A DNA stretch of 64,000 nucleotides from Amycolatopsis sp. 2-15 (GTDB taxonomy: Bacteria > Actinomycetota > Actinomycetes > Mycobacteriales > Pseudonocardiaceae). The position numbers and the translations under genes were made by a program. The notes beneath the pieces were generated by a model, which saw nothing but the letters and a program-made list of their open reading frames with translations, searched no databases and was not told the DNA's origin. Positions 1 to 64,000 of this stretch are shown here, piece by piece. Location of the stretch: contig NZ_CP127294.1 of the NCBI RefSeq assembly GCF_030285625.1, forward strand, positions 5,922,001-5,986,000. The letters run 5' to 3'. How positions within the stretch are numbered: the stretch's first letter is position 1; each line of letters begins with the position of its first letter.

Positions 1-1658
1 GCCGTGTCGTGGGGCCACACACCGCCGTTGTGATAGGAGACCGGGTGGTACGGTATTTGTCCCGCCGCGAGTGTCCGCACGCCCCAGCCGGAGAAGAACG
101 CAGGCTCGGTCAGGCGGTGTCCTACCTGCTGCGCGCGCCCGGCCGGCAGGATTCCCGACCACAGCACGTGTCCGGCGTTGGACGCCAGTGCGTCGACCCG
201 GCGGCGCCGGCCGTCGAGGGCCAGCGCGACGAAATCCTCGCCCGGTAGCCAGAATTCGGTCTCGAAGTCGGACCGCAGGCGGGCCGCGCGGGCGAGTAGC
301 CGGTCGGCGAACGCCGGGTCGTGCCAGACGTCGCGGGCCAGCTCCGCGGTCGACACCAGGGCTTCGTAGGCGTAGCCCTGCGCCTCCGACACCGCGATCG
401 GGCCCGTCGCGAGCTCGCCGTTGGCGAAGCAGATCGAGCGCGCCGAGTCCTTCCAGCACTGGTGGACCAGTCCGGGACCGTCCGTGTGATACACGAGGTA
501 GCCGTGCTCGGCCAAGCCGCCGTGGCCGAACATCCAGTCGACGGCCGCTCGCGCCGCGGCCTCCAGCTCGATGGCCACGCCGTTGCCCGCGACGCGCCGG
601 TGGCGGCCGAGAAGCACGAGGAAAAGCGGGGTGGCGTCGACGGTTCCGTAGTACTGCCCGTAGGGCACCTGCCCGAAGCGGCTCAGCTCGCCCCGTCGCA
701 CCTCGTGCACGATCTTGCCCGGTTCTTCGATCCGGGCCGGATCGAGAACCTGGCCCTGAACCGCCGCGAGCGCGCGCAGGGTGTGGGCCGCGAGGTCCGG
801 CGAGTACGGCAGCGCCGAGATCGACGTGATCAGGCTGTCGCGGCCGAACAGTGTCAGGAACCACGGCACGCCCGCGCCGGGGATGCGCAGGTCCGGACGG
901 CCCGGCGCCGGCAAGCGCAGGTTCGCCAGATCGGCGAGCCCTGCCTCGACGGCGGAACGCAGCTCGGGCCACGCCGGCACGGTCACACCGGCGAGGAACT
1001 CCTCGGTGTCCGCCTGGGCTTCTCGTACGACATCGGCGAACACCGCGGGGTGCGCACCTGGATCCGGCACGGGCTCGCCTTCTCCGGCGAGCACCTCGAC
1101 GCGCAACGACACCTCGCCGTGCGGCGGGAGCTCGAGCGTCCAGCCGATCTGCCCGTCGGCGACGACAGGCTCGGCCGAGGCGCGCAGGACTGTCCACTTG
1201 CGATAGTCTGCGCGCTCGTAGGCGAGTAGCACCTCGCCGTGTGCCCGAGTGATGGACGAATGCTTTCCCGGCCGCTCGTAGTGTCCGGTGCCGCGCAGCT
1301 CGAACTGGTCGGCGAAGTCGGCCGCGAACCGGAACGACACCGTCACCGTGCCGGGCACCGCGAGGTGGCTGCGCACGCGGATATGCTCGACGAGCGTGCC
1401 GGCGCCGAGCGCCTGGTCACGGAACACGGTGTAGCCGGGGTCGTCGTGTCGCGCCGTCGCCGGAGTGAGGATCGTGCTTGTCGAGTGCCGGTCGCGGCTC
1501 TCGTTCAGCACGCGCAAGGCGGCACCGCCGGCTGAGAATTCCCAGTGTGAAAGGTGCCTGGTGTCGTCGAGGTAGAAGCCTTCGGTTCCCGCCGTGGCGT
1601 TGGCCGCGTCGCCGGTGATCAGGAAGGTCGTGCCCCGCACGAGGGTGTGCGCGCTCAT
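1..1658 (-). CDS. Glycogen-debranching-type glucosidase (partial, 3' end off window)
   Basis: About 552 residues of the N-terminal side of an amylo-alpha-1,6-glucosidase-like protein; the gene runs off the left edge. The first ~200 residues look like the bacterial debranching N-terminal beta-domain (GFYLDDTRHLS). The (alpha/alpha)6 catalytic part follows, with GVPWFLTLFGRDSL, YYGTVDATPLF and HTDGPGLVHQCWKDS, all typical of the GDE C-terminal family. Start is ATG at 1658, overlapping the upstream stop as ATGA, so translation is probably coupled. It is the last gene seen of a four-gene leftward operon. A role in hydrolysing an imported alpha-glucoside is inferred from context; glycogen debranching itself is not shown. 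Confidence 0.85.
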   Translation of the reverse strand, partial: MSAHTLVRGTTFLITGDAANATAGTEGFYLDDTRHLSHWEFSAGGAALRVLNESRDRHSTSTILTPATARHDDPGYTVFRDQALGAGTLVEHIRVRSHLAVPGTVTVSFRFAADFADQFELRGTGHYERPGKHSSITRAHGEVLLAYERADYRKWTVLRASAEPVVADGQIGWTLELPPHGEVSLRVEVLAGEGEPVPDPGAHPAVFADVVREAQADTEEFLAGVTVPAWPELRSAVEAGLADLANLRLPAPGRPDLRIPGAGVPWFLTLFGRDSLITSISALPYSPDLAAHTLRALAAVQGQVLDPARIEEPGKIVHEVRRGELSRFGQVPYGQYYGTVDATPLFLVLLGRHRRVAGNGVAIELEAAARAAVDWMFGHGGLAEHGYLVYHTDGPGLVHQCWKDSARSICFANGELATGPIAVSEAQGYAYEALVSTAELARDVWHDPAFADRLLARAARLRSDFETEFWLPGEDFVALALDGRRRRVDALASNAGHVLWSGILPAGRAQQVGHRLTEPAFFSGWGVRTLAAGQIPYHPVSYHNGGVWPHDT

Positions 1659-2956
1659 GCGGCCCGCCCACCGGCCGCGGGTGCTTCGAGGAGGTCGATC
1701 GCGACCGCGGCCGTCCAGCTGAAGTCGTCGCTGCCGTGTCCGGTGCCGCTGAGGGGGTCGACGTACTCGCGGAAGCCGGCGAGCCGGATCGCGTCGAGCA
1801 TGCCGTCGCGCAGGCGGCCCGCGAGCTGCGCGTGCCGCTGCCCGCGCAGGCCGTGCCAGATCAGCCACCCGGTGTTGAACCAGGACGGGCCGCGCCAGTA
1901 GCGCGCCGGTTCGAAGTCCGGGGCGGTGAGGTCGTAGCTCGGGATCGGGCTCAGCTCACCGAGACGGAAGTGTTCGCCGCGCGCGGTCTTGAGGAGTTCC
2001 TCGACCACCGGCAGACCGGGCACGATCAACGGGACGAGGCCGCCGACCGTCCGCTTGCGCAGCAACGATTTCGTGTGCGCGTCGCGGGCGAAGAACAGGC
2101 CCTCTCCCGGGTCGTACAGCAGATCCATCAGCGACGACGTGAGCGCGGCCGCCCGCTCGTGGTGCGGAGCCGGGTCGGCGCCCAGTTCGCCGGCCATCGC
2201 CGCGAGTGCCGTTTCGCCCGCCGACAGCAATGCGTTCGTCAGCGGGTCTTCCACCGCGAAGGCGGCTCCGCCGAGCGTGTCGGCGAAGCCCGCGTCGCGG
2301 TAGTCCGCGGCCAGTCGCACGTAGCGGCCGTAGTCGAGGTCGGTGGGCCGTTCGCCCGCCCCGGTGTGCCCGAGGTCGCGCCGGACGAACGTCGCGGCGG
2401 AGACCGGCAGCACGCGCCCGAGCGGCTCGTCCCAGCTCGGGCTGTTGTCCAAACCGGACTCCCACGGGTGGATCACGCACACCAGCCCGCTTCCGCCGAG
2501 GTCTCGACGGTCGAGCAGGTAGTCGTGCCAGCGCCGCAGCCGCGGGTAGAGGCGCCGCAGGAACCCGCGGCGCTCCGAGGTGACGGGGTCCGCGCGGTGC
2601 ACCTCCCACGCGGCGAGCGCGTGGACCGGCGGCTGCACGAGTCCCGAGGTCACGAGCCCGGTCTCGGCGTGCCGCGCGCCCGGGCCCCAGAAGTCGGGCC
2701 CGGGAAAGTAGGCGTCGGCAGGCACCGCGGGATTGAACACGATCTGCGGCACGCGCCCGTCGGCCCATTGCGCGCCGAAGAGGGACTCCAGTTCCCGTTG
2801 CGCCCGCACGGCCGACAGGTGCCGCAGCCCCAGCGCGATGAACGCCGAGTCCCAGCTCCACTGGTGCGGGTACAGGCCCTGGGCGGGCACGGTGAACCCG
2901 CGGCGCCAGTTGGCGAGCAGGATCCGCCGCGCCCGCCGGGCGAGGTCGTCGGTCAT
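1655..2956 (-). CDS. GH63/MGH1-like glycoside hydrolase
   Basis: A 433-residue (alpha/alpha)6-barrel glycosidase. The N-terminal YPHQWSWDSAFIALGL segment and the C-terminal WRGPSWFNTGWLIWHGL and DDFSWTAAVAIDLL blocks match the mannosylglycerate/glucosylglycerate hydrolase and trehalase-like (GH63) group. No signal peptide is visible, so it should be cytoplasmic. ATG 2956 overlaps the previous gene's stop (ATGA), and its own stop overlaps the debranching-type gene. It probably cleaves a small glycoside brought in by the divergent ABC transporter. The substrate cannot be read from sequence; GH15 or GH100-like specificities remain possible. Confidence 0.75.
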   Translation of the reverse strand: MTDDLARRARRILLANWRRGFTVPAQGLYPHQWSWDSAFIALGLRHLSAVRAQRELESLFGAQWADGRVPQIVFNPAVPADAYFPGPDFWGPGARHAETGLVTSGLVQPPVHALAAWEVHRADPVTSERRGFLRRLYPRLRRWHDYLLDRRDLGGSGLVCVIHPWESGLDNSPSWDEPLGRVLPVSAATFVRRDLGHTGAGERPTDLDYGRYVRLAADYRDAGFADTLGGAAFAVEDPLTNALLSAGETALAAMAGELGADPAPHHERAAALTSSLMDLLYDPGEGLFFARDAHTKSLLRKRTVGGLVPLIVPGLPVVEELLKTARGEHFRLGELSPIPSYDLTAPDFEPARYWRGPSWFNTGWLIWHGLRGQRHAQLAGRLRDGMLDAIRLAGFREYVDPLSGTGHGSDDFSWTAAVAIDLLEAPAAGGRAA

Positions 2957-3750
2957 GCGAGCCGTCGCAGGAACGGTGGCACGGAGGCCACCGCGTCCGC
3001 GGGTTCCCCTCGCAGCCGGCTTTCCAGCGCCAGGTCACCCTCGTAGCCGATGGCGGCGAGCGCGCCGAGCACCGCCGGCCAGTCGAGGTGGCCGGCACCG
3101 GGCTGGAGCCGGTTCGAGTCGCTGACCTGCACGTGGCCGAGGTAGCGCGCGAACCGCACGAGCGAGTCCGCGGGGTCGTCTTCCTCGATGTTCATGTGGT
3201 AGGTGTCCGCGCCGATGCGCACGGAGTCCAGGCCCACCTCGTCGATCAGCGAGGCCGCCTGCTCGAGGCGGTTGACCATGTGGTCCTCGTAGCGATTCAA
3301 CGGTTCCAGTAGCAAGAGCACCCCCTCGGCCTTCGCGTGCTCGCCGAGTTCCGTGAGACCGGCCAGGAGAACCTCGCGGTCTTCCTCTTCGGAGCGCGGC
3401 GGCTCGAACGGCGGCAGCCGACGCGAGAACATGCCGTAGGACGCCGGGGTCATCGCCCCGATCCCGCCCAGCTCGGCGGTCACCGAGAGCTGCGAGCGCA
3501 TCTGCTTGATCGCGTCGGCGCGCAGGTCGGGGTCGAAGGCGCCGAAGAAGTGCAGCATGTCGACGCACACGGTGCGCATGACCACGCCGTTGCGCGCGGC
3601 GCGGTGCAGCTCCGGCAGGCGCTGCTGCAGCGCGAAGTCCTTCTTGCCGCGCAGCTCGATGGCGTCGTACCCGGCCGAGGTGGCGAACTCCCACTTCTCT
3701 TCGAGAGTGTCGCCGGGCAGCATCTGTTCCTGGCAGGCGAGTTTCAACAT
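2953..3750 (-). CDS. Sugar phosphate isomerase/epimerase family (TIM barrel)
   Basis: 265 residues of the xylose-isomerase-like TIM-barrel family (AP endonuclease 2 fold). Metal-ligand motifs are visible: LLLEPLNRYEDHMVNR, GADTYHMNIEED, HVQVSDSNRLQPGAGHLDW and the final LALESRL. ATG 3750 was chosen because it overlaps the upstream TGA by one base (TGATG) and begins MLKLACQEQ, the usual family start; a longer frame reaching 3945 lies inside the upstream gene and is rejected. Likely interconverts keto and hydroxyl sugars or inositol derivatives in the same pathway as the adjacent dehydrogenase and the Gfo/Idh/MocA enzyme. Confidence 0.82.
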   Translation of the reverse strand: MLKLACQEQMLPGDTLEEKWEFATSAGYDAIELRGKKDFALQQRLPELHRAARNGVVMRTVCVDMLHFFGAFDPDLRADAIKQMRSQLSVTAELGGIGAMTPASYGMFSRRLPPFEPPRSEEEDREVLLAGLTELGEHAKAEGVLLLLEPLNRYEDHMVNRLEQAASLIDEVGLDSVRIGADTYHMNIEEDDPADSLVRFARYLGHVQVSDSNRLQPGAGHLDWPAVLGALAAIGYEGDLALESRLRGEPADAVASVPPFLRRLA

Positions 3751-4805
3751 CAGTTCTCCGTGTAGTCGAGGACGACTTGCAGGGCTTCGGCCGGGCGTTC
3801 GTCGAGCAATTCGTAGGCCCGTTCGACCTCGCCGACCCGCACGCGGTGGGTGACGAGCCGGACCGGGTCGACCACCCCGTCGGCCGCGAGCCGCAGGAAG
3901 GTGCGGTTCATCCGGTCCTGGTCCCAGCGGCCCGCGAGCCGCCACGGCACCCCGCCGATCTGCGAGGCGACGATTTCGACGCGGTTGTGGTGGAACTCCT
4001 CACCGAGCCGCAGGGCGGTGCCGTCGCCCTGGTAGAAGCCGGCGGCGACCACGCGCCCGCCGACGCCGACCGCCCGGACGGCTTCGTGCAGTGCGCGGTA
4101 GGTGCCGCTGAGCTCGATCGCGACGTCGGCGCCGTGGCCACCGGTCGTCGCGCGGACCCGTTCCGCGGCACTGGCGGTGGTGACGTCCACCGTCTCGACC
4201 GCGCCGAACTCCTGCGCGATCGCGAGCCGGGAGCCGATGGCGTCGCACGCGATGACCCGGCCGCCGTTGAGTGTGGCCATTCGCGTCGCGAGCAGGCCGA
4301 TCACGCCCTGGCCGAACACCGCCACGGTCTCGCCGAGGTGGACGTCGGCGCCGAGTACGCCGTTCAGCGCCACCGCACCCACGCGCGCGAACGACGCCGC
4401 GAGCGGGTCCAGCCCCGCCGGCACGACGTGGTCGGCGAGCTTGGCGGCCGGGACGACCGCTTCGCTGCGGTGGCCCCAGATTCCCCACACCACCTCGCCC
4501 ACGGCCGGCACCCCCTGCGTGCCGGCGACGTCGGGGGAGACCTCGACGACCTCGCCCACCTCGGAGTAACCCCAGCCCACGACCGGATAGGTCTGGCTCA
4601 CGTCCCCCTCGACGAACAGCCGTCGCTGGTCGTCCCAGACGCGGGTGAGGTACGGGTTGGTGCCGCGGTAGGCCGTCAGCTCGGTGCCGGCCGAGATCCC
4701 GGAGTACAGGGTGCGCACCCGCACCGACCCGGGTCCCAGCTCTTCCCGCTGTGTTTCGACCACCTCGACCCGGCGAGGGCCTACGAACTGAACCACCGTG
4801 CCCAC
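3750..4805 (-). CDS. Zinc-type medium-chain dehydrogenase (MDR family)
   Basis: 351 residues related to threonine/sorbitol dehydrogenase-like MDR proteins. A GroES-like N domain (YSGISAGTELTAYRG) is followed by a Rossmann domain with VAVFGQGVIGLLATRMA and a BDVG-type quinone-reductase-like core. The usual catalytic Cys-x-x-x-Asp/His of zinc ADHs is replaced by SGISAGTE, a known variant in this subfamily. GTG 4805 is the longest start; GTG 4796 is also possible. First gene of the leftward operon, divergent from the sugar ABC genes across 4806-4956. Presumably oxidises a sugar or polyol intermediate. Confidence 0.8.
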   Translation of the reverse strand: MGTVVQFVGPRRVEVVETQREELGPGSVRVRTLYSGISAGTELTAYRGTNPYLTRVWDDQRRLFVEGDVSQTYPVVGWGYSEVGEVVEVSPDVAGTQGVPAVGEVVWGIWGHRSEAVVPAAKLADHVVPAGLDPLAASFARVGAVALNGVLGADVHLGETVAVFGQGVIGLLATRMATLNGGRVIACDAIGSRLAIAQEFGAVETVDVTTASAAERVRATTGGHGADVAIELSGTYRALHEAVRAVGVGGRVVAAGFYQGDGTALRLGEEFHHNRVEIVASQIGGVPWRLAGRWDQDRMNRTFLRLAADGVVDPVRLVTHRVRVGEVERAYELLDERPAEALQVVLDYTEN

Positions 4806-4956
4806 CAGGGCCTCCTCCGACCACCTTGTCGATCATTTATGGCTATCCGCCGAGCAGAAGCTACCCCACTTATGCCAGAAAATCTACATAACTTGTCTTG
4901 CTTTAACGCCTAACTGGTGCTGTGATCGTCGCCAGGCACGACGCAAAGGAGCACCG
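4806..4956. promoter_or_regulatory. Divergent promoter region of the carbohydrate locus
   Basis: About 150 bp separating the leftward catabolic operon from the rightward ABC genes. It is clearly more A+T-rich than its surroundings (4835-4905), as expected for back-to-back promoters, and is the natural place for an operator of the downstream ROK regulator. A good Shine-Dalgarno (AAAGGAG, 4945-4951) precedes the binding-protein ATG. I could not identify a convincing inverted repeat. Confidence 0.5.
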
Positions 4957-6369
4957 ATGTCTTCAGCAAGAGGGCGGACGAGAGTCCCGGTCCGATCGGC
5001 CGCCGCGGTGGCGGCCGTGGTGGTGGCCGGTGGCGCCCTGACCGCCTGCGGTTCCGGCTCCGACGACAGTGGCGATGGCACGCTCACTGTCTGGAGCATG
5101 GAAAACCAGTCAGACCGAGTCGCCGCGGCACAGCGGATCGCCGACCAGTTCACCGCACAGAGCGGCGTGAAAGTGAAGATCGTCGGCCTGGACGAGGACC
5201 AGTTCAGCCAGCTGGTCACCTCGGCCGCGGCCGCGGGCAACCTGCCCGATGCCGTCGGTGGGCTATCGCTCACGGGCGTCAACGAGATGGCCGTGAACGA
5301 CCTCGTCGACACCGACGCCGCGGCGTCGGTGGTCAAGACCCTGGGCGCGAACACCTTCTCGGCCCGTGCGCTGCAGATGGACGTCAGCGGAGGCAAGCAG
5401 CTCGCGGTGCCGTCCGACGGCTGGCCGCAGATGCTGGTCTACCGCAAGGACCTCTTCGCCAAAGCGGGCCTTCCGGCGCCCGACACGTTCGACAAGATCC
5501 GCCAGGCGGCGCAGAAGCTGAACTCGCCGGAGGTCGCGGGCATCTCGATCGCGACCGACCCCGGTGACGCGTTCACACAGCAGACGTTCGAGGACTTCGC
5601 GCTCGGCAACGGCTGCCAGCTGGTGGACCAGTCGGGGAAGGTGACGCTGGACAGCCCCGCGTGCGTCCACACCTTCTCGCTCTACAACGACCTCGTGCAC
5701 GACTACTCCGTGCCCGGCGCCCAGAACGTCGACTCCACCCGGGCGACCTACTTCGCCGGCAAGGCCGCGATGACCGTCTGGTCGTCCTACCTGCTGCCGC
5801 AGCTGGCCGGGCTGCAGAAGGACGCCGCGCCCAGCTGCCCGCAGTGCCAGGCCGATCCGTCGTTCCTCGCGAAGAACACCGGGTTCGTCACGGCCCTCAA
5901 GGGCCCCGACGGCTCGGCCGCGCAGAACTTCGGTGAGCTCGGCTCCTGGGTGATCACGCAGGGAGACCGCTCCGCGAACGCGCAGAAGTTCGTCAGCTAC
6001 ATGCTGGACCAGGGGTACGGCGGCTGGCTCGGGCTCGCGCCGCAGGGCAAGATCCCCGCGCGTACCGGCACCGCCACCGAACCCGGCAAGTTCACCAAGG
6101 AGTGGGCGAGCCTGCCGGTCGGGACCGACACCAAGAAGCCGTTGTCCGCGGTGTACCCGGCGGAGGTGATCCAGTCGTTGCAGAGCAGCCTGGACAGCTT
6201 CCAGCAGTGGGGCATCCAGCAGGGGCAGGGCGGGCTGGCCGGCGCAACGCTGGCCGAGCTGCCCGTGCCCAAGGCCGTCAGCGCCATGTCCGGCGGCACC
6301 GTGGACCCAGCCGGCGCCGCCAAGCAGGCGACCGCCGCGGTCCAGGACATCCAGAAATCACTGAAGTAG
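4957..6369 (+). CDS. Sugar ABC transporter substrate-binding lipoprotein
   Basis: 470-residue extracytoplasmic solute-binding protein (family 1, maltose/cellobiose type). Arg-rich N terminus, hydrophobic stretch at residues ~14-28 and lipobox LTAC with Cys31 indicate a lipoprotein. The mature part starts TLTVWSMENQSDRV, typical of carbohydrate binders. ATG 4957 has AAAGGAG six bases upstream; the longer frame back to 4798 would destroy the signal peptide. Followed after 10 bp by two permease genes. No ATPase is encoded nearby, so like other actinomycete sugar importers it probably uses a shared MsiK-type ATPase. Confidence 0.93.
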   Translation: MSSARGRTRVPVRSAAAVAAVVVAGGALTACGSGSDDSGDGTLTVWSMENQSDRVAAAQRIADQFTAQSGVKVKIVGLDEDQFSQLVTSAAAAGNLPDAVGGLSLTGVNEMAVNDLVDTDAAASVVKTLGANTFSARALQMDVSGGKQLAVPSDGWPQMLVYRKDLFAKAGLPAPDTFDKIRQAAQKLNSPEVAGISIATDPGDAFTQQTFEDFALGNGCQLVDQSGKVTLDSPACVHTFSLYNDLVHDYSVPGAQNVDSTRATYFAGKAAMTVWSSYLLPQLAGLQKDAAPSCPQCQADPSFLAKNTGFVTALKGPDGSAAQNFGELGSWVITQGDRSANAQKFVSYMLDQGYGGWLGLAPQGKIPARTGTATEPGKFTKEWASLPVGTDTKKPLSAVYPAEVIQSLQSSLDSFQQWGIQQGQGGLAGATLAELPVPKAVSAMSGGTVDPAGAAKQATAAVQDIQKSLK

Positions 6370-6379
6370 GGAAACGCGG

Positions 6380-7381
6380 ATGACCTCGGCGCACACCGTC
6401 CGGAACCGGCCTGCCCCCGCGGAGCCGCCCGGCCGGCCCCCACGGCGGCGAGCGCTCACCCTGCGGCAGCAGGAGAGCAGGGCCGGTCTGGCCCTGCTCT
6501 CCCCGACCCTGATCATCGTGCTGGTGGTCGTGGTCCTGCCCGTGGTGTGGACGATCGTGCTGGCGTTCCAGCGACTGCGTTTGGCGACGTTGCAACGCGA
6601 AGGCATCTTCGGCCGGTTCACGCTGCAGAACTTCGCCAAGGTGCTCGGCTCCGCGGACATGTGGAGCTCGCTCGGCACGACGCTGGTCTACACCATCGGT
6701 GGCACGGTGCTGTCGCTGGCGCTCGGGCTGGTCGCGGCGCTCGCGCTGCGCAAACCGTTCCGGGGCCGGGCGTTCCTGCGCAGTGCGATGCTGCTGCCGT
6801 ACGTCTCGCCGGTGGTGGCCGCGACCTTCGTCTGGGAAATCATGCTCAGCCCCCAGTTCGGCGTGGTGAACGCATGGGGCAAGAGCTTCTTCGGCTGGGA
6901 CAAACCCGTGGCGTTCCTCAGCCAGGAGACCTCGACGATCTCGCTCTTCGGCTGGCACGTGCACCTGCCGCTGGCGCTGCTCGTGGTGATCGCGTTCGAG
7001 GGCTGGCGCTACTTCCCCTTCACGTTCCTGTTCCTCATCGCCCGTCTGCAAGCCGTGCCGAAGGAACTGGAGGAAGCCGCCCTCGTCGACGGCGTGACCC
7101 CGACGCAGCGGTTCCGCCACATCCTGCTCCCGCAGCTGTACCCGGTGCTGGCTCTGCTGTCGGTGCTGCGGTTCATTCTCACCTTCAACAAGTTCGACGA
7201 CGTCTACCTGCTCACCGGAGGCGGCGCGGGCACCGACGTGCTGAGCGTGCGGGTGTACGACTTCCTCACCGCGCAGTTCGACATCGGCGGCGCGGCCGCG
7301 CAGGCGCTGGTGCTCGCGGTGGTGCTGGTCGTGTTCCTGGTCATCTACCTCAAGTTCTTCGCCCCGGAGGATCGCGCGTGA
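6380..7381 (+). CDS. Sugar ABC transporter permease (MalF/UgpA type)
   Basis: 333 residues with a short Pro/Arg-rich cytosolic N terminus and about six membrane segments (first at residues ~35-57). The permease EAA loop is visible as ELEEAALVDGVTPTQRFRHILLP. Binding-protein-dependent permease of the CUT1 class. ATG 6380 is 10 bp after the binding-protein stop, and its TGA overlaps the next gene's GTG. Pairs with the following MalG-type permease. Confidence 0.93.
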   Translation: MTSAHTVRNRPAPAEPPGRPPRRRALTLRQQESRAGLALLSPTLIIVLVVVVLPVVWTIVLAFQRLRLATLQREGIFGRFTLQNFAKVLGSADMWSSLGTTLVYTIGGTVLSLALGLVAALALRKPFRGRAFLRSAMLLPYVSPVVAATFVWEIMLSPQFGVVNAWGKSFFGWDKPVAFLSQETSTISLFGWHVHLPLALLVVIAFEGWRYFPFTFLFLIARLQAVPKELEEAALVDGVTPTQRFRHILLPQLYPVLALLSVLRFILTFNKFDDVYLLTGGGAGTDVLSVRVYDFLTAQFDIGGAAAQALVLAVVLVVFLVIYLKFFAPEDRA

Positions 7382-8244
7382 ACCGGATGACGTTCGAAAC
7401 CCGGCTGTTCGGGGTGCTGCGCTGGGTCACGATCGTGATCCTCGCGATCGCGACCCTGTTCCCCTTCTACTACATGGTGCTGCTTTCGGTGCGGTCGCAG
7501 GATTCGCTGCTGCAGCACCCGGGCGACATCCTGCCGAAGCTGTCGGACTTCACCGTCACTACCTACACGACGGTGCTCAAGTCGGTGGCCTCCGGGGGAG
7601 ACGGGCTGCTGGAACTGCTCGGCAACTCGGCGCTGGTGGCACTGGGCACCGTCATCGTCACCCTGGCGCTTTCGCTGCCGGGGGCGTACGCGGCGAGCCG
7701 GCTGCGCTTCGCCGGGCGGAAGCAGGTGCACTTCCTGTTCTTGGCGGTCTACCTGTTTCCGTCTATCCTTCTGGCGATCCCGCTGTTCGTGATCTTCAGC
7801 AAGGCGGGCCTGCGCGACTCTCTGGTGGGGCTCCTGGTGGTGTACGTGGCTCAGGCACTGCCTGTGTCGATCTACATGCTCCGCAACTACCTCAGCACCA
7901 TCCCCGAGAGCATCGAGGAAGCGGCCGCGATCGACGGCAACGGCCGGCTCGGAACCCTGTGGCGGGTGACGCTGCCACTGGCGGCGCCGTCGATCGTGGC
8001 CACTGGTCTGTACGTCTTCATGATCGCGTGGAACGAGTTCCTCTTCGCCTTGCTGTTCCTGGTCGAAGACCGCTCGAAGTGGACGGTGTCGCTGGGCCTG
8101 TCGCAGCTGGCCGGGGGCCTCGAGGTGCCGAAGACGGTGCTGATGGCGGGATCGGTGGTGCTCACGATCCCGATCGTGATCTTGTTCTTCGCGGCGGAGC
8201 GGCTGCTGGCCGAAGGCCTGACCAGTGGCGCGGAAAAGGGGTAG
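7378..8244 (+). CDS. Sugar ABC transporter permease (MalG/UgpE type)
   Basis: 288 residues from GTG 7378, which overlaps the upstream stop (GTGA); a longer frame back to 6547 is a shadow of the first permease. Six predicted membrane segments; EAA loop IEEAAAIDGNGRLGTLWRV; the N-terminal TLFPFYYMVLLSVRS is typical of MalG-like partners. Forms the inner-membrane channel with the previous gene. Followed by the ROK regulator 21 bp downstream. Confidence 0.93.
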   Translation: MNRMTFETRLFGVLRWVTIVILAIATLFPFYYMVLLSVRSQDSLLQHPGDILPKLSDFTVTTYTTVLKSVASGGDGLLELLGNSALVALGTVIVTLALSLPGAYAASRLRFAGRKQVHFLFLAVYLFPSILLAIPLFVIFSKAGLRDSLVGLLVVYVAQALPVSIYMLRNYLSTIPESIEEAAAIDGNGRLGTLWRVTLPLAAPSIVATGLYVFMIAWNEFLFALLFLVEDRSKWTVSLGLSQLAGGLEVPKTVLMAGSVVLTIPIVILFFAAERLLAEGLTSGAEKG

Positions 8245-8265
8245 GAGATCACTACAGTTGCACCG

Positions 8266-9426
8266 GTGACGATGTCGTCCGGCTACCTGCTCTGGCTGGT
8301 CCGCACGGGGAAAGCGCGCACGCGCGCCGATCTGCAACAGCACACGGGGCTGTCGCGCTCGACCGTGCAGCAGCGCCTGAAGCCATTGTTCGACTGCGGT
8401 TACCTGCGTTCCCACGGCACCGAGGACTCGACCGGCGGCCGCCCGTCGGTGCTGCTCGAGTTCACCGACGACGGGGTGGTGCTCGTAGCCGACCTCGACA
8501 CCGCAGACGCCCGCCTCGCCGTTGTCGACCTCGACGGCCGCCGGCTGGCCGAGGAGCGGATCGCCCTCGAGGTGGCCACCGGACCGGTTCCGGTCCTCGA
8601 CGCGCTCGACGCCCGGTTTCGCGCGCTGCTCGAGCAGACGGGCCGGCCCCCTGGGCACGTGCGGGGCATCGGTGTCGGGGTGCCGGGGCCGGTCGAGTTC
8701 GAGACCGGGACCGTGCGCCAGCCGCCGATCATGCCGGGCTGGGACGGCTACCCGATCGCCGACCACCTCGCCGGTCGCTGGGCCGTTCCGGTCCTGGTGG
8801 ACAATGACGCGAACATCATGGCGCTGGGGGAGCACACCCAGCAGTACCCGGAATCCTCGCCGCTGGTCCTCGTCAAGGTGTCGGCCGGGATCGGGTCCGG
8901 GCTGGTGTTCAACGGCGGGCTGCTGCGCGGCGTCGACGGCGGGGCCGGCGACATCGGGCACATCCGCCTGCCCGGGCACGACGACGCGGTCTGCATGTGC
9001 GGCTCCCGCGGGTGTCTCGCCGCCGTGGCGAGCGGGGGTGCGCTGGCGCGCCGGCTCACCGAACGCGGCGTGCCGACGCGGTCGAGCCGCGAGCTGGCCG
9101 CCCACCTCGCCGCCGGACGGCCCGAGGCCGTCGAGCTCGCCCGCGAGGCCGGCCGGCTCGTCGGCGAGGTGCTGACCACAGTCGTGTGCATGGTGAACCC
9201 CGAGGTGCTCGTGATCGCCGGCGACCTCGCCGACACGCACTTCGTCACCGGCGTCCGCGAGGTCATATACCAGAAAGCGCTGCCGCGGGCGACGCGGCAC
9301 CTGCAAGTGACCAGCAGCAGTCTCGGGGACCTCGCCGGCCTCCACGGCGCGCAGGCGATGGTGCTCGACGCCGCGTACGCCCCGGCGGCGGTCGACGAGC
9401 GGCTGGCCCGGGAAGGAGCGTCGTGA
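8266..9426 (+). CDS. ROK family transcriptional regulator
   Basis: 386 residues. An N-terminal winged helix (residues ~15-50, TRADLQQHTGLSRSTVQQRL) is followed by an actin-like ROK domain with VDNDANIMALGE, GIGSGLVFNGGLLRG and the zinc motif CMCGSRGC near residues 243-250. GTG 8266 is the annotated start; ATG 8272 is equally possible. Presence of the DNA-binding domain marks it as a repressor (NagC/XylR type) rather than a sugar kinase. It lies directly behind the transporter genes, so local control of both divergent operons is likely. Confidence 0.9.
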   Translation: MTMSSGYLLWLVRTGKARTRADLQQHTGLSRSTVQQRLKPLFDCGYLRSHGTEDSTGGRPSVLLEFTDDGVVLVADLDTADARLAVVDLDGRRLAEERIALEVATGPVPVLDALDARFRALLEQTGRPPGHVRGIGVGVPGPVEFETGTVRQPPIMPGWDGYPIADHLAGRWAVPVLVDNDANIMALGEHTQQYPESSPLVLVKVSAGIGSGLVFNGGLLRGVDGGAGDIGHIRLPGHDDAVCMCGSRGCLAAVASGGALARRLTERGVPTRSSRELAAHLAAGRPEAVELAREAGRLVGEVLTTVVCMVNPEVLVIAGDLADTHFVTGVREVIYQKALPRATRHLQVTSSSLGDLAGLHGAQAMVLDAAYAPAAVDERLAREGAS

Positions 9427-10310
9427 CCGGCGAACCCGTCCGCGTCGGACTGGTCGGCGCGGGACCGTGGGCGCACACCATGCACGCCCCGACATTCGCC
9501 GCCGGACCGGAAACCACGCTCACCGCCGTCTACGCGCGCCGGGCCGAGGCCGCGGCCGAGCTCGCGGGCGCGTACGGCGCGAAGGGGACTGCCGACTTCG
9601 ACGAACTGCTCGACGCGTGCGAGGCCGTCGCCTTCGCCGTGCGCCCGGACATCCAGGCCGACCTGGCTCGCCGGGCGGCCCGAGCCGGCAAGGCGGTGCT
9701 GCTGGAGAAGCCCGTGGCGCTGACCCTGCCGGCCGCGCGAGAACTCGCCGAAACCATCGAGGCCGCCGGGGTGGTGAGCCAGCTGGTCCTCACCAAGCGG
9801 TACCTCCCCGAAACCCGCCGGTTCCTCGAACGGGCCACGGCGTTCAACGCCGTCGGCGCCCGCTCGTGTTACCTGCACGGCGCGTTCCTGGGCGGCGACC
9901 TGGCCACAGGCTGGCGCCTCCAGTTCGGCGCCCTGCCCGACCTCGGCCCGCACTTGCTTGACCTGCTCGAAACCACGCTCGGCCCCATCGCCACGATCCG
10001 CGCGGCGGGCGACTCGACCCGGTGGATCGAGCTCACCTGCGAGCACGAGAGCGGCGCGGTCAGCCAGGCCTCGCTCTCCGGCGTGATCGGGCTCGACCGC
10101 GTCCGCACCACCGTCGAACTGTTCGGCCCGGACGGGACTCTGGCCTACGACACGGCCGCGATCGACCACACCGAAGCCTGGCCGATCCTGCGCGCCGAGT
10201 TCGCGGCCGCCGTCCGGGCAGGTCGCTCCCACGAGCTGGACGTGGGGCGCGGGGTCCGGCTACAGGAGCTGATCACCCAAGCCGCCGAGTCCCTGCGCGC
10301 GAATTCCTGA
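9423..10310 (+). CDS. Gfo/Idh/MocA family oxidoreductase
   Basis: 295 residues from GTG 9423 overlapping the ROK stop (GTGA). Rossmann start VRVGLVGAGPWAHTMHAP, then the family EKP motif in LLEKPVALTLPAARELAE, and a C-terminal alpha/beta domain with DLGPHLLDLLETTLG supplying the usual His. Shorter than the 330-380 residues typical of the family. NAD(P)-dependent sugar, inositol or amine dehydrogenase; with the MDR dehydrogenase and isomerase it suggests an oxidation/isomerisation route for the imported sugar. Confidence 0.87.
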   Translation: MTGEPVRVGLVGAGPWAHTMHAPTFAAGPETTLTAVYARRAEAAAELAGAYGAKGTADFDELLDACEAVAFAVRPDIQADLARRAARAGKAVLLEKPVALTLPAARELAETIEAAGVVSQLVLTKRYLPETRRFLERATAFNAVGARSCYLHGAFLGGDLATGWRLQFGALPDLGPHLLDLLETTLGPIATIRAAGDSTRWIELTCEHESGAVSQASLSGVIGLDRVRTTVELFGPDGTLAYDTAAIDHTEAWPILRAEFAAAVRAGRSHELDVGRGVRLQELITQAAESLRANS

Positions 10311-10575
10311 CACTCCGCTGCCCCGTGTGATGCCCCGGCGAACGGGTTGCCCACGGCATGGCGAACATCCGAAAAGGGCGACCCGGTTCGGTAGGACGCG
10401 GGCAACGAGAGTTCGGTGGGCACGGTCGAGGGTGCGATCACCTCGGACACCGAAGCCTCCCGCCGGAAGGTAAAGGCGTCGCCGGGAGCGCCGCGGTGTC
10501 TGGTTCGCAGCGAGAAGTCGGGGCGGACAGCGGTACACCACCCGAACAAGATTCGCCCGGGCCTCCGGGCCGACA

Positions 10576-10616
10576 GCCGGCGCGCCCGTCGGCTGAAACC
10601 GGCGGGCGCGCCGCGG
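10576..10616. terminator. Bidirectional hairpin terminator
   Basis: Perfect 11-bp inverted repeat CGGCGCGCCCG (10578-10588) and CGGGCGCGCCG (10603-10613) with flanking partial pairing, lying between two convergent genes (ends 10310 and 10630). The rest of 10311-10575 shows no convincing gene. Confidence 0.6.
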
Positions 10617-10629
10617 CGTCTGTACCGGC

Positions 10630-11075
10630 TCAGCCGCGCCGGTCGGGTGGAGCGCCGAAGATGCGGACGAGGCTGTTTTCGGTGTCGTTGCCGACTTTTT
10701 CGAACACCGCTTTGGCGATCGGTGTGGCGAGTTTCGCGGCGCCGTGGAACTCGATCGTGGCGTGGTAGGTCAGGGTGGCACCGCCGTCGGCCGCAGCGAC
10801 GCTGATGTCGTCGGCCGTGGTGGCGGTGTCGTTGCTGCCGCTGAAGACCCCCGGCGGGGCTCGAGTCGGGTCAGCTCGTAGGTGAGTTCGGTTTCCACGC
10901 CGGCGATCTTGGAGACGTTGTGCCAGCGGGCACCGACCGCGACCGGCCCGCTGCCGAGGCGTTCACACGACTGCGTCCCGGGATCCCAATCGGTGGCGTT
11001 GCCGAAATCCTTGAGGTACTCCACCACCTCGCGCGGTCCGGTCGCGACGGTAAAGGTGCGTGTCACTTCGACCAC
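10630..11075 (-). pseudogene. SRPBCC-family protein with apparent frameshift
   Basis: A polyketide-cyclase/START-like protein of about 148 residues read in two frames. From GTG 11075 (VVEVTRTFTVATGP) the frame runs through GDFG-like FGNATDWDPGTQS to YELTRLEP. The homologous continuation VFSGSNDTATTADDISV through AVFEKVGNDTENSLVRIF is in another frame, so one base is lost or gained near 10856-10868, in a G/C-rich run. A GGAG sequence precedes the GTG. Could be a sequencing indel, because both halves keep good codon structure. Role unknown; SRPBCC proteins bind small hydrophobic ligands. Confidence 0.72.
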
Positions 11076-11110
11076 GAGCCGCTCCGTTCTTCCAGGGACG
11101 TTGCCTACTC

Positions 11111-11135
11111 GTACCCGGCGTCCGCGGTCCGAAAC
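11111..11135 (-). promoter_or_regulatory. SigB/SigF-like promoter of the SRPBCC gene
   Basis: On the minus strand GTTT (11135-11132), 15-base spacer, GGGTAC (11116-11111). It predicts a transcript start near 11104, 29 bases before the GTG 11075. Confidence 0.6.
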
Positions 11136-11169
11136 CTCCGCCGGATGGCATGGCCCACTCGCCTGGGTC

Positions 11170-11196
11170 GTTTGCGGTGTGGGCCGGGCCGGGTAA
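11170..11196 (+). promoter_or_regulatory. SigB/SigF-like promoter
   Basis: GTTT (11170-11173), 17-base spacer, GGGTAA (11191-11196), about 57 bases before ATG 11253. Same architecture as the divergent promoter at 11111-11135. Confidence 0.55.
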
Positions 11197-11252
11197 GCGG
11201 TGAGTTCCGCCGAGGCCGACCGGGCCCGGTTCCCCGAACGATCGAGGAGGTC

Positions 11253-11696
11253 ATGGTGGCTGCTGTCGCGCACTACGTCGAGGTCGAGGCCCCTGCGCAG
11301 GCATGTTATGACTGGTGGCGTCCGTTGACGCGTTTGCCGCAGGTGTTCTCGGACGTCAAGTCCGTCGAAGCCGTGGACGGAGACGCCTTGCGGACCCGCT
11401 GGATCGTGGCCGGGCCTGTCGGCACCACGGTCGAGTGGGAGGCCCGCATCTCCGAGGACGCGCCTCCGCGCAAGATCGCCTGGACCACGGTCGACGACGC
11501 CGACCCGGACGTGAAGAACTCCGGTGTCGTCCGCTTCGACGACAAGGGCAACGGCCGGACCGGCGTGGAGATCTCCTTGGACTACGAGCCACCGGCCGGC
11601 AAGCTCGGCGAGGCGGTGGCGTCCTTGCTGGCGGACCCGGAGCGGAAGGTCGAGCGCGCCGCGGCGGAGTTCAAGACGGTGATCGAGGCCCGCTGA
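11253..11696 (+). CDS. SRPBCC family protein (cyclase/dehydrase type)
   Basis: 147 residues: starts VAAVAHYVEVEAPAQACYDWW, has the LPQVFSDVKSVEAVD and VEWEARISEDAPPRKIAW strands typical of the COG5637-like SRPBCC group, and an amphipathic C-terminal helix. ATG 11253 follows GAGGAGG; the longer frame back to 10920 crosses the promoter and is rejected. Divergent to another SRPBCC gene, both with stress-type promoters. Probable ligand-binding or membrane-stress protein; no catalytic residues identifiable. Confidence 0.85.
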   Translation: MVAAVAHYVEVEAPAQACYDWWRPLTRLPQVFSDVKSVEAVDGDALRTRWIVAGPVGTTVEWEARISEDAPPRKIAWTTVDDADPDVKNSGVVRFDDKGNGRTGVEISLDYEPPAGKLGEAVASLLADPERKVERAAAEFKTVIEAR

Positions 11697-12326
11697 CCCG
11701 ATCCCGCCCGCCGATGCCAACTGGTACGGCCGGGCGACCAGGCGAGCTCCGAGGCGCGAACACGCGGACGCGGAGCGGCAATCCGGTCGCACTACCGAGT
11801 TGCACCGCGCAGGTACTGCCGCGCCCGGTTGCCGGCCGCTCGTCGTGCTCGATCGCGGCCGGGCCCCCGGCCCCGGGAGTTCAACCGCGGCAAGTCGATC
11901 ACCGGGCGAGCCAACAGGCTGTCGGACGGACTTTCGATCAGGTCGTTGCAGCGGTGTCCGGAGCACATCGACTCGTCGGCGGGCGAGGGCGATGACGGCT
12001 TGGGCGTTTCGGCGTCCTCGGCCGCGCTGGTGAGGTAGAGGACGCGATCGGGTCTCCCTCGGATGACGCTGATCCGGTCGGGGAGACAGAGCACCCGGCG
12101 CAGGTTGCGGCTGTGGCGCTGGGACGAAGCAGCTTTCCGGTGTGCCGGCCGGAATCCGGTGGCACTGGCACGAGTCCGGCGGCCGCGAGAGCGGGAAGGG
12201 CGGAGTCGCCATGCCCCGGCGCATCCGCTCGTGCCGGGTCGAAAGCCGGTTTCGGCCCGACAGCGCGAAGTTTGCCCGGTCGTTCGACGGGTAATCGGCT
12301 GTGACCCCGACGCCGAGGAGGCCCTG
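11697..12326. other. 630-bp stretch without a recognisable gene, ending in a promoter
   Basis: Open frames here on both strands have no family signature and show Arg/Ser/Pro-rich composition typical of GC-rich non-coding frames. Near the right end, GTTT (12270-12273), 15 bases, GGGTAA (12289-12294) forms a SigB/SigF-like promoter for the methyltransferase gene starting at 12327. Confidence 0.5.
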
Positions 12327-13070
12327 ATGACGACCGTACCCGCGGCAGAAGCGAACGAGAACGCCTTCGGCGCCACGACCCTGCGGGAGATGCTGCCCGC
12401 GTTCCCTGCCGGGTCGGCACTGCCCGCGCGCGGCCTGCTCCGCCTGCCCGGCGTCTACCGTCCGCAAGCCGACACGTGCCTGCTGGCGTCCGCGGTGCGC
12501 CGGGCCGGGGTGCCCGCCGGCGTCCGCGCGCTCGACTTGTGCACCGGCACGGGCGCGCTTGCCATCGCACTCGCCCGGGCGGGAGCGGAAACCGTGCTGG
12601 CCGTGGACCTTTCGCGGCGGGCGCTGGCGTCGGCGCGGGTGAACGCGGCCCTGCGCCGGCTACCGGTGCGCGTGCGCCACGGCGACCTCCTCGCCGCTGC
12701 GGCCGGCGGTCCCTACGACGTCGTCGTGACCAATCCGCCGTACGTGCCGGTGTCGCCGGAACGGGCGCGGCCCGACCGCCGGTGTGACGCCGGAGCCGAC
12801 GGACGCGCGGTGCTGGACCCGTTGTGCGAGGGCGCCCCAGCACTCGTTGCGCCCGGAGGGTTCCTGTTGCTGGTGCAGTCGGTGATGTCGGGGGTGGACC
12901 GCTCGGCTCGCCTGCTCGCTGCCGCGGGGCTGCGTCCACGGGTCGTCGCCCGGGCGATGGTCCCGTTCGGACCGGTCCTTTCCAGACGGACGGACTTCCT
13001 CGAGCAGTCCGGCTTCGTGGCCCCGCGGGTGCGCGAGGAGGAACTGGTGGTGCTCCGTGCCGACCGGTGA
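12327..13070 (+). CDS. HemK2/MTQ2-type class I SAM methyltransferase
   Basis: 247 residues. SAM-binding motif I is ALDLCTGTGALAIALARAG and the catalytic NPPY tetrad lies at residues 136-139 (VVTNPPYVPVSP), the signature of methyltransferases acting on an amide or amine nitrogen planar with a pi system, such as PrmC/HemK glutamine methylases. ATG 12327 has GAGGAGG upstream. The last 14 bases overlap the CDGSH gene. The trio with CDGSH and the iron redox enzyme recurs in actinomycetes as far as I know; target in the cell unknown. Confidence 0.85.
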   Translation: MTTVPAAEANENAFGATTLREMLPAFPAGSALPARGLLRLPGVYRPQADTCLLASAVRRAGVPAGVRALDLCTGTGALAIALARAGAETVLAVDLSRRALASARVNAALRRLPVRVRHGDLLAAAAGGPYDVVVTNPPYVPVSPERARPDRRCDAGADGRAVLDPLCEGAPALVAPGGFLLLVQSVMSGVDRSARLLAAAGLRPRVVARAMVPFGPVLSRRTDFLEQSGFVAPRVREEELVVLRADR

Positions 13071-13272
13071 GGGGCGGAACCGCCGGCGGGTGCGGATGGT
13101 CCCGGGTGGGCCGCTGCTGATCGAAGGACCGGTGGAGCTGCAGACGCCCGAAGGCGACGTCGTGCGCTCCGACCGATTCCTTGTGGCCGTGTGCACCTGC
13201 CGACGCAGCAAGTGCTTCCCGCTGTGCGACACCAGCCACCGCAAGCGGGTCCGCGCTCAAGGCAACGGCTGA
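13057..13272 (+). CDS. CDGSH iron-sulfur domain protein
   Basis: 71 residues with the [2Fe-2S] CDGSH cluster-binding motif: Cys46-x-Cys48-x8-Cys57-Asp-x-x-His61 (CTCRRSKCFPLCDTSH). The usual Gly of C-D-G is Thr here. The GTG start at 13057 lies inside the upstream methyltransferase frame, so translation is coupled. Small redox or cluster-transfer protein, cytoplasmic. Its 3' end overlaps the convergent iron-containing redox enzyme by 16 bases. Confidence 0.88.
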   Translation: MPTGEGRNRRRVRMVPGGPLLIEGPVELQTPEGDVVRSDRFLVAVCTCRRSKCFPLCDTSHRKRVRAQGNG

Positions 13273-14252
13273 CGCAATGAGGACCGCCCGGCGCGCCAGC
13301 ACCCCAGCAGATGCTCGCCGAGGTGGTCCTCGAGGTGGTTCGTAGCCTGCACACCGAACACAACGTCTGCTGCGAGCGCCGGTTCCTGATCGAGCAGGTC
13401 GTCGACGACGTCGTGGCGCATCACCTGTTCGTGTACCGCGTCGGCTTCGATGTGCTCGGTGTAGAAGAACTTGCACTCCGCGGCCGCGCCGAGCCGGGTG
13501 AGCGCCTGCACCATGCGCTGCGCCGAAGGCGCGGTGGTGACCTCCGCAGCGGCGAAGTGGCCGACGAGCGCGCCCCGCAGCGCGCGGTGAAGCCCGAACA
13601 GCGACATCGCGTTGACGATCGCCAGCATCGGCGCGGGCACGTGGTCCAGCAGTGCCAGGTAGTCGTCGGGGAGTCCGGCGCCGCGCAGCAGGTCGGCGAA
13701 CAGGCGCGAGTGGACGTACTCCGGGCGGCCGCCGCCGTACTCGTCGAACTCCACGGCCACGAGCGCCGCCTTGGCCCGGCCCCGCAGCCGCGGGATGACC
13801 CACGCGTGCGGATCGGCTTCCTTGAGGTGGTAAATCGAGCGGTGGGCGAACAGCTCCCGCACCTGCCACCACTCGCCCTCGTCACGCAGGTAGTGGGAAA
13901 CGCCGGCCGCGTCGATCGGCTCGACCAGTAGCGTGGCGAACTCGTTGTCGACGTCGTCGCCACCGGGCGCCGCTGCGCGCAACGCGCTCAGGAAGCGCTC
14001 TTCCAGCGCGGCCCGCAGCCGCAGCAGCTCGGGGTCCCACTCCCAGCAGGCGTCGACGCCTGGCAGGCCTTGATAGTGCAGCTCGTAACACAGGTGCAGG
14101 GCCAGCTGCAGGTCGTCGCCGAACGGGTCGGCGTCCGCGATCGCGTCGACCGAAAGCGTGCGCCCTGGCGGGGGAGCGGACAGGGTCTCGGAGACGGCGG
14201 CCGACAACGGCCCACGGGCCGTGGGGAGGGCGGCGGACTGCAGAGTCGTCAT
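13257..14252 (-). CDS. Iron-containing redox enzyme family (heme-oxygenase-like fold)
   Basis: 331 residues. All-helical HDO/TenA-like protein with many Glu/His candidates for a di-iron site: LCYELHYQG, FVEP-like LLVEPIDAAG, AALVAVEFDEYGGGRPEYVHS, FFYTEHIEADAVHEQ and HLEDHLGEHLLGCW. The E-H-x3-D-x2-H spacing agrees with the haem-oxygenase-like di-iron oxidase family. ATG 14252 chosen at MTTLQSAAL. Convergent with the CDGSH gene, a frequent companion, hinting at a shared redox function. Substrate unknown. Confidence 0.82.
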   Translation of the reverse strand: MTTLQSAALPTARGPLSAAVSETLSAPPPGRTLSVDAIADADPFGDDLQLALHLCYELHYQGLPGVDACWEWDPELLRLRAALEERFLSALRAAAPGGDDVDNEFATLLVEPIDAAGVSHYLRDEGEWWQVRELFAHRSIYHLKEADPHAWVIPRLRGRAKAALVAVEFDEYGGGRPEYVHSRLFADLLRGAGLPDDYLALLDHVPAPMLAIVNAMSLFGLHRALRGALVGHFAAAEVTTAPSAQRMVQALTRLGAAAECKFFYTEHIEADAVHEQVMRHDVVDDLLDQEPALAADVVFGVQATNHLEDHLGEHLLGCWRAGRSSLRQPLP

Positions 14253-14262
14253 GGCCGGAGGG

Positions 14263-15399
14263 TTACCCCGCGGCGGCCGGTTCATGCCCCGAGACGGGCA
14301 CGGTGCGCTCCTCGAGGAGCTGCACCACAGCGCGCAGCCCGCCGGTCGCCGCGGAGCGCTGCGCGGCCGACCCCGTGCCGTCGACGAGCAGTCGGCCGGC
14401 CAGCGATTCGGCGAGGGCGCGGTCGCCGGCTTCCTCGAGCGCGCCGGCGGTGTGCGTGAGCAGGTCGTCGACGAGGTCGGCGGCCGGGCGCTGCCGCTCG
14501 AGCCGGGGATCCACCAGGGGCCCGGTGAGGCCGTGGCGCGCGGCGGCCCAGACGGCTGCGGCACACACTTGCGGCGACAGGCGCGGTCCTTCGATCCCGC
14601 GCTCCAGGGCGGCCAGCGCGGTCCGCACGAGGGCGCGGGACAGCACGGCCTGCAGTACCGCGCCGTCGACGGTCGCGGCGGCGTCGGCCACGCGCAGTTC
14701 CACCGTCGGCAGCCGTGGTGATGGCCGGGCCAGCCAGAAGCTCTGGTTGCGGTCTACGAGCGCCCCGCACGTCACGAGCGTGTCCACCGTGCTTTGGTAC
14801 TCGGCGTGGCTGCGGAAGTGTGGAGCGACGCCGGAACCGGGGAAGCGGGTCTGCAGCACCATGCGCCAGCTGTGGTAGCCGGTGTCGCGGCCGTCGGCGA
14901 ACGGCGAGTTGGCCGACAGCGCCAGCAGCACCGGCAACCAGGGGCCGAGGTGGTTCACCACCGCGACGGCCGTGTCCGGGTCGTCGACGCCGACGTGCAC
15001 GTGGCAGCCGCAAGCTTCGTAGTCGGCGGCGAGGGGGCCGTAGGCCTCGTGGATCTCCGCGTATCGGCCCTGCGGCTCCGGCTGCGCCCCACGGCCCGGT
15101 AGCGACACGGGCGTGCCGGACGAGACGAGCGCGCAGTCTTCCGCGGCCGCGGCCTGGGCCAGCAACCGGCGCCCGGTGGTCAGCTGGACCCGCAGCTCCT
15201 CGGCACTAGCGCAGACGCCGGAGGCCAGCTCCAGCTGCGTCGGGCGCAGCTCCCGTTGCACGATCGCGCCTTCCGGCAGCTTGCCGTGGTACCCGCAGCG
15301 TGCCAGCACGCGGTCCGCGCACGGTGCCGTCCGGCCCGTGCGCGGATTGACGAGGAGGAACTCCTCCTCGACCCCGATCGTCGTCCCCGCCCCGTCCAT
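14263..15399 (-). CDS. YbdK-type carboxylate-amine ligase (glutamate-cysteine ligase family 2)
   Basis: 378 residues from ATG 15399 (TIGVEEEFLLVNPRTG). Family marks: GVEEEF, the ELRPTQLELASGVC segment, ACGCHVHVGVDD, and RVADAAATVDGAV near the end. Catalyses ATP-dependent gamma-glutamyl-cysteine-like bond formation in relatives; true substrate uncertain. A minus-strand GGGTAG (15415-15410) lies only 11 bases before the ATG, so transcripts may be nearly leaderless. Stop is 10 bases from the start of the iron redox gene, so the two are probably cotranscribed. Confidence 0.84.
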   Translation of the reverse strand: MDGAGTTIGVEEEFLLVNPRTGRTAPCADRVLARCGYHGKLPEGAIVQRELRPTQLELASGVCASAEELRVQLTTGRRLLAQAAAAEDCALVSSGTPVSLPGRGAQPEPQGRYAEIHEAYGPLAADYEACGCHVHVGVDDPDTAVAVVNHLGPWLPVLLALSANSPFADGRDTGYHSWRMVLQTRFPGSGVAPHFRSHAEYQSTVDTLVTCGALVDRNQSFWLARPSPRLPTVELRVADAAATVDGAVLQAVLSRALVRTALAALERGIEGPRLSPQVCAAAVWAAARHGLTGPLVDPRLERQRPAADLVDDLLTHTAGALEEAGDRALAESLAGRLLVDGTGSAAQRSAATGGLRAVVQLLEERTVPVSGHEPAAAG

Positions 15400-15409
15400 G
15401 AGGACTCGG

Positions 15410-15433
15410 CTACCCGTTTGCGCGGCGGTGAAC
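15410..15433 (-). promoter_or_regulatory. Possible SigB/SigF-like promoter of the YbdK-like gene
   Basis: Minus-strand GTTC (15433-15430), 14 bases, GGGTAG (15415-15410). Weaker match than the other stress-type promoters because of GTTC and the shorter spacer. Confidence 0.4.
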
Positions 15434-15492
15434 CGGATGCCCCGTCGCGAGCAGGCGGTGTCGGCGCGCAGCAGAGGCGTTGCCAATTTGCC

Positions 15493-15519
15493 GTTTGCCC
15501 GGTCGTGCCTGCGGGGTAG
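15493..15519 (+). promoter_or_regulatory. SigB/SigF-like promoter of the protein kinase gene
   Basis: GTTT (15493-15496), 17 bases, GGGTAG (15514-15519). Predicted start near 15526 favours ATG 15553 over 15523 for the kinase. Confidence 0.55.
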
Positions 15520-15552
15520 CTATTGGCGACCAAGAGACGGGGGTACCTGCCG

Positions 15553-16836
15553 ATGGCGGACGAGCGAGCGGGCGGCGTCGACGCCACCTCTCCGAGGTTG
15601 TCACTGGGAAGCGCTGACATGTTTCCCGCTGGGCCTCGCGACGATGCATCGGTCTCGATCGGCGGTCGGTACGACGTGGAGCGGTTGATCGGCCGTGGCG
15701 GGACGGCGCGTGTTTACCGGGCTTTCGACCGTCGGCTTGGTCGAGACGTCGCGGTCAAGGTGTACGAGCGAAACGTCGTCGCGGTCGAGCAGATGCGGCG
15801 GCTGCGCGAGAAGACTGTCCAGGCGAGTATTGACCATCCGCACGTGGTGGCGTTGCTGGACAGCGGTACCGACGATGGCCGGCCGTTCCTGGTGATGCAG
15901 CTGGTCGACGGTGAGAATCTTGCCGAACGCCTGCTCGCCGGGGCGCTGCCCGCCGAGCAGGTGACCCGCCTGGCCGTCCACCTCGTCGAGGCGCTGGCGT
16001 ACGTCCACGCTCAAGGCGTCGTGCACCGAGATCTCAAGCCCGCGAACATCCTGCTCGGGCGCGACGGTCCGCTGATCGGCGATTTCGGCATCGCGCACGA
16101 GCTCGACGCGACCCGCATCACCGGCACCGGCATGGTGACGGGCACGGCTGCGTACCTCGCGCCGGAGCAGATTCTCGGTGAATCGGCCGGGCCCGCCGCC
16201 GACATCTACGCACTGGGCCTGATCCTGCTGGAGTGCCTGACCGCAGCGCTCGAGTACCCCGGCACGATCGCTGAGTCGGCGATGGCGCGGCTGCACCGGC
16301 CTCCGCGCGTTCCTCCCGGGCTGCCCGCCCCGCTCGCGCCCGTCCTGGAGCGGATGACTGCCCGCGAACCCGGGCGTCGGCCCACCGCAGAAGAAGCCTT
16401 GCAGATGCTGCGCCACCCGACGGCCACCGTGGCCGCCGGCGGGATCCCGGCAACGCCCTCTCCGTGGCGTCGACGAGCACTGGCCATGTCGGGGGGCGGT
16501 GTTGCGGCCGCGATCGTCGCGGCGGTGCTCGCAGCGGTGTTCACGGGGCCGGACGCCACAGGCCCCACGCCGGAACGCGTGCCTGTGGCTGCGTCGCCTC
16601 CGACACCGTCGTCGTCTGCGCCTGCCGCGCCAACCGTGCCGACCGCCACGGCGGGTACACCGCAGCACGCCGCTGGGCCCGTGCCGGCCGGGCTGGCGCC
16701 CGCGCCGCGAGCCGGAGCGGGCACACCGCACGCTCACGATCGACCGCACGCCGAGGACGCGAAGGACCATCAGGAGAAAGGCAAGGACAAGGGCGAGGAG
16801 AAAGGTGGTGGAGCCAAGGGCCCCGGCAGCCGCTAG
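15553..16836 (+). CDS. Membrane-anchored serine/threonine protein kinase
   Basis: 427 residues. Kinase domain at about 38-290: glycine loop LIGRGGTARVYRAF, VAVKVYE lysine, catalytic VHRDLKPANILL, GDFGIA, and APEQILG activation segment. One membrane helix follows at about 323-342 (AMSGGGVAAAIVAAVLAAVF). The extracellular tail is Ala/Pro/Thr-rich and ends in a Lys/Glu/Asp/Gly-rich segment; no PASTA repeats. Hanks-type PknB-like topology. ATG 15553 fits the promoter better than ATG 15523. Located among stress-type promoters, so a signalling role in stress is plausible. Confidence 0.88.
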   Translation: MADERAGGVDATSPRLSLGSADMFPAGPRDDASVSIGGRYDVERLIGRGGTARVYRAFDRRLGRDVAVKVYERNVVAVEQMRRLREKTVQASIDHPHVVALLDSGTDDGRPFLVMQLVDGENLAERLLAGALPAEQVTRLAVHLVEALAYVHAQGVVHRDLKPANILLGRDGPLIGDFGIAHELDATRITGTGMVTGTAAYLAPEQILGESAGPAADIYALGLILLECLTAALEYPGTIAESAMARLHRPPRVPPGLPAPLAPVLERMTAREPGRRPTAEEALQMLRHPTATVAAGGIPATPSPWRRRALAMSGGGVAAAIVAAVLAAVFTGPDATGPTPERVPVAASPPTPSSSAPAAPTVPTATAGTPQHAAGPVPAGLAPAPRAGAGTPHAHDRPHAEDAKDHQEKGKDKGEEKGGGAKGPGSR

Positions 16837-16845
16837 CGGCCGGCT

Positions 16846-16865
16846 CTGTCGCCTGTCAGCGACAG
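16846..16865 (+). terminator. Short hairpin after the kinase gene
   Basis: CTGTCGC (16846-16852) pairs with GCGACAG (16859-16865) just after the kinase stop. Only 7 bp and no T-run, so tentative. Confidence 0.35.
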
Positions 16866-16928
16866 CACTCTTGGCGCGGGCGGGAGGAGTGATCGAGGGT
16901 CGTCTGCATCGCCCTGAAATTGCCGGGC

Positions 16929-16953
16929 GTTTGGTTGCCTCCGAGCCGGGTAC
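16929..16953 (+). promoter_or_regulatory. SigB/SigF-like promoter of the small acidic protein gene
   Basis: GTTT (16929-16932), 15 bases, GGGTAC (16948-16953), 57 bases before ATG 17010. Spacing identical to the promoters at 11111-11135 and 12270-12294. Confidence 0.6.
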
Positions 16954-17009
16954 GCGTCGGGAATACGGCCCGCTCGGGCCGCACCCATTCCGGCCGAAAG
17001 GAGCGCGTC

Positions 17010-17303
17010 ATGGCCGGCCAGGAAGACCAGCACGGTTGGTCTGAGGACATCGGCACCGAGGGCGCGGCCGCCGCCGAGGGCGCCAGGAAAGCCCGCGAAA
17101 AGCCGGACCACGAGCCCGACCCCCACCGCGACTACTCACCCGGCGGTACCCTCTCGGACACGGACATGGAGCCTGGCTCGCCGTTCGGCGCCGGCGACAG
17201 CACCACCCGTCGGGGCGAGGAAATCGGCCCGGATCCCGGTGAGGCCGCGGAGGGCTACAAAGGCGCTTCGCAACGGCCGTACGGTAGTTCGCACGACTCG
17301 TAG
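17010..17303 (+). CDS. Small hydrophilic protein of unknown function
   Basis: 97 residues, strongly acidic and Gly/Ser/Asp/Glu-rich, no hydrophobic segment (MAGQEDQHGWSEDIG... to SQRPYGSSHDS). Looks intrinsically disordered. ATG 17010 has AAAGGAG seven bases upstream and a SigB/SigF-like promoter, which supports expression. I do not recognise a family; general-stress hydrophilins are a possible analogy only. Its 3' end overlaps a decayed anti-sigma ATPase fragment on the other strand. Confidence 0.65.
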   Translation: MAGQEDQHGWSEDIGTEGAAAAEGARKAREKPDHEPDPHRDYSPGGTLSDTDMEPGSPFGAGDSTTRRGEEIGPDPGEAAEGYKGASQRPYGSSHDS

Positions 17304-17414
17304 GTCGCCGGCTCGACGTCGGCGGCGAGATCACCGGTCAGCTGGTGGGCTCTGACCCAGCCGGCCATCTCGTGCCGTAAAACGGTGACGTATCGACGGT
17401 GGCGGGCCGGCAGG
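17297..17414 (-). pseudogene. Fragment of an RsbW-like anti-sigma factor ATPase
   Basis: Minus-strand frame reads LPARHRRYVTVLRHEMAGW then VRAHQLTGDLAADVEPATYE, which resembles the first ~40 residues of HATPase anti-sigma factors (normally followed by ALANAVEHAY). Homology stops there; the ATP-binding domain is absent and the sequence runs into the small acidic protein gene. Sits directly downstream of a STAS remnant, the usual anti-anti-sigma/anti-sigma order, so this is probably the relic of such a pair. Confidence 0.45.
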
Positions 17415-17422
17415 CCCGCAGC

Positions 17423-17848
17423 TCATGGTTCGCGGCCGGGTCGGATTCGCCGGCTGGGGACATCAGCTAGGGTGCGGGCGAGGTAGTGCCCGCCCGCAAG
17501 CCGCAGCTCGATGTGGTCGCCGGTGGCGTCGCGGGCCTCGATGACTGCGCGGATCGCGGCTGAGGAGAAGAACGCGACCTCGGTCAGATCGAGTACCAGC
17601 ACTGTCGGGGCATCGCGGAGCGCTTCGCGGATCGCGACCTGCAGCTGGGGCGTAGTGAGCACGTCGAATTCGCCGGAGCGGTGAGCGCCACCACGTCACT
17701 GTCGCGGCGCAGGTTGACGCCCGAGGTTTTCCCGGCGCGGCCCTGGGAGGCGGCGGCGTCCTTCGGGTCGTGGGTGTGGGCGACTGCTGCCCTCGACCTT
17801 GTTCTTCCACTGGCCGCCCTCGGGGTAGGTCTCGATGTCGCCCTTCAA
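17423..17848 (-). pseudogene. Decayed DUF2188-STAS composite
   Basis: From TTG 17848 (GGAGGAGC upstream) the frame reads KGDIETYPEGGQWKNKVEG, the start of a DUF2188 protein. After a frame change near 17785-17792 it continues VAHTHDPKDAAASQGR. It then passes directly into SGVNLRRDSDVVALTA, the first strand of a STAS domain. A second frame change near 17683 gives GEFDVLTTPQLQVAIREAL and LVLDLTEVAFFSSAAIRAV to the stop at 17423. The C-terminal part of DUF2188 is missing. It looks like a deletion fusing two genes plus indels; the 79-residue STAS part (from 17662) might still be translated. Confidence 0.6.
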
Positions 17849-18167
17849 GGCTTAGTGCTCCTCCCAAGCTTGACAAGAGTGGCACATCGTCGGCACATAA
17901 AGAGCACATGTCTGTGCCCTCAAAGCCCTGTTACCTGTTCGCCTGTTTGCACGACAATCCGATCGCCAACGCTGATGAGAACGATCTCGACGAGTGACCG
18001 CCAACGCCGAAGCCGTGGCACAGAAATACGCGTGGTGCCGACGCTGCAGCGAGCGGAAGCCCGTACGAGAGTTCGCCAAGCGCCGGCTGGCGCGAGCCCG
18101 CTCGACGTTGCTGCCGGGCAGGCGGTGCAACGGGCCGGCCGCTGGCACGCCTCTAACGGCTGCGGTG
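17849..18167. other. Stretch without a supported gene
   Basis: Between the STAS remnant and arsR. A plus-strand frame from 17994 begins with a Cys-containing segment (YAWCRRCSERKPVREFAKRR) that might be a fragment of a larger protein, but nothing supports a complete gene. Confidence 0.4.
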
Positions 18168-18575
18168 TCAGCAGCGGTTTTCGCGCCCGGCGTTGTCGAC
18201 GGGGGCGAGGCGGTCGACGAGTGGCCCGCCGGCTTGCAGCAGCTTCTGCAGGCTTTCCAGTGGCTCAGGGACGAGGCTGTACCAGCTCCAGGTGCCTCGG
18301 CGTTCGCGGGTGAGGATGCCGGCGGAGACGAGGACGCGCAGGTGGTGGCTCAGCGTCGGCTGGGGCATGTCGAACTCTTCGGCGAGGTCGCAGAAACAGG
18401 CTTCGCCGCCGGGTGAGTGGCGGATGAGGGACACGAGTCGGATGCGCAGGGGGTCGGCGAGGGCTTTGAAGAGCTTGGCCGCGTCGGTGGCGTCGGTGTC
18501 GGTGACGACGGCGGCGGGTTCGGCGAGCAGGAGGGTGACCCGGACCGGGGTCCTGTGCTGGTGCTCGACCGTCAT
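18168..18575 (-). CDS. arsR: ArsR/SmtB family arsenic-responsive repressor
   Basis: 135 residues. Winged helix with ALADPLRIRLVSLIRHSP, the metal-sensing Cys pair in EACFCDLAEEF, and recognition helix QPTLSHHLRVLVSAGI. The CxC in helix alpha3 is the ArsR-type As(III) site. ATG 18575 has GGAGGG upstream. Divergent from the arsC-ACR3 genes across a region with two inverted repeats, the expected autoregulated layout. Confidence 0.92.
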   Translation of the reverse strand: MTVEHQHRTPVRVTLLLAEPAAVVTDTDATDAAKLFKALADPLRIRLVSLIRHSPGGEACFCDLAEEFDMPQPTLSHHLRVLVSAGILTRERRGTWSWYSLVPEPLESLQKLLQAGGPLVDRLAPVDNAGRENRC

Positions 18576-18622
18576 GCGCCCTCCCGTCGTGTCGTGTGTG
18601 TCTCCCCTCTGACCATACCTCG

Positions 18623-18679
18623 TGGATTGACAAAGTTCGATCCAATCGCGTTCACTTGGATCGAGATAAGTCAATCCAA
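18623..18679. promoter_or_regulatory. Divergent ars promoter with two ArsR-type operators
   Basis: Two imperfect palindromes: TGGAT (18623-18627) with ATCCA (18640-18644), and TTGGAT (18656-18661) with ATCCAA (18674-18679). A TTGACA -35-like hexamer (18627-18632) overlaps the first. Position between arsR and the efflux operon makes ArsR the likely binder. Confidence 0.6.
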
Positions 18680-18689
18680 GGAGAGCGTC

Positions 18690-18864
18690 ATGGTGCAGCC
18701 TTCGCGGGGCCTGCCCGTGCACGAGGCGGACGCCCAGCTCGAGCGCATCGTGGACGAGCTGGCCGACCGGTTGCGCGGGACGTTCGCGCGGGAGCGGTTG
18801 CAGGATCGCGGGCGACGAGCTCGAGGCCCGCGTGCGCGGACTGCTCGGCGAGCTGTCTTCATGA
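18690..18864 (+). pseudogene. Three-helix-bundle protein with apparent frameshift
   Basis: ATG 18690 (AAGGAG upstream) gives VHEADAQLERIVDELADRL then RGTF, matching the small helical domain often found before or fused to actinobacterial arsenate reductases. Near 18795-18803 the frame is lost; the matching end IAGDELEARVRGLLGELSS is in the next frame and stops at 18864, overlapping the possible ATG of arsC. An intact version would be about 57 residues. Either an inactivated gene or a sequencing indel. Confidence 0.55.
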
Positions 18865-18893
18865 CATTCCCTGATCCTGAAAGGAAATCCACG

Positions 18894-19298
18894 GTGACCC
18901 GAGTGCCCGAAGTGTTGTTCGTGTGTGTGCACAACGCCGGTCGTTCACAGATGGCGGCGGCGTTGTTGCAGCACCACGCCCTGGGCCGGGTCGCGGTCCG
19001 CTCGGCGGGCTCGGAGCCGGCGGACAAAGTCAACCCGGCGGCCGCGCAAGCCCTGGCGGAGTGGGGGTTGGACATCGCCACCGAGGTGCCGACCAAGCTG
19101 TCCACCGACGACGTCGAGTCGTCGGACGTGGTGATCACCATGGGCTGCGGAGACACGTGCCCGGTGTTCCCGGGCAAGCGCTACGAGGACTGGCCCCTGG
19201 ACGACCCGGCCGGCCAAGGCGTGGACGCGGTGCGCCCGATCCGGGACGAGATCGACCGGCGGATCCGTGGCCTGCTCGCCGAGCTGCTCGATGCGTGA
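18894..19298 (+). CDS. arsC: Arsenate reductase (LMW-phosphatase type)
   Basis: 134 residues from GTG 18894 (AAAGGAAA upstream). P-loop CVHNAGR gives Cys11 and Arg17, followed by SQMAAALLQ; further GCGDTCPVFPGKRYEDWPL with the Asp-Pro pair DDPAGQ. Reduces As(V) to As(III) using thiol/mycothiol-linked electrons in relatives. An in-frame ATG at 18861 would add 11 residues. Followed by the ACR3 pump 48 bp downstream. Confidence 0.93.
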   Translation: MTRVPEVLFVCVHNAGRSQMAAALLQHHALGRVAVRSAGSEPADKVNPAAAQALAEWGLDIATEVPTKLSTDDVESSDVVITMGCGDTCPVFPGKRYEDWPLDDPAGQGVDAVRPIRDEIDRRIRGLLAELLDA

Positions 19299-19346
19299 CC
19301 CCCGCGCTGCCCCGACGCCCCCGAACGCTGCCAGGAGGACCGGCTC

Positions 19347-20444
19347 GTGACCCAGACCGCCGACAAGACCGCGACTCCGGCCGACGCCGACGTTCTGCGC
19401 AAACTGTCCTTCCTGGACCGGTTCCTGCCGGTGTGGATCATCGCCGCGATGGCGCTCGGGCTGCTCCTGGGCAGCGTGGTGCCCGGGCTGCAGGGCGTGT
19501 TGGACGCGGTGAAGATCGGGCAGGTGTCGCTGCCGATCGCGCTCGGACTGCTGCTGATGATGTACCCGGTTCTGGCCAAGGTCCGCTACGACAAGCTCGA
19601 CACCGTCACCCGCGACAAGCGCACGATGGTGCTCTCGCTGCTGATGAACTGGATTCTCGGGCCGGCGCTGATGTTCGCACTGGCGTGGCTGCTGCTGCCG
19701 GACCTGCCCGAGTACCGCACCGGGCTGATCATCGTCGGGCTCGCCCGCTGTATCGCCATGGTGATCATCTGGAACGACCTCGCCTGCGGCGACCGCGAAG
19801 CCGCCGCGGTACTGGTCGCGTTGAACTCGGTGTTCCAGGTGATCATGTTCGGGGTGCTGGGCTGGTTCTATCTCGACGTGCTGCCCGGCTGGCTGGGCCT
19901 GCAAAGCCAGAGCATCAGCTTCTCCCCGTGGGAGATCGCGCTGTCGGTGGTGATCTTCCTCGGCATCCCGCTCGTGGCGGGCTACCTCTCGCGCCGGATC
20001 GGGGAACGCACCAAGGGTCGCGCCTGGTACGAGAGCAAGTACCTGCCCAAGGTCGGGCCGGTCGCGCTGTACGGGCTGCTGTTCACCATCGTCATGCTGT
20101 TCGCGTTGCAGGGTGACAACATCACCTCTCGGCCGCTGGACGTCGCGCGGATCGCGCTGCCGTTGCTGGTCTACTTCGCGATCATGTGGAGCGGCGGCTA
20201 TCTGCTGGGCAAGGCCTCCGGGCTGTCCTACTCGCGCACGACGACGCTGGCGTTCACCGCGGCGGGCAACAACTTCGAACTCGCCATCGCCGTGGCGATC
20301 GGAGTGTTCGGCGTGACGTCCGGGCAGGCGCTGGCCGGGGTGGTCGGGCCGCTGATCGAGGTGCCTGTCCTCGTTGGGCTGGTCTACGTGAGCCTGTGGC
20401 TGCGCAAGCGCTGGGCCGACAAGGCCGTCGACGCGCCGAACTGA
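19347..20444 (+). CDS. acr3: ACR3 family arsenite efflux permease
   Basis: 365 residues, ten predicted membrane segments. ACR3 marks include SFLDRFLPVWIIAAMALG, the conserved LARCIAMVIIWNDLACGD with its transport Cys, and AAGNNFELAIAVAIGVFG. GTG 19347 follows AGGAGG. Exports As(III) produced by ArsC. Immediately followed by a broken flavoprotein fragment. Confidence 0.94.
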   Translation: MTQTADKTATPADADVLRKLSFLDRFLPVWIIAAMALGLLLGSVVPGLQGVLDAVKIGQVSLPIALGLLLMMYPVLAKVRYDKLDTVTRDKRTMVLSLLMNWILGPALMFALAWLLLPDLPEYRTGLIIVGLARCIAMVIIWNDLACGDREAAAVLVALNSVFQVIMFGVLGWFYLDVLPGWLGLQSQSISFSPWEIALSVVIFLGIPLVAGYLSRRIGERTKGRAWYESKYLPKVGPVALYGLLFTIVMLFALQGDNITSRPLDVARIALPLLVYFAIMWSGGYLLGKASGLSYSRTTTLAFTAAGNNFELAIAVAIGVFGVTSGQALAGVVGPLIEVPVLVGLVYVSLWLRKRWADKAVDAPN

Positions 20445-20881
20445 GCAGCGCAGATGTCGTGGTGATCGGCGGCGGGCAAACTGGGCTCGCCGCCGGTTAC
20501 CACCTCCGCCGAGCTGAGTTTCCTCGTCCTCCACGCCCGGCCCACTCCGGGTGGCGCGTGGTCGCATGCGTGGGAGGCGCTGCGGCTGTCCGCTCCGGCC
20601 CGGTTCAGTTCCCTGCCGGGCTGGCCCATGCCGTCCCAGCCCGGGCCCGAGTACCCGGATGCCGCGCACGTCGTGGACTACTTGGCGGCCTACGAAAAGC
20701 GCTACGCGATCCCAGTGCGCCGCTCCACCACCGCCACCGCGCTATCCACAGTGGACGGAGAATTTCGGGTTGCCACCGATACGTCGAAGATCTCGACCTC
20801 TCCTACACCCCGCCCCTGGGGAGCCCCTACGACGCGGTGCAGGTCGCAACGCATGCGTGGACCCAGCAGCACGGCGACTGA
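20441..20881 (+). pseudogene. Chimeric relic: ArsO-like monooxygenase N-terminus joined to CoA-disulfide-reductase-like C-terminus
   Basis: Begins DVVVIGGGQTGLAAGYHLRRA, an FAD-binding start overlapping the ACR3 stop. After one frame change near 20518 it continues FLVLHARPTPGGAWSHAW, FSSLPGWPMPSQPGPEYP and VVDYLAAYEKRYAIPV, as in ArsO-type flavoproteins. At about 20775-20785 homology stops and a third frame gives YVEDLDLSYTPPLGSPYDAV to the stop, which resembles the C-terminus of CoA-disulfide-reductase/NADH-oxidase-type enzymes. Best explained by a deletion joining two neighbouring genes. Confidence 0.6.
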
Positions 20882-20904
20882 CCTGCGTTTGCGAAGATCA
20901 CCTC

Positions 20905-21255
20905 GTGCCCGACTCGACGCCTCCGCCCGGCGCCTGCTGCGCGCCGTTGGCGGAGGCGCCGTTGTCGGCTGAGGATGCCGCGGATCTGGCGACGGGGTTC
21001 AAGGCTTTGGGCGACCCGGTCCGGCTGCGGCTGCTCTCGCTGATCTGCACCAGCGACGACGGCGCGCGCGTGAGCGATCTGGCCGCAGCATTCCAAGTCT
21101 CCGGGCCGACGATCTCGCACCACCTGAAACTGCTGCGCGAAGCCGGCCTGGTCGACGACGCCGAGCGCCGCGGCACGTCGATCCATTACCGGCCCCGGAG
21201 TGAGGCGCTGAACGTGTTAGCCGATCGGCTGGCAGCACCGCCGACGCACGGGTGA
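20905..21255 (+). CDS. ArsR family regulator (second)
   Basis: 116 residues from GTG 20905. The N terminus carries GACCAPL, the Cys pair seen in actinobacterial/corynebacterial ArsR proteins where the As(III) site lies near the N terminus. Winged helix: ALGDPVRLRLLSLI, VSDLAAAFQVSGPTISHHLKLL. Different from the first ArsR (CxC in alpha3). Its end overlaps the convergent flavoprotein gene by about 39 bases. May have controlled the lost flavoprotein genes. Confidence 0.88.
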   Translation: MPDSTPPPGACCAPLAEAPLSAEDAADLATGFKALGDPVRLRLLSLICTSDDGARVSDLAAAFQVSGPTISHHLKLLREAGLVDDAERRGTSIHYRPRSEALNVLADRLAAPPTHG

Positions 21256-22314
21256 CATCGTGGTGGCCAGCCTGGTGACGACGTAGGCGGCGTCTCCCTC
21301 GACGCCGCGCAGGGTGGCGGAGGCGAAGCGGCGTTGCCATTCCAGCCCGGCGTAGCCCAGGCCCGGCACGGTCGTGGACAGGCCCCGCGACTGCCTGGGC
21401 TGCCCGTCTTTGAGCGCGCCAGTACCGTCCAGATAGGACACGTTCGGGCGGAATCCGGTCGCGAAGATGATGGTGTCGGCCTCGTCGGTACGCCCGTCCG
21501 TCCAGTGCCCGGTGTTGCCCTCGACGTGGGTGAACATACGCCGTTGATCAGGACGGCCCGCGACGATCGCAGCCCGGCACACCCCGGCGTCGACAACGGG
21601 GGATGCCGGTTTCGTCCGCAGCAGGTGCCCGATCGGCAGGTGATCGGACCCGACTGCGGCCGACCAGAAATGTGCGGCCGACCAGAAATGCACGTCGCGC
21701 CCGAGGGGGCGTTGCGGCGCGAAGCGGACGAGCGCGCGCGTGGCGACGGTGACGGTGGCGTGGGCGGCGAGCTCGGCCGCGATCTGCACCGCGGAGTTGC
21801 CGGCGCCGACCACGATCACGCGCTGTCCCGCGAACGGTTCCGGAGTGCGGTACTCGGCCGAGTGCAGGACGGTGCCGGTGAAGCGGCCGAGCCCGGGCAG
21901 AGCGGGCCGGTGCGGCCGGCTGAACCCGCCGGTGGCGGCGATCACCGCCGGTGCGGCAAACGTGGCGCCGTTGCCGGCCCGCACCGTGAAGCCGTCGCCA
22001 TCGCGGGCAACGGTGGTGACCCGGTGGCGGGTCCGGATGTCGGCGTCGAGGCGCGCGGCGTAGCGGCGCAAGTAGTCCACGACCTCGTCGCAGTGCGGGT
22101 AGTGGTCGGGGTCGCCGGGGAAGGGGAGACCGGGCAGGCTGCTGTGGCGGGCCGGGGCAAGCAGGGTGAGGATGTCGTATCAGCGCGGCCACGACCCGAC
22201 CGGTTCGGCCCCGGCGTCCAGCAACACGGGGCGCAGGCCGTGGGTGAGCAGGGCGTGGGCGGCGGCGAGGCCGGCTTGGCCGCCGCCGATGACGATCGCG
22301 TGCGCGTCGGTCAC
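21217..22314 (-). pseudogene. ArsO-like FAD-dependent monooxygenase interrupted by in-frame TGA
   Basis: GTG 22314 overlaps the MFS stop. Reading VTDAHAIVIGGGQAGLAAAH, then EPVGSWPR, then TGA (complement of 22180-22182), then in the same frame YDILTLLAPARHSSLPGLPF, VVDYLRRYAARLDADI, VIVVGAGNSAVQIAAELA, and IIFATGFRPNVSYL. Relatives have an aromatic residue at the stop position, so this looks like a nonsense change. No frameshift is needed, so a simple indel error does not explain it. The downstream part from about 22080 could only be made by re-initiation. Confidence 0.75.
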
Positions 22315-23525
22315 GAGGCTCTCCGGATGGGGTTGGCCGCGAAGGCCAGCACGGCTGCGGCGACGTTGACCGCGGCGAGGACGAGGAACGCGGGGGTGTA
22401 GCCGCCGAAGAGGGAGGCGAGGCCGGCGCCGGCGAACGGAGCAAGCGCCATGGTGATGGTCATCGGTGCCGAGAGCAGCCCGTTGAGCCGGCCGTAGTGC
22501 GCGGCGCCCCAGCGGTCGGTGATCGCGGTGGCCTGCAACAGGGTGAACACCCCGCGCGCCATCCCGGCGATGACCGCCGCCGCGATCAGGGCCGCGGTCG
22601 AGGTGAGCACGCTCAGCAGGGCGGTGGTGAGCGAGGTGGCGAGCAGGATCAATGCCGTGCGGGTCCGCACGCTGGTGCGCCGGGTCAGGGTGGCGTAGCC
22701 GAGCCGGCCCAGGACCTGCCCGGCGCCGCCGAGGCCGAGCGCGACCGCGGCCGTGCCCGCGCCGACACCGCGTTCGGTCAGCAGCGGCACCAGGTTGACC
22801 ACAACCGCGAACACGGAGAACGTCGCCAGGCTCAGCGCCACCACCAGCGTGCGGAACGCCCCGCTGCGCGCGACTGTCGACGGATCCATGTGCTCGTGTG
22901 CGTCGGCGTAGTGCTCCACCTGCGGCCAGGGCCCGCGCAACCCCCAGAGGTGCCCGGGAACCGTGATCACCGCCAGGATCACCAATAGCACGAGGTACGT
23001 GTGGCGCCAGCCCAGGTGCGCCGCCAGCAGCGCCGTCAGCGGGGCGAACACGGTGCTGGCCAGCCCCGCGGCGAGAGTCAGAACAGTCAACGCCGACACC
23101 CGCCGCGGCCCGTACCAACGAGTCAAGGCGGCGAATGCGGGCGGGTAGAGCACCGCGCTCATCGCCAGGCCCGCCAGCGCCCACGCGGCGATGAACCACC
23201 CCAGGTTCTGCGCGGTCGCGATCAGCACCACCGCCGGCACCGCCAGCAGCGATCCCGCGGTCATCACCGTCCGCGGACCCCGCCGATCCAGCCACCGCCC
23301 GACCGCGATCCCGGCTAGGGCCGACACCAGCTGCGCCCCCGAGAGCGCGGCGATCACCGCCGGGGCGGGCCACCCCGTGTCCCGGCTGATGTCCGGTGCC
23401 AGCACCGGGAACGCGTAGTACAGGATGCCCCAGCTGGTGATCTCCGTGACGCACAGGACTGCCAGGACCCGGCGCAGCCCGGACGCCGGAAGCGTCGCAG
23501 GCTGCGCCGACGTCGTGTCCGCCAC
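22311..23525 (-). CDS. MFS transporter of the arsenic locus
   Basis: 404 residues, 12 predicted membrane segments; TRWYGPRRVSALTVLTLAAG and GRWLDRRGPRTVMTAGSLLA loops are MFS-typical. GTG 23525 chosen, five bases after the upstream flavoprotein stop; the frame open back to 23939 is the upstream gene's shadow. Such MFS proteins occur next to ArsO-type flavoproteins and ArsR in actinobacteria. Substrate could be an oxidised or organic arsenical, but this is inference. Confidence 0.85.
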   Translation of the reverse strand: MADTTSAQPATLPASGLRRVLAVLCVTEITSWGILYYAFPVLAPDISRDTGWPAPAVIAALSGAQLVSALAGIAVGRWLDRRGPRTVMTAGSLLAVPAVVLIATAQNLGWFIAAWALAGLAMSAVLYPPAFAALTRWYGPRRVSALTVLTLAAGLASTVFAPLTALLAAHLGWRHTYLVLLVILAVITVPGHLWGLRGPWPQVEHYADAHEHMDPSTVARSGAFRTLVVALSLATFSVFAVVVNLVPLLTERGVGAGTAAVALGLGGAGQVLGRLGYATLTRRTSVRTRTALILLATSLTTALLSVLTSTAALIAAAVIAGMARGVFTLLQATAITDRWGAAHYGRLNGLLSAPMTITMALAPFAGAGLASLFGGYTPAFLVLAAVNVAAAVLAFAANPIRRAS

Positions 23526-23530
23526 GCTGA

Positions 23531-24874
23531 TCAGTTCTCGGCGTGAGGAGGCGCTGACAGCGTGAGGACCTCCGGCTCGGCCGGCGCGCAACACCCACCC
23601 CCCGCAGTCCCGGGCCCGGCCTCGTCGAACAGCCCGGCACCACCGCAGACCCCGGTCTCGGCCAGGATCAGCTCCACCCGCTCGGCCGCCGCGTGGTCGC
23701 CGGCCAGCTCGGCGGCGATGCTGCGGACCTGCTCGTAGCCGGTCTGCGCGAGGAACGTCGGCGCCCGCCCGTAGCTCTTCATCCCGGCCAGGTAGAAGTC
23801 CTGCTCGGGGTGCCGTAGCTCCTTCGCCCCGTGCGGGTAGACCGTGCCGCACGAGTGCACGTTCGGATCGACCAGCGCCGCCAGCCGCACCGGCGCCTGC
23901 AACGTCGGGTCCAGCTCCAGCCGGATCTCTGAGAGCCACTCCAGCTGCGGACGGAACCCGGTCAAGGTCACCACCTCGTCTACCTCCTCCAGCCGTTGCC
24001 CGGCCGAGGACACCAGCGTCAACCTTCCGGCGGAGTCGCGCTCGACCGCCTCGGTGCGGAACCCGGTCACCACGGTGATCAGCCCGGCCTCCACCGCGGC
24101 CCTCGCGCGCAACCCCAACGCACCGCGCGCCGGGAGCTGGTCGGCCTCGCCGCCGCCGAAGGTGTTCCCGATCCCGCCGCGGCGCAAAACCCAGCTGACC
24201 CGCGTGCCCGCGTTCTCCTCGGCGAGCGCGGCCAGCGCCACCAGCGCGGTGAGCGCCGAATGCCCGCTGCCGGCCACCACGATGTGCGCGCCCGCGTACC
24301 GCACCCGCATCGCCGGGTCGGCCAGATCGGGCACACGGTAGGCAATCCGGTCTGCTGCCGCGTGCTCCCCGGTCGCAGGCAGCCCCTCACCGCCGAGCGG
24401 GTTCACGCCACCCCACGTGCCGGACGCGTCGATCACGGCCCGCGCCAGCACCCGCCACTCACCCCCGTCCGCGGCGCGCACGTGTACCGAGAACGGCTCC
24501 TCGGCCCGGCCGCTGTCCACCACCCGGTCCCGCCCACGCCGCGCGACGCCGACGACCTCCGAGCGGAACTGGACCCGGTCACCGAGGACGTCCGCCAGTG
24601 GCTGCAGGTACGACTCGGCCCACTCCCGGCCGGTCGGATACCCGCTCCCGTCTGGGCGAACCCAGCCCCTCGGCTCCAACAACCGCCCAGCTGCCGAGTC
24701 CACCAGCTCCGACCACGACGAGAACAACCGGACGTGGTTCCACTCCGCAACCGCCGCGCCGGCGCGCTCTCCGCGCTCCAGGACCAGCGGCTCCAGCCCC
24801 CGCTCCAGCAGCTGGGCTGCCGCCGCCAGCCCCACCGGGCCCCCACCGACGACCAAGACCGGGTACTCGCCCAT
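23531..24874 (-). CDS. ArsO-like FAD/NADPH-dependent oxidoreductase
   Basis: 447 residues. FAD fingerprint YPVLVVGGGPVGLAAAAQLL, second nucleotide-binding motif IVVAGSGHSALTALVALAAL, and the GFRPQ segment of flavin monooxygenases. The C-terminus ends in GGGCCAPAE, a vicinal Cys pair, with a further CGG motif near residue 410. ATG 24874 has GGAGGG upstream with good spacing. It heads a leftward operon with the MFS gene and the interrupted ArsO-like gene, divergent from the ArsR-GNAT fusion. A role in oxidising arsenicals is inferred from neighbours. Confidence 0.78.
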   Translation of the reverse strand: MGEYPVLVVGGGPVGLAAAAQLLERGLEPLVLERGERAGAAVAEWNHVRLFSSWSELVDSAAGRLLEPRGWVRPDGSGYPTGREWAESYLQPLADVLGDRVQFRSEVVGVARRGRDRVVDSGRAEEPFSVHVRAADGGEWRVLARAVIDASGTWGGVNPLGGEGLPATGEHAAADRIAYRVPDLADPAMRVRYAGAHIVVAGSGHSALTALVALAALAEENAGTRVSWVLRRGGIGNTFGGGEADQLPARGALGLRARAAVEAGLITVVTGFRTEAVERDSAGRLTLVSSAGQRLEEVDEVVTLTGFRPQLEWLSEIRLELDPTLQAPVRLAALVDPNVHSCGTVYPHGAKELRHPEQDFYLAGMKSYGRAPTFLAQTGYEQVRSIAAELAGDHAAAERVELILAETGVCGGAGLFDEAGPGTAGGGCCAPAEPEVLTLSAPPHAEN

Positions 24875-24932
24875 CCCCAACACCCTCCATCGATCCTGCT
24901 CGATTAACTAGGTTTGGAGAGTATCGACCGAA

Positions 24933-24954
24933 ATCGATGGATGCAACCATCGAT
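24933..24954. promoter_or_regulatory. Perfect palindromic operator between flavoprotein and ArsR-GNAT genes
   Basis: ATCGATGG (24933-24940), 6-base spacer, CCATCGAT (24947-24954). A TATACT -10 hexamer (24964-24969) begins 10 bases later, so a bound repressor would block transcription of the ArsR-GNAT gene, whose ATG is at 24976 and probably leaderless. Further ATCGAT half-sites flank it (24922, 24958). Likely bound by the ArsR part of the fusion. Confidence 0.7.
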
Positions 24955-24975
24955 TCGGATCGATATACTGGCGGC

Positions 24976-25815
24976 ATGCCGATCGCGCTGCCTCAGGCCC
25001 AGGTCCTGCCCACCACGGACGCTGCCACTTATGCCGAGTGGTTCGCCTGCCTGGCCGAGCCCGTGCGCGTCCGGCTCCTGCACGCCGTCGCGACCACGCC
25101 GCGCGGCCTCACGATCGGTGCGCTGACCGAGATCCTCGGCACCAGCCAATCCACCACATCCCACCACGTGCGCAAACTCGCCGACGTCGGGTTCGTGCAC
25201 CTGGAGAAGGTCGGCACCGCCACCGTCGTCACCGTCAACGAAGCCTGCTGCTCCGGCCTCCCGCACGCCGCCGACGCCGTCATGGGCCTGCTTGGCCCCC
25301 GCCCGTGCTGCCCGGACGACGTGCCCGCCGATGTCACCGTCCGCGCCTTGGAACCCGGTGACTGGGCCGCCGTTCGTCGCATCTACGGCGAAGGAATCAC
25401 TACCGGCATCGCTACCTTCGAAACCACCGTCCCCACCCGCGCCAGCCTCGACGCGAAATGGCTGCCCGACCACCGCTGGATCGCCGAAGCCGACGGCCAG
25501 GTCGTCGGCTGGACCGCCGCCAGCCCCGTATCCTCGCGGGACTGCTACGCCGGGGTGGCCGAAACCTCCGTCTATGTCGCCGCGAGCCACCGCGGCCGCG
25601 GCATTGGAAAAGCCTTGCTGCGTAAGCAAGTCATGGCCGCGGACGACGCCGGCATCTGGACGCTGCAAACGTCGGTCTTCACCGACAACCGCGCCGGCCT
25701 TGCCCTCCACCACTCCGCCGGCTACCGCACTGTCGGTGTGCGCGAACGCATCGCCCAACGCGACGGCCAATGGCACGACACCGTCTTCCTCGAACGCCGC
25801 AACCCCGTCAGCTGA
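24976..25815 (+). CDS. ArsR - GNAT acetyltransferase fusion (ArsN-like)
   Basis: 279 residues. Residues 1-~113 are an ArsR-type winged helix (CLAEPVRVRLLHAV, TSQSTTSHHVRKLADVGFV) with Cys pairs NEACCSGL and PRPCCPDD as possible As(III) ligands. Residues ~116-279 are a GNAT domain: VRALEPGDWAAVRRIYGEGI, FETTVPTRASLDAKW, AETSVYVAASHRGRGIGKAL and FTDNRAGLALHHSAGYR, closest in pattern to phosphinothricin/arsinothricin N-acetyltransferases. One continuous frame, no internal stop. Sensor and detoxifying enzyme in one chain; arsinothricin as substrate is an inference from the ars context. Confidence 0.85.
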   Translation: MPIALPQAQVLPTTDAATYAEWFACLAEPVRVRLLHAVATTPRGLTIGALTEILGTSQSTTSHHVRKLADVGFVHLEKVGTATVVTVNEACCSGLPHAADAVMGLLGPRPCCPDDVPADVTVRALEPGDWAAVRRIYGEGITTGIATFETTVPTRASLDAKWLPDHRWIAEADGQVVGWTAASPVSSRDCYAGVAETSVYVAASHRGRGIGKALLRKQVMAADDAGIWTLQTSVFTDNRAGLALHHSAGYRTVGVRERIAQRDGQWHDTVFLERRNPVS

Positions 25816-26512
25816 CTCCGGACGTCTCGCACCCACAGGCCTTGCAGCCGGTTCCGACGGCAGGCTCATGCGGAGAGCTGAGTCTTCGACCCGAGCTGTC
25901 GAACCTTTGATGGGCTGCTGCTGATCAGCACGGTGCCCAGCGCGCCGGCAAGAAGGCGCGGCCCGAAGGACAGCAGCGCTTTGCCATCCGCACCACGTTG
26001 ATGCGGGCGAGGCACGGCGATCAGCACCGGCGCCAGGATCAACGCCGTCAGCAACGCCGCGGCGACGTGCGCCCAGCCGAGCGCCATCCACCAGGACCCG
26101 AAGCGGTGTCGGCGACTCCGCAAGACACGCCGACGTCGGTCACCGGCTCGGACTGCGGGAACTCAACGAATTGGCTGAAGTACCGGTCGGACAACGGCCA
26201 ACGCGCCGACGACGGTCCCGGCGGGCGCCGGCGGATCGAGGACTTGGTGACGAAGGCCGTGGACGGTTCGTGGAAGGTCACGAATTTCGCGGTCTACGAG
26301 GTCGAGTCATGCACCGGGTAGGCGGGGTCACATTGGCCACGGGCGACACCAAGATCGGGAGCGACGATCGCGCGAATTGTTCATACGTGCGCAGCGATTA
26401 GCAGCGGCACGAGTACGACTCGGAGCGCCGCGGGATCGAAATCCGGACACCGCTGAAGGAAGTCGGGGGGAAGGCCTACAAGGGAGGCCGGAAGAGTGCT
26501 GATCACGCTCGG
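25816..26512. other. Region of fragments between ars genes and integrase remnant
   Basis: No complete gene. Plus frame ending 26321 reads GRRRIEDLVTKAVDGSWKV then TNFAVYEVESCTG, like the C-terminal end of a small secreted or lipoprotein. The minus frame 25866-26123 has one hydrophobic stretch (HVAAALLTALILAPVLIAV). Both look like relics of genes cut by rearrangement. Composition is less clearly coding than the flanks. Confidence 0.4.
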
Positions 26513-27096
26513 ATGGGCGCTCGCGGCCGCCGACGAGGCGTGGCAACGCCCGTCCGAAGAAGGGCGAACCAAGACTCCTGGGGGACTCGGTTCGAAGCGC
26601 TGCCGTGCGGGATCGCGGTGCTCTACGAGGAGCTGATGGACAGCCACCGCGATCCCCTCGTGCTCAGTACGCCGGAAGGGCGTTCGTGGCGCCGGTCGAA
26701 CTTCCGGATCCGGTTCTGGCGCCCGGCCTGGGACGGCGTCGATCTCGACGACTCAGGTGCGGGGGAGCGGCGGCCACCGCTCCTGTCTACCTTCACCGTC
26801 CACGAGGGCCGGCACACGCACAGCACGTGGCTGACCGAGGACAAGATCCCTGAGGTGGCGCGGCGTGCGCGTCTGGGGCAGAAGATGAGGGCGTCGCGCG
26901 GGTCTATGACCATGTGACCCCGGCGATGGTGAACCAGATCCTGGACGCGCTGGACGAGCGGTGGCTGCGGTCGCTGGCTTCGCTGTACGCGGGGGAGCGA
27001 GCGAAGCTGGTGTCGTGGTTCCCGCACTTACGGTCTCGACGGGCGATCGGGCCCGGGTCCGGGGCCATCGCCGGATCATCGCGATCTGACGACTGA
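26513..27096 (+). pseudogene. Remnant of a tyrosine recombinase (phage-type integrase), C-terminal half
   Basis: Frame from 26513 gives ALPCGIAVLYEELMDSHRDP, PLVLSTPEGRSWRRSNFRIR and FTVHEGRHTHSTWL, which contains the H-x-x-R box, then VARRARLGQKM. One base shift near 26888 leads to VARVYDHVTPAMVNQILDAL with the catalytic Tyr, then SLYAGERAKLVSWFPHLR. The N-terminal core-binding part and first catalytic Arg are missing. It lies about 50 bp from a tRNA-Val fragment, the usual arrangement at an island end. Confidence 0.7.
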
Positions 27097-27125
27097 AGCC
27101 CCCCTCCGGGGAGGGACAGGGCTTC
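27095..27125 (-). terminator. Hairpin behind the tRNA-Val fragment
   Basis: GAAGCCC (27095-27101) pairs with GGGCTTC (27119-27125), with an inner CCCTCC/GGAGGG pairing. On the minus strand it lies about 18 bases after the tRNA 3' end, so it may be the tRNA terminator carried along with the fragment. Confidence 0.55.
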
Positions 27126-27142
27126 TGACCTGCGGTTTCAGC

Positions 27143-27192
27143 TGGTGCGCGATACTGGGATTGAACCAGTGACCTCTTCCGTGTCAGGGAAG
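27143..27192 (-). other. 3' half of tRNA-Val(GAC), probable integration-site (att) repeat
   Basis: Minus strand: anticodon stem CTTCC, loop CTGACAC (anticodon GAC), GGAAG, variable loop, T-arm CTGGTTCAATCCCAG, acceptor strand and encoded CCA (27145-27143). Upstream of the anticodon stem there is no D-arm or 5' acceptor strand, so it is not a functional tRNA. Integrases that target tRNA genes duplicate exactly such a 3' segment; with the adjacent integrase remnant this marks an island boundary. Confidence 0.75.
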
Positions 27193-27492
27193 TGCGACGC
27201 GTGGCTTGACCAGGGAAAACGGGCGCTACCGCAGGTCGCAAGCTCGGGTTGCTCCCCGCAGGGGTGGCTTCGGCCCCGCCGCCTCGGGTTGCCGTCGCCG
27301 AGGAATCGCCAGGTTGTCCGGACGGGGTGGGACGTCGCGTGTCCCGGGACGTCTTCCGCCGACTCCGTGCGCCGTCAGGCCCTGGCCGCCAGCGGCTACG
27401 ACGATCGGCTGCGCCCCCGCGGGCACACCGAACTCGCCCTGGCGATTGTTGGTCGGCGCAGACAACCTGCTGCGGAAGTACCGGTTCTAGGT
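27193..27492. other. Stretch without a supported gene
   Basis: About 300 bp between the tRNA fragment and the PPK2 remnant. Open frames are GC-skewed shadows; some may be the decayed N-terminal part of the PPK2 gene but I cannot align them by eye. Confidence 0.35.
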
Positions 27493-27765
27493 TTCGAAGT
27501 CGGACGCCTGCTCTCGCCGGTGAAGAACGGCATGGCCGTGCACACCGGTATCCCCGAGGCGCCGTGGTACGTCGTCGACAGCGCCCAGCAGCGGCGCGGG
27601 CGGATCAACATGATCGCGACCTGCTTGCGCGTGCCCCTACCCCCGCTGTCCTGCGGGAGGCCTGACGCTGCCGCCCAGGACACGCGACAGTGGTTACACC
27701 CCGCACCGACCGGCGCCTGCAGCGTGAGGTACCCGACTACTCGGCCACGTTGCTGAAGGATTCCG
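27493..27765 (+). pseudogene. Remnant of polyphosphate kinase 2 (C-terminal part)
   Basis: Reads VKNGMAVHTGIPEAPWYVV then DSAQQRRGRINMIA, matching the PPK2 C-terminal block where the protein senses the nucleotide (TDTPEAPWYVV in relatives). After frame changes it continues DLLARAPTPAVLREA, LTLPPRTRDSGY and REVPDYSATLLK, the usual PPK2 tail. The Walker motifs are absent. At least two indels and loss of the N-terminal two thirds. PPK2 genes are common members of DosR-like blocks, consistent with the genes that follow. Confidence 0.65.
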
Positions 27766-27785
27766 CGCTTTCGTCCCATGGGGAA

Positions 27786-27799
27786 GGGACTTCGGCCCC
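27786..27799 (+). promoter_or_regulatory. DosR/OsdR-like box before the USP gene
   Basis: GGGAC-TTCG-GCCCC, 73 bases before GTG 27872. Compared with the mycobacterial DosR core GGGACT-N2-AGTCCC it keeps GGGAC and four of five bases of the second arm. Similar boxes stand before the Acg gene at 29241 and near 31735. Confidence 0.45.
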
Positions 27800-27871
27800 T
27801 GACTGGTCTGGTCGCCACCAGGAGACCGTGGGATCACCGCCGGAACCGCAGGCGGGGAACGGAGGCAGGAC

Positions 27872-28711
27872 GTGATCGGAAGGGTAGCCCGCCCACCTGT
27901 GGTGGCGGGAGTCGACGAATCGGAGGTGGCGCTGGCCGCCGTCCGGTGGGCGGCGGAGGAAGCCGCGCGTCGCGGTTGCGCGCTGCAGCTGTTTCACGCC
28001 GGGCTGTTCGAGACGGCGGACCTCACCGCACGGCAACGGTCGCCGGAAGTCCCCCTGCTACTCGAGCGGGCCCACCGCTGGATGCGGCGGGCCGCGCAGG
28101 TCGCGGAAGAGACGGCGCCGGGCGTCAGGACGGAGTACTTGTTGCGCCTCGGCCTCGCCGCCGACTTGCTGATCGAGCACTCTGCGGAAGCCTCGCTCGT
28201 CGTCGTCGGCTCGCACGGCATTGGTGGATTGCGCGGGGTCGCCATCGGTTCGGTCGCGCTCCGGGTGGCCGCGGGTGCTCACTGTCCGGTGGTAGTGGTG
28301 CGCGGGCGGGTGAATCCGGACGGCCCGGTGGTCGCCGGCGTCAACGAGGACGACTGCGCGCTCCAGTTCGCCTTCGAGGCCGCTCTGAGCCGGGGTGTGC
28401 CGGTGATCGCCGCGCACGCGTGGCACGAGGGACTCATGGACGAAGAGGAGATCGTCGAAGCGGAGTCGCAGAGCGAAGAAGAGGAGCTTCGCCGGCTGGT
28501 CGGCACCTTGGCGAGAAAGTACCCCGAGGTGCAGGTGCGGAGCCGGCTGATCCGCGACCGCTCCGCTTCGCGGGCCCTCATGGGGTTCGACGATGCACAG
28601 CTGATCGTCATCGGCACCCGTGGCCGGGGCCCCGTATCCGGCGGGCTCTTCGGCTCGACCGGAAACCGGCTGGTCGCGCAAGCGGCTTGTCCAGTCGCGG
28701 TCGTCCACTGA
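27872..28711 (+). CDS. Universal stress protein, tandem USP domains
   Basis: 279 residues, two USP domains (about 7-146 and 150-278). ATP-binding signature G-x2-G-x9-G-S is visible in both: VVGSHGIGGLRGVAIGS and IGTRGRGPVSGGLFGST. Cytoplasmic, ATP-binding, in relatives induced by hypoxia and dormancy signals (DosR regulon). GTG 27872 begins VIGRVARPPVVAGVDESEVA with GGAGG upstream (27862). First intact gene of the dormancy-type block, 17 bp upstream of a CBS-domain gene. Confidence 0.92.
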   Translation: MIGRVARPPVVAGVDESEVALAAVRWAAEEAARRGCALQLFHAGLFETADLTARQRSPEVPLLLERAHRWMRRAAQVAEETAPGVRTEYLLRLGLAADLLIEHSAEASLVVVGSHGIGGLRGVAIGSVALRVAAGAHCPVVVVRGRVNPDGPVVAGVNEDDCALQFAFEAALSRGVPVIAAHAWHEGLMDEEEIVEAESQSEEEELRRLVGTLARKYPEVQVRSRLIRDRSASRALMGFDDAQLIVIGTRGRGPVSGGLFGSTGNRLVAQAACPVAVVH

Positions 28712-28728
28712 GTCGGAGGAGGGACCTC

Positions 28729-29136
28729 GTGCGCGCACGGGACATCATGAGCCGCCCGGTGGTGCGGGTCGGGCCCGCTACTTCGGTGCGGGAAGCGATC
28801 GCGTTGCTGACCGGGCACGGCATCGCCGCGCTGCCCGTGGTCGATGACAATAATCGAGTCCTCGGTCTTTTCACGGAGTCGGACGCCCTCAGCGGGGTGT
28901 TGACGGGCGAGCCGGTCGGGCCGGGTCTGCTCGTGGAGTCGGTGATGACCAAGCCGGTCGAGGTCGTGGGCCTCGACACCGAGGTCAGCGACATCGCCGT
29001 CGGGATGCTCGTCGACCGGCTCCGCAGTGTCCCGGTCGTCCATGAAGCGGCCGGTGGCCGGGGTCGCGGAACTCATCGGGTTCGCCTTTCCTCGGGTACG
29101 GGTCGAGCGTCGGTGAACGGCGCAACCGGCGGCTAG
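28729..29136 (+). CDS. CBS domain pair protein
   Basis: 135 residues from GTG 28729 (GGAGGAGGG upstream). First CBS: VRARDIMSRPVVRVGPATSV to VLGLFTESDA; second: VESVMTKPVEVVGLDTEVSD to RLRSVPVVHE. After VVHE the frame becomes Gly/Arg-rich (AAGGRGRGTHRV), whereas the next frame reads RPVAGVAELIGFAFPRVRV, closer to a CBS end, so an indel near 29045 is possible. Adenine-nucleotide sensing is the usual role. Confidence 0.85.
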   Translation: MRARDIMSRPVVRVGPATSVREAIALLTGHGIAALPVVDDNNRVLGLFTESDALSGVLTGEPVGPGLLVESVMTKPVEVVGLDTEVSDIAVGMLVDRLRSVPVVHEAAGGRGRGTHRVRLSSGTGRASVNGATGG

Positions 29137-29156
29137 GGCCGTCCGCCGCCCGGGCC

Positions 29157-29171
29157 GGGACTTTGGGCCCC
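29157..29171 (+). promoter_or_regulatory. DosR/OsdR-like box before the Acg gene
   Basis: GGGAC-TTTG-GGCCC at 29157-29170, 70 bases before ATG 29241; same architecture as 27786-27799. Confidence 0.45.
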
Positions 29172-29240
29172 TGCGGGGGGAGTCGGCCGCGGTGAGCATG
29201 GGATGCGCCGGAGTACCCGTCTCCGGGAGCAGGAGTGAAG

Positions 29241-30266
29241 ATGACGACCTCGCCGTCGACGGTGGCCCTGGCCCCTTCTGAGATCACGGTGCTCGCCCGC
29301 GCGGTGAGCCAGGCCCCGTCCGTCCACAACACCCAGCCGTGGCGGCTGCGCGTCCGCAAATCCGACGTCGACCTGGTCGAGCGCACAGCTCTCAGGCTGC
29401 CCGCACACGACCCGGAGGATCGCGACCGGTTCTTGTCCTGCGGCGCGGCGCTCGCGCACCTTCAGCTGGCGGCGCGGGTGCTCCGGCGGTGCGACACGAC
29501 GTCGTTTCCGTCCGAAGGCACGGTCGTGGCCACCGTTCACGCCGTCCCCGGGGCGAGCCCGGACGCCTCGGACCTGGCGCGCTACCACGCCATCGGGCGC
29601 CGCAGGAGCCACCGCCGGAGATTCAGGACCGAGGCAGTGTCCGAAGTGGACTCCACGGCTGTGACGGCGGCTGGTACCGAGGCGGACGTCCAGGTGATCG
29701 AGCCCGGGCACCTCGACGCGCTGGGCGAGATGCTGGGCTTTGCCACGCGCGTCTTCCGCGCCGACCCGGCGTACCAACGCGAGCTGCACTCGTGGACCGC
29801 GCGCACGTTCGGCCTCCACGCACTGGGCGCCGAAGACGGTGTGCCTGAAGCGGCGCTGAGCGATGAACCCCTGCCGGCCGCGGGCCTCGTGCGGTGGGAC
29901 ACGCCGGTGCCCGACGACGCGCGGCTGACCGAACACCTCGAGGCGGAGCGGCTTCTGGTGTTCTGCACCGACGGGGACACCAGGCATCAGCACCTGGCCG
30001 CAGGCGCTGCTGTAGAACGGGCCTGGCTGGAAGCCACCGCACGCGGTCTGGCGGGCTCGGTACTCACCCAGGCGTTGCACCTGCGCGGCTTCCGCGAGCT
30101 GCTCGCCGAACGGCTCGACCTGCCCGGTGTGCCGCAGGCGATCTTCCGGTTCGGCCACCCGGCCGTGCCGGTGCCTCCGTCGCCTCGACGTCCCCTCGCC
30201 GACCTGCTGCCGGACGACTTTCCCGGTCCGCGGACCGAACCCGACGACCCGAACCGGAGCACCTGA
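29241..30266 (+). CDS. Acg-type nitroreductase family protein
   Basis: 341 residues of the Acg/Rv3131 family: SQAPSVHNTQPWRLRV (FMN-contact segment), FLSCGAALAHLQLAARVL, GRRRSHRRRF, and C-terminal LPGVPQAIFRFGHP. These are nitroreductase-fold proteins, some thought to sequester FMN rather than reduce nitro groups. ATG 29241 or 29235. A DosR-like box lies upstream, as for homologous DosR-regulon genes. Followed without gap by a second copy. Confidence 0.88.
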   Translation: MTTSPSTVALAPSEITVLARAVSQAPSVHNTQPWRLRVRKSDVDLVERTALRLPAHDPEDRDRFLSCGAALAHLQLAARVLRRCDTTSFPSEGTVVATVHAVPGASPDASDLARYHAIGRRRSHRRRFRTEAVSEVDSTAVTAAGTEADVQVIEPGHLDALGEMLGFATRVFRADPAYQRELHSWTARTFGLHALGAEDGVPEAALSDEPLPAAGLVRWDTPVPDDARLTEHLEAERLLVFCTDGDTRHQHLAAGAAVERAWLEATARGLAGSVLTQALHLRGFRELLAERLDLPGVPQAIFRFGHPAVPVPPSPRRPLADLLPDDFPGPRTEPDDPNRST

Positions 30267-31345
30267 AGAGCACCGCCTTCCCCTCCGCAGCCGAACAAGC
30301 GCTGGCGGCGGCAGTGCGCGCCCCGTCGCCGCACAACACCCAGCCGTGGCGGTTCGTCGTGGATGGGCCGCGGATCGAGGTGTGGCTCGACCGGAGCCGG
30401 GTGCTGACGGTCGCGGATCCGGCCCGGCGTGAGGCACGGCTGTCGTGCGGCGCGGCTGTGTACAACCTCGTCCTCATGTTGCGGAGCAACGGGTACGGCG
30501 CTGCGCTGCGGATCCTGCCGGACCCGGCCGAATATGATCTCCTCGCAGTGGTCCGGTTCGACGGGAACGTGCATCCGGCTCCGGCGGACCGGCGCCTGGC
30601 TGAGGCCATCTTCCGCCGGCACACCAACCGCCGCCCGTTTTCCACGCAGCCAGTCTCGACTGTGGCACGCGTCCGGCTCAGGTCGGCGGCGCTGGCCGAG
30701 GGTGGCCTGCTGGAGTTTCTCGACACCTCGAGCCGCTACGCGAAGGTGGCCGCGCTCGTCCGGCGCGCGGAAGCCGAACAGGCCACCGACGCGGCGTTCC
30801 AGGCCGAGTCGGCCCGGTGGACCGGCCGGGAGCCGGAGAGCTCCGACGGCGTGCCGACGGTCGCGTTCGGACCACAGCCGGACTTGCCGGGTGCGTTGCC
30901 CCTGCGGGCCTCGCACCAGAATCCCACCATCCCGTCGCGGTCGTTCGAGCAAGACGCTTTGGTGGCCGTCGTCTTGACGCCTGATCACGGCACGGCCGCG
31001 GACGTGCGTGCCGGTCTCGTCCTGCAGCGAGTCCTGCTGACCGCGACAGCCGATGGCCTGGCCACATCCTTCGTGTCCCAGCCCTTCGAAACGAAGGCAA
31101 CCCGCGGGCCACTGCTGGAGCTCTTCCGCGGGATCGGGCAGCCGCACACCCTGTTGCGCATCGGCCACGGCCTCCCAACCCGGATGACGGCGCGCAGGCC
31201 GGCAACCGACGTGACGACGGTGAGCGCGACGCCGGACGCGCCGATGGGCGGACCGTCGTCAGGAGTTTCCGGTGGCGGGCACAGCACGGAGCACGTCTCG
31301 GAACGTCACCATGCCGACCAGGATTCCGTTGTCCACCACGGGTAG
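30263..31345 (+). CDS. Second Acg-type nitroreductase family protein
   Basis: About 360 residues: EQALAAAVRAPSPHNTQPWR, RLSCGAAVYNLVLMLRSNGY, RRHTNRRPFSTQPVS, ASHQNPTIPSRSFEQDALV, and IGQPHTLLRIGHG near the end. Only about 22% like its neighbour by eye, so an old duplication. No ATG or GTG fits the N terminus; the frame opens at CTG 30263, which overlaps the upstream TGA, so initiation is by coupling at a rare codon or the start is mis-set. The last ~29 codons overlap the convergent CBS gene and are probably not conserved. Confidence 0.82.
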   Translation: MKSTAFPSAAEQALAAAVRAPSPHNTQPWRFVVDGPRIEVWLDRSRVLTVADPARREARLSCGAAVYNLVLMLRSNGYGAALRILPDPAEYDLLAVVRFDGNVHPAPADRRLAEAIFRRHTNRRPFSTQPVSTVARVRLRSAALAEGGLLEFLDTSSRYAKVAALVRRAEAEQATDAAFQAESARWTGREPESSDGVPTVAFGPQPDLPGALPLRASHQNPTIPSRSFEQDALVAVVLTPDHGTAADVRAGLVLQRVLLTATADGLATSFVSQPFETKATRGPLLELFRGIGQPHTLLRIGHGLPTRMTARRPATDVTTVSATPDAPMGGPSSGVSGGGHSTEHVSERHHADQDSVVHHG

Positions 31346-31678
31346 TGCGCGCACGCCCGCATCGGTCATGCGATGGGCGAGTTCGGCCGGATCGAGACCT
31401 CCTGGCACAGCCAAGCCGGGGGTGCGCATGACAGTCGCGACCGTCCGGTGGCGGCCCAGCATCGCGCCCGTGTCGGGATCACCGGTGGCCGTGGAGTCGC
31501 TGGGAAAGCCGGCCTGCACGAGATCGACCTCGCTGACGAGCCCGATCAGTTTGCCGGCCTGGTCGACGACCGGGAGCGTGGTGAAGCCGTGTTCGGTCAT
31601 CACACCTGCGGCCTCCGCGAGTGAGGCGGACGGGGTCACCGCGATCACCGGGGTGGTCATGATGTCGCGCGTCTGCAT
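31259..31678 (-). CDS. CBS domain pair protein
   Basis: 139 residues from ATG 31678. CBS1: RDIMTTPVIAVTPSASLAEA to LPVVDQAGKLIGLVSE; CBS2: TVATVMRTPGLAVPGGLDP to LPVVDNGILVGMVTFRDVL. Intact in both domains, unlike the CBS gene at 28729. Convergent with and overlapping the end of the second Acg gene. A box GGGTC-TTTG-GCCCT lies 57-70 bases upstream. Confidence 0.92.
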   Translation of the reverse strand: MQTRDIMTTPVIAVTPSASLAEAAGVMTEHGFTTLPVVDQAGKLIGLVSEVDLVQAGFPSDSTATGDPDTGAMLGRHRTVATVMRTPGLAVPGGLDPAELAHRMTDAGVRALPVVDNGILVGMVTFRDVLRAVPATGNS

Positions 31679-31734
31679 GGCGGGCTCCGTTTCTTCCTGA
31701 TCCGACCCTGCCGGTCGCGTCGACGAGAGGCCAA

Positions 31735-31748
31735 GGGTCTTTGGCCCT
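31735..31748. promoter_or_regulatory. DosR/OsdR-like box between CBS and Rv1733c-like genes
   Basis: GGGTC-TTTG-GCCCT, near-palindromic, between two divergent genes (starts 31678 minus and 31882 plus). It could serve both. Confidence 0.4.
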
Positions 31749-31881
31749 CATCTGAGGGGCAATGCGGTGGGGTGGCGGGGACCGGCGGCCCGCCGCCGCG
31801 GGTACACGGCCTCTTCGACCTGGCCGGTGTGCGGCCCATGCTGGGGGGAAATCCATTGCGCAGCAAGGAGGGGTGAGGGAC

Positions 31882-32481
31882 ATGAACTCGTCGGCGAACC
31901 GCTTGTTGCGGTGGTGGCACCTGCTCGTCCCCGGGCACGGCTCGGTGGCGCGGACCTCCGACCGGGTGCAAGCCGCCCTGGTGCTTGTGACGATCCTGGT
32001 GGCGCTGGCCGCGATCCCGTTCTCCGCAGCGGCCGGCTCGGCGGTCTACGCCGCGCAGAAGGCGCAGTCCGCCCGGGAGCTCGCCGAAAACCGTTCGGCG
32101 ACCGCGACGCTCCTCGCAGATGGGCCGCCGGTCTCTGTCGGGGGCCGCAGCGGGGAAGTCGGCAGTCCGATGCCGACCGACGCGATGTGGTTTGGTCGCG
32201 ATGGAGTGCGCCACCTCGGACAGGTGAACGCGAACGCAGGCACACACCGCGGCGACGTGGTACCGATCTGGGTGAACAGCTCCGGGACCGTCGTCGCTCC
32301 GCCGACGTCTTCTGCGGGCGCGGTGGTCAACTCGGCAGCCGCCGCAGTCGGGCTCTACTTCGTCACATGCTTGGCGCTGGCGGTGGCCTACGGGATCTCC
32401 GTGTTCGCGCTGAACCGTTATCGCGCCGGGAAGTGGCAGCAGGAGTGGTACGCGGAGTTGGCGAAGAAGGCTCATTCCTGA
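31882..32481 (+). CDS. Rv1733c-like membrane protein
   Basis: 199 residues with two membrane segments (about 29-56 and 154-178) and an extracytoplasmic loop between. Opening WWHLLVPGHGSVARTSDRVQ and the LVLVTILVALAAIPFSAA helix resemble the DosR-regulon antigen Rv1733c and its actinomycete relatives. ATG 31882 has AAGGAGGGG upstream; the frame open to 31762 is not supported. Function unknown; linked to hypoxia response in mycobacteria. Confidence 0.8.
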   Translation: MNSSANRLLRWWHLLVPGHGSVARTSDRVQAALVLVTILVALAAIPFSAAAGSAVYAAQKAQSARELAENRSATATLLADGPPVSVGGRSGEVGSPMPTDAMWFGRDGVRHLGQVNANAGTHRGDVVPIWVNSSGTVVAPPTSSAGAVVNSAAAAVGLYFVTCLALAVAYGISVFALNRYRAGKWQQEWYAELAKKAHS

Positions 32482-32868
32482 GCCGCTTTGCTTCGGTGCG
32501 GATCGATGCTCGCACAGGGCGCTACCGCAGTCGGCTCGCGGCTCGTGGAGGGTGAACCGCACTTGGCAGTCGGCGACCAGAGACGAAAGTCCTCTGCAGC
32601 CGCGCAGCAGTGACCATGGTCGTCACGACGAAGGCCGTGCGACTCTCCGGATTCGGTCGAGACTACTCGTAGCTTGGGGATGCGAACGACTTGGCGGAGA
32701 TGGACAGGGTTTGCGCGCTGCGCGCGGACGGCACGGCGGGCGAGCCCAGTGCCGCCGGCCGCGCTGGAGAACCGGACGGCCGACATGGCCGGACGCGTTC
32801 GCGACGAGCATGATCACGCACTCGCGATGGCTCGACAGCGCCGATCACGGCAAGAAGAGGAGACAGTG
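32482..32868. other. Stretch without a supported gene
   Basis: 387 bp between the Rv1733c-like and DUF1876 genes. No recognisable family in six frames; a Shine-Dalgarno GAGGAGA (32857-32863) at its right end serves the next gene. Confidence 0.4.
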
Positions 32869-33135
32869 ATGCACAGCAAGCAGTGGCACGTCGACCTGTT
32901 CCTCAGCGAGGAGGAGGGATCCACGCACGCTCGGGCTCGGTTGACCACTGGTGCCGCCAAGACACTCGACGCCGAGGGCACCGCGCGCCTCAACCCGTCG
33001 GATCGCGACGTGCCTGAGATCGGCGACGAACTCGCGGCGGCGCGGGCCTTGAGCGAGCTGGCACACCGGCTTCTGGAGGTGGCCGCCGGCGACATCGAGG
33101 GCGTGACCCACGAGCCGGTGCGGCTCGAGCGCTGA
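32869..33135 (+). CDS. DUF1876 (Rv1738/Rv2632c-like) protein
   Basis: 88 residues: KQWHVDLFLSEEEGSTHARA, LTTGAAKTLDAEGTARLNPS, VPEIGDELAAARALSELAH and LLEVAAGDIEGVTHEPV. This is the DUF1876 family; the structure of Rv1738 resembles ribosome hibernation factors and the gene is strongly DosR-induced in M. tuberculosis. ATG 32869 preceded by GAGGAGA. Intact and probably functional; the best single marker that this is a dormancy-type block. Confidence 0.9.
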   Translation: MHSKQWHVDLFLSEEEGSTHARARLTTGAAKTLDAEGTARLNPSDRDVPEIGDELAAARALSELAHRLLEVAAGDIEGVTHEPVRLER

Positions 33136-33147
33136 CGGGAGGTCGGG

Positions 33148-33669
33148 ATGCGCGAGGTGATCGTGTACGAATCGATGTTCGGTACCACCGAGGAGCTTGC
33201 CCGTGCTGTGGCCGAGGGGCTCGGTGCAGCCGATGTCGTGCCGGTGGACACGGCACCCCACGACCTGGCGGGCCACGACCTGCTTGTCGTGGGTGCGCCG
33301 ACGCACGTTCACGGCTTGAGCCGGCCGGCCACGCGCAAGGCTGCGGCCGAGCAGACGCCGGAGGGGACCCGGACGCACGAACCGGGGATGCGCGAGTGGC
33401 TGGCCACGTTCCAGATACTCCCCCCCGGATTGGACACGGCCGTCTTCGAGACTCGGCTCGCCAAACCGCGGTGGCTCACCGGGTCGGCGGCGCGAGCGGT
33501 GGCGAAGGTCTTGCGCCGGCTCGGCCACGCGCCGGTGGTTCCGCCGGCGAGCTTCTTCGTCGAGACGGCAGGGAGCAAAACCCGGCTTGTCGAGGGAGAA
33601 CGGGCCCGAGCTCGAGCGTGGGGCGCGAGCCTGGCCGCAGCCCGGCGTACGCGGCCCGGCCGAGCCTGA
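33148..33669 (+). CDS. Flavodoxin-fold protein
   Basis: 173 residues. The N-terminal REVIVYESMFGTTEELARAV is the FMN phosphate loop of flavodoxins; DLLVVGAPTHVHGLSRPATR and the C-terminal ASFFVETAGSKTRLVEGE contribute the isoalloxazine site. ATG 33148 has GGAGGTCGGG upstream, 12 bp after DUF1876, so cotranscribed. Probable electron carrier or quinone reductase partner in the dormancy block. Confidence 0.85.
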   Translation: MREVIVYESMFGTTEELARAVAEGLGAADVVPVDTAPHDLAGHDLLVVGAPTHVHGLSRPATRKAAAEQTPEGTRTHEPGMREWLATFQILPPGLDTAVFETRLAKPRWLTGSAARAVAKVLRRLGHAPVVPPASFFVETAGSKTRLVEGERARARAWGASLAAARRTRPGRA

Positions 33670-33675
33670 GCCCGC

Positions 33676-34520
33676 TCAGCGGACGGTCCGGCTCTCGGTC
33701 CAGGTTCCGGTGGTGTTTTGGTCGTGCACCACTGCGGTCACCCCGGTGACGGCCAGGGCGAGGCCCAGCCCCGGACAGCCACCACCACCCGGGGCGGATG
33801 CGGTCGCCGAGTAGCAACAACGCCAGCACCAGGGAAGACGACACCGGTCACGGTGGTGACCGCACTGGGCACCGATGGGGTGGTGCGGCGCAGCGACGTC
33901 GCGTACATGGCGATGCGGAGCGCGGTGAACACCATCACGAGGTACGCCAATGGCTGTCGCCAGAGCACCAGCAGAGTGATGGCTCGGATCTGAAGGAGAG
34001 CGCGGACCGCCACCCGCGAGCTGCCGTAGACCAGCCCCGCTACGACGGCGCACGGAACCGCGCCTTCGGACGTCGTTGCCGTCAGCGCGGCGGCCGCGAG
34101 GCCCGCGGCGAGCGCGGCAAGCACACCGAGCACCACCGGGTCGGGCGCGACCGGGCCCGTCCGGGTTGTCGCACCCGCGGCGACCAAGCCGAGGCCACCG
34201 ACTACGCAGCCGATCCGACGAGGTCGCACGCCGACACGGAGGTCTGGAAGGCGTGGCGGACCAGCATGGCCGCGATCGCGATCTGGGTGCCGAGCACGGC
34301 TTGCCCGGCGAAAACCGGCAAGAACCGCAGGGCGACCACTGTCATGACCCAGCCGAGGAAGTCGACCGTCAGACCGACGCCGTATCCAGCCACCCCGCGG
34401 CGCGTCTGCCGCCCGGTCGTGCGCGCCGCGCGCGATTCAAGGAGTGTCGCGAGCCCGTCGGAGCGCGGCGGCGACTCCGGACGCGCCGAACCCCACCGCG
34501 ACGCCCAGTTGTGGAGTCAT
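33676..34520 (-). pseudogene. Decayed DMT/EamA-like membrane transporter
   Basis: A multi-helix membrane protein spread over at least three frames. ATG 34520 gives MTPQLGVAVGFGASGVAAAL. Then GYGVGLTVDFLGWVMTVVAL and FLPVFAGQAVLGTQIAIAAM come from another frame, VVGGLGLVAAGATTRTGPVA from a third, and the end SLVLALLLLGDRIRPGWWWL then LALAVTGVTAVVHDQNT from others. Pattern resembles EamA-type or related small-multidrug-type proteins. Four or more indels argue for genuine decay rather than reading errors. Confidence 0.55.
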
Positions 34521-34541
34521 AGCGAGTGCCCTGAGGTGGGG

Positions 34542-34817
34542 GTGCGCACCAGGTCAAGATGGCCGATTGAGCACGAGCTGTACCCGGCGTTGGCGGGACC
34601 GCTCGGTGGCGTGGAGGGCACGGTGACGATGAGCCGCACTCACACCGAGATAGCCCGCCTCGCCCGCCGGCTCGACCGGCACCTGCGGGAGTCGCCGGAG
34701 ATGATCCAGCCCGACCAGGTCGACGACCTCCGCGCGACGCTCTACGGCCTTGACGCGGTGCTGACCCTGCATTTCACGCAGGAGGAGGAAGCGTTCTTCA
34801 CGCTGCCCGTTTCGTGA
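34542..34817 (+). pseudogene. Hemerythrin HHE domain fragment
   Basis: Frame from GTG 34542: WPIEHELYPALAGPL, VTMSRTHTEIARLARRLDRH and YGLDAVLTLHFTQEEEAFFT. These hold the His/Glu ligands of the C-terminal half of a hemerythrin-like di-iron four-helix bundle. The preceding helices with the other ligands are absent, so the protein would be about half of normal. Ends four bases before the convergent protease gene. Confidence 0.55.
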
Positions 34818-34821
34818 GCGG

Positions 34822-35967
34822 TCAGGACTCGGCGGGCCGGCGTACGCGGGCTCCGAGCGCGGCGAGTTCGACCGCGCGTGCGAGGTCACCCGGCGCGACG
34901 ACCCCGGCGAGTACGCCGTGGTCGACGACGAGTACGAGGTCCTGTCCCGGCCGCAACGCAGTCCTGCCGAGCACTTCCATCAGGGGCGTTTCCGGTGGTC
35001 CGGCGAAGCATGCGGTGGGCTTCGTGCACACCGACTCGAGCCGGGTGGACGTGCGGGTGGTTTCCGGCACGCGGGCGAGCTGCCCGAGGCTGACGACCCC
35101 GACCGGCTGTCCGTCGAAGGACACCACGGGAAAGGTGCGGAAGGGTAGCTCCGCCGCGAGATCGAGGAAACCCTGCACCGTGTACCAGCCGGGAGCGGTC
35201 ACGGGGGAAGTTGTCATGATGTCGGCCAGCCGGATCCGGGAGAGCGCTTCCCGTGACGGTGCCGCGACGAGTTCGTTGCGCGCCGCGAACATCAAGAACC
35301 AGCCGATGACCACAAGCCACAGGCCTTCGAACGAACCCGTCACCAGGAACACCCACATCCCGCCTCCGACGAGAACGGCCGCCAGGAGCTGCCCGCCCCG
35401 GCCGGCGATTCGTCGTGCCCGGTCATGATCGCCGGTGACCTTCCAAGCGACGGCTTCGGTGACACGGCCGCCGTCAAGCGGCGTACCCGGTAGCAAATTG
35501 AAACCGCTAGCACCGCGTTCGTCCAGCCGAGCCAGGTGAGCGCCACGACGACCACCGGCGGCAACGCCCCCGCCGCGAGTACGGCCATACCCAGGAAAAC
35601 CGGCGAGGGCCACGCTCGCGGCGGGGCCGGCCGCGGCCACGAGCAGCGCGGCCCGGGGCGTCCGCGGTTCCTCGGGAAGCTCGGCTGCGCCGCCCAGCAG
35701 CCAGAGCGTGATGCGCTCGGCTTTCAGGCCGCACCGCCTCGCGGTGAAGGCGTGACAGAGCTCGTGCACGAGCAGGGACGCGAGGAACACGACCGCGCAC
35801 ACGGCCGCGGCCGACCAGCACAGCGGTGGCCGCGTGCCCGGCGCACCGGCTGGGAACACGTTCGTCGCAAGCAGATACGCCAGCAGCCCCGCGATGATCA
35901 GCACGGACCAATGGGCACCGATCCGGATGCCGGCGATGCGGCCGAGTGGGAACGTCGCGGGTGTCAT
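34822..35967 (-). CDS. Site-2-protease-like M50 metalloprotease with C-terminal CBS pair, two compensating frame changes
   Basis: 382 codons from ATG 35967. Zinc motif HELCH at residues 68-72, later LLPGTPLDGGRV with the third ligand, and C-terminal CBS domains (RLADIMTTSPVTAPGWYTV; LVLVVDHGVLAGVV). Between about 35605 and 35505 the open frame reads GYGRTRGGGVAAGGRRG, while a neighbouring frame reads MAVLAAGALPPVVVVALTWL then GWTNAVLAV, the expected membrane helix. So two opposite indels appear to bracket this segment. Rv2625c-like; DosR-regulon member in mycobacteria. Confidence 0.82.
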   Translation of the reverse strand: MTPATFPLGRIAGIRIGAHWSVLIIAGLLAYLLATNVFPAGAPGTRPPLCWSAAAVCAVVFLASLLVHELCHAFTARRCGLKAERITLWLLGGAAELPEEPRTPRAALLVAAAGPAASVALAGFPGYGRTRGGGVAAGGRRGAHLARLDERGASGFNLLPGTPLDGGRVTEAVAWKVTGDHDRARRIAGRGGQLLAAVLVGGGMWVFLVTGSFEGLWLVVIGWFLMFAARNELVAAPSREALSRIRLADIMTTSPVTAPGWYTVQGFLDLAAELPFRTFPVVSFDGQPVGVVSLGQLARVPETTRTSTRLESVCTKPTACFAGPPETPLMEVLGRTALRPGQDLVLVVDHGVLAGVVAPGDLARAVELAALGARVRRPAES

Positions 35968-36225
35968 CACCCGATCAGCCAAGGCCAGGAGGTGCCCCGT
36001 GGACGAGAAGGAAAGGCGCGGATCGAGGGAGACGCGCGCCGCGACGTCGCCGAGCGCGGCCGGCGCAGCACAGCAATCCGCCGCTACCTGCAGGCCGCCG
36101 AGCGGCGCGCAAGCGACGAGAACGAGAAGGACGTGGTGCCGGAGTCGGCACCCGAGCCCGGAGCATGACGGGCGAGCTCGAGCTGGTTCCCGATGGCGGG
36201 GCGGGAACAAGCTCGAGTGGTGAGT

Positions 36226-36852
36226 TCAGTCTGTGCGGCTGTAAGCGGCGAGGCTGCGTTCGCGCGCACCTTGGGAGATCGTGCGCAGGAGCGTCGTGTG
36301 GGCGGCCTGAGTGAACGGGCGGGCCACCCGCCAGTACCGGCGGAACTTCAGCCAGCTCTGCGGGTCGGTCAGCTGTACGCGCGTGTCGATCGTCAGCAGA
36401 CTGCGGTGGGCACCATACGGGCGGACCCCGAAGGTGATCACGAGCTTCCCGTACCCCGGTTCGGCGAAGTCCGCGAACTCCTCCGGCTCGACGCGCCGCC
36501 AGGCGATGAGGGGACGCCAGAATTTGCCTGCCACGCCGACGGCGAACTCGGTGCCGGGGTGCTCACCGAGCAGGGCCCAATCCGATCCGCTGTCGAGATC
36601 GTCGACGGTCAGGCGGGTCGGCTGTCGTGGCGGACCGTGCCGGCGGCCGCGCCAGCGCGCGGGCAGCTCGCGTAGCCGTTCGGCCGTCGTGAAAAGGCCA
36701 CTGTGGATATCAGTCAGGTCGAGGTTGCGAGCCGCGGCATAGGTTTCCTTGATCGGTGCGTCGACGACGGTGTGGCGCACGAGCGTGAACTGCGGGTGCG
36801 GCGCGAAGCCGTCACCGAGCAGTTCGGGTACTTGCGGCTGGTCCTGGGTCAT
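36226..36852 (-). CDS. Uncharacterised conserved protein
   Basis: 208 residues from ATG 36852. HPQFTLVRHTVVDAPIKETY and AARNLDLTDIHSGLFTTAER at the N terminus, WALLGEHPGTEFAVGVAGKF and WLKFRRYWRVARPFTQAAHT later. The layout suggests an SRPBCC/DUF2867-like ligand-binding fold but I do not recognise it firmly. No signal or membrane segment. The 257 bases before it (35968-36225) hold no supported gene. Confidence 0.65.
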   Translation of the reverse strand: MTQDQPQVPELLGDGFAPHPQFTLVRHTVVDAPIKETYAAARNLDLTDIHSGLFTTAERLRELPARWRGRRHGPPRQPTRLTVDDLDSGSDWALLGEHPGTEFAVGVAGKFWRPLIAWRRVEPEEFADFAEPGYGKLVITFGVRPYGAHRSLLTIDTRVQLTDPQSWLKFRRYWRVARPFTQAAHTTLLRTISQGARERSLAAYSRTD

Positions 36853-37028
36853 GGTGCCTCCTGCGGACTGGCTTGGAGTTCCAGACTGGAGCGGTGTTTC
36901 CCGCGTCCGCTAGGAGCGGAAGGTGTGGCCGGAGCCGATTTCGTCACCACGCGAGGGGACTTCCTGCTCTCCCGTGCCGGGCGCACGAGCGGGCACCGTG
37001 GGTGTTCTCGACCGAAAGGCGTTCCGCC

Positions 37029-37562
37029 ATGAGGATTCTCGTCGCGGTGGCGACCCGGCACGGGGCCACCAGGGAGATCGCCGAGCAGATTGCCGCCACG
37101 GCCACGATGACGCTCGAGCAAACCGGTGTCGCGGCGCAGGCCGAAGTGCGCGACGCCGAGCACGTCACGTCATTCGCGGGGTATGACGCGGCGCTGCTGG
37201 GCAGCGCCGTCTACCTCGGGCACTGGCTCGACAGCGCCCGGCGGCTCGCACACGAGCACCAGGACGAGTTGAGATGCCTCCCCGTGTGGCTCTTCTCGAG
37301 CGGGCCGGTGGGACAGCAGACGCGGCCCGGTGAGGACCCCGTTGACGTTTCCGACGTCCTGGTCGCCACCGCGGCCCGCGAGCACCGGCTCTTCGGGGGC
37401 CGAATCGAACGGGCGCGGCTGCGCTTCCCCGAGCGGGCGGTGGTCACCGCCCTGCGGGTGGAGGACGGGGACAACCGCGATTGGCCGGTGATCCGCGCCT
37501 GGGCCCGGACCATCGCCGGTGAACTGGCCGCGGTGCCCGCGGGTGAGCAGCGCGAGCGATGA
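37029..37562 (+). CDS. Flavodoxin-domain protein (HemG-like)
   Basis: 177 residues: RILVAVATRHGATREIAEQI (FMN loop), YDAALLGSAVYLGHWLDSA, and PVWLFSSGPVGQ. Flavodoxin_5 family, which includes HemG protoporphyrinogen oxidase, though most actinomycete members are stress-linked electron carriers. ATG 37029. A weak GGGAC-N4 half-box (36956-36960) lies about 70 bases upstream. Its stop overlaps the next gene's ATG (ATGA). Confidence 0.83.
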   Translation: MRILVAVATRHGATREIAEQIAATATMTLEQTGVAAQAEVRDAEHVTSFAGYDAALLGSAVYLGHWLDSARRLAHEHQDELRCLPVWLFSSGPVGQQTRPGEDPVDVSDVLVATAAREHRLFGGRIERARLRFPERAVVTALRVEDGDNRDWPVIRAWARTIAGELAAVPAGEQRER

Positions 37563-38011
37563 CCGCCCCGTATCCGGTCCGGGTCGAGGCGGAGCTGGAA
37601 CTGCCGCTGTCCCGCCGGCTGTGGCTCGTGAAGTGGGTGCTGCTCATCCCGCACGGCATCGTGCCGGCGTTCCTGTGGCAGGCCTACCTCGTCATGAGGA
37701 TCTGGGCCTTTGCCGCGGTCCTGGTGACGGCCCGGTATTCGCGGTCGCTGTTCGAGTTCACGGTGGGCGTTCTGCGCTGGAGCTGGCGGGTGTTCGACGT
37801 CGTGCTCGGGACGGATCGGTGGGCGCTGCGCGTCGCCGCGTACGTCGCGCTGCTGACCGACGAGTACCCGCCGTTCCGGTTGGACCCCGGCGGCGCTGAG
37901 CCGGCGCGGGTCCCCACCGCCGCCGGTCAGCTCGTCGGGGGCCTTCGTCCTTCGCCTTCAGGCAGTCCGGCCGCGTCGCCGACGCGGCACACAAGAGTTT
38001 CCTGGCCGTGA
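37559..38011 (+). CDS. DUF4389 membrane protein
   Basis: 150 residues. YPVRVEAELELPLSRRLWLV, KWVLLIPHGIVPAFLWQAYL, RYSRSLFEFTVGVLRWSWRV and the end DEYPPFRLDPGG are characteristic of DUF4389. About two to three membrane segments. The last 35 residues after VPTAAGQ are Pro/Ser/Arg-rich and may be an extended non-homologous tail. Coupled to the flavodoxin gene by ATGA overlap. Function unknown. Confidence 0.82.
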   Translation: MTAPYPVRVEAELELPLSRRLWLVKWVLLIPHGIVPAFLWQAYLVMRIWAFAAVLVTARYSRSLFEFTVGVLRWSWRVFDVVLGTDRWALRVAAYVALLTDEYPPFRLDPGGAEPARVPTAAGQLVGGLRPSPSGSPAASPTRHTRVSWP

Positions 38012-38037
38012 AACCGAAAACGAGGAGAGGCTTGAGC

Positions 38038-38304
38038 ATGACTGGACTGCTGCCTGGTTCCCGGATGGCGCTGCCGAACATCGCCGCCTGGCTGGACCAG
38101 CCTTGGCCGTTCGCCGAGCACATCCCGGGCGGGGGGCACAGCGAGTTCTACTACGGGAAGTTCAGCCGGACCGTGCCGCTCCCGGCGGGGGCCGAGGCTA
38201 CGAAGATGAACGCCAAGTACGCCGACGGCATCCTCGAGATCACCATGCCGCTGGCCGCGCAGCCGCACGAGAAGCAGATCAAGATCCACGTCGACAAGGC
38301 CTGA
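38038..38304 (+). CDS. Hsp20/alpha-crystallin protein with internal deletion
   Basis: 88 residues in one open frame from ATG 38038 (GAGGAGAGG upstream). N terminus MALPNIAAWLDQPWPF is an Hsp20 leader. The frame then jumps to HSEFYYGKFSRTVPLPAGA, KYADGILEITMPL and the C-terminal lysine-rich tail. The first half of the alpha-crystallin domain (about 50-60 residues, containing the ELPG-type strands) is missing, compared with the usual 140-150. In-frame deletion, so the product may be stable but probably not a working chaperone. Confidence 0.72.
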   Translation: MTGLLPGSRMALPNIAAWLDQPWPFAEHIPGGGHSEFYYGKFSRTVPLPAGAEATKMNAKYADGILEITMPLAAQPHEKQIKIHVDKA

Positions 38305-38365
38305 AGGCCGCGTGTGGTGGGCGTGGTCGTGGCCGCGCCCATCACCGCTGTGCACGAGGAGAGCC

Positions 38366-38941
38366 ATGACCGCAGATCCACCTGTCAGGGTGCTGCTGGC
38401 CGACGGCGAGGTCGGTCTCGTCCGGACGCTGCGTCCGGCGGATGCGGATGCCGTGCTGGCGCTGCACACCCGCCTCGACGAACGCGACCGCTATTTCCGG
38501 TTCTTCGGCCCCATGCCGTCCGCGATGGACAGTTTGGCGAACCGGATCGCGGGGGAGCCCGGCGACACTCATGCGGGGCTGGGGTGTTTCCTTGAGGGAG
38601 ACCTCGCGGGGGTGGCCCACTACGAACGGCATGCCGGCTCGGCGGAGGCCGAGATCGCCCTGGTCGTCGACGGCACCCACCGGGCACACGGGATCGCGAC
38701 CTTGTTGCTGGAACACCTCGTCGCGACGGCGCGCGCCGCGGGGATCGAGCGGTTCATCGCGGAGGTGCTCGCCGAAAACGCGAAGGTCATCTAGGTCTTC
38801 TCCGAACTGGGGCTGCCCTACCGGGTGGCCCGTGACGGCGCGGAGTGGTCGGTCACGCTGTGGCTCGACGTCGACCACTACGGGCGGTGCGAACGCAGAC
38901 GTGTCGCCCCCAGTGGCGTTCGTGGAGCCGGTGATCGGTGA
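38366..38941 (+). pseudogene. GNAT acetyltransferase interrupted by in-frame TAG
   Basis: ATG 38366: VRVLLADGEVGLVRTLRPAD, RLDERDRYFRFFG, VDGTHRAHGIATLLLEHLV, then AENAKVI and TAG at 38792-38794. The same frame continues VFSELGLPYRVARDGAEWSV and TLWLDVDHYGRCERR to 38941, clearly homologous to the rest of the GNAT domain. This N-terminal type is usually fused to CoA-binding and ATP-grasp acyl-CoA synthetase domains (Pat/Rv0998-like relatives), which are absent here. Relic of a larger gene. Confidence 0.65.
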
Positions 38942-38954
38942 GGTTCCCGGGTTT

Positions 38955-38991
38955 CCCCGCTCCACGTGCCGGCCCGGCACGTGGAGCGGGG
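38955..38991. terminator. Strong bidirectional hairpin terminator
   Basis: CCCCGCTCCACGTGCC (38955-38970) pairs with GGCACGTGGAGCGGGG (38976-38991), 16 bp perfect with a 5-base loop. It separates the dormancy-type block from the ferredoxin-reductase gene, whose stop is at 38993. Confidence 0.8.
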
Positions 38992-38992
38992 G

Positions 38993-40141
38993 TCAGGCGC
39001 CGGTCGTCTGCGGTGTGAGCATTTCCTTGCGCCAGGCGGCGACGAGCTTGGACTGGTCCACGCCGAGAGCGGCGGTGAGTCGTCCGTCCGCGTCGGACCA
39101 CTGTGCCGTCCAGCCCCGCTCATAGCCGTCGTCGATCGACACGGTGTCCGACGGGCCGTGGTGGCCGACATACTCGATGCGGTGCCCGAACTGATCGCTC
39201 CAGAAGTACGGGACCGGGTCATGCACGAGTTCGGAGGCATCGCCGTGCACGATGCCGCTCGCGACCACGGCGGGCGCGGTGAAAGCGTCGTCCCAGTGCT
39301 GCACGTCCATCCGACACTTGAAGCGCGGCGACCACCAGGCGGCCGCGTCGCCCAGCGCGTACACGTTCGGGTCGGAGGTCTGCAGCCGCTCGTTCACGGC
39401 GACGGCCGGCAGCAGCTCGAGGCCGGAGCCGCGCAACCAAGCAGTGGCAGGGCGGACGCCGATGCCGGTGACCACGACGTCAGCCGGGATCACCTCGCCG
39501 CCCTCCAGATGCACGCCATCCGGCTCGACGGCGACGACGCGGACGGAGGTACGAAGCGTCGCACCGTTCCACCAGCCGGCGAAGCGGCTGCCGATTGCGG
39601 CGCCGAGGGCCTGGGCGAGGGGAGCGGGGTGGAACTCCAGTCCGGCGACAGCGCAGCCCTTTTGCAGGGCGGCGTGTGCGACCTCGGCACCGATCCACGA
39701 CGCCCCGATCACGACCACGCGGGCGCCCTCGGTCAGACGATCACGAAGTGCTGCGGCGTCCGAGTCGGTGCGCAGGGTCAGTTGCTCCCCCGTCCCAGGC
39801 AAGTGCAGGGGCGCGGCGCCGGTGGCGACGACGAGGTTGTCGAACGCGACCGGCCCGTCGGCCGTGACGACCTCGCGTTCAGCGAGATCGACCGATTCGA
39901 CGCGGGTCTGCAGACGAAGCTCGATCCCGACTCCTTCGTAGTCCGCCTTGAGCGGCTTGGACTCGCGTTTGCCCGCGATGACCGCCTTGGACAGTGGCGG
40001 GCGGTCGTACGGCAGGGAGGGTTCCTCGCCGAGCAGGACAATTCGTCCCTCGTAACCGAGCTTGCGTAGTTCGAGGCACGTGCGGCTTCCGGCAAGGCCC
40101 GCTCCGACGACGACAACAGGACCTTTCACTGACGCGTTCAC
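38993..40141 (-). CDS. FAD-dependent ferredoxin reductase (rhodocoxin/putidaredoxin reductase type)
   Basis: 382 residues from GTG 40141. FAD motif VVVVGAGLAGSRTCLELRKL, LGEEPSLPYDRPPLSK, NAD motif VVVIGASWIGAEVAHAAL, and the C-terminal flavin motif VYALGDAAAWW followed by VPYFWSDQFGHRIEYVG. Passes electrons from NAD(P)H to a ferredoxin serving a P450 or dioxygenase. Divergent to the P450 gene with a GTCAAC-type palindrome between. An upstream in-frame GTG 40165 would lie inside that palindrome. Confidence 0.9.
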   Translation of the reverse strand: MNASVKGPVVVVGAGLAGSRTCLELRKLGYEGRIVLLGEEPSLPYDRPPLSKAVIAGKRESKPLKADYEGVGIELRLQTRVESVDLAEREVVTADGPVAFDNLVVATGAAPLHLPGTGEQLTLRTDSDAAALRDRLTEGARVVVIGASWIGAEVAHAALQKGCAVAGLEFHPAPLAQALGAAIGSRFAGWWNGATLRTSVRVVAVEPDGVHLEGGEVIPADVVVTGIGVRPATAWLRGSGLELLPAVAVNERLQTSDPNVYALGDAAAWWSPRFKCRMDVQHWDDAFTAPAVVASGIVHGDASELVHDPVPYFWSDQFGHRIEYVGHHGPSDTVSIDDGYERGWTAQWSDADGRLTAALGVDQSKLVAAWRKEMLTPQTTGA

Positions 40142-40145
40142 GGCT

Positions 40146-40163
40146 ATCAACGTAACAGTTGAC
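40146..40163. promoter_or_regulatory. Regulon palindrome A (reductase/P450)
   Basis: ATCAAC-GTAACA-GTTGAC, one mismatch from perfect GTCAAC-N6-GTTGAC. Lies five bases before the reductase GTG 40141 and 74 bases before the P450 ATG 40237, so one site could control both. Confidence 0.65.
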
Positions 40164-40236
40164 ACTGCTTGTGGCGAGTGCGAATGTAGGTGTGGGCGCG
40201 AGTCGACGACTACCTAGTACTTGAGGAGATGTCCCC

Positions 40237-41544
40237 ATGACGCAGGCCCCGAAGCCGGTGGAGGGTTCGCAGGACGTGGACGGTTCGCAGTGCCCGTTCG
40301 CGCGGGCCAGCACCATTCAGGACATTGCGAAGTTGCTGCGGTCCAGGACGGCTGTGACCCATGACCCGTATTTGTTCGCGAACTACAAGGAAGATCCGGT
40401 CAACGGCGAGATCAACGTCAGTGAGTTCCTCGGCGCCTCCATGATGTACGTCGAGGGCGAATCGCACCGGTTGCGGCGCAAACTGCTGAACCCGCTGGTC
40501 CGGGCCGACGCGCTTTCCGGAATCCGCGAGGACATCGTGTTGCCCGAGGCCGACCGGCTGCTCGCGCTGCGTCTCGCCGAGCCCGACGTCGACGGCAAGT
40601 ACCGGTTCGAGTTGGTCGAGTTCCTCGAGCGGGTCTTCATCCACTTCACAGCCAAGCTCATCGGCTTGATCGGTTTGGACACCGACGAGCGAATCGCTCG
40701 GATGGTCTCCTTCGCGGGCCCAATCGCCGCGGGGACCAGTTCCGGCTATCTCGAGGACCGCGACGCGGTAAACAAGCAGGCCCTGGAAGCCAAGGCGCGC
40801 TACGTCGAGGAGTTCTTCAAGCCGTCGTTGGAGTGGCACAAAGAGCAGCGTCGACGCATCGAGACCGGTGAGATCGCGGAGACAGACGTCCCGGACAGCC
40901 TGCTCAAGATGGCCGCCGCCGGCCTGGCTCCAGAGTGGACGGACGAGGACAAGCTGATCGTCGAATCGACGCTGCTGTTCGCCGCTTCGGTCGGTACCAG
41001 CACTCAGTCGATCATCCAAAGCATCGACCTGCTTCAGCGCTGGTTCGTCGACCACCCCGACGACCTCGAGCGCAAGACAAACTCGACTTTCCTGCTGCAC
41101 TCCCTGCAGGAGATCATCCGCATGCGAGCCCCGTTCGCGCCGTATCAGACCCGGCTGGCGCTGGAGGAGAACTCCCTCTCGGACGGCACGCCGATCCACC
41201 CGAACCAGGAACTGCACATTGAGTACGTCTTGGCCAACCGGGACACCGCGATCTTCGGCGACGACGCGAATGACTTCAACCCGAACCGGCCGACTCCGGC
41301 GGACGGCACCCCGCGTTACGGCGTGGGCTTCGGTCTCGGGGCGCACCAGTGCTATGGCCTGCGGGTGGTCGTCGGTAACGACGGCAACGGTGGCGCGCAC
41401 GTCGAGCTGCTGCGCAAGCTGATGGCTGTGGGCGTCCGCCCGGACCCGGACAACCCGCCGGTCGGCCTGAAGAAGGACATGAGCAAGTACTTGAGTGAGG
41501 ACATCCCCCGCTACGTCAAGTACTGGGTCGTCGTTGACCGCTGA
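40237..41544 (+). CDS. Cytochrome P450
   Basis: 435 residues, soluble class. Haem loop FGLGAHQCYGL with the thiolate Cys372; I-helix LLFAASVGTSTQSII with the acid-alcohol region as GTST; K-helix ExxR in LQEIIRMRAP. Unusually, the residues after the Cys are GLRVVVGNDGNGGAHVELLR instead of the common G-x2-LAR-x-E L-helix. ATG 40237 with GGAG upstream (40223). Electron donors are probably the divergent reductase and the ferredoxin at 61371. Followed by a clear terminator. Confidence 0.9.
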   Translation: MTQAPKPVEGSQDVDGSQCPFARASTIQDIAKLLRSRTAVTHDPYLFANYKEDPVNGEINVSEFLGASMMYVEGESHRLRRKLLNPLVRADALSGIREDIVLPEADRLLALRLAEPDVDGKYRFELVEFLERVFIHFTAKLIGLIGLDTDERIARMVSFAGPIAAGTSSGYLEDRDAVNKQALEAKARYVEEFFKPSLEWHKEQRRRIETGEIAETDVPDSLLKMAAAGLAPEWTDEDKLIVESTLLFAASVGTSTQSIIQSIDLLQRWFVDHPDDLERKTNSTFLLHSLQEIIRMRAPFAPYQTRLALEENSLSDGTPIHPNQELHIEYVLANRDTAIFGDDANDFNPNRPTPADGTPRYGVGFGLGAHQCYGLRVVVGNDGNGGAHVELLRKLMAVGVRPDPDNPPVGLKKDMSKYLSEDIPRYVKYWVVVDR

Positions 41545-41564
41545 GGCGAAGCACGGGCCGACGT

Positions 41565-41596
41565 CGAATGGGCCTCCCGGTTGGCAGGCCCATTCG
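41565..41596 (+). terminator. Hairpin terminator after the P450 gene
   Basis: CGAATGGGCCT (41565-41575) pairs perfectly with AGGCCCATTCG (41586-41596), 10-base loop, 21 bases after the P450 stop. Confidence 0.75.
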
Positions 41597-41670
41597 CACT
41601 GGGACCGGTGCGGTCGACCGGCCTGACACTCATCGTCGATTGCGGCAACTTCCCCGAGTAGGTGATTACG

Positions 41671-42999
41671 ATGTACCGGCTCGCGGTCACTGGCGACGTC
41701 ATCATGAACACGCGCGTGTCGGTGTGCCGAGAGCCGGAGGTCGTCGCGGCCCTCGACGTGTTGCGAGGCGCGGACGTCACGCACGCGCGCCTGGAGATCC
41801 CGCTGCACGACTTCGGTGCGGCGGACGTGTTCCCCGCCGCGGAAGGCGCGCTCAGCTGGATGCGCGGGCCGACGGCGATCGCGGACGAGTTGCGGGCGCT
41901 GGGCGTGGATCTCGTCTCCACGGCGTCGAATCACGCGCTCGACTACTCCTACGGCGGGCTGCGCTCCACGATCGAGGCGCTCGACGCACGCGGGCTCTCG
42001 CATGCCGGTACCGGCGCGGATCTCGCCACCGCGCGCGCACCCGCGTTCGCCGACACCGCCGCGGGACGCGTCGCGCTCGTGTCGGCGACCTCGTCGTTCC
42101 CCTCGTTCGCGCGGGCGGGCGCGGCAAGGACCGACGCGGTCGGGCGCCCGGGCGTGAACCCGTTGCGCTATCTCGATGTCGTCGGCCCGGCGACCGCCGA
42201 ACGGTTGTGCGCTGTCATGGGTGAGCTGGGCCTCTGGATCGTCCGTGACGGCGACGAGTTCGTCGTGCACCCGCCCGGCCTGCACAACTCCATCCGGCGG
42301 TTCCGGGTCGTGGCCGGCCAGGAGATCTCGTCCACGGTGTGCGATCCCGACGATCTCACCGGCAACCTCGAGTCGCTTCGTCACGCGGCTTCGGTCGCGG
42401 ATTTCGTCCTGGCGCACCTGCATGTCCAGGCCTGGGACGGTGCGGACGGGCGGATGTCGAGCACACCGGCGTTCGCTCGCGAATACGCCCACGCCGCCGT
42501 GGAGGCGGGGGCCGCGCTCGTCCTCGTCCAGGGTTCGCACGCGCCGATGCGCGGGATCGAGATGTACCAAGGCGTGCCGGTGCTCTACGACCCCGGCCCG
42601 CTGTTCCGGCTGGGCCGCCGCGAACCGCAGCCGCACGACTTCTACACCCGCTGGGGCAATGATCCCCGCGTCCGATCGTTCGACGCCGGACTGCTCGACG
42701 CATTCGGCGCGCGAGACACCACCATCAGCGGCAAGACCGTGCTCAGCCCGCTCGAGGGAAACGACCACCGGCCAGGGTTCGTCCTGCCGGTCTGCGAGGT
42801 CGACTCCGCCACGCACCGGGTGAGGGCGATCGACCTGCACCCGATGACGTGGAGCCGCGCGAGCCGAGCCTCGACGGGCTTCCCGGCCGTGGCGAGCGGG
42901 TCGAGCGGTCGTGCGGTGCTGGACCGGATGGCGGAGCTGAGCGAACCGCACGGAACGAAGATCACCGTCGACGGCGGGATCGGACGGATGGAGTTGTGA
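41671..42999 (+). CDS. CapA family protein (metallophosphatase fold)
   Basis: 442 residues from ATG 41671; GTG 41662 is the alternative. CapA/PgsA signatures: YRLAVTGDVIMNTR, VDLVSTASNHALDYSYGGLR, VLAHLHVQAWDG, VLVQGSHAPMRGIEMYQGV and VLYDPGPLFRLG. The fold is a calcineurin-like metal site. Despite the name, many such proteins have no link to poly-gamma-glutamate capsule. No signal peptide. Alone between the P450 terminator and the peptide ABC operon; probably part of the catabolic set as a hydrolase, which is inference. Confidence 0.85.
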   Translation: MYRLAVTGDVIMNTRVSVCREPEVVAALDVLRGADVTHARLEIPLHDFGAADVFPAAEGALSWMRGPTAIADELRALGVDLVSTASNHALDYSYGGLRSTIEALDARGLSHAGTGADLATARAPAFADTAAGRVALVSATSSFPSFARAGAARTDAVGRPGVNPLRYLDVVGPATAERLCAVMGELGLWIVRDGDEFVVHPPGLHNSIRRFRVVAGQEISSTVCDPDDLTGNLESLRHAASVADFVLAHLHVQAWDGADGRMSSTPAFAREYAHAAVEAGAALVLVQGSHAPMRGIEMYQGVPVLYDPGPLFRLGRREPQPHDFYTRWGNDPRVRSFDAGLLDAFGARDTTISGKTVLSPLEGNDHRPGFVLPVCEVDSATHRVRAIDLHPMTWSRASRASTGFPAVASGSSGRAVLDRMAELSEPHGTKITVDGGIGRMEL

Positions 43000-43239
43000 C
43001 GCGCTCGACGCTCGCGCACGTGCCGGCCGAGGATGCGGGCAGGAACGCGCTCGAGACCGTCCACCTCGACCCGGCCGCGCTACGCGCGGTCGCCGATGAG
43101 GTCGGCGCGTAGTTGGAGACACCGCTGCGGGAACCCAACCGGGAGGGGTCCCGCACAAGGATGTCCACAAGCCGTCGCCATCGGCCTGGTAAGCGACGGA
43201 CGGGACGGGCCATGGTCCGTCCAGCCGCGCTTTTCATCC
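43000..43239. other. Intergenic stretch before the peptide ABC operon
   Basis: No supported gene between the CapA-like stop and the operator pair. Short open frames (for example 43033-43278) have no family resemblance. Confidence 0.4.
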
Positions 43240-43280
43240 GTCAACGTCATCGTTAATTCTTGTCAACGCGAGTATTGACT
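43240..43280. promoter_or_regulatory. Regulon palindromes B (tandem) before the peptide ABC operon
   Basis: Two sites: TCAAC-GTCATC-GTTAA (43241-43256, imperfect) and GTCAAC-GCGAGT-ATTGAC (43262-43279, one mismatch). They lie 65-105 bases before GTG 43345. Centres are 21-22 bases apart, two helical turns, so cooperative binding is possible. Confidence 0.65.
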
Positions 43281-43344
43281 CGTGTGCCGTGGCCGGTTAC
43301 GGTTCTCGCCGTGATCTCGGCAGAGTGGCCGGGCAGAGCATTCG

Positions 43345-44310
43345 GTGGGTCGTGTGAACACTCGAACCAAGAATCTTCTCCGACGGATCTGGCCGGCGAT
43401 TCCGGTGCTCCTTCTCGTTCCGCTGGCGGCGACCGCGCTGACCGACCTCATGCCCGGCGACCCGGCGGTCGCGATTCTCGGGGACCGGGCGAGGCCGCAG
43501 GACATCGCCGCGGTCAACCAGCAGCTCGGGCTCGACCGGCCGCTGATCGTCCGCTACTTCGACTGGCTCGGGCACGCGCTCGGCGGTGACCTCGGCAAGT
43601 CAATCGGCAGCCGCGTTCCGGTGTGGCAGGAGATCACCCAACGGCTGCCGGTGACCTTTCAGCTGGCGGTCATGGCCCTGGTGTGCGCGGTGGTGGTCGC
43701 CGTTCCGCTGTCGATCTACACCGCGTCGCACCCGGGCCCGTTCGACCGGATCGCGACCGGAGTCTCCGCCGGAGTGATGTCCGTCCCGCCGTTCGTGGTC
43801 GCGGTCGTGCTGACCTACTTCGCCACCACGACGGGTGTTTTTCCGCCCCTCGGCTGGGTTCCGGTGTCGCAGGACGCGTACGAGAACCTGCGGCATGCCG
43901 TGCTGCCCGCGCTGGTGCTGGCTGTCGCCGAGATCCCGGTCTTCCACCGCCTGCTGCGTGCCGACATCGTGGCGACGTTGCAGGAGAACTTCATCCTCAA
44001 TGCGCGGGCACGCGGTCTGCCCCGCTGGTACATCCTGTTCCGGCACGCCCTGCGGCCGTCGCTGTTCTCGATTCTCACCGTGGCCGGGATTTCCTTCGGC
44101 CGGCTGCTGGGCGGCACGATCATCGTCGAGACCATCTTCTCGCTACCGGGACTCGGCGCACTCGCCGCGCAGTCGATCTACAGCAAGGACATCCCCACGA
44201 TTCAAGGCATCGTGGTTTTCGTCGCGTTGCTCTACATCGTCATCAACCTGCTGGTCGATCTCGCTTTCGGCATCCTCGACCCGCGTGTCGCAGCCGGGAG
44301 CCGGGCATGA
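43345..44310 (+). CDS. Oligopeptide/nickel-type ABC permease (DppB-like)
   Basis: 321 residues, six membrane segments. LIPLIPGDPA-like LTDLMPGDPAVAILGDRARP, LGHALGGDLGKSIGSRVPVW and the EAA-type loop ENFILNARARGLPRWYILFR. GTG 43345 or 43354. First gene of a five-gene ABC operon in which each gene overlaps or nearly touches the next. Class: peptide/opine/nickel uptake family, which also imports plant opines, glutathione and other modified compounds. Confidence 0.92.
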   Translation: MGRVNTRTKNLLRRIWPAIPVLLLVPLAATALTDLMPGDPAVAILGDRARPQDIAAVNQQLGLDRPLIVRYFDWLGHALGGDLGKSIGSRVPVWQEITQRLPVTFQLAVMALVCAVVVAVPLSIYTASHPGPFDRIATGVSAGVMSVPPFVVAVVLTYFATTTGVFPPLGWVPVSQDAYENLRHAVLPALVLAVAEIPVFHRLLRADIVATLQENFILNARARGLPRWYILFRHALRPSLFSILTVAGISFGRLLGGTIIVETIFSLPGLGALAAQSIYSKDIPTIQGIVVFVALLYIVINLLVDLAFGILDPRVAAGSRA

Positions 44311-45212
44311 CGAGATCAGAGAAAAGCATTGTCGCCTTGTCGGTTCCTTCGGTGGAGGCGGCCACCACCGCGCCGGACCGGGTGCGACGCCAACGCAAGC
44401 GGCGTCCGCGAGCCATCCTCGTGCTGGCGTCGTTCTGGCTGGGCATCGTCTTGTTCTTCGCGATCTTCGCCGGCGTCCTTCCACTGGCCAGCGTCGCGAC
44501 GCCCGTGGGCGACAGTGGACAGCTCCCGAGCCTGGGCGGGCAACTGCTCGGCACCGACGTCCTCGGCAGGAGCATCCTGTCCCGGCTGGCCTTCGGTGGC
44601 CGGATTTCGCTCGCCGTCGGCGTGATCGCGACGCTCGCAGGGCTCGCCGTGGGCTGCCTGCTCGGCCTGATCGCGGCCTACTTCAAAGGCGTTGTCGGCA
44701 CCGTGGTCGACATTCTCGCGAACACCGTGCTCGCAATTCCGCCCCTGGTGTTCCTACTCGCCATCGCGGCGGCGGTCAGGCCGAGCCTGCCGACGCTGGT
44801 GTTCAGCCTGGCATTGCTCAACATCCCGACGTTCGCGCGGCTGGCGAAGGCCAACGCGCTCGCCGTGATGACACGGGAGTACGTACTTGCCGCGCACGCG
44901 ATGGGCGCGAGCCACCGCCGGGTGCTGTTCCGCGAGGTCCTTCCCGGGCTGCTCCCGCCGGTACTGGCCTACGCGGTGGTCGTGATGGCGTCGATGATCG
45001 TCGCCGAAGGATCACTGAGCTTCCTCGGGCTTGGCGTACCGCCTCCAACGCCGAGCTGGGGAGGAATGATCGCGGGGGCGAAGAGCGATATCGCGTTCTC
45101 CCCGTGGCCGGTGTTTGCGCCGTGCCTCGCGATATTCCTCACCGTCTTCGCACTGAATGTCGTGGGCGACGGGCTGCAACGCCGGTTCGTGCTCAAGGAC
45201 TCCGCGCTGTAG
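44307..45212 (+). CDS. Oligopeptide/nickel-type ABC permease (DppC-like)
   Basis: 301 residues from ATG 44307 (ATGA overlap). Membrane segments begin at about residue 35; LLGTDVLGRSILSRLAFGGR, EYVLAAHAMGASHRRVLFRE and EGSLSFLGLGVPPPTPSWGG are DppC-typical. Pairs with the upstream permease. The longer frame from 43623 is a shadow. Confidence 0.93.
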   Translation: MTRSEKSIVALSVPSVEAATTAPDRVRRQRKRRPRAILVLASFWLGIVLFFAIFAGVLPLASVATPVGDSGQLPSLGGQLLGTDVLGRSILSRLAFGGRISLAVGVIATLAGLAVGCLLGLIAAYFKGVVGTVVDILANTVLAIPPLVFLLAIAAAVRPSLPTLVFSLALLNIPTFARLAKANALAVMTREYVLAAHAMGASHRRVLFREVLPGLLPPVLAYAVVVMASMIVAEGSLSFLGLGVPPPTPSWGGMIAGAKSDIAFSPWPVFAPCLAIFLTVFALNVVGDGLQRRFVLKDSAL

Positions 45213-45244
45213 CCACAAAGGACAGACGTCCGAAAAGAGGAACC

Positions 45245-46816
45245 ATGAGCAGAGCTTCGGCAGCAGTTCGTGTGCTCGCGGGAATCGCCGTCGGTGTCGT
45301 TTCGGCCGCGAGCATCACCGCGTGCGCCCCGTCCGCTGGAACGGGCGGGAACGGCCCCACCGGCGTCGCTGCGAACGGCGGTTCCATGACGTTCGTCGCG
45401 CAGTACGAGACGACCACCATGGACCCGCTCATCACCTACGTGCAGTCGACCAACGACACCTTCCGCACCCAAGCGATCTTCGACCTGCTCGCCTACACGG
45501 ACACGACCGGCAAGGTGGTGCCCCGCATCGCGGAGAGTATTACGCCGAATGCCGGCAAGACGGAGTGGACGATCAAGATCCGCCCCGGGGTGAAGTTCAG
45601 CGACGGCACGTCTTACGACGCGGCGGCGGTGAAGTTCACCATCGACCGTGACGCGGTCGAGGCGAACCACTCGACGCAGTACACCGCGGCGAAGGACCTC
45701 AAGACCACTGTGATCGATCCGCTGACCCTGAAGGTCACGCTGCCTTCGCCCAACGCGCAGTTCGACCAGGTCGTCTCCCAGAGCTTCTCGCTCGTGCCCT
45801 CACCGACCGCGGTGCAGAAGGAGGGCAAGGACTTCGGCCAGCACCCGGTGGGCGCCGGCCCGTTCGTCCTTCAGGAATGGGTCAAGGGCGACCACATGAG
45901 CTTCGCGCGCAACCCCCAATACTGGCAACGGGGTTTGCCGCATCTCGACTCGGTGACGCTGAAGGTCGTCGAGGACCCGCAGCAGGCCACGAACGTGCTG
46001 TTGTCCGGTGAGGCGCAGCTGTTCGAGGTGCAGCACACGAGCACGCTCGCCGCCGGCGAGAAGGCGGGCCTGCAGTCCGTGAAGACGGCGGTCAACGGTG
46101 GTGACGGGCTGTTCTTCAACACCCGGCGGGCGCCGTTCGACGACCGGCGCGCTCGGCAGGCCGTGGCCTACGCGCTGGATCTGAGCGAGCTGGCCAAGGT
46201 TGTCTACCACGGTCTCGTGCAGCCGCCGAAGAACCTGTTCGCCACCGATTCTCCCTATTACGACTCGAAGTACGACTACCCGGCGCCGGACAAGGCCAAG
46301 GCGCAGCAGCTGTTCGATCAGCTCGCGGTGGAGAGCAAGCGGGTCGACTTCACTTACGTCACGACGTCGGGTGCCGAGGACGTCAAGCTGGCCCAGTTCG
46401 TCCAGAGCAGGCTCGCGACCTTCCGCAACGTCACCATGAACATCGACACGCAGTCCGGTGCCGAGCGGATCCAGAGCTACCGCCAGAGCAACTTCCAGAT
46501 GACCACCGGCGCGACGTTCTTCCTCAACCCGTATCCGGTGACCCAGTCGACGTTCGCGACCGGCGGGGTGCTGAACTACCCGCTCTACTCCAACCCGGAC
46601 GTCGACGCGGCGCTCGCCGACGCGGTGACTACGACGGAGGAGAACCGGCGCAAGCGGGACTACGAGACCTTCCTCCAGCACTACGCCCACGACCTGCCGA
46701 CGCTGCCGACGCAGGCCACCGAACTCGGGGTGCTCTTCACCGACAAGGTGACCGGGGTGCAGACTTTCGAGCTCGGCTGCACGCCGTTCTGGGACCAGAT
46801 CGGCTACAAGCGGTGA
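45245..46816 (+). CDS. Peptide-type ABC substrate-binding lipoprotein (family 5)
   Basis: 523 residues. Signal peptide with lipobox ITAC, Cys27. Family 5 features: RIAESITPNAGKTEWTIKIR, PGVKFSDGTSYDAAAVKFTI, HPVGAGPFVLQEWVKGD and NTRRAPFDDRRARQAVAYAL. ATG 45245 preceded by AAAAGAGG. Binds the solute outside the membrane; overlaps the first ATPase gene by GTGA. Ligand not predictable. Confidence 0.94.
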   Translation: MSRASAAVRVLAGIAVGVVSAASITACAPSAGTGGNGPTGVAANGGSMTFVAQYETTTMDPLITYVQSTNDTFRTQAIFDLLAYTDTTGKVVPRIAESITPNAGKTEWTIKIRPGVKFSDGTSYDAAAVKFTIDRDAVEANHSTQYTAAKDLKTTVIDPLTLKVTLPSPNAQFDQVVSQSFSLVPSPTAVQKEGKDFGQHPVGAGPFVLQEWVKGDHMSFARNPQYWQRGLPHLDSVTLKVVEDPQQATNVLLSGEAQLFEVQHTSTLAAGEKAGLQSVKTAVNGGDGLFFNTRRAPFDDRRARQAVAYALDLSELAKVVYHGLVQPPKNLFATDSPYYDSKYDYPAPDKAKAQQLFDQLAVESKRVDFTYVTTSGAEDVKLAQFVQSRLATFRNVTMNIDTQSGAERIQSYRQSNFQMTTGATFFLNPYPVTQSTFATGGVLNYPLYSNPDVDAALADAVTTTEENRRKRDYETFLQHYAHDLPTLPTQATELGVLFTDKVTGVQTFELGCTPFWDQIGYKR

Positions 46817-47796
46817 GTGCGGACCTGCTCGAGATCGACGACCTGGGCTGTTCGCTGCCGGTGCGCGGGGAATGGCGTGCGGTGCTCGACGGCGTCTCGC
46901 TGTCGGTGGGCGCCGGCCGGACCATCGGCATCGTGGGCGAGTCCGGCTCGGGGAAGTCGATGCTGACCCGTGCCGTGCTCGGGCTCGCCCCGCCAGGGGC
47001 ACGGGTCACCGGGAGTGCACGGCTGGCGGGGGAGGACATCACCTCGCCGGGCCGCCACTTGCAGCGCCGCCTGCTCGGCACGCGGATGGCCGTGGTCTTT
47101 CAGGACCCGATGACCGCGCTGAACCCGGTGGTGCGCATCGGAAGGCAGCTGACCGAGCCGATGCGCTTCCACCTCGGTCTCGACCGCGCGGCGGCGCGGG
47201 CACGCGCGGTGGACCTGCTCGTCAAGGTCGGTATCCCCGACCCTGACCAGAAGTTGCGACAGTATCCGCACCAGCTGTCCGGCGGAATGCGCCAGCGGGT
47301 CACCATCGCGGCCGCGCTGTCCTGCGACCCCGAGATCCTGTTCGCCGACGAGGCCACCACCGCGCTCGACGTGACGGTGCAGAAGCAGATCCTCGACCTG
47401 CTGGGGGAAATCCAGCGGGAACGAGACATGGCGCTGGTGCTGATCAGCCACGACCTCGGTGTGATCGCCGGGCGCACCGACGACGTCTTCGTGATGTACG
47501 GCGGGCGGCTGGTGGAGCGTGCGCCGACCGAGCTGTTCTTCACCCGGCACCGGCATCGCTACAGCGCCGCGTTGGTCGAGTCGATCATCCGCCGCGATCA
47601 CCCGCGGCACGGCGAGTTCCGCACCATCCCGGGTGCGCCTCCGCTGCCGGGCGCCGTTGCCGGCTGCCCGTTCGGCCCGCGCTGCCTCGCGGTCGGCGAC
47701 GAATGCCGGGAGTCGACTCCGCCCCTGCGCCAGGACACCGGGAACTCCAGGCAGGCCCACCGCTGTATCCACCCCGTGAATGGTGACCTCAGATGA
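46813..47796 (+). CDS. ABC transporter ATPase (DppD-like)
   Basis: 327 residues from GTG 46813. Walker A GESGSGKSM, Q-loop VFQDPMTALNP, signature LSGGMRQRV, Walker B EILFADEATTALD and switch His in LISHDLGV. The C-terminal oligopeptide-transporter extension carries the Cys cluster CPFGPRC, CREST and HRCIHP, as expected for a [4Fe-4S]-type tail. Overlaps the next gene (ATGA). Confidence 0.94.
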   Translation: MSADLLEIDDLGCSLPVRGEWRAVLDGVSLSVGAGRTIGIVGESGSGKSMLTRAVLGLAPPGARVTGSARLAGEDITSPGRHLQRRLLGTRMAVVFQDPMTALNPVVRIGRQLTEPMRFHLGLDRAAARARAVDLLVKVGIPDPDQKLRQYPHQLSGGMRQRVTIAAALSCDPEILFADEATTALDVTVQKQILDLLGEIQRERDMALVLISHDLGVIAGRTDDVFVMYGGRLVERAPTELFFTRHRHRYSAALVESIIRRDHPRHGEFRTIPGAPPLPGAVAGCPFGPRCLAVGDECRESTPPLRQDTGNSRQAHRCIHPVNGDLR

Positions 47797-48773
47797 CGAC
47801 CGTGGAACATCTTCGCCCGGGCGCGCTGCTGAGCGCCGAGCATCTCGTCCAGCGGTTCAAGGTCCTGGACGGCGTGCTCGAGGCTGTCAGCGACGTGAGC
47901 TTCGATGTCGAGGAGGGGGAGACGCTCGGGCTCGTCGGCGAGTCGGGATGCGGCAAGTCGTCCACCGGGCGGGCGGTGCTGCAGCTGCCGAGGCCGACGT
48001 CCGGCACCGTGCGGTTCGCGGGCCACGACCTGACGCGCGCCGCCGACGCCGAGCTGCGTGACGTGCGCGCTAGGCTCCAGACGATCTTCCAGGACCCGAC
48101 GTCCGCGCTCAACCCGCGCCGGCGGGTGCGGGACATCGTCGGTGAGGGCCTGGTGATCCGCGGTGTCGATCGCGCCGAGATCGGGCGCCGCGTCGACGAG
48201 GCACTCGACCGAGTCGGTCTGGACCCCGCCACCGCCGGCGACCGGCGACCGCACGAATTCTCCGGCGGACAGTGCCAGCGCATCGCCATCGCGCGCGCGA
48301 TGGTGCTGCGGCCGCACCTGATCATCTGTGACGAACCGGTCGCGTCGCTCGACGTCTCGGTTCAGGGGCAGGTGCTCAACCTCCTGGAAAGCATGCGCGC
48401 CGACGACGGGCTGTCGCTGGTCTTCATCTCGCACGACCTGCACGTGGTGCGCGCGATCAGCGACCGGGTCGCGGTGATGTACCTCGGCAAGATCGTGGAG
48501 ATCGGCGAGGTCGGCTCCGTGCTGCGACGCCCACGCCACCACTACACCCGAACCCTGCTCGACGCACTGCACGAGGTGGACGGTTCGCGGTCCACCGTCC
48601 CGACTGCTGAAGGCCACACCGGCGAGGTTCCCTCGGCGCTGCGTCCGCCGTCCGGGTGCCGTTTCCGCACCCGCTGCGCGTACGCCGAAGCGAAATGCGC
48701 TACGGAGGAGCCGCCCCTGAGGCGGCTCGGTGAAGACCACTTCGTCGCTTGCCATTTCCCGGAAACCGAGTGA
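47793..48773 (+). CDS. ABC transporter ATPase (DppF-like)
   Basis: 326 residues from ATG 47793. Walker A GESGCGKSS, Q-loop IFQDPTSALNP, signature FSGGQCQRI, Walker B LIICDEPVASLD, and C-terminal GCRFRTRCAYAEAKC Cys cluster. Completes the five-gene importer. Followed by a strong terminator. Confidence 0.94.
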   Translation: MTTVEHLRPGALLSAEHLVQRFKVLDGVLEAVSDVSFDVEEGETLGLVGESGCGKSSTGRAVLQLPRPTSGTVRFAGHDLTRAADAELRDVRARLQTIFQDPTSALNPRRRVRDIVGEGLVIRGVDRAEIGRRVDEALDRVGLDPATAGDRRPHEFSGGQCQRIAIARAMVLRPHLIICDEPVASLDVSVQGQVLNLLESMRADDGLSLVFISHDLHVVRAISDRVAVMYLGKIVEIGEVGSVLRRPRHHYTRTLLDALHEVDGSRSTVPTAEGHTGEVPSALRPPSGCRFRTRCAYAEAKCATEEPPLRRLGEDHFVACHFPETE

Positions 48774-48995
48774 CGCGGTCGACGCTCGAGGTCCCCGGCC
48801 GGCGAGGCCGGTCTGGTTGATGATCGGACCGTTCTGCCCAGAGTGTGCCGTCCTTTACCGCCGTGTTGGCCGGCCGGTCGAATTGCCGCCGAACCGGTCG
48901 CGGAACACCAGACTATGTGGGCGCGGTCCGCAAGTTGCTCGGCCAACTGTTTTTTCCCGGAGCTCGTTTCGGTCCTTGTCTGCGGACCGTCGGGC
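48774..48995. other. Intergenic stretch before terminator
   Basis: Between two convergent operons. No supported gene from 48774 to 49201; only the hairpin at 48996-49029 stands out. Confidence 0.4.
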
Positions 48996-49029
48996 CTGAC
49001 GCGCGCGGAGTCAGCTCCGCGCGCGTCAG
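48996..49029. terminator. Bidirectional hairpin terminator
   Basis: CTGACGCGCGCGGAG (48996-49010) pairs with CTCCGCGCGCGTCAG (49015-49029), 15 bp perfect, 4-base loop, between the ABC operon and the convergent CoA-transferase gene. Confidence 0.8.
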
Positions 49030-49201
49030 AGCTCGCGCTTCCAGGCGCGGGATCGCACATCAGCGTCTGAGCAGAATGCTGTGCCCGACTTCTCGACGCA
49101 CAGCAGCCCCGGAACCGACCCGATTCGTCGACGACCGCGAGTTACTCCTGCCGTCGTCCTCCGAGCCGTGATCACCCGGACCACACCATCGTCGACGCGC
49201 G

Positions 49202-51765
49202 CTAGATGACCCCGTCCTCGGCGAGGTGGGCGATCCGGCGCTTGTCCATGCCGAGCAGTTCACCGAGCACCCACTCGTTGTCCTCGCCGTAGCAGGGGGC
49301 GCCTCGGTTGATGGAGCCGCCGATGTGAGCCGGCGTCGAGGCCAGCTTCACCGGAAACTCGGCGAGCGGCCAGCGGCCGATCTTGGTGCCTTCGACCTCG
49401 GTGAGCCACTGCAGGTGGGCCAGCTGCGGGTCCTGCTCGACCCGGTCGCCGGCGGTCTGGCAGACACCGGCGGGAATGCCGCGGGACTGCAGCTGCGTCA
49501 TCAGCGCGTACCCGTCCTGCAGGCGGGTCCAGGCCTCGATGCGGCGGTCCAGCGTTTCTTGGTGTTCCAGGCGAGCCGCGAGTGTCGAAAACTCGGCAGT
49601 CCAGTCCGCATCGATGAGCGCGGCGAGCGACTGCCATTCGGCGTCCGTGGTGCAGGCGATCGCGATCCATCGATCGTCGCCGGCGGTGCGGTAAATCGCG
49701 TGCGGAGCGGCGGAACGCTGCGGCGAATGGTTGCCGCTGCGCGACCAGCCGCGCCCGAGGGCGGACCACTCCAGGATCGCGCCGCCGGCGATGTAGATGC
49801 CCGACTCGGTCTGCGAGGCGTCGATCCATTGCCCCTCGCCGGTGCGCTCCCGGTACAGAAGCGCCGACAGCATCGCGGTGGAGAAGCTGTACGCGCCGAT
49901 CCAGTCCAGGTAGGAGTAGCCCCACCCGGCGGGCATGGCCGGGTTCGGCAAGCCGGACATCTCGGTGACTCCCGCGAGGGCGCCGGCGATCGGGCCGACC
50001 GCGCGCAGCCGTCCGTAGGTGCCGGCGGTGCCCATTCCGGACTGCTGCGCGTAGATGATGTCGGGCTTGATCTTCCGCAGTTCGTCCCAGCCCAGGCCCC
50101 AGCGGTCCAGGACACCGGGGGAGAAGCCCTCGGCCACGATGTCCGACATCGCGATGAGGCGCTTGGCGATCGCCAGCCCCTCGGGATGCCGCACGTTGAG
50201 CGAGAGCCCACGCTTGCCGGGGTTCTTGTTGTTGAACTGTCCGCCCATGTCGGGGTCGGTCACGCCGCGCAAGGGTCCCACTGCCGCCTCGCGGGCGGCG
50301 CGTCCACCCTCAGGCGCCATCGCGGCCATCCGAGTGTCGGGGTTGGCCTTCCACTCCACTTTGATCACCTCGGCGCCGAGCGCGGCGAGGAAGCGGGTAC
50401 CGCCCGCGGAAGCGAGGAACCAGCTGAAGTCGAAGATCCGCACACCGGCCAGCGGCATCGGCTTCTTGTGTACCGACAGCAGGGTCGGAACGGGCGCGGC
50501 GTGGCGCGGTCTGGTCATCGCCGGGACATCGGATGTGATCAGCGAGGCCTTGACCGCCTCGGTGTCCTCGCCCAGCAGCGGCGCCCGTCGTCCGGCCACG
50601 AAGTCGGGGCCCGTCGAGATCCACTTGCTGACCGCGTACGTGAACGAGCGGCCGAGTTCCGGGTGCTCGATTTCCGCGAAGGTGCCGCGGGACTGCCAGT
50701 GCGGGTCCAGCGCGTTCTCGTGCGGCCGCCGGATCGGCGAGCAGACGATGCCGGCCTCCTGCATCTCCAGCCATGGAAGGTTGTCGTAGCTGTGCTTGCG
50801 GACGTACCGTTCGACCAGCTCGAGAACCCGCGTGGTGCGCTCGCCGACGGCGTTGCTGCCGGGGATGTCCCGCTTGCCGGTGTCGGCGGCGCCATCACCG
50901 AGATCACTCGCCACCCCCTGCGCGGCGAGGTAGTCGATGATCTGCGCCTCGTTCTTGGCACCCATGGGGACGGTGATCAGGTAGCGGCCGTCCTTGGTCT
51001 GGGCGACCGTCACGACCGAGGAAACCTTCTCGGCCGCGTGCCGGCAGGTCTGCCGGTTCAGCGGGCTGCGCCGCATGACCCAGTTCATGAGGTCGAGCTC
51101 GGTGCTCTTGGCGACCGCCTCGTGCACGGCGCAGGAGACGTACTGACCCTCACCGGTACGGGCTTGGTGCAAGACCGCGGCGAGGATGCCGATCAGGAGC
51201 TGCTCGCCGGCGATCAGGTACGAGTTCCACTGCGCGGGGGCGATCGGCGGCAGGTCGTAAAAGCCGTCGGGTCGCGGGTCATACCCGCAGTTCATCACCG
51301 GGCCGCCGAGGGCCAGGTGAACGAGGTCGTTGGCGCGGAAGCCGGCCATGGCCCGTCGTCGCCGAACGGCGTCATCCGGGCGATCACCAGTCGCGGGTTC
51401 GCGGCCAGCAGTGCGTCCTTGTCGAGCCCGGGCAGCGACGAGTACACCGCGTAGTCCCAGCCCGACACCAGCAGGACGTCCGCCCGTGCGATCAGCTCCT
51501 GCAGTGTCTCCACGTCGGCAGCCGAGGCCGGATCGAGCACGATCGACTGCTTGCCGCGGTTGTGCTGCCAGAAGAAGATCGACCTTTCCGGATCAGGCGT
51601 GTCGCCGAAGAACGGGCCGATCCGTCGGGTCGAACTGCCGGCCGTCGGCTCCACCTTGACGACCGAGGCGCCCAGGCTCGCGAGCGAAAGGCCGGCGTGC
51701 GCGGCCTGTTCGTCCGCGATCTCCACGACCCGAAGCCCTTGCAGCACACCAGTGTCCGTCACCAT
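49202..51765 (-). CDS. Tandem family III CoA transferase (CaiB/BaiF), one apparent frameshift
   Basis: About 855 codons if one base is restored. ATG 51765 starts VLQGLRVVEIADEQAAHAGL and runs to MTPFGDDGPWP. At about 51345 the frame slips, and the next frame gives AGFRANDLVHLALGGPVMNC onward. A second complete domain starts near residue 440 with PLAGVRIFDFSWFLASAGGT, followed by FNNKNPGKRGLSLNVRHPEG. So two class III CoA-transferase domains are fused, a known arrangement. A missing G in TGG(G)CC restores the frame and suggests a sequencing indel. Likely activates an organic acid as CoA thioester. Confidence 0.85.
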
Positions 51766-51796
51766 GGCAGTCACGGTACAAGCATGGAAAAGGTCA

Positions 51797-51859
51797 GTCA
51801 ACGCGCGTGTAGATAGCCTTGTGCGCACTGTCGCCGCAGGATGCAACACGAGTGTTGAC
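51797..51859. promoter_or_regulatory. Regulon palindromes C between CoA transferase and PrpD genes
   Basis: Two sites in the divergent promoter: GTCAAC-GCGCGT-GTAGAT (51797-51814, imperfect) near the CoA-transferase start, and GCAAC-ACGAGT-GTTGAC (51843-51859, one mismatch) 66 bases before the PrpD-like ATG 51925. Confidence 0.65.
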
Positions 51860-51924
51860 GCACTGGGAGGTGCGGACTAGCGTGCCTGATCACTGACGTG
51901 TGCCGGACGAGGCGAAGGAAGACC

Positions 51925-53304
51925 ATGGCTGCCCCCGTTTTGGATGTCGAGCGGAACACCATCACCCGCCGGATCTCGGAGTACCTGTTCGGTCTCCGTT
52001 ACGACGATCTCTCGGACGGCGTCGCGGAGATCGTCAAGATCTTCACCCTCGAAGCCATCGGTCACATGGTGCTCGCGCACGCCCAGCCGGTGAGCCGGAT
52101 GCTGGTCGGGTATGCCCGCGAACTCGGGGCGAAGCGGGAGGCCCAGATCTTCGGGGGTGGCTTCAAAACCTCCGTCGCCGAGGCCGCGTATGTGAACGGA
52201 TCGCTTGCCCATGCCGATGAGCTCGAGTCGTACGGCACGGTGCCGGGTTCCGGGCTCGTCCCGCCGATCGTCGCCGGTCTCACCGTCGGTGACTACAAGA
52301 ACTCCTCCGGCCGCGACTACCTCACCGCGGTCGTCGCGGGCATCGAGATGCAGGGGCGTCTGGGCATGTCCGGCATCGGCGCCTGCGATCGCGGTTTCAT
52401 GGGCATTTCGCTCGTCGGTCCCGCCGCCGCGGCCGTCACCGGCGGCCGCCTGCTCGGCCTCGATGTCGACCAGCTACAGAACGCTCTCGGCGCCGCGCTG
52501 CCGCTGGGCAACGGCAGCACCCGCGGCTGCGGCTCGATGGCACACGTGCACGAGGCGGGCGTTCCCATCCGCTCCGGGGTCTTCGCCGCGCAGATGGCCG
52601 GTCGTGGCTTCACCAGCTGCGTCGACTTCCTCGACGGCGCCCACTCGTGGGGCGTTCAGTATGCGGGCGTCGACGGCGCCCGGCCGTACGACGAGGCGAA
52701 GCTCCTCGAGGGCCTGGGCGAGCGGTTTTTCGTCCAGACCGTCGGAATCGCGCCGAAGCGTTATGGTTCCTGCGGCCTCACACACCAGACGATCTACGGA
52801 ACCATCGAGCTGATGCGGGAGAACGACATCGGCCCGGATGACATCGCGCACGTCGAGCTGATCGTCCCGCCGTGGGCCGACCGCATCGCGCCGTACCGCG
52901 AGCCGGTCAGCGGGGAGCAGGCCAAGTTCAGCATTCGGCAGGGGGTCGCCGGTCTGCTGGTCGGTGGCATTCCCGAGCTGCCGTACACCGACGCGTTCGA
53001 CGACCAGGCAGCCCGCGACCCCCGTTACGTCGAAGCTCGCAAGCGGGTCACCGTCACCGTCACCGAGGGCGAGAGCGTCCGCGGGTTCGCCGACCAGACG
53101 GTCAAGGCCACCTTGGCCGACGGTCGGGTGATCACCAAGGTGGTCGGCAGCCTCGAGGACACCAGCTACACGCTCGACGAGCGCATCGCGATGTTCAAGA
53201 ACACCGCGCAACGACTGGGCGGCAGCAAGGCCGACCGGATCGTGGACATCGTGATGGACCTGGAGAACCACACGATCGGCGAGATCGCCGCCCTGACGAG
53301 CTGA
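51925..53304 (+). CDS. MmgE/PrpD family protein
   Basis: 459 residues. MmgE/PrpD dehydratase/decarboxylase family: ARAAAY-like VAEAAYVNGSLAHADELES, VAGIEMQGRLGMSGIGAC, HVHEAGVPIRSGVFAAQMAG, RFFVQTVGIAPKRYGSCGLT and the C-terminal beta-rich lid. Relatives are 2-methylcitrate dehydratase, cis-aconitate decarboxylase and iminodisuccinate epimerase. ATG 51925 follows GAAGGAAGA. Divergent from the CoA transferase under shared palindromes, so the two probably act on the same carboxylic acid. Confidence 0.9.
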   Translation: MAAPVLDVERNTITRRISEYLFGLRYDDLSDGVAEIVKIFTLEAIGHMVLAHAQPVSRMLVGYARELGAKREAQIFGGGFKTSVAEAAYVNGSLAHADELESYGTVPGSGLVPPIVAGLTVGDYKNSSGRDYLTAVVAGIEMQGRLGMSGIGACDRGFMGISLVGPAAAAVTGGRLLGLDVDQLQNALGAALPLGNGSTRGCGSMAHVHEAGVPIRSGVFAAQMAGRGFTSCVDFLDGAHSWGVQYAGVDGARPYDEAKLLEGLGERFFVQTVGIAPKRYGSCGLTHQTIYGTIELMRENDIGPDDIAHVELIVPPWADRIAPYREPVSGEQAKFSIRQGVAGLLVGGIPELPYTDAFDDQAARDPRYVEARKRVTVTVTEGESVRGFADQTVKATLADGRVITKVVGSLEDTSYTLDERIAMFKNTAQRLGGSKADRIVDIVMDLENHTIGEIAALTS

Positions 53305-53864
53305 AGTGCGGTGGACTGCGAAGAAGGTGGTGCCGGGCTGGTGCGCTCGTTCGTGATCGGTGGTGGGGTGCCAGGTTGTGCCTTCCGGGTGCCGCTTCGG
53401 TTGTCGTGCGCGCCAGTCCGGTCAGTCGCCGTGATGTCGGGACCATCCCGCACGGCCCGTATCGCGCATTTGATCGCCGGTGCTCGTCTCCGGCGCCGAT
53501 GAGGACGATCCGGCCCGCAACAAGGGTGGCAAGGCCCCATCCCTTGCACTTGGCCGTGTCGGCCGAAGGCGTGCCACCCATTCGTCAACATCGGGGTTGA
53601 CGCAGGTCGGCGGGCCGCCTATTTTCACAAGGAGCGTTATCAGCCACGCGCCGCACACAACTCGTCCGGCGCCAACCGTCATGACGACTCGTTCTCACGG
53701 CACATGATCACCCGCGGACCGTCGATCACGGGAACTCGAAATGCGTCTGCAATTCGACCGAAAGATTGTAGTCAACGAGAAGTTGACTTTGTGAACACCA
53801 GAATTCAGCAGCCCGTTGAATCGGTGGCTCAGTGAGACCTCGTAAACCACACAACGACGTGAGG
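53305..53864. promoter_or_regulatory. Leader region of the RbsA/RbsC operon with regulon palindromes D
   Basis: 560 bp with no supported gene (no binding protein, although one would be expected here). Two palindromes: GTCAAC-ATCGGG-GTTGAC (53584-53601, perfect arms) and AGTCAAC-GAGAA-GTTGACT (53770-53788, perfect 7-bp arms but 5-base spacer), 264-281 and 77-95 bases before ATG 53865. Confidence 0.65.
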
Positions 53865-55487
53865 ATGGTCCGTACTGTGTCGAATGCGAACGCGGAGTCC
53901 ACAGTGTCCCGACTGGTACCGCGCCAGTCCGAAGCGGCTGAAGCCGTAGCCGACGTCGGCGGGCAGCCGACGCTGTCGGTGCGGAATCTGAGCAAGGCGT
54001 TCGGATCCACCCAGGCGCTCTGGCCCCTCGACCTCGACATCCGCCAAGGCGAGATCCACGCGTTGCTGGGGGAGAACGGCTCAGGCAAGTCCACCTTCAT
54101 CAAGTCGTTGTCCGGCTACCACGTTGCCGACACAGGCAGCGTCGAGGTCTGCGGTGAGAGCCTGACCCTCGGGTCAGTGAAGTCGGCGCACGACCTCGGT
54201 TGCCGGTTCGTCCACCAAGACCTGGGTCTCATCAGGACGGAAACCGTCCTCGACAACCTCTGTGCCGGTGGCTCGTACCGGACGGTCTTCGGCACCATCA
54301 GCGGCCGGGCGAATCGGCAGGCAGCCATGGCCGATCTGGCCCGCGCCGGCGTCGACATCGATCCGAAGCGCCGGTTGGAGACCCTCTCGCCCGCTGAGCA
54401 GACCGCCGTCGCGGTGGCCCGGGCACTGCGGTCGGACGACGGTGCCGAGCCGAAGTTGCTGGTGCTGGACGAGCCGACTGCACGACTCCCCCAGAAGGAA
54501 GTCGCACAGTTACTGGACATCGTCCGTGCGGTGGCTCGGGCGGGCGTCGCGGTGATCTACGTCAGCCACCGTGTCGACGAAGTGCTCGAGGTCGCCGACA
54601 CGGCAACAGTCCTGCGCGACGGGCACAAGGTCGCCACCCGCGACGTGAAGGAGCTGGACCGGCGCTCGCTCGTCGACTTGCTCGTGGGCGACGCCCTGGA
54701 CGACGTCGACATTTCCTCGCACAACGCCCCGACGGTCGACGCTCCGGTGCTGCTCGCGGTCGACTCGCTCAGTTCGGCGGAGCTGGACCGCGTGTCGTTC
54801 GAGGTGAAGCGGGGCGAGGTCGTGGGCATCGCCGGCATCACCGGCTCGGGCCGTGAGTCCATTCTGGCCACAGTTTTCGGCGAGCTACCGCGCGTGACCG
54901 GGTCTGTGCGCGTCGGCGGCTCGGAGATCAAGGCGGAGCGTCCGGACCTGTCCATCAAAGACGGCGTTGCGTACGTGCCACCGGATCGCAAGATCCGAGG
55001 CTCGATCGCGGACTCCTCGGCGCGCGAGAACCTGATGCTCGTGGACCTGACGAAGCACTGGAAGTTCCCGAAGATCTCCCGCCGGGGCGAGCACGCCGAG
55101 GTGATGCGCTGGTTCGAGCGGTTCTCGGTCCGCCCCGGCGACGATGCCGATCGCACGCTGTCCGCGTTCAGCGGCGGCAACCAGCAGAAGATTCTCTTCG
55201 GGAAGTGGATGCGCACAGAACCGCGCGTGCTGCTCCTCGACGAGCCCACTCAGGGCGTCGACATCGCCGCCAAGGCCGAGCTTCACAAGCAGATCCTGGC
55301 GGCCGCCACCGACGGCGGCGCCTGCGCGGTCATCAGTTCCTCCGACACCGAGGAGCTCATCTCGGTCTGCCATCGCATTCTGGTCATGCGGCACGGGCGG
55401 ATCGTCGGAACGCTCAGGGGAAAGGACAAGACAGTGGTCAACCTGTCTCACACCGCGTTCGGGACCGCCGGGGAGGCCCGGAAATGA
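53865..55487 (+). CDS. Sugar-type ABC ATPase with two nucleotide-binding domains (RbsA/MglA type)
   Basis: 540 residues from ATG 53865; GTG 53832 and 53877 are alternatives. First domain: Walker A GENGSGKST (69-77), signature LSPAEQTAVAVARAL, Walker B LLVLDEPTARL. Second domain: degenerate GITGSGRES, signature AFSGGNQQKI, Walker B VLLLDEPTQGVD. The first signature (SPAEQ) is less canonical than usual SVAQQQ. Works with the overlapping RbsC-type permease; no periplasmic binding protein gene is present nearby. Confidence 0.92.
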   Translation: MVRTVSNANAESTVSRLVPRQSEAAEAVADVGGQPTLSVRNLSKAFGSTQALWPLDLDIRQGEIHALLGENGSGKSTFIKSLSGYHVADTGSVEVCGESLTLGSVKSAHDLGCRFVHQDLGLIRTETVLDNLCAGGSYRTVFGTISGRANRQAAMADLARAGVDIDPKRRLETLSPAEQTAVAVARALRSDDGAEPKLLVLDEPTARLPQKEVAQLLDIVRAVARAGVAVIYVSHRVDEVLEVADTATVLRDGHKVATRDVKELDRRSLVDLLVGDALDDVDISSHNAPTVDAPVLLAVDSLSSAELDRVSFEVKRGEVVGIAGITGSGRESILATVFGELPRVTGSVRVGGSEIKAERPDLSIKDGVAYVPPDRKIRGSIADSSARENLMLVDLTKHWKFPKISRRGEHAEVMRWFERFSVRPGDDADRTLSAFSGGNQQKILFGKWMRTEPRVLLLDEPTQGVDIAAKAELHKQILAAATDGGACAVISSSDTEELISVCHRILVMRHGRIVGTLRGKDKTVVNLSHTAFGTAGEARK

Positions 55488-56500
55488 GCCGACTCGGTCT
55501 GGACCGCTTCAGCGCCCTCTACCTCGGCGCGATCTTCATCATCACGTTCGGCATCTGGACGCCGGACCTGTTCCTCACGATGTCGACCGTTCAGTCGATC
55601 GCCTCGGCCCAGGCCATCGTCGCGATCATGGCGATCGCCCTCATCGTGCCTCTCTCCGCCGGTGTTTTCGACCTCTCGATCGGTGCGGTCGTCAACCTCT
55701 CTGCGGTCATCGTGGCGATCCAGCAAGAGCGCAGCGGCTGGGGCATGTGGGAGTCGATTGCCCTGGCGGTCGGTGTCTCCGTGCTCGTCGGTGTGGTCAA
55801 CGCCTTCATCGTCGTGAAACTCCGGGTCGGCTCGTTCATCGCGACCCTCGGCACGGGGACCGTCATCGGCGCCGTCCAAGTGATCGTCTCGAACCAGACT
55901 CAGCCGCTGCCGCCGACTACCCCGGGCTGGGCCGAGCTCACCCAGACCGAGGTCGGCGGCTTCCAGGTGATCATCGTGTACTTGCTCGTGATCGCACTGT
56001 TCTTCTGGTGGCTCCTCGGCCACACCCCATTGGGCCGCAGGCTCTACGCCATCGGTGGTAATCCCGACGCGGCCCGGCTCTCGGGGGTCAAGGTCGAAAA
56101 CCACATCTGGTTCTCGCTGATCGTCTCCTCGGCGCTGTGTGGCGTCGCCGGGGTGCTGTACTGCTCGCTCTCCGGACCATCGCTGACCTTCGGCACGGCA
56201 CTGTTGCTTCCGGCCTTCGCGGCGGCGTTCCTCGGGTCGACCCAGCTCAAGCCGGGCCGGTTCAACATCTGGGGCACGGTGATCGCGGTGTACGTCCTGG
56301 CGATCGGCATCCAGGGCTTGCAGTACGTCACCGGCGTGCAGTGGCTGGGTGACATGTTCAACGGCATCTCGCTCATCGTGGCCGTCGGCTTCGCGTCGCT
56401 TTCCCCGCGGATCCGGGCCAGGCGCATCGAGCGGGCGGCGGTCGAGAACCGCCTCAAGGCCGCCGAGGACGAGCCGGCCGAGGAACTCGTCTCCGGCTGA
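55484..56500 (+). CDS. Sugar-type ABC permease (RbsC type)
   Basis: 338 residues from ATG 55484 (ATGA overlap). About eight to ten membrane segments; IALIVPLSAGVFDLSIGAVV and GHTPLGRRLYAIGGNPDAAR, AARLSGVKV are hallmarks of the RbsC/MglC family. The C-terminus is a charged cytosolic tail. Substrates of the family include pentoses, autoinducer-2, nucleosides and small aromatic or terpenoid acids in some actinobacteria. Confidence 0.93.
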   Translation: MSRLGLDRFSALYLGAIFIITFGIWTPDLFLTMSTVQSIASAQAIVAIMAIALIVPLSAGVFDLSIGAVVNLSAVIVAIQQERSGWGMWESIALAVGVSVLVGVVNAFIVVKLRVGSFIATLGTGTVIGAVQVIVSNQTQPLPPTTPGWAELTQTEVGGFQVIIVYLLVIALFFWWLLGHTPLGRRLYAIGGNPDAARLSGVKVENHIWFSLIVSSALCGVAGVLYCSLSGPSLTFGTALLLPAFAAAFLGSTQLKPGRFNIWGTVIAVYVLAIGIQGLQYVTGVQWLGDMFNGISLIVAVGFASLSPRIRARRIERAAVENRLKAAEDEPAEELVSG

Positions 56501-56543
56501 TCGGCCGATGCGGGGAGTCGGCTCACGTTCGAAGGGAACACCA

Positions 56544-57330
56544 TTGCAGGCAGGACAACTGCTTGACGGCGACCGCGTCGTCGTGGTCGGAGGCGGGGGG
56601 ATGGGCAATGGCCGCGCGATCGGCAAAGGGGTTGCCACGGCCGGGGCGCGGGTCGTCCTCATCGACATCGACCCCGACTGCGTCGCCGAGGCCGTGCAGG
56701 ACATCAGGGCGACCGGCGGAAAGGCGCTCGGGCTGGTCGGCGACGTCCGCAATCCGGCCGACGTCGAACGGTTGATGACGGAGGCGGTCGGCCGGCTCGG
56801 TGGCCTGGACTCGTTGGTCACGGTCGTCGGCGGCTATTCGCTGTTCACGTCCTGGACCCCGCTGGCGGAGGTCACCGACGACCAGTGGCAGCTGATGATG
56901 GACCTGAACCTCACGTCATGCGCTTTGCCCGCGCCGCCGTCCGGGTCTTCCTCGATCAGGCAACCACGGGCTCCATCGTCAGCATCGGCTCGATCTCCGG
57001 CACCGTGGCCAGCCCCTACGCCACCGCCTACGGTGCGGCCAAGGCCGGCCTCGCGAATTTCGCGAAGTCGGTTTCGGTCGAGTACGGCGAAAAGGGCATC
57101 CGGATGAATCTGGTCTCCTGCGGGGTCATCGCCACTGCCGATCCGACCGTCTTCACGAGCCGCACCCGGCCGCCCGGACTGGCCGACCCGAGGAGATCGC
57201 CAACGCCGTCGTCTTCCTGGCCTCGCGGCATTCGTCCTACATCAATGGCCAGAACCTCATTGCCGACGGCGCACTGACGGCGCGGTTCCCGCTTCCCGTG
57301 CCAGGGGTGCCGGTCAACGTTGCCGGCTAG
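56544..57330 (+). pseudogene. Short-chain dehydrogenase/reductase with two apparent frameshifts
   Basis: TTG 56544 gives DGDRVVVVGGGGMGNGRAIG (NAD loop) through MMDLNLT. Near 56915 the frame changes and HVMRFARAAVRVFLDQ, SIVSIGSISGTVASPYATAY and GAAKAGLANFAKSV carry the Ser and Tyr-x3-Lys centre. Near 57175 a second change leads to RPEEIANAVVFLASRHSSYI, NGQNLIADGALTARFP to the stop at 57330. All expected SDR parts are present, so either a recently damaged gene or two sequencing indels. Position between RbsC and hydrolase genes fits one operon. Confidence 0.75.
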
Positions 57331-57504
57331 CCGGTGGCTTTTCGCATCAGCGACCCGGCCTGACGTGCACGCTCGCTCCCGCTTCCCATCGATCACGTCT
57401 TCGACGTCGATGGTCGTGAGGTGGCGAGCTGTATTTCTGAGATCGATCTTCGGTTCCGCGGCACTCGCAGGTCGGGAACTGACGTCCATACCTGGGAGGC
57501 AACA

Positions 57505-58296
57505 ATGAGGTTCGTCTTGGTGCACGGCGCGGCGCACGGTGCGTGGTGCTGGGAACTGCTGATCCCCGAGCTGGTCAAGCTCGGTCACGAGGCCGTCGCA
57601 ATCGACCTGCCCGGCGCGGGAGAACGGAGTGGAGAACCCGCCTCGATCGCCGGCTACCGTGACGCGGTCATCGACATGATGGAGAGCGGGGATGTGCTTG
57701 TCGGACACTCGATGGGGTCTGCCGTAGTCGCCGTCGCCGCCGACGCCCGCCCGGATCTCGTCGGGCACCTGTGTTTGGTCGCCGGTCCGCTGCCGGTCGA
57801 GGGCAAGCCACTGTCGTACCAGTCCACGTCGCCGACCGTGGGCGGAACTGCCGCTGCGCAGGATGAGGAGGAGTCGGCCGCCGAGCGGTCCATGAAATTC
57901 ACCGAAGACGGTTTGGCCTTCTACTGGGACAAGGAGGGCGCGCGCGAGACCTTCTACGGTGACTGCGACGACGATATCGTCGATTGGGCCACTGCGAGAC
58001 TGACCCCGCAGCCCCTCGCGCCGGTGATCGAGCCGATTCAGCTGCCCAACCTGGCCGCCGCGGACCTGCCCCGCAGCTATGTGGTCTGCCTGCAGGACCG
58101 GTCGTTCCCGCCCCGCCCCTCCCGCCTGCAGGCACGCCGCCTGGGCGTGCAACCCCTGACGATCAACACATCGCACTCGCCCTTTCTGAGCCGTCCCGCA
58201 CTGTTCGCGGACCTGTTGGTGCGTGGGCTGGATACGCCCTCGCTGCGGCCGGCCTCCGTCGACGAGGACCCGTTTGCCGCCTCCGCCACGGGATGA
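57505..58296 (+). CDS. Alpha/beta hydrolase (EstC/methylesterase-like)
   Basis: 263 residues. RFVLVHGAAHGAWCWELLIP is the oxyanion HG motif typical of the plant-methylesterase/EstC group; nucleophile Ser in LVGHSMGSAV; catalytic His in INTSHSPFLSRP; a charged lid between. ATG 57505 follows GGGAGG. Overlaps the LLM oxidoreductase start. Likely cleaves an ester or lactone formed in the pathway, an inference from neighbours. Confidence 0.87.
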   Translation: MRFVLVHGAAHGAWCWELLIPELVKLGHEAVAIDLPGAGERSGEPASIAGYRDAVIDMMESGDVLVGHSMGSAVVAVAADARPDLVGHLCLVAGPLPVEGKPLSYQSTSPTVGGTAAAQDEEESAAERSMKFTEDGLAFYWDKEGARETFYGDCDDDIVDWATARLTPQPLAPVIEPIQLPNLAAADLPRSYVVCLQDRSFPPRPSRLQARRLGVQPLTINTSHSPFLSRPALFADLLVRGLDTPSLRPASVDEDPFAASATG

Positions 58297-59141
58297 AGGC
58301 GATGCGGTTCAGCGTGACGGTCGTGGCGACCGATGCCGGTCCACCGCTCGTGGACGTCGCGCGGGCGGTCGAGGAGCGCGGGCTGGACGGGTTGTGGCTG
58401 CCGGACCACACCCACATGCCGGTGTCGCGGAGCGTTCCGTATCCGACGGGCGGCGACCTGCCCGAGCGGTACAAACGCAACCTCGACCCGGTCACCGGCC
58501 TGGCGCTGGCAGCCGCCGTCACCCGGCGCATCAGGGTCGGAACGGGGGTGTTGCTGCCCGCGCAACGCGATCCGATGGTGACTGCGCGCGCCCTGGCCAC
58601 GCTCGACCAGCAGTCCGGGGGCCGCGTCGTGGTCGGCGCCGGCTACGGCTGGAACGTCGAGGAGATGGCCGACCACGGTGTGGATCCGGCGCGGCGGCGG
58701 TCCCGGACGCGGGAGCACGTCCTCGCCATGCGCCGGCTCTGGGAGGACGAAGTCGCTTCCTTCGCCGGGCCCCATGTTTCGTTCCGGCCCTCCTGGTCCT
58801 GGCCCAAGCCCGTTCAACGGCCGCTGCCCGTGCTCCTCGGCGGCAGTCCGTCGCGCACGCTGTGCAGCCACGTCGCCGAGTACGGCGACGGTTGGATCCC
58901 GCTCGGGCCGCGGGCGCTGGAGGAGGGCGTCGGCGCGGTGCGGGACGCGGTCGCGACCGCCGGGCGCGACCCTTCAGCGCTGGAGATCGTCCCGTTTCTG
59001 GGACCCGGCGTGTCGCAGCGGCGCTGGGATCGATGCGTGGCCGGCGGGGCGACGGAGCTGGCCGTGGACGTACCGCACGACGATTCGCTGTTCGACACAC
59101 TCGACGTTCTGGGCGATGCGGTCGCCGCCTGGCGGTTGTGA
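58293..59141 (+). CDS. LLM class (luciferase-like) F420/FMN-dependent oxidoreductase
   Basis: 282 residues from ATG 58293 (ATGA overlap). TIM-barrel LLM family: RAVEERGLDGLWLPDHTHMP, TGLALAAAVTRRIRVGTGVL, RDPMVTARALATLDQQSGGR and GAGYGWNVEEMADHGVDPAR. The GYGWN segment favours the F420-dependent TIGR03619-type group. Either a dehydrogenase/reductase or Baeyer-Villiger-type monooxygenase; sequence alone does not decide. Stop is 29 bases before palindrome E. Confidence 0.88.
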   Translation: MKAMRFSVTVVATDAGPPLVDVARAVEERGLDGLWLPDHTHMPVSRSVPYPTGGDLPERYKRNLDPVTGLALAAAVTRRIRVGTGVLLPAQRDPMVTARALATLDQQSGGRVVVGAGYGWNVEEMADHGVDPARRRSRTREHVLAMRRLWEDEVASFAGPHVSFRPSWSWPKPVQRPLPVLLGGSPSRTLCSHVAEYGDGWIPLGPRALEEGVGAVRDAVATAGRDPSALEIVPFLGPGVSQRRWDRCVAGGATELAVDVPHDDSLFDTLDVLGDAVAAWRL

Positions 59142-59169
59142 GGTCGATGAGTCTGGTTGCGTCTCGATC

Positions 59170-59189
59170 AGTCAACGTATATGTTGATT
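59170..59189 (+). promoter_or_regulatory. Regulon palindrome E overlapping the ribBA start region
   Basis: AGTCAAC-GTATAT-GTTGATT, one mismatch in the outer arm. It ends three bases before ATG 59192, so ribBA could have its own regulated promoter inside the operon and a very short or absent leader. Confidence 0.65.
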
Positions 59190-59191
59190 GC

Positions 59192-60475
59192 ATGGTCCAG
59201 GGAGACGACATCCAGGGTGTGGAGGCCGCGATCGCGGCAATCGCTCGCGGCGCGGTCGTCGTCGTCACCGACGATGACGACCGCGAGAACGAGGCAGATC
59301 TCGTCGTCGCAGCCGACGCGATGACCGTGGAGATCATGAACTTCATGGTCACCCACGGGCGGGGTCTGGTCTGCGCACCGATGGAAAGCCGCCGCCTGGA
59401 CGCCCTCGGCCTGCGGGACATGGTGCCCGAGGGCAATGACCCACTCGGCACGCGCTTCACCATCTCCGTGGATCTCGAGGTCCCCGGCAGCACCGGCATC
59501 AGCGCCGGGGACCGCTCGGCGACCGTCCGGGCGCTGGCCGACCACGCGACGACCGCGACCCAGCTGCGGACGCCAGGGCACATCTTCCCGTTGCGTTATG
59601 CCGAGGGAGGTGTCCTGGTTCGGCGGGGACACACCGAAGCCTCCGTCGACCTGGCCCGCCTCGCGGGCCGCGCGCCCGCGGCCGCCATCTGTGAGATCCT
59701 CGCCGACGACGGCACGACGCTCACCGGCTCGGCTGTCCGCGAGTTCGCCGCGAAACACGGGCTCGTCCTGGTCAGCATCGAACAACTCGCCGCTTACCGT
59801 CGCACGAACGAGCCTCTGCGGGTGGTCGAGCCGGAACAGTCTGTGCGCGGCTCCGTGAAGCGGGTCGTTGAGACCACCCTGCCGACCGAAACCGGCCTCT
59901 GGCGGGCCATCGGCTACCGCGACATGGTCACCGGAGCCGAGCACCTCGCGCTCGTCCTGGGCGACGTGGCGGCGCGGCAAGCTCCGCTCGTCCGGTTGCA
60001 CTCGGAGTGCCTCACCGGCGACGTCATCGGCTCGCTGCGCTGCGATTGCGGCCAGCAGCTGGAGAAATCGTTCCAGACGATCGCCCGCGAGGGCGCCGGC
60101 GTCGTGCTGTACATCGGCGGACACGAAGGCCGCGGGATCGGCTTGCTGAACAAGTTGCGCGCGTACGCGCTTCAGGATCGCGGCCGCGACACCGTCGACG
60201 CCAACCTGGAACTCGGCCTGTCCGCCGACTCGCGCACCTACGACCAGTCGATCGTCATACTGCAAGACCTCGGCCTGACCCGGGTGTGGCTGCTGACCAA
60301 CAACCCGGTCAAGATCGCCGCGCTGCAGGACGCGGGCATCGCGGTCGACGATGTCATCCCGTTGCGCATTCCGGCCACGCTGCACAGCGCGGCCTACCTG
60401 CTCGCGAAGGCCCGCCGCATGGGCCACCGGCTCGGCGATCTCGACGAGACCTACCCGCACCCTGCGTCACGGTAG
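59192..60475 (+). CDS. ribBA: Bifunctional DHBP synthase / GTP cyclohydrolase II (RibBA)
   Basis: 427 residues. RibB part at about 1-205: DDDDRENEADLV acidic loop, TGISAGDRSAT, RRGHTEASVDLARLAG. RibA part at about 215-427: LHSECLTGDVIGSLRCDCG zinc site, GHEGRGIGLLNKLRAY, GLTRVWLLTNNPVKI. Makes the two riboflavin precursors from ribulose-5-P and GTP. It is not next to ribE/ribH, so it looks like a pathway-dedicated extra copy boosting flavin supply for the LLM and flavoprotein enzymes. ATG 59192 directly follows palindrome E. Confidence 0.94.
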   Translation: MVQGDDIQGVEAAIAAIARGAVVVVTDDDDRENEADLVVAADAMTVEIMNFMVTHGRGLVCAPMESRRLDALGLRDMVPEGNDPLGTRFTISVDLEVPGSTGISAGDRSATVRALADHATTATQLRTPGHIFPLRYAEGGVLVRRGHTEASVDLARLAGRAPAAAICEILADDGTTLTGSAVREFAAKHGLVLVSIEQLAAYRRTNEPLRVVEPEQSVRGSVKRVVETTLPTETGLWRAIGYRDMVTGAEHLALVLGDVAARQAPLVRLHSECLTGDVIGSLRCDCGQQLEKSFQTIAREGAGVVLYIGGHEGRGIGLLNKLRAYALQDRGRDTVDANLELGLSADSRTYDQSIVILQDLGLTRVWLLTNNPVKIAALQDAGIAVDDVIPLRIPATLHSAAYLLAKARRMGHRLGDLDETYPHPASR

Positions 60476-60609
60476 TCCGCGCGGGACCCACCCTCTCTGC
60501 ACCCACCCTGATGCTTCGCTGAGCACGAATGCCAAGCTGCAGATGCGAGTGGGCGTCTTGTCGCTGATTTCACCCGGATCATCATTGCCGGTAATGGGGC
60601 ACAGGAACA

Positions 60610-60645
60610 CCCGCTTGTCGGCGCGGGTCTGCGCCGACAAGCGGG
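60610..60645. terminator. Strong bidirectional hairpin terminator
   Basis: CCCGCTTGTCGGCGC (60610-60624) pairs with GCGCCGACAAGCGGG (60631-60645), 15 bp perfect, 6-base loop, followed by TTT. Lies between convergent ribBA and DoxX genes. Confidence 0.85.
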
Positions 60646-60732
60646 TTTGGGTTGAACAGCCGGAGCGGGATCGCCAGGACCGGGACACTCCGAAACACCA
60701 GCGGGACGGCTGGGAACCGTGGTCCGTGCCGG

Positions 60733-61275
60733 CTATTCGCCTTCCTGCACCGCGGTTGCTCCGACGTTCCCGGCGGCGGGCTCTTCGGGTGCACTGGGCC
60801 GCCAGCCGGCGGCCAGCAGGGCACCGGCGCCGAGAACGCCGAGCAGGGCAGCACCGCCTCCCCACCACGCGGTGAAACGCAACCTCAGCACGTGGTCGAC
60901 CGACAGTGTCCCGGAGCCCAGCAGGGCCAGCGCGACGGCGGCGAGCGCGAGTGTCAAGACGTACTCGTAGCCGTCCTTGAAGACGAAGAAGCCGTGTTTC
61001 CGATGGACGGTCACTCCCGCGACAGTCGACACCCCGACCACCGCGGCCACGCACAGCGGCGTCACGAAACCCACCAGCAGGCCGAGACCTGCTGCCAGTT
61101 CGAGAACTCCGCTGACCACCGCGTGGGCGCGGGCCGGACGCAGACCGATTCCGGCGAACCAGCGTGCGGTGCCCTCGACTCCACCCGGCCCCCACAGGTG
61201 GTTGTATCCGTGCGCAGCCATGATCACGCCGAGGGTGAGGCGCAATAGCAGGGACGCGTATCCATCCACGGTCAT
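60733..61275 (-). CDS. DoxX family membrane protein
   Basis: 180 residues, four membrane segments: LLLRLTLGVIMAAHGYNHLW, GVLELAAGLGLLVGFVTPL, then two more, with a short Pro/Ala-rich tail. DoxX/DoxD-like proteins are membrane redox accessories. ATG 61275. On the minus strand between two terminators, so probably its own unit. Typical member length; function in this locus unknown. Confidence 0.85.
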   Translation of the reverse strand: MTVDGYASLLLRLTLGVIMAAHGYNHLWGPGGVEGTARWFAGIGLRPARAHAVVSGVLELAAGLGLLVGFVTPLCVAAVVGVSTVAGVTVHRKHGFFVFKDGYEYVLTLALAAVALALLGSGTLSVDHVLRLRFTAWWGGGAALLGVLGAGALLAAGWRPSAPEEPAAGNVGATAVQEGE

Positions 61276-61330
61276 GGTCGAACCGCCTTAGCACATGTCT
61301 CGTATCGGGCGTTTGACTTGGTAGTGCGAA

Positions 61331-61359
61331 GGCGCCGGCGGTCTCGGACCGCCGGCGCC
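61331..61359 (-). terminator. Hairpin terminator after the ferredoxin gene
   Basis: GGCGCCGGCGGTC (61331-61343) pairs with GACCGCCGGCGCC (61347-61359), 13 bp perfect, 3-base loop, just past the ferredoxin stop. Confidence 0.8.
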
Positions 61360-61370
61360 GGCCGAGCGGC

Positions 61371-61718
61371 CTAGCCTTCGGCCTTGGATGGCAGGCCGGC
61401 GACGAATTCACTGTCGGCGCCCACCGGGCCCACACGCGCGGCCCCACCCGGGTTTCCGAGCGGCTCCGTCCTGCCCGCCAGGGGAAGCTGGAAGAACGCC
61501 GCGTTGCTCTCCAGCGCCGGCAGGAATTCGGCCGGCAGGTCGTCCTTGTGGTAGACGGCCTCCATCGGGCAGGCCGGCTCGCAGGCGCCACATTGGACGC
61601 ACTCGACGGGATTGATGTAGAGCGCGCGCTCACCCTCGTAGATGCAGTCGACCGGGCATTCCTCGATGCAGCTCTTGTCCATCACATCGGTGCACGGTTG
61701 CGCGATAACGTAGGTCAT
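61371..61718 (-). CDS. fdxA: 7Fe ferredoxin (3Fe-4S/4Fe-4S)
   Basis: 115 residues. N-terminal CTDVMDKSCIEECPVDC binds the [3Fe-4S] and part of the [4Fe-4S] centre, and CVQCGACEPACPMEA the rest, as in FdxA/FdxC of actinomycetes. The C-terminal HKDDLPAEFLPALESNAAFF helix region is typical. ATG 61718, 23 bases after the FprA stop, same strand: one reductase-ferredoxin operon. A natural electron donor for the P450 at 40237. Confidence 0.93.
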   Translation of the reverse strand: MTYVIAQPCTDVMDKSCIEECPVDCIYEGERALYINPVECVQCGACEPACPMEAVYHKDDLPAEFLPALESNAAFFQLPLAGRTEPLGNPGGAARVGPVGADSEFVAGLPSKAEG

Positions 61719-61741
61719 CCGGGAGAATCCCTCTCAGCTTG

Positions 61742-63097
61742 TCAGGGTTCGGTGGTTGCGCGCAGCGCGATGTCGTTGAGCGAGGCCCAGTCCGGGATCT
61801 TGCTGCGAACGCGCCCTTCGCTCGCCCCGCGGCCGAGCTCCGCTTCGTCGATCCGCCGCCAACCCGTGTAGTCGATCCACCGGGCCGATCCGGCCGCGAG
61901 CGCATCCTCGATCCGTCGTCCGGCGGGACGGTTCGAGTCTGTCTTGGCCAAGTCCTCCAGCAGCGCGGAGACGGTCTCGCGAGCGTCGGACTTGTTGGTG
62001 CCGATGACTCCCGTGGCGCCCCGCTTCACCCAACCGGCGACGTATTCACCCGGGAGCGGCGCACCCGTGCCGTCGACGATCCGACCGGCATCGTTGGGTA
62101 TCACCCCGGCGTCGTCGTCGAACGGCACGCCCGGGAGGGCGGCGCTGCGGTAGCCGACGGCCCGTACGACCAGCTGCACCGGAATCGTCTCGAATTCCCC
62201 GGTACCCGCGGCGGCTCCGGACCCGTCGACGGTGAGCCGCTCCAGGCGCAGGGCTTCGACGCGGGTGCGCCCGATGATCTCGACCGGTTTCCGGAAGAAG
62301 CGAAACTGCACCTTGCGCGCGTTCGCCCGTGGTGGCTGGGTACTCCATTTCTGCAGGACGTCGAGGTTGGCTCGGGCTCGGCGGTCCAGACCCGGTTCAT
62401 CGGCGCCCGCCAGATCGGCGGGGCGGACGACGCGGTCGATCTCGGTGACCACGTCGAGCTCGCGGAGTTCCTTGCTGGCGAACTTCGCGTGCTCGGGACC
62501 GCGACGACCGATGACGTGCACCTCGCGGGCCCGGTTCTCACCCAGCCGGGCGAGCACGGGCACCGGGACGTCGGTGCGGGCGAGGTGTTCGCAGGGCCTG
62601 ACCAGGATCCGGCTGACGTCCAGCGCGACGTTTCCCGCACCGATCACGGCCACCGATTCGCCGTCGAGCGAGTGTCCGCGTTCGAAGTCGGGATGGCCGT
62701 TGTACCAGGAGACGAACTCGGTGGCCGAGATGCTCCCGAGCAGGTCCTCTCCCGGGATGCCCAGGCGGCGGTCGATCTGCGCACCCGTCGTGTAGACCAC
62801 GGCGTCGTAGCACTCGAGCAGATCTTCACGAAGAACGTCTCGGCCGAACTCGATTGCGCCGATGAACCGGATCCGCGGGTGCTCCAGGATCCCTTGGAGT
62901 GTGTGGATGACCGACTTGATGGTGGGATGGTCGGGTGCGACCCCGTAGCGAACCAGCCCGTACGGAGTGGGCAGTCTCTCGATCAGGTCGACATCGACGG
63001 CGACGTCGGCCTGGCCCACGAGTGCATCGGCGGCGAAGAGGCCGGCCGGTCCTGCACCGACAACCGCCACGCGGACCGGGCGGGTACTCGCAGTCAT
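61742..63097 (-). CDS. fprA: NADPH-ferredoxin reductase (FprA-like)
   Basis: 451 residues from ATG 63097. FAD motif VRVAVVGAGPAGLFAADALV, adrenodoxin-reductase-type RLPTPYGLVRYGVAPDHPTI, NADPH motif VAVIGAGNVALDVSRIL, VIGRRGPEHAKF, and C-terminal GWVKRGATGVIGTNKSDARE. Length equals M. tuberculosis FprA (456). The open frame extending to 63337 is not used; it crosses palindrome F. Delivers NADPH electrons to the 7Fe ferredoxin. Confidence 0.93.
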   Translation of the reverse strand: MTASTRPVRVAVVGAGPAGLFAADALVGQADVAVDVDLIERLPTPYGLVRYGVAPDHPTIKSVIHTLQGILEHPRIRFIGAIEFGRDVLREDLLECYDAVVYTTGAQIDRRLGIPGEDLLGSISATEFVSWYNGHPDFERGHSLDGESVAVIGAGNVALDVSRILVRPCEHLARTDVPVPVLARLGENRAREVHVIGRRGPEHAKFASKELRELDVVTEIDRVVRPADLAGADEPGLDRRARANLDVLQKWSTQPPRANARKVQFRFFRKPVEIIGRTRVEALRLERLTVDGSGAAAGTGEFETIPVQLVVRAVGYRSAALPGVPFDDDAGVIPNDAGRIVDGTGAPLPGEYVAGWVKRGATGVIGTNKSDARETVSALLEDLAKTDSNRPAGRRIEDALAAGSARWIDYTGWRRIDEAELGRGASEGRVRSKIPDWASLNDIALRATTEP

Positions 63098-63104
63098 TCG
63101 ATTC

Positions 63105-63290
63105 TCACTTTGCTGTCTGGGTTTCGTTCTCGACCGCGAACTCGTACGAGGCTTCGATTTCGCCGATCCGCCGAGGGGACGTGGTCGGCGTGGCGGATTT
63201 CGAGCCAGCCGCCACACCACGATCGACGCCGGGCTCGGTCGCCGGCGTCCGCTCGCCCGAGAGAAAGTGTTCATTCCGATCGAACACCAC
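63105..63290 (-). CDS. Possible small ORF upstream of fprA
   Basis: A 61-residue frame from GTG 63290 ending seven bases before the fprA ATG: VVFDRNEHFLSGERTPATEP to IGEIEASYEFAVENETQTAK. The acidic C-terminal part looks protein-like, and its position between palindrome F and fprA fits a leader gene, but there is no clear Shine-Dalgarno and no family. It could simply be a long 5' leader. Confidence 0.3.
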   Translation of the reverse strand: MVFDRNEHFLSGERTPATEPGVDRGVAAGSKSATPTTSPRRIGEIEASYEFAVENETQTAK

Positions 63291-63317
63291 CTGAGCGTAT
63301 TTGTGCGATCCGACTCT

Positions 63318-63335
63318 GTCAACCTGAGTGTTGAC
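63318..63335. promoter_or_regulatory. Regulon palindrome F upstream of the fprA-ferredoxin operon
   Basis: GTCAAC-CTGAGT-GTTGAC with perfect arms, extended to 7 bp each by T and A. It lies 221 bases before the fprA ATG and downstream of the enoyl-CoA hydratase gene. Confidence 0.7.
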
Positions 63336-63525
63336 AAATTGTGAGTGTCCCCTGCCGAGTGTCGGACCGGGAATGAAGCCGCCGCCCCATTCAGTCGTGC
63401 AGCTGCATCCTGATGGTGATCGGCTGTCGCAGGTCAGCGCCGTCCGATCGAGGATTCCTCCTTCTCGCCAGGAGAATCGGGAAGAGGCGGAGGTGGTTGC
63501 GGTCGGACCGCCTTGTGCGCCCGGG

Positions 63526-64000
63526 TCAGATTCCGCGCCAGACCGGGGAGCGCTTTTCGGCGAAGGCGCTGGCGCGTTCCTGTGCGTCTGCGGAGTCGAA
63601 GACGGTCGCGGTGATATGGGCTTGCCGGGCGAAGGCGTTGTCGTCGGTCCACGCGGTGCTTGCGGCGATGATCTGCTTGGTTGCGCGGACCGCGAGTGGT
63701 CCGTTCGCGGAGATCCGGGCCGCGAGTTCACGTGCGTCCTCGAGGGCATTGCCGGGATCGGCGAGCGTAGTGACGAGGCCGTGCTGATGGGCGAGTTCCG
63801 CGGTGACGGGGTCGCCGGTGAGGGCGATCTCCATGGCGAGCTGGTAAGGGATTCGGCTTGGGCAGGCGCAGGAGCCGACCGGCGGCGGCAACGAGGCCGC
63901 GCGTGACTTCGGGCAGCCCGAACTTGGCATCCCGCGCCGCCACGATGAGGTCGGCGCTGAGAGCGAGTTCGCAGCCGCCCGCCAGCGCCCAGCCTTCGAC
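63526..64000 (-). CDS. Enoyl-CoA hydratase/isomerase family (partial at window edge, apparent frameshift)
   Basis: From the right edge the minus strand reads VEGWALAGGCELALSADLIV (oxyanion-hole GG motif), ARDAKFGLPEVTRGLVAAAG and RLLRLP. Near 63865 the frame slips, and the next frame continues SRIPYQLAMEIALTGDPVTA, HQHGLVTTLADPGNALEDA and ERASAFAEKRSPVWRGI to the stop at 63526. Crotonase fold with acid residue in LPEVTRGL. The N terminus is outside the window. A one-base indel, possibly a sequencing error. Fits CoA-ester degradation with the CoA transferase and PrpD-like protein. Confidence 0.8.
   Translation of the reverse strand, partial: SKAGRWRAAANSLSAPTSSWRRGMPSSGCPKSRAASLPPPVGSCACPSRIPYQLAMEIALTGDPVTAELAHQHGLVTTLADPGNALEDARELAARISANGPLAVRATKQIIAASTAWTDDNAFARQAHITATVFDSADAQERASAFAEKRSPVWRGI

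Follow-up and report, generated by a model that had tools for sequence, protein, structure and literature searches.

The palindrome GTCAAC-N6-GTTGAC is probably the operator of an autoregulated TetR-family protein, TetR1, and probably also of its paralogue TetR2, through which a 52-kb cluster of genes for acyl-CoA catabolism would be silenced. We place the probability of this reading, drawn from sequence comparison, at about 0.87. It is favoured because the sites are real, are concentrated in the cluster, lie by gene starts, are conserved before orthologous genes and occur beside related TetR genes across phyla. We infer the link between TetR1 and the palindrome, but it is a strong one. Palindromes that carried no annotation become a regulator-operator pair, with binding predicted, which is recognisable in the genomes of several classes and can serve to mark out catabolic pathways not yet known. 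The window is the whole stretch of 64,000 nucleotides analysed, and ext coordinates continue its numbering rightwards past 64 kb; labels beginning with G and L are our handles for genomes and loci. The features are collected in Table 1.

Table 1. Predicted operators and genes in window coordinates, with the two TetR genes in genome coordinates
Feature	Position	Strand	Remarks
Ferredoxin reductase FdR (Pyr_redox_2 + Reductase_C)	38996..40128	-	putative start codon; 81% in G343, 71% in G273
Operator	40146..40163		17 bp from putative FdR start (-), 73 bp from P450 start (+); kept in G343 and G273
Cytochrome P450	40237..41544	+	89% in G343, 75% in G273
PGA_cap-family protein	41671..42999	+
Operator	43240..43257		upstream of peptide-type ABC operon; G343 has two sites at same place
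Operator	43262..43279		precedes peptide-type ABC operon; arm can also serve as -35 box
-10-like TACGGT	43298..43303	+	17 bp after TTGACT of operator arm (43262 site)
Peptide-type ABC transporter operon (two permeases, SBP_bac_5, two ATPases)	43356..48773	+	putative first start
Family III CoA-transferase gene	49202..51766	-	two matched stretches; apparent frameshift near 51.3 kb; putative start
Operator	51797..51814		30 bp before putative CoA-transferase start; -10-like TACCGT 51773-51778, - strand
Operator	51842..51859		65 bp before PrpD1; -10-like TAGCGT 51878-51883, + strand
MmgE/PrpD-family protein PrpD1	51925..53304	+
Perfect operator	53584..53601		upstream of RbsA-type ABC operon; -10-like TATTTT 53620-53625
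Operator-like palindrome	53771..53787		perfect arms, 5-base spacer; 44 bp before RbsA
RbsA-type ATPase + RbsC-type permease	53832..56500	+
Luciferase-like monooxygenase LLM1	58293..59141	+
Operator	59171..59188		ends 3 bp before ribBA start codon; from its sequence, centre may be read as -10 (TATGTT 59181-59186)
RibBA (DHBP synthase + GTP cyclohydrolase II)	59192..60475	+
FprA-like pyridine nucleotide-disulphide oxidoreductase	61742..63097	-
Perfect operator	63318..63335		220 bp before FprA-like gene; -10-like TACGCT 63294-63299, - strand; no G343 counterpart at that gene
TetR1	C1:5,999,766-6,000,407	-	motif copy 12 bp upstream of start codon
TetR2	C1:6,006,556-6,007,233		62% paralogue of TetR1

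The initial annotation had listed nine near-identical palindromes in the window. All nine are present, two of them in a form that had to be corrected: the site given as 43241-43256 forms the inner part of an 18-mer that has two mismatches, and the one given from 53770 has a spacer of five bases rather than six between its perfect arms. The remaining seven have the N6 spacer with zero to two mismatches, and the two sites that had been called perfect (53584 and 63318) are so. Matches with up to three mismatches number 64 in the window against 24.6 expected; many are of a coding type, such as GTCGAC, and because these inflate the count we dropped it as the main statistic.

A position weight matrix (PWM) trained on 13 sites provided a cleaner test. 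Across 123 kb, 17 sites scored at least 17.2 bits, all within ext 40146-92567, a span of 52 kb with eight sites in the window and nine beyond it. The next score was 14.6, and no site fell in 1-40.1 kb or in 92.6-123 kb, bearing out the earlier remark that none had been seen before genes in 1-39 kb. Leave-one-out scores ranged from 17.3 to 25.4, and simulated DNA of matched dinucleotide composition, 2.46 Mb in all, held four matches of at least 17 (~0.2 per 123 kb). With the start codons chosen, none of the 17 sites touches a gene in a region that is 88.6% coding; with longer alternative starts, five (40146, 51797, 71597, 79445 and 79487) would overlap the 5' ends of open reading frames. Ext 67214 (spacer of 4) and 83514 (spacer of 5, inside the PBP4 frame) were left out of the site count.

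Genome-wide counts were obtained by pattern searches, and the PWM was applied to fetched stretches. All four copies of the perfect palindrome in the 10-Mb genome lie in the cluster, as do six of the 20 copies with one mismatch, in 0.5% of the genome. A similar density elsewhere had been named at the outset as evidence against a regulon; among the 80 genomes of the genus counted, the perfect motif is sparser elsewhere, with four copies each in this genome, G343 and G222 and a total of 34 (0-3 each) in the other 77.

The regulator gene had been expected just past 64 kb or elsewhere, and a gene of TetR, GntR or IclR type preceded by the same motif had been named as the thing to look for. Such a gene, TetR1, of TetR type, lies 13.8 kb beyond the end of the window with a copy of the motif 12 bp before its ATG, and this neighbouring sequence supports the proposal that a catabolic regulon shares one operator. 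Immediately upstream of TetR2 there is no site in this genome. Both proteins carry the TetR_N DNA-binding domain (46.6 bits for TetR1 and 54.1 bits for TetR2, against a curated cut-off of 24); the TetR fold is likewise present, and TetR_C_24 is the top C-terminal family match. The palindromic operator typical of the family is found before TetR1 and at 16 other cluster sites, where binding is predicted.

It is very unlikely that another regulator owns the palindrome and that the TetR genes merely share the cluster with it. This alternative draws on perfect palindromes found elsewhere, namely on a G222 contig with 13 sites of at least 15 bits, and in G354 and five other Amycolatopsis genomes, where they form a close pair. 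No cluster homologues surround the perfect palindromes in the stretches read in G222 and G354, the G354 pair has a TetR gene with a different C-terminal type ~1 kb away, and similar arms may be read by other proteins. However, TetR1 has a site before its own start, and the palindrome is enriched across phyla in 79 loci (mostly from Actinomycetota and Proteobacteria) picked by TetR sequence alone, where GTCAAC-N6-GTTGAC is the commonest of ~61,000 palindrome types, with 91 copies in 52 loci. Moreover, a variant of the motif accompanies a variant of the recognition helix. Half sites reading GTTTAC are nearly all beside six relatives with Ala for Ser/Thr in this helix, but 11 of the 72 other proteins, and the cluster studied here, have CT half sites as well. 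The six DRAA proteins, one of them at L100, fall into a single clade (support 0.994), and the covariation therefore counts as one event; we offer this one-residue specificity position, Ser59 in TetR1, as testable.

The relaxed palindrome was absent from 10 of the 79 loci (L089, L090, L091, L131, L133, L144, L150, L152, L157 and L161). Three of them, L089, L090 and L091, belong to the closest relatives: L089 and L090 (55%) have imperfect sites only (15.2 bits, and 18.2 and 15.2 bits, respectively), and L091 (72%, with a split reading frame) has no site of at least 15 bits.

The motif is conserved before orthologous genes; a lack of such conservation had been the other ground named against a regulon. 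Nearly the whole cluster, with its sites, is found in a same-genus genome, and parts of it, also with sites, in Amycolatopsis sp. GM8 and in a Mycolicibacterium. The RbsA, ECH2, PBP4 and FprA promoter sites are without a counterpart in G343, as is the ALDH promoter site in G273; the peptide-type ABC operon is found in G343, whereas the stretch read from G273 contains nothing that matches it. Flavin-supply genes are not uniform across the relatives, with no match to RibF or the flavin reductase in the GM8 stretch and none to RibBA or RibF in the Mycolicibacterium locus. The ribBA promoter was compared between this genome and G343 only. Site 15344 of L086, whose centre matches the ribBA site here in reverse complement, was rejected as a ribBA promoter because searches of that locus turned up no RibBA, and the L086 row was dropped.

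An operator arm provides TTGACN, and -10-like hexamers 17-18 bp away are in excess; TANNNT is found at 16-19 bp at 18 of the 59 sites in four cluster genomes and at seven of the 17 sites here. Such spacing would also fit an element that is merely a strong -35 box (TTGAC) with incidental symmetry, but we regard this as extremely unlikely, since both arms are kept at a fixed spacer (91 copies with N6 in the TetR loci against two in total at 14 other spacers), the second arm persists between diverging flanks in several of the promoters aligned with G273 and L086, and at 41 of the 59 sites neither side shows a TANNNT 16-19 bp away. Since an arm can also serve as a -35 box, TetR1 is likely to repress by occlusion. 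That TetR1 is instead an activator or a dual regulator appears very improbable: activation might suit some sites that lie far upstream without a recognisable -10, for example ext 82519, ~158 bp before PBP4, whereas blocking is suited by the seven of 17 sites here with a -10 spaced 17-18 bp and by sites that precede a start by 3 bp at ribBA, 12 bp at TetR1 and 17 bp at FdR. Most characterised TetR proteins are repressors.

In the mechanism proposed, a TetR dimer would bind the palindrome and cover the -35 box from the GTTGAC arm (the -10 at ribBA), and RNA polymerase could not start. TetR would be freed by an intermediate of the pathway; this is probably a CoA thioester, the ligand type of KstR2, AibR and FadR. 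Acyl-CoA enzymes, transporters, the P450 chain and luciferase-like enzymes would then rise together with the extra ribBA, ribF and flavin reductase, so that flavin supply would increase with the enzymes needing flavin.

The regulator is placed among the TetR repressors, and its putative operator, sought in five spellings, had no match in the literature searched, which mostly excluded subscription papers and motifs given only in figures. KstR2, the TetR protein of the lower cholesterol pathway in Mycobacterium and Rhodococcus, has the operator AnCAAGnnCTTGnT; this consensus does not occur in the 123 kb. A KstR-type pattern matches once, at position 7184, which is not in the cluster. Identity is 31% to PfmR (3vpr) of Thermus thermophilus and 20-23% to the acyl-CoA-binding AibR and Bacillus FadR, which share the fold and perhaps the ligand class. 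EdcR of Caenibius tardaugens (estradiol) is reported to resemble this system as a TetR repressor in a catabolic cluster whose operator overlaps a promoter box (PMC8700777), but the operator given there, TnnCnnTACnAnTnGTAnnGnnA, is not in the 123 kb, and its C-terminal family is TetR_C_11 rather than TetR_C_24. Similarly, BkaR of Mycobacterium is described as a TetR repressor whose own gene and targets are preceded by a conserved palindrome, as here (PMC3920632); its 16-bp core (GTTAnT-N4-AnTAAC) is absent from the 123 kb.

The cluster runs ~30 kb beyond the end of the window. The initial annotation had tied about 18 genes into one response, an undercount if operons are followed, which gives ~45 genes, not each with its own site. 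They encode acyl-CoA enzymes, five luciferase-like oxidoreductases, of which LLM3 and LLM5 exceed F420-subfamily cut-offs, and extra copies of RibBA and RibF; three further full-length RibBA copies are present in the genome. The ferredoxin that had been placed beside fprA was not found, Pfam giving only Pyr_redox-type domains there. Searches of the PDB with LLM4, LLM2, ACS1, AmH1 and Ltp indicated no clear substrate, nor did the P450 name one (51 rows, best 1.5e-7). AmH2 matched PtmU3 (7e-35) and DitZ (2.5e-23), both diterpenoid enzymes, which is a weak lead; an alicyclic or terpenoid-like acid as the substrate is a weak guess. In a protein search with AmH2, 3887 of 7996 scored candidates had E <= 1e-60, and the 120 matches listed among them mostly bore generic names or none.

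Taken together, the observations tip us slightly towards a wider reading, in which a TetR subfamily of Actinomycetota and Alpha-, Beta- and Gammaproteobacteria would have kept one 18-bp operator, GTCAAC-N6-GTTGAC, with arms usable as back-to-back -35 boxes; a change at one helix position (Ser/Thr to Ala) would shift the operator towards GTTTAC/GTCTAC, and one branch would co-regulate luciferase-type oxygenases with dedicated genes for riboflavin, FMN and FAD synthesis, a catabolic inducer thus commanding cofactor supply. This suggests that a catabolic repressor can take control of cofactor synthesis (ribBA and ribF), and such control would account for the extra genes of flavin synthesis seen in catabolic islands.

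The nine palindromes of the type GTCAAC-N6-GTTGAC that the initial annotation had placed in the window (G000:C1:5,922,001-5,986,000 of a 10.05-Mb genome in a single contig) are all present in the sequence. The ninth, at 53771, has perfect arms but a spacer of five bases, and it falls outside the 17 sites that scored at least 17.2 bits in a scan of 123 kb with a palindromic position weight matrix (PWM). All 17 lie within ext 40146-92567 (ext being the genome coordinate minus 5,922,000), eight inside the window and nine past its end, and the next-best score was 14.6 bits. Leave-one-out scores ranged from 17.3 to 25.4, and 2.46 Mb of simulated DNA gave four matches of at least 17 bits. With our chosen gene starts none of the 17 sites touches a gene, in a region that is 88.6% coding; if longer alternative starts are taken, five of the sites would run into the 5' end of a gene. 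The four perfect copies in the genome all lie in the catabolic cluster, as do six of the 20 copies with one mismatch (window copies plus a separate genome listing covering the DNA outside the window). A comparable density of the motif elsewhere was not found in 80 genomes of the genus: this strain, G343 and G222 hold four perfect copies each, and the other 77 genomes 34 together.

Positions of sites and genes (ext coordinates unless stated otherwise)
Feature	Position	Remark
PWM site past window	67271	
PWM site past window	71597	
PWM site past window	74834	
PWM site past window	78420	
PWM site past window	79445	
PWM site past window	79487	
PWM site past window	82519	
PWM site past window	87677	
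PWM site past window	92550	
CoA-transferase	49202-51766	frame broken near 51.3 kb; single ORF in G343
SDR gene	56283-57277	split over two frames
Alpha/beta hydrolase	57421-58296	
Hydratase-RibF ORF	80716-82494	genome 6002716-6004494; 593 aa; enoyl-CoA hydratase and RibF (FAD synthetase) domains, no stop between
Palindrome pair in G354	L171:8080-8125	two perfect palindromes ~10 bp apart

We then compared the cluster among relatives. TetR1, the candidate regulator encoded beyond the window, had a match at E <= 1e-30 in 16 of 297 family genomes, this strain included. G343, a genome of the same genus picked for its four clustered perfect sites, matched 40 of the 45 cluster proteins in the same order, inverted, with RibBA at 90% identity; abH, ECHx, APH, LLM3 and ECH3 (the last being part of the hydratase-RibF ORF) were absent from the listed matches. 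Amycolatopsis sp. GM8 (G273, set under another genus in the family set) has both TetR genes, and 29 of the 45 proteins found their best match at 93-141 kb of its contig C1, in changed order and with RibBA at 50%; its sites of at least 17 bits lie at 87-136 kb, with none elsewhere in the 140 kb read, and that stretch gave no match to the flavin reductase (FRed), RibF or peptide ABC genes. Sites before orthologous genes, expected of a regulon, were recovered in all three genomes in the promoter regions of ferredoxin reductase/P450, CoA-transferase/PrpD1, LLM2 (a luciferase-like protein), 4HBCT/ACS2, TetR1, AmH1/LLM4 and AmH2 (AmH, amidohydrolase-2). The RbsA, ECH2, PBP4 and FprA promoter regions have no site in G343, nor has that of ALDH in G273. 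Alignment of eight promoter regions showed that the arms were kept in most, the TetR1 site being the weakest match; the flanks remain similar between this strain and G343, and have mostly diverged in GM8 and in Mycolicibacterium sp. CBMA 234 (L086). The latter holds part of the cluster and 11 sites of at least 15 bits in 20.6 kb, none directly before its TetR1. Relatives differ in their flavin genes and in some promoter sites, which slightly lowers our confidence that the palindrome is a TetR operator, to about 0.87. It also slightly lowers that in a broader reading, favored by a narrow balance, in which a TetR subfamily of Actinomycetota and Proteobacteria has kept this operator, with one recognition-helix position shifting its specificity, and in one branch co-regulates luciferase-type oxygenases with flavin synthesis genes.

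Without use of the motif, 79 loci were fetched in a search built on 15 aligned TetR proteins, which kept the best 80 of the 113 stretches confirmed; they are interdependent, two coming from GM8 and some being near-duplicates. The relaxed palindrome [AG]T[CT][AT]AC-N6-GT[AT][AG]A[CT] occurred in 69 of them, against an expectation of ~0 (three shuffles each), among them loci of Pseudomonas hunanensis, Pseudoduganella, Sphingomonas, Novosphingobium, Paracoccus, Rhodococcus, Nocardioides and Cryobacterium. Among all six-base arms with spacers of 0-14, GTCAAC-N6 ranked first (91 copies, 52 of 79 loci); GTCAAC occurred once each at spacers 5 and 13 and never at the remaining 12, and the 179 alternative arms built from these letters averaged 0.061 copies. 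The TetR neighbors are acyl-CoA genes, with cluster relatives (E <= 1e-20) of ACAD in 32, ACS1 in 30, ECH2 in 30 and SDR2 in 28 of the 79 loci. A further locus was picked neither by motif nor by TetR: in a plasmid search with LLM4, the best of 214 records, Sphingobium xenophagum pSH1 (61.5%), was followed. It carries two TetR genes (the one compared is 39% identical to TetR1), two luciferase-like genes and genes for ribB, flavin reductase, dodecin, P450 and acyl-CoA enzymes. Five sites there score 21.8-25.5 bits; one lies 50 bp before the compared TetR and another between the adenylate-forming enzyme and LLM4.

Among 78 of the TetR loci aligned over the recognition helix (L091 was left out), six proteins carry DRAA, and the others RAS, RAT or similar; residue 59 of TetR1 is Ser. 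Three to six TT half sites lie beside each DRAA protein (L093, L094, L097, L098, L100 and L111), and a single one beside one of the 72 non-DRAA proteins (L108). CT half sites were less specific, occurring beside 11 of these 72 and twice in the cluster itself. As the six DRAA proteins form one clade (support 0.994), the apparent covariation of helix and half site counts as a single event and is suggestive only. The TetR relatives at these six loci (38-43%) adjoin LLM4 relatives (62-64%), and the sites there have drifted to RTYTAC-N6-GTARAY. Such TetR genes occur as pairs ~5 kb apart in A. saalfeldensis (G188) and G299.

In 59 sites of at least 17 bits from the four cluster genomes, TANNNT followed the TTGACN of an arm at 17 bp ten times and at 18 bp ten times, other spacings occurring 0-2 times each; 18 of the 59 sites, and seven of our 17, have such a -10-like hexamer. 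For 146 RTCAAC-N6-GTTGAY palindromes of the 79 loci, read in both directions, the counts were 37 and 16, against 0-6 at other spacings. An arm can therefore serve as a -35 box as well. Both arms of the site at ext 87677 are usable in this way, in the diverging promoters of FRed and AmH2, an arrangement kept in G343. The ribBA site lies 3 bp upstream of the start codon, and its center may read as a -10. Promoter occlusion would be the simplest reading of the sites, a TetR dimer on the predicted operator blocking access to the promoters, and TetR relatives point to a CoA thioester as the likely inducer.

The cluster encodes a P450, ferredoxin reductase, two ABC importers, a family III CoA-transferase, two PrpD-type proteins, two acyl-CoA synthetases, ACAD, thiolase, crotonases, SDRs, an Ltp-type thiolase with a ChsH2-like OB protein, two amidohydrolase-2 proteins, ALDH, Rieske ferredoxin, flavin reductase and five luciferase-like oxidoreductases. 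We assigned these genes to sites by inference from their order along the cluster; LLM3 lacks a site of its own. LLM3 and LLM5 score above NCBIfam F420 subfamily cut-offs. Three further full-length RibBA copies (57, 54 and 51%) and a 54% RibF copy lie elsewhere in the genome, so the cluster ribBA and ribF are extra. Near TetR in the 79 loci, relatives of RibBA occur in nine, of flavin reductase in 15 and of RibF in four.

The hydratase-RibF ORF is arranged likewise in G343, with a similar linker; in GM8 and L086 the hydratase is present and no RibF match was found. It is perhaps a fusion, and GTG codons in the linker make an internal start possible. The break in the CoA-transferase is either a sequencing error or a real frameshift. 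The split SDR gene and the alpha/beta hydrolase have no counterpart between RbsC and LLM1 in G343.

Similar palindromes were also seen outside the cluster. On a 92.5-kb contig of G222 (G222:C2, L169-L170), 13 sites of at least 15 bits, of the type GTCAAYRYGYRYRTTGAC, spread over ~15 kb among mostly one-direction ORFs, and cluster homologues are absent from the ORFs around them. Six of these ORFs were scanned: three had no Pfam hit, and the others were DUF3560, a weak methyltransferase and an HTH_17 protein. These sites probably belong to a different system with similar arms. The palindrome pair in G354, which has similar pairs in G321, G323, G334, G288 and G009, lies where a 308-aa ORF with no Pfam hit begins; a thymidylate synthase is ~1.3 kb away and a BetI-type TetR gene ~1 kb away.
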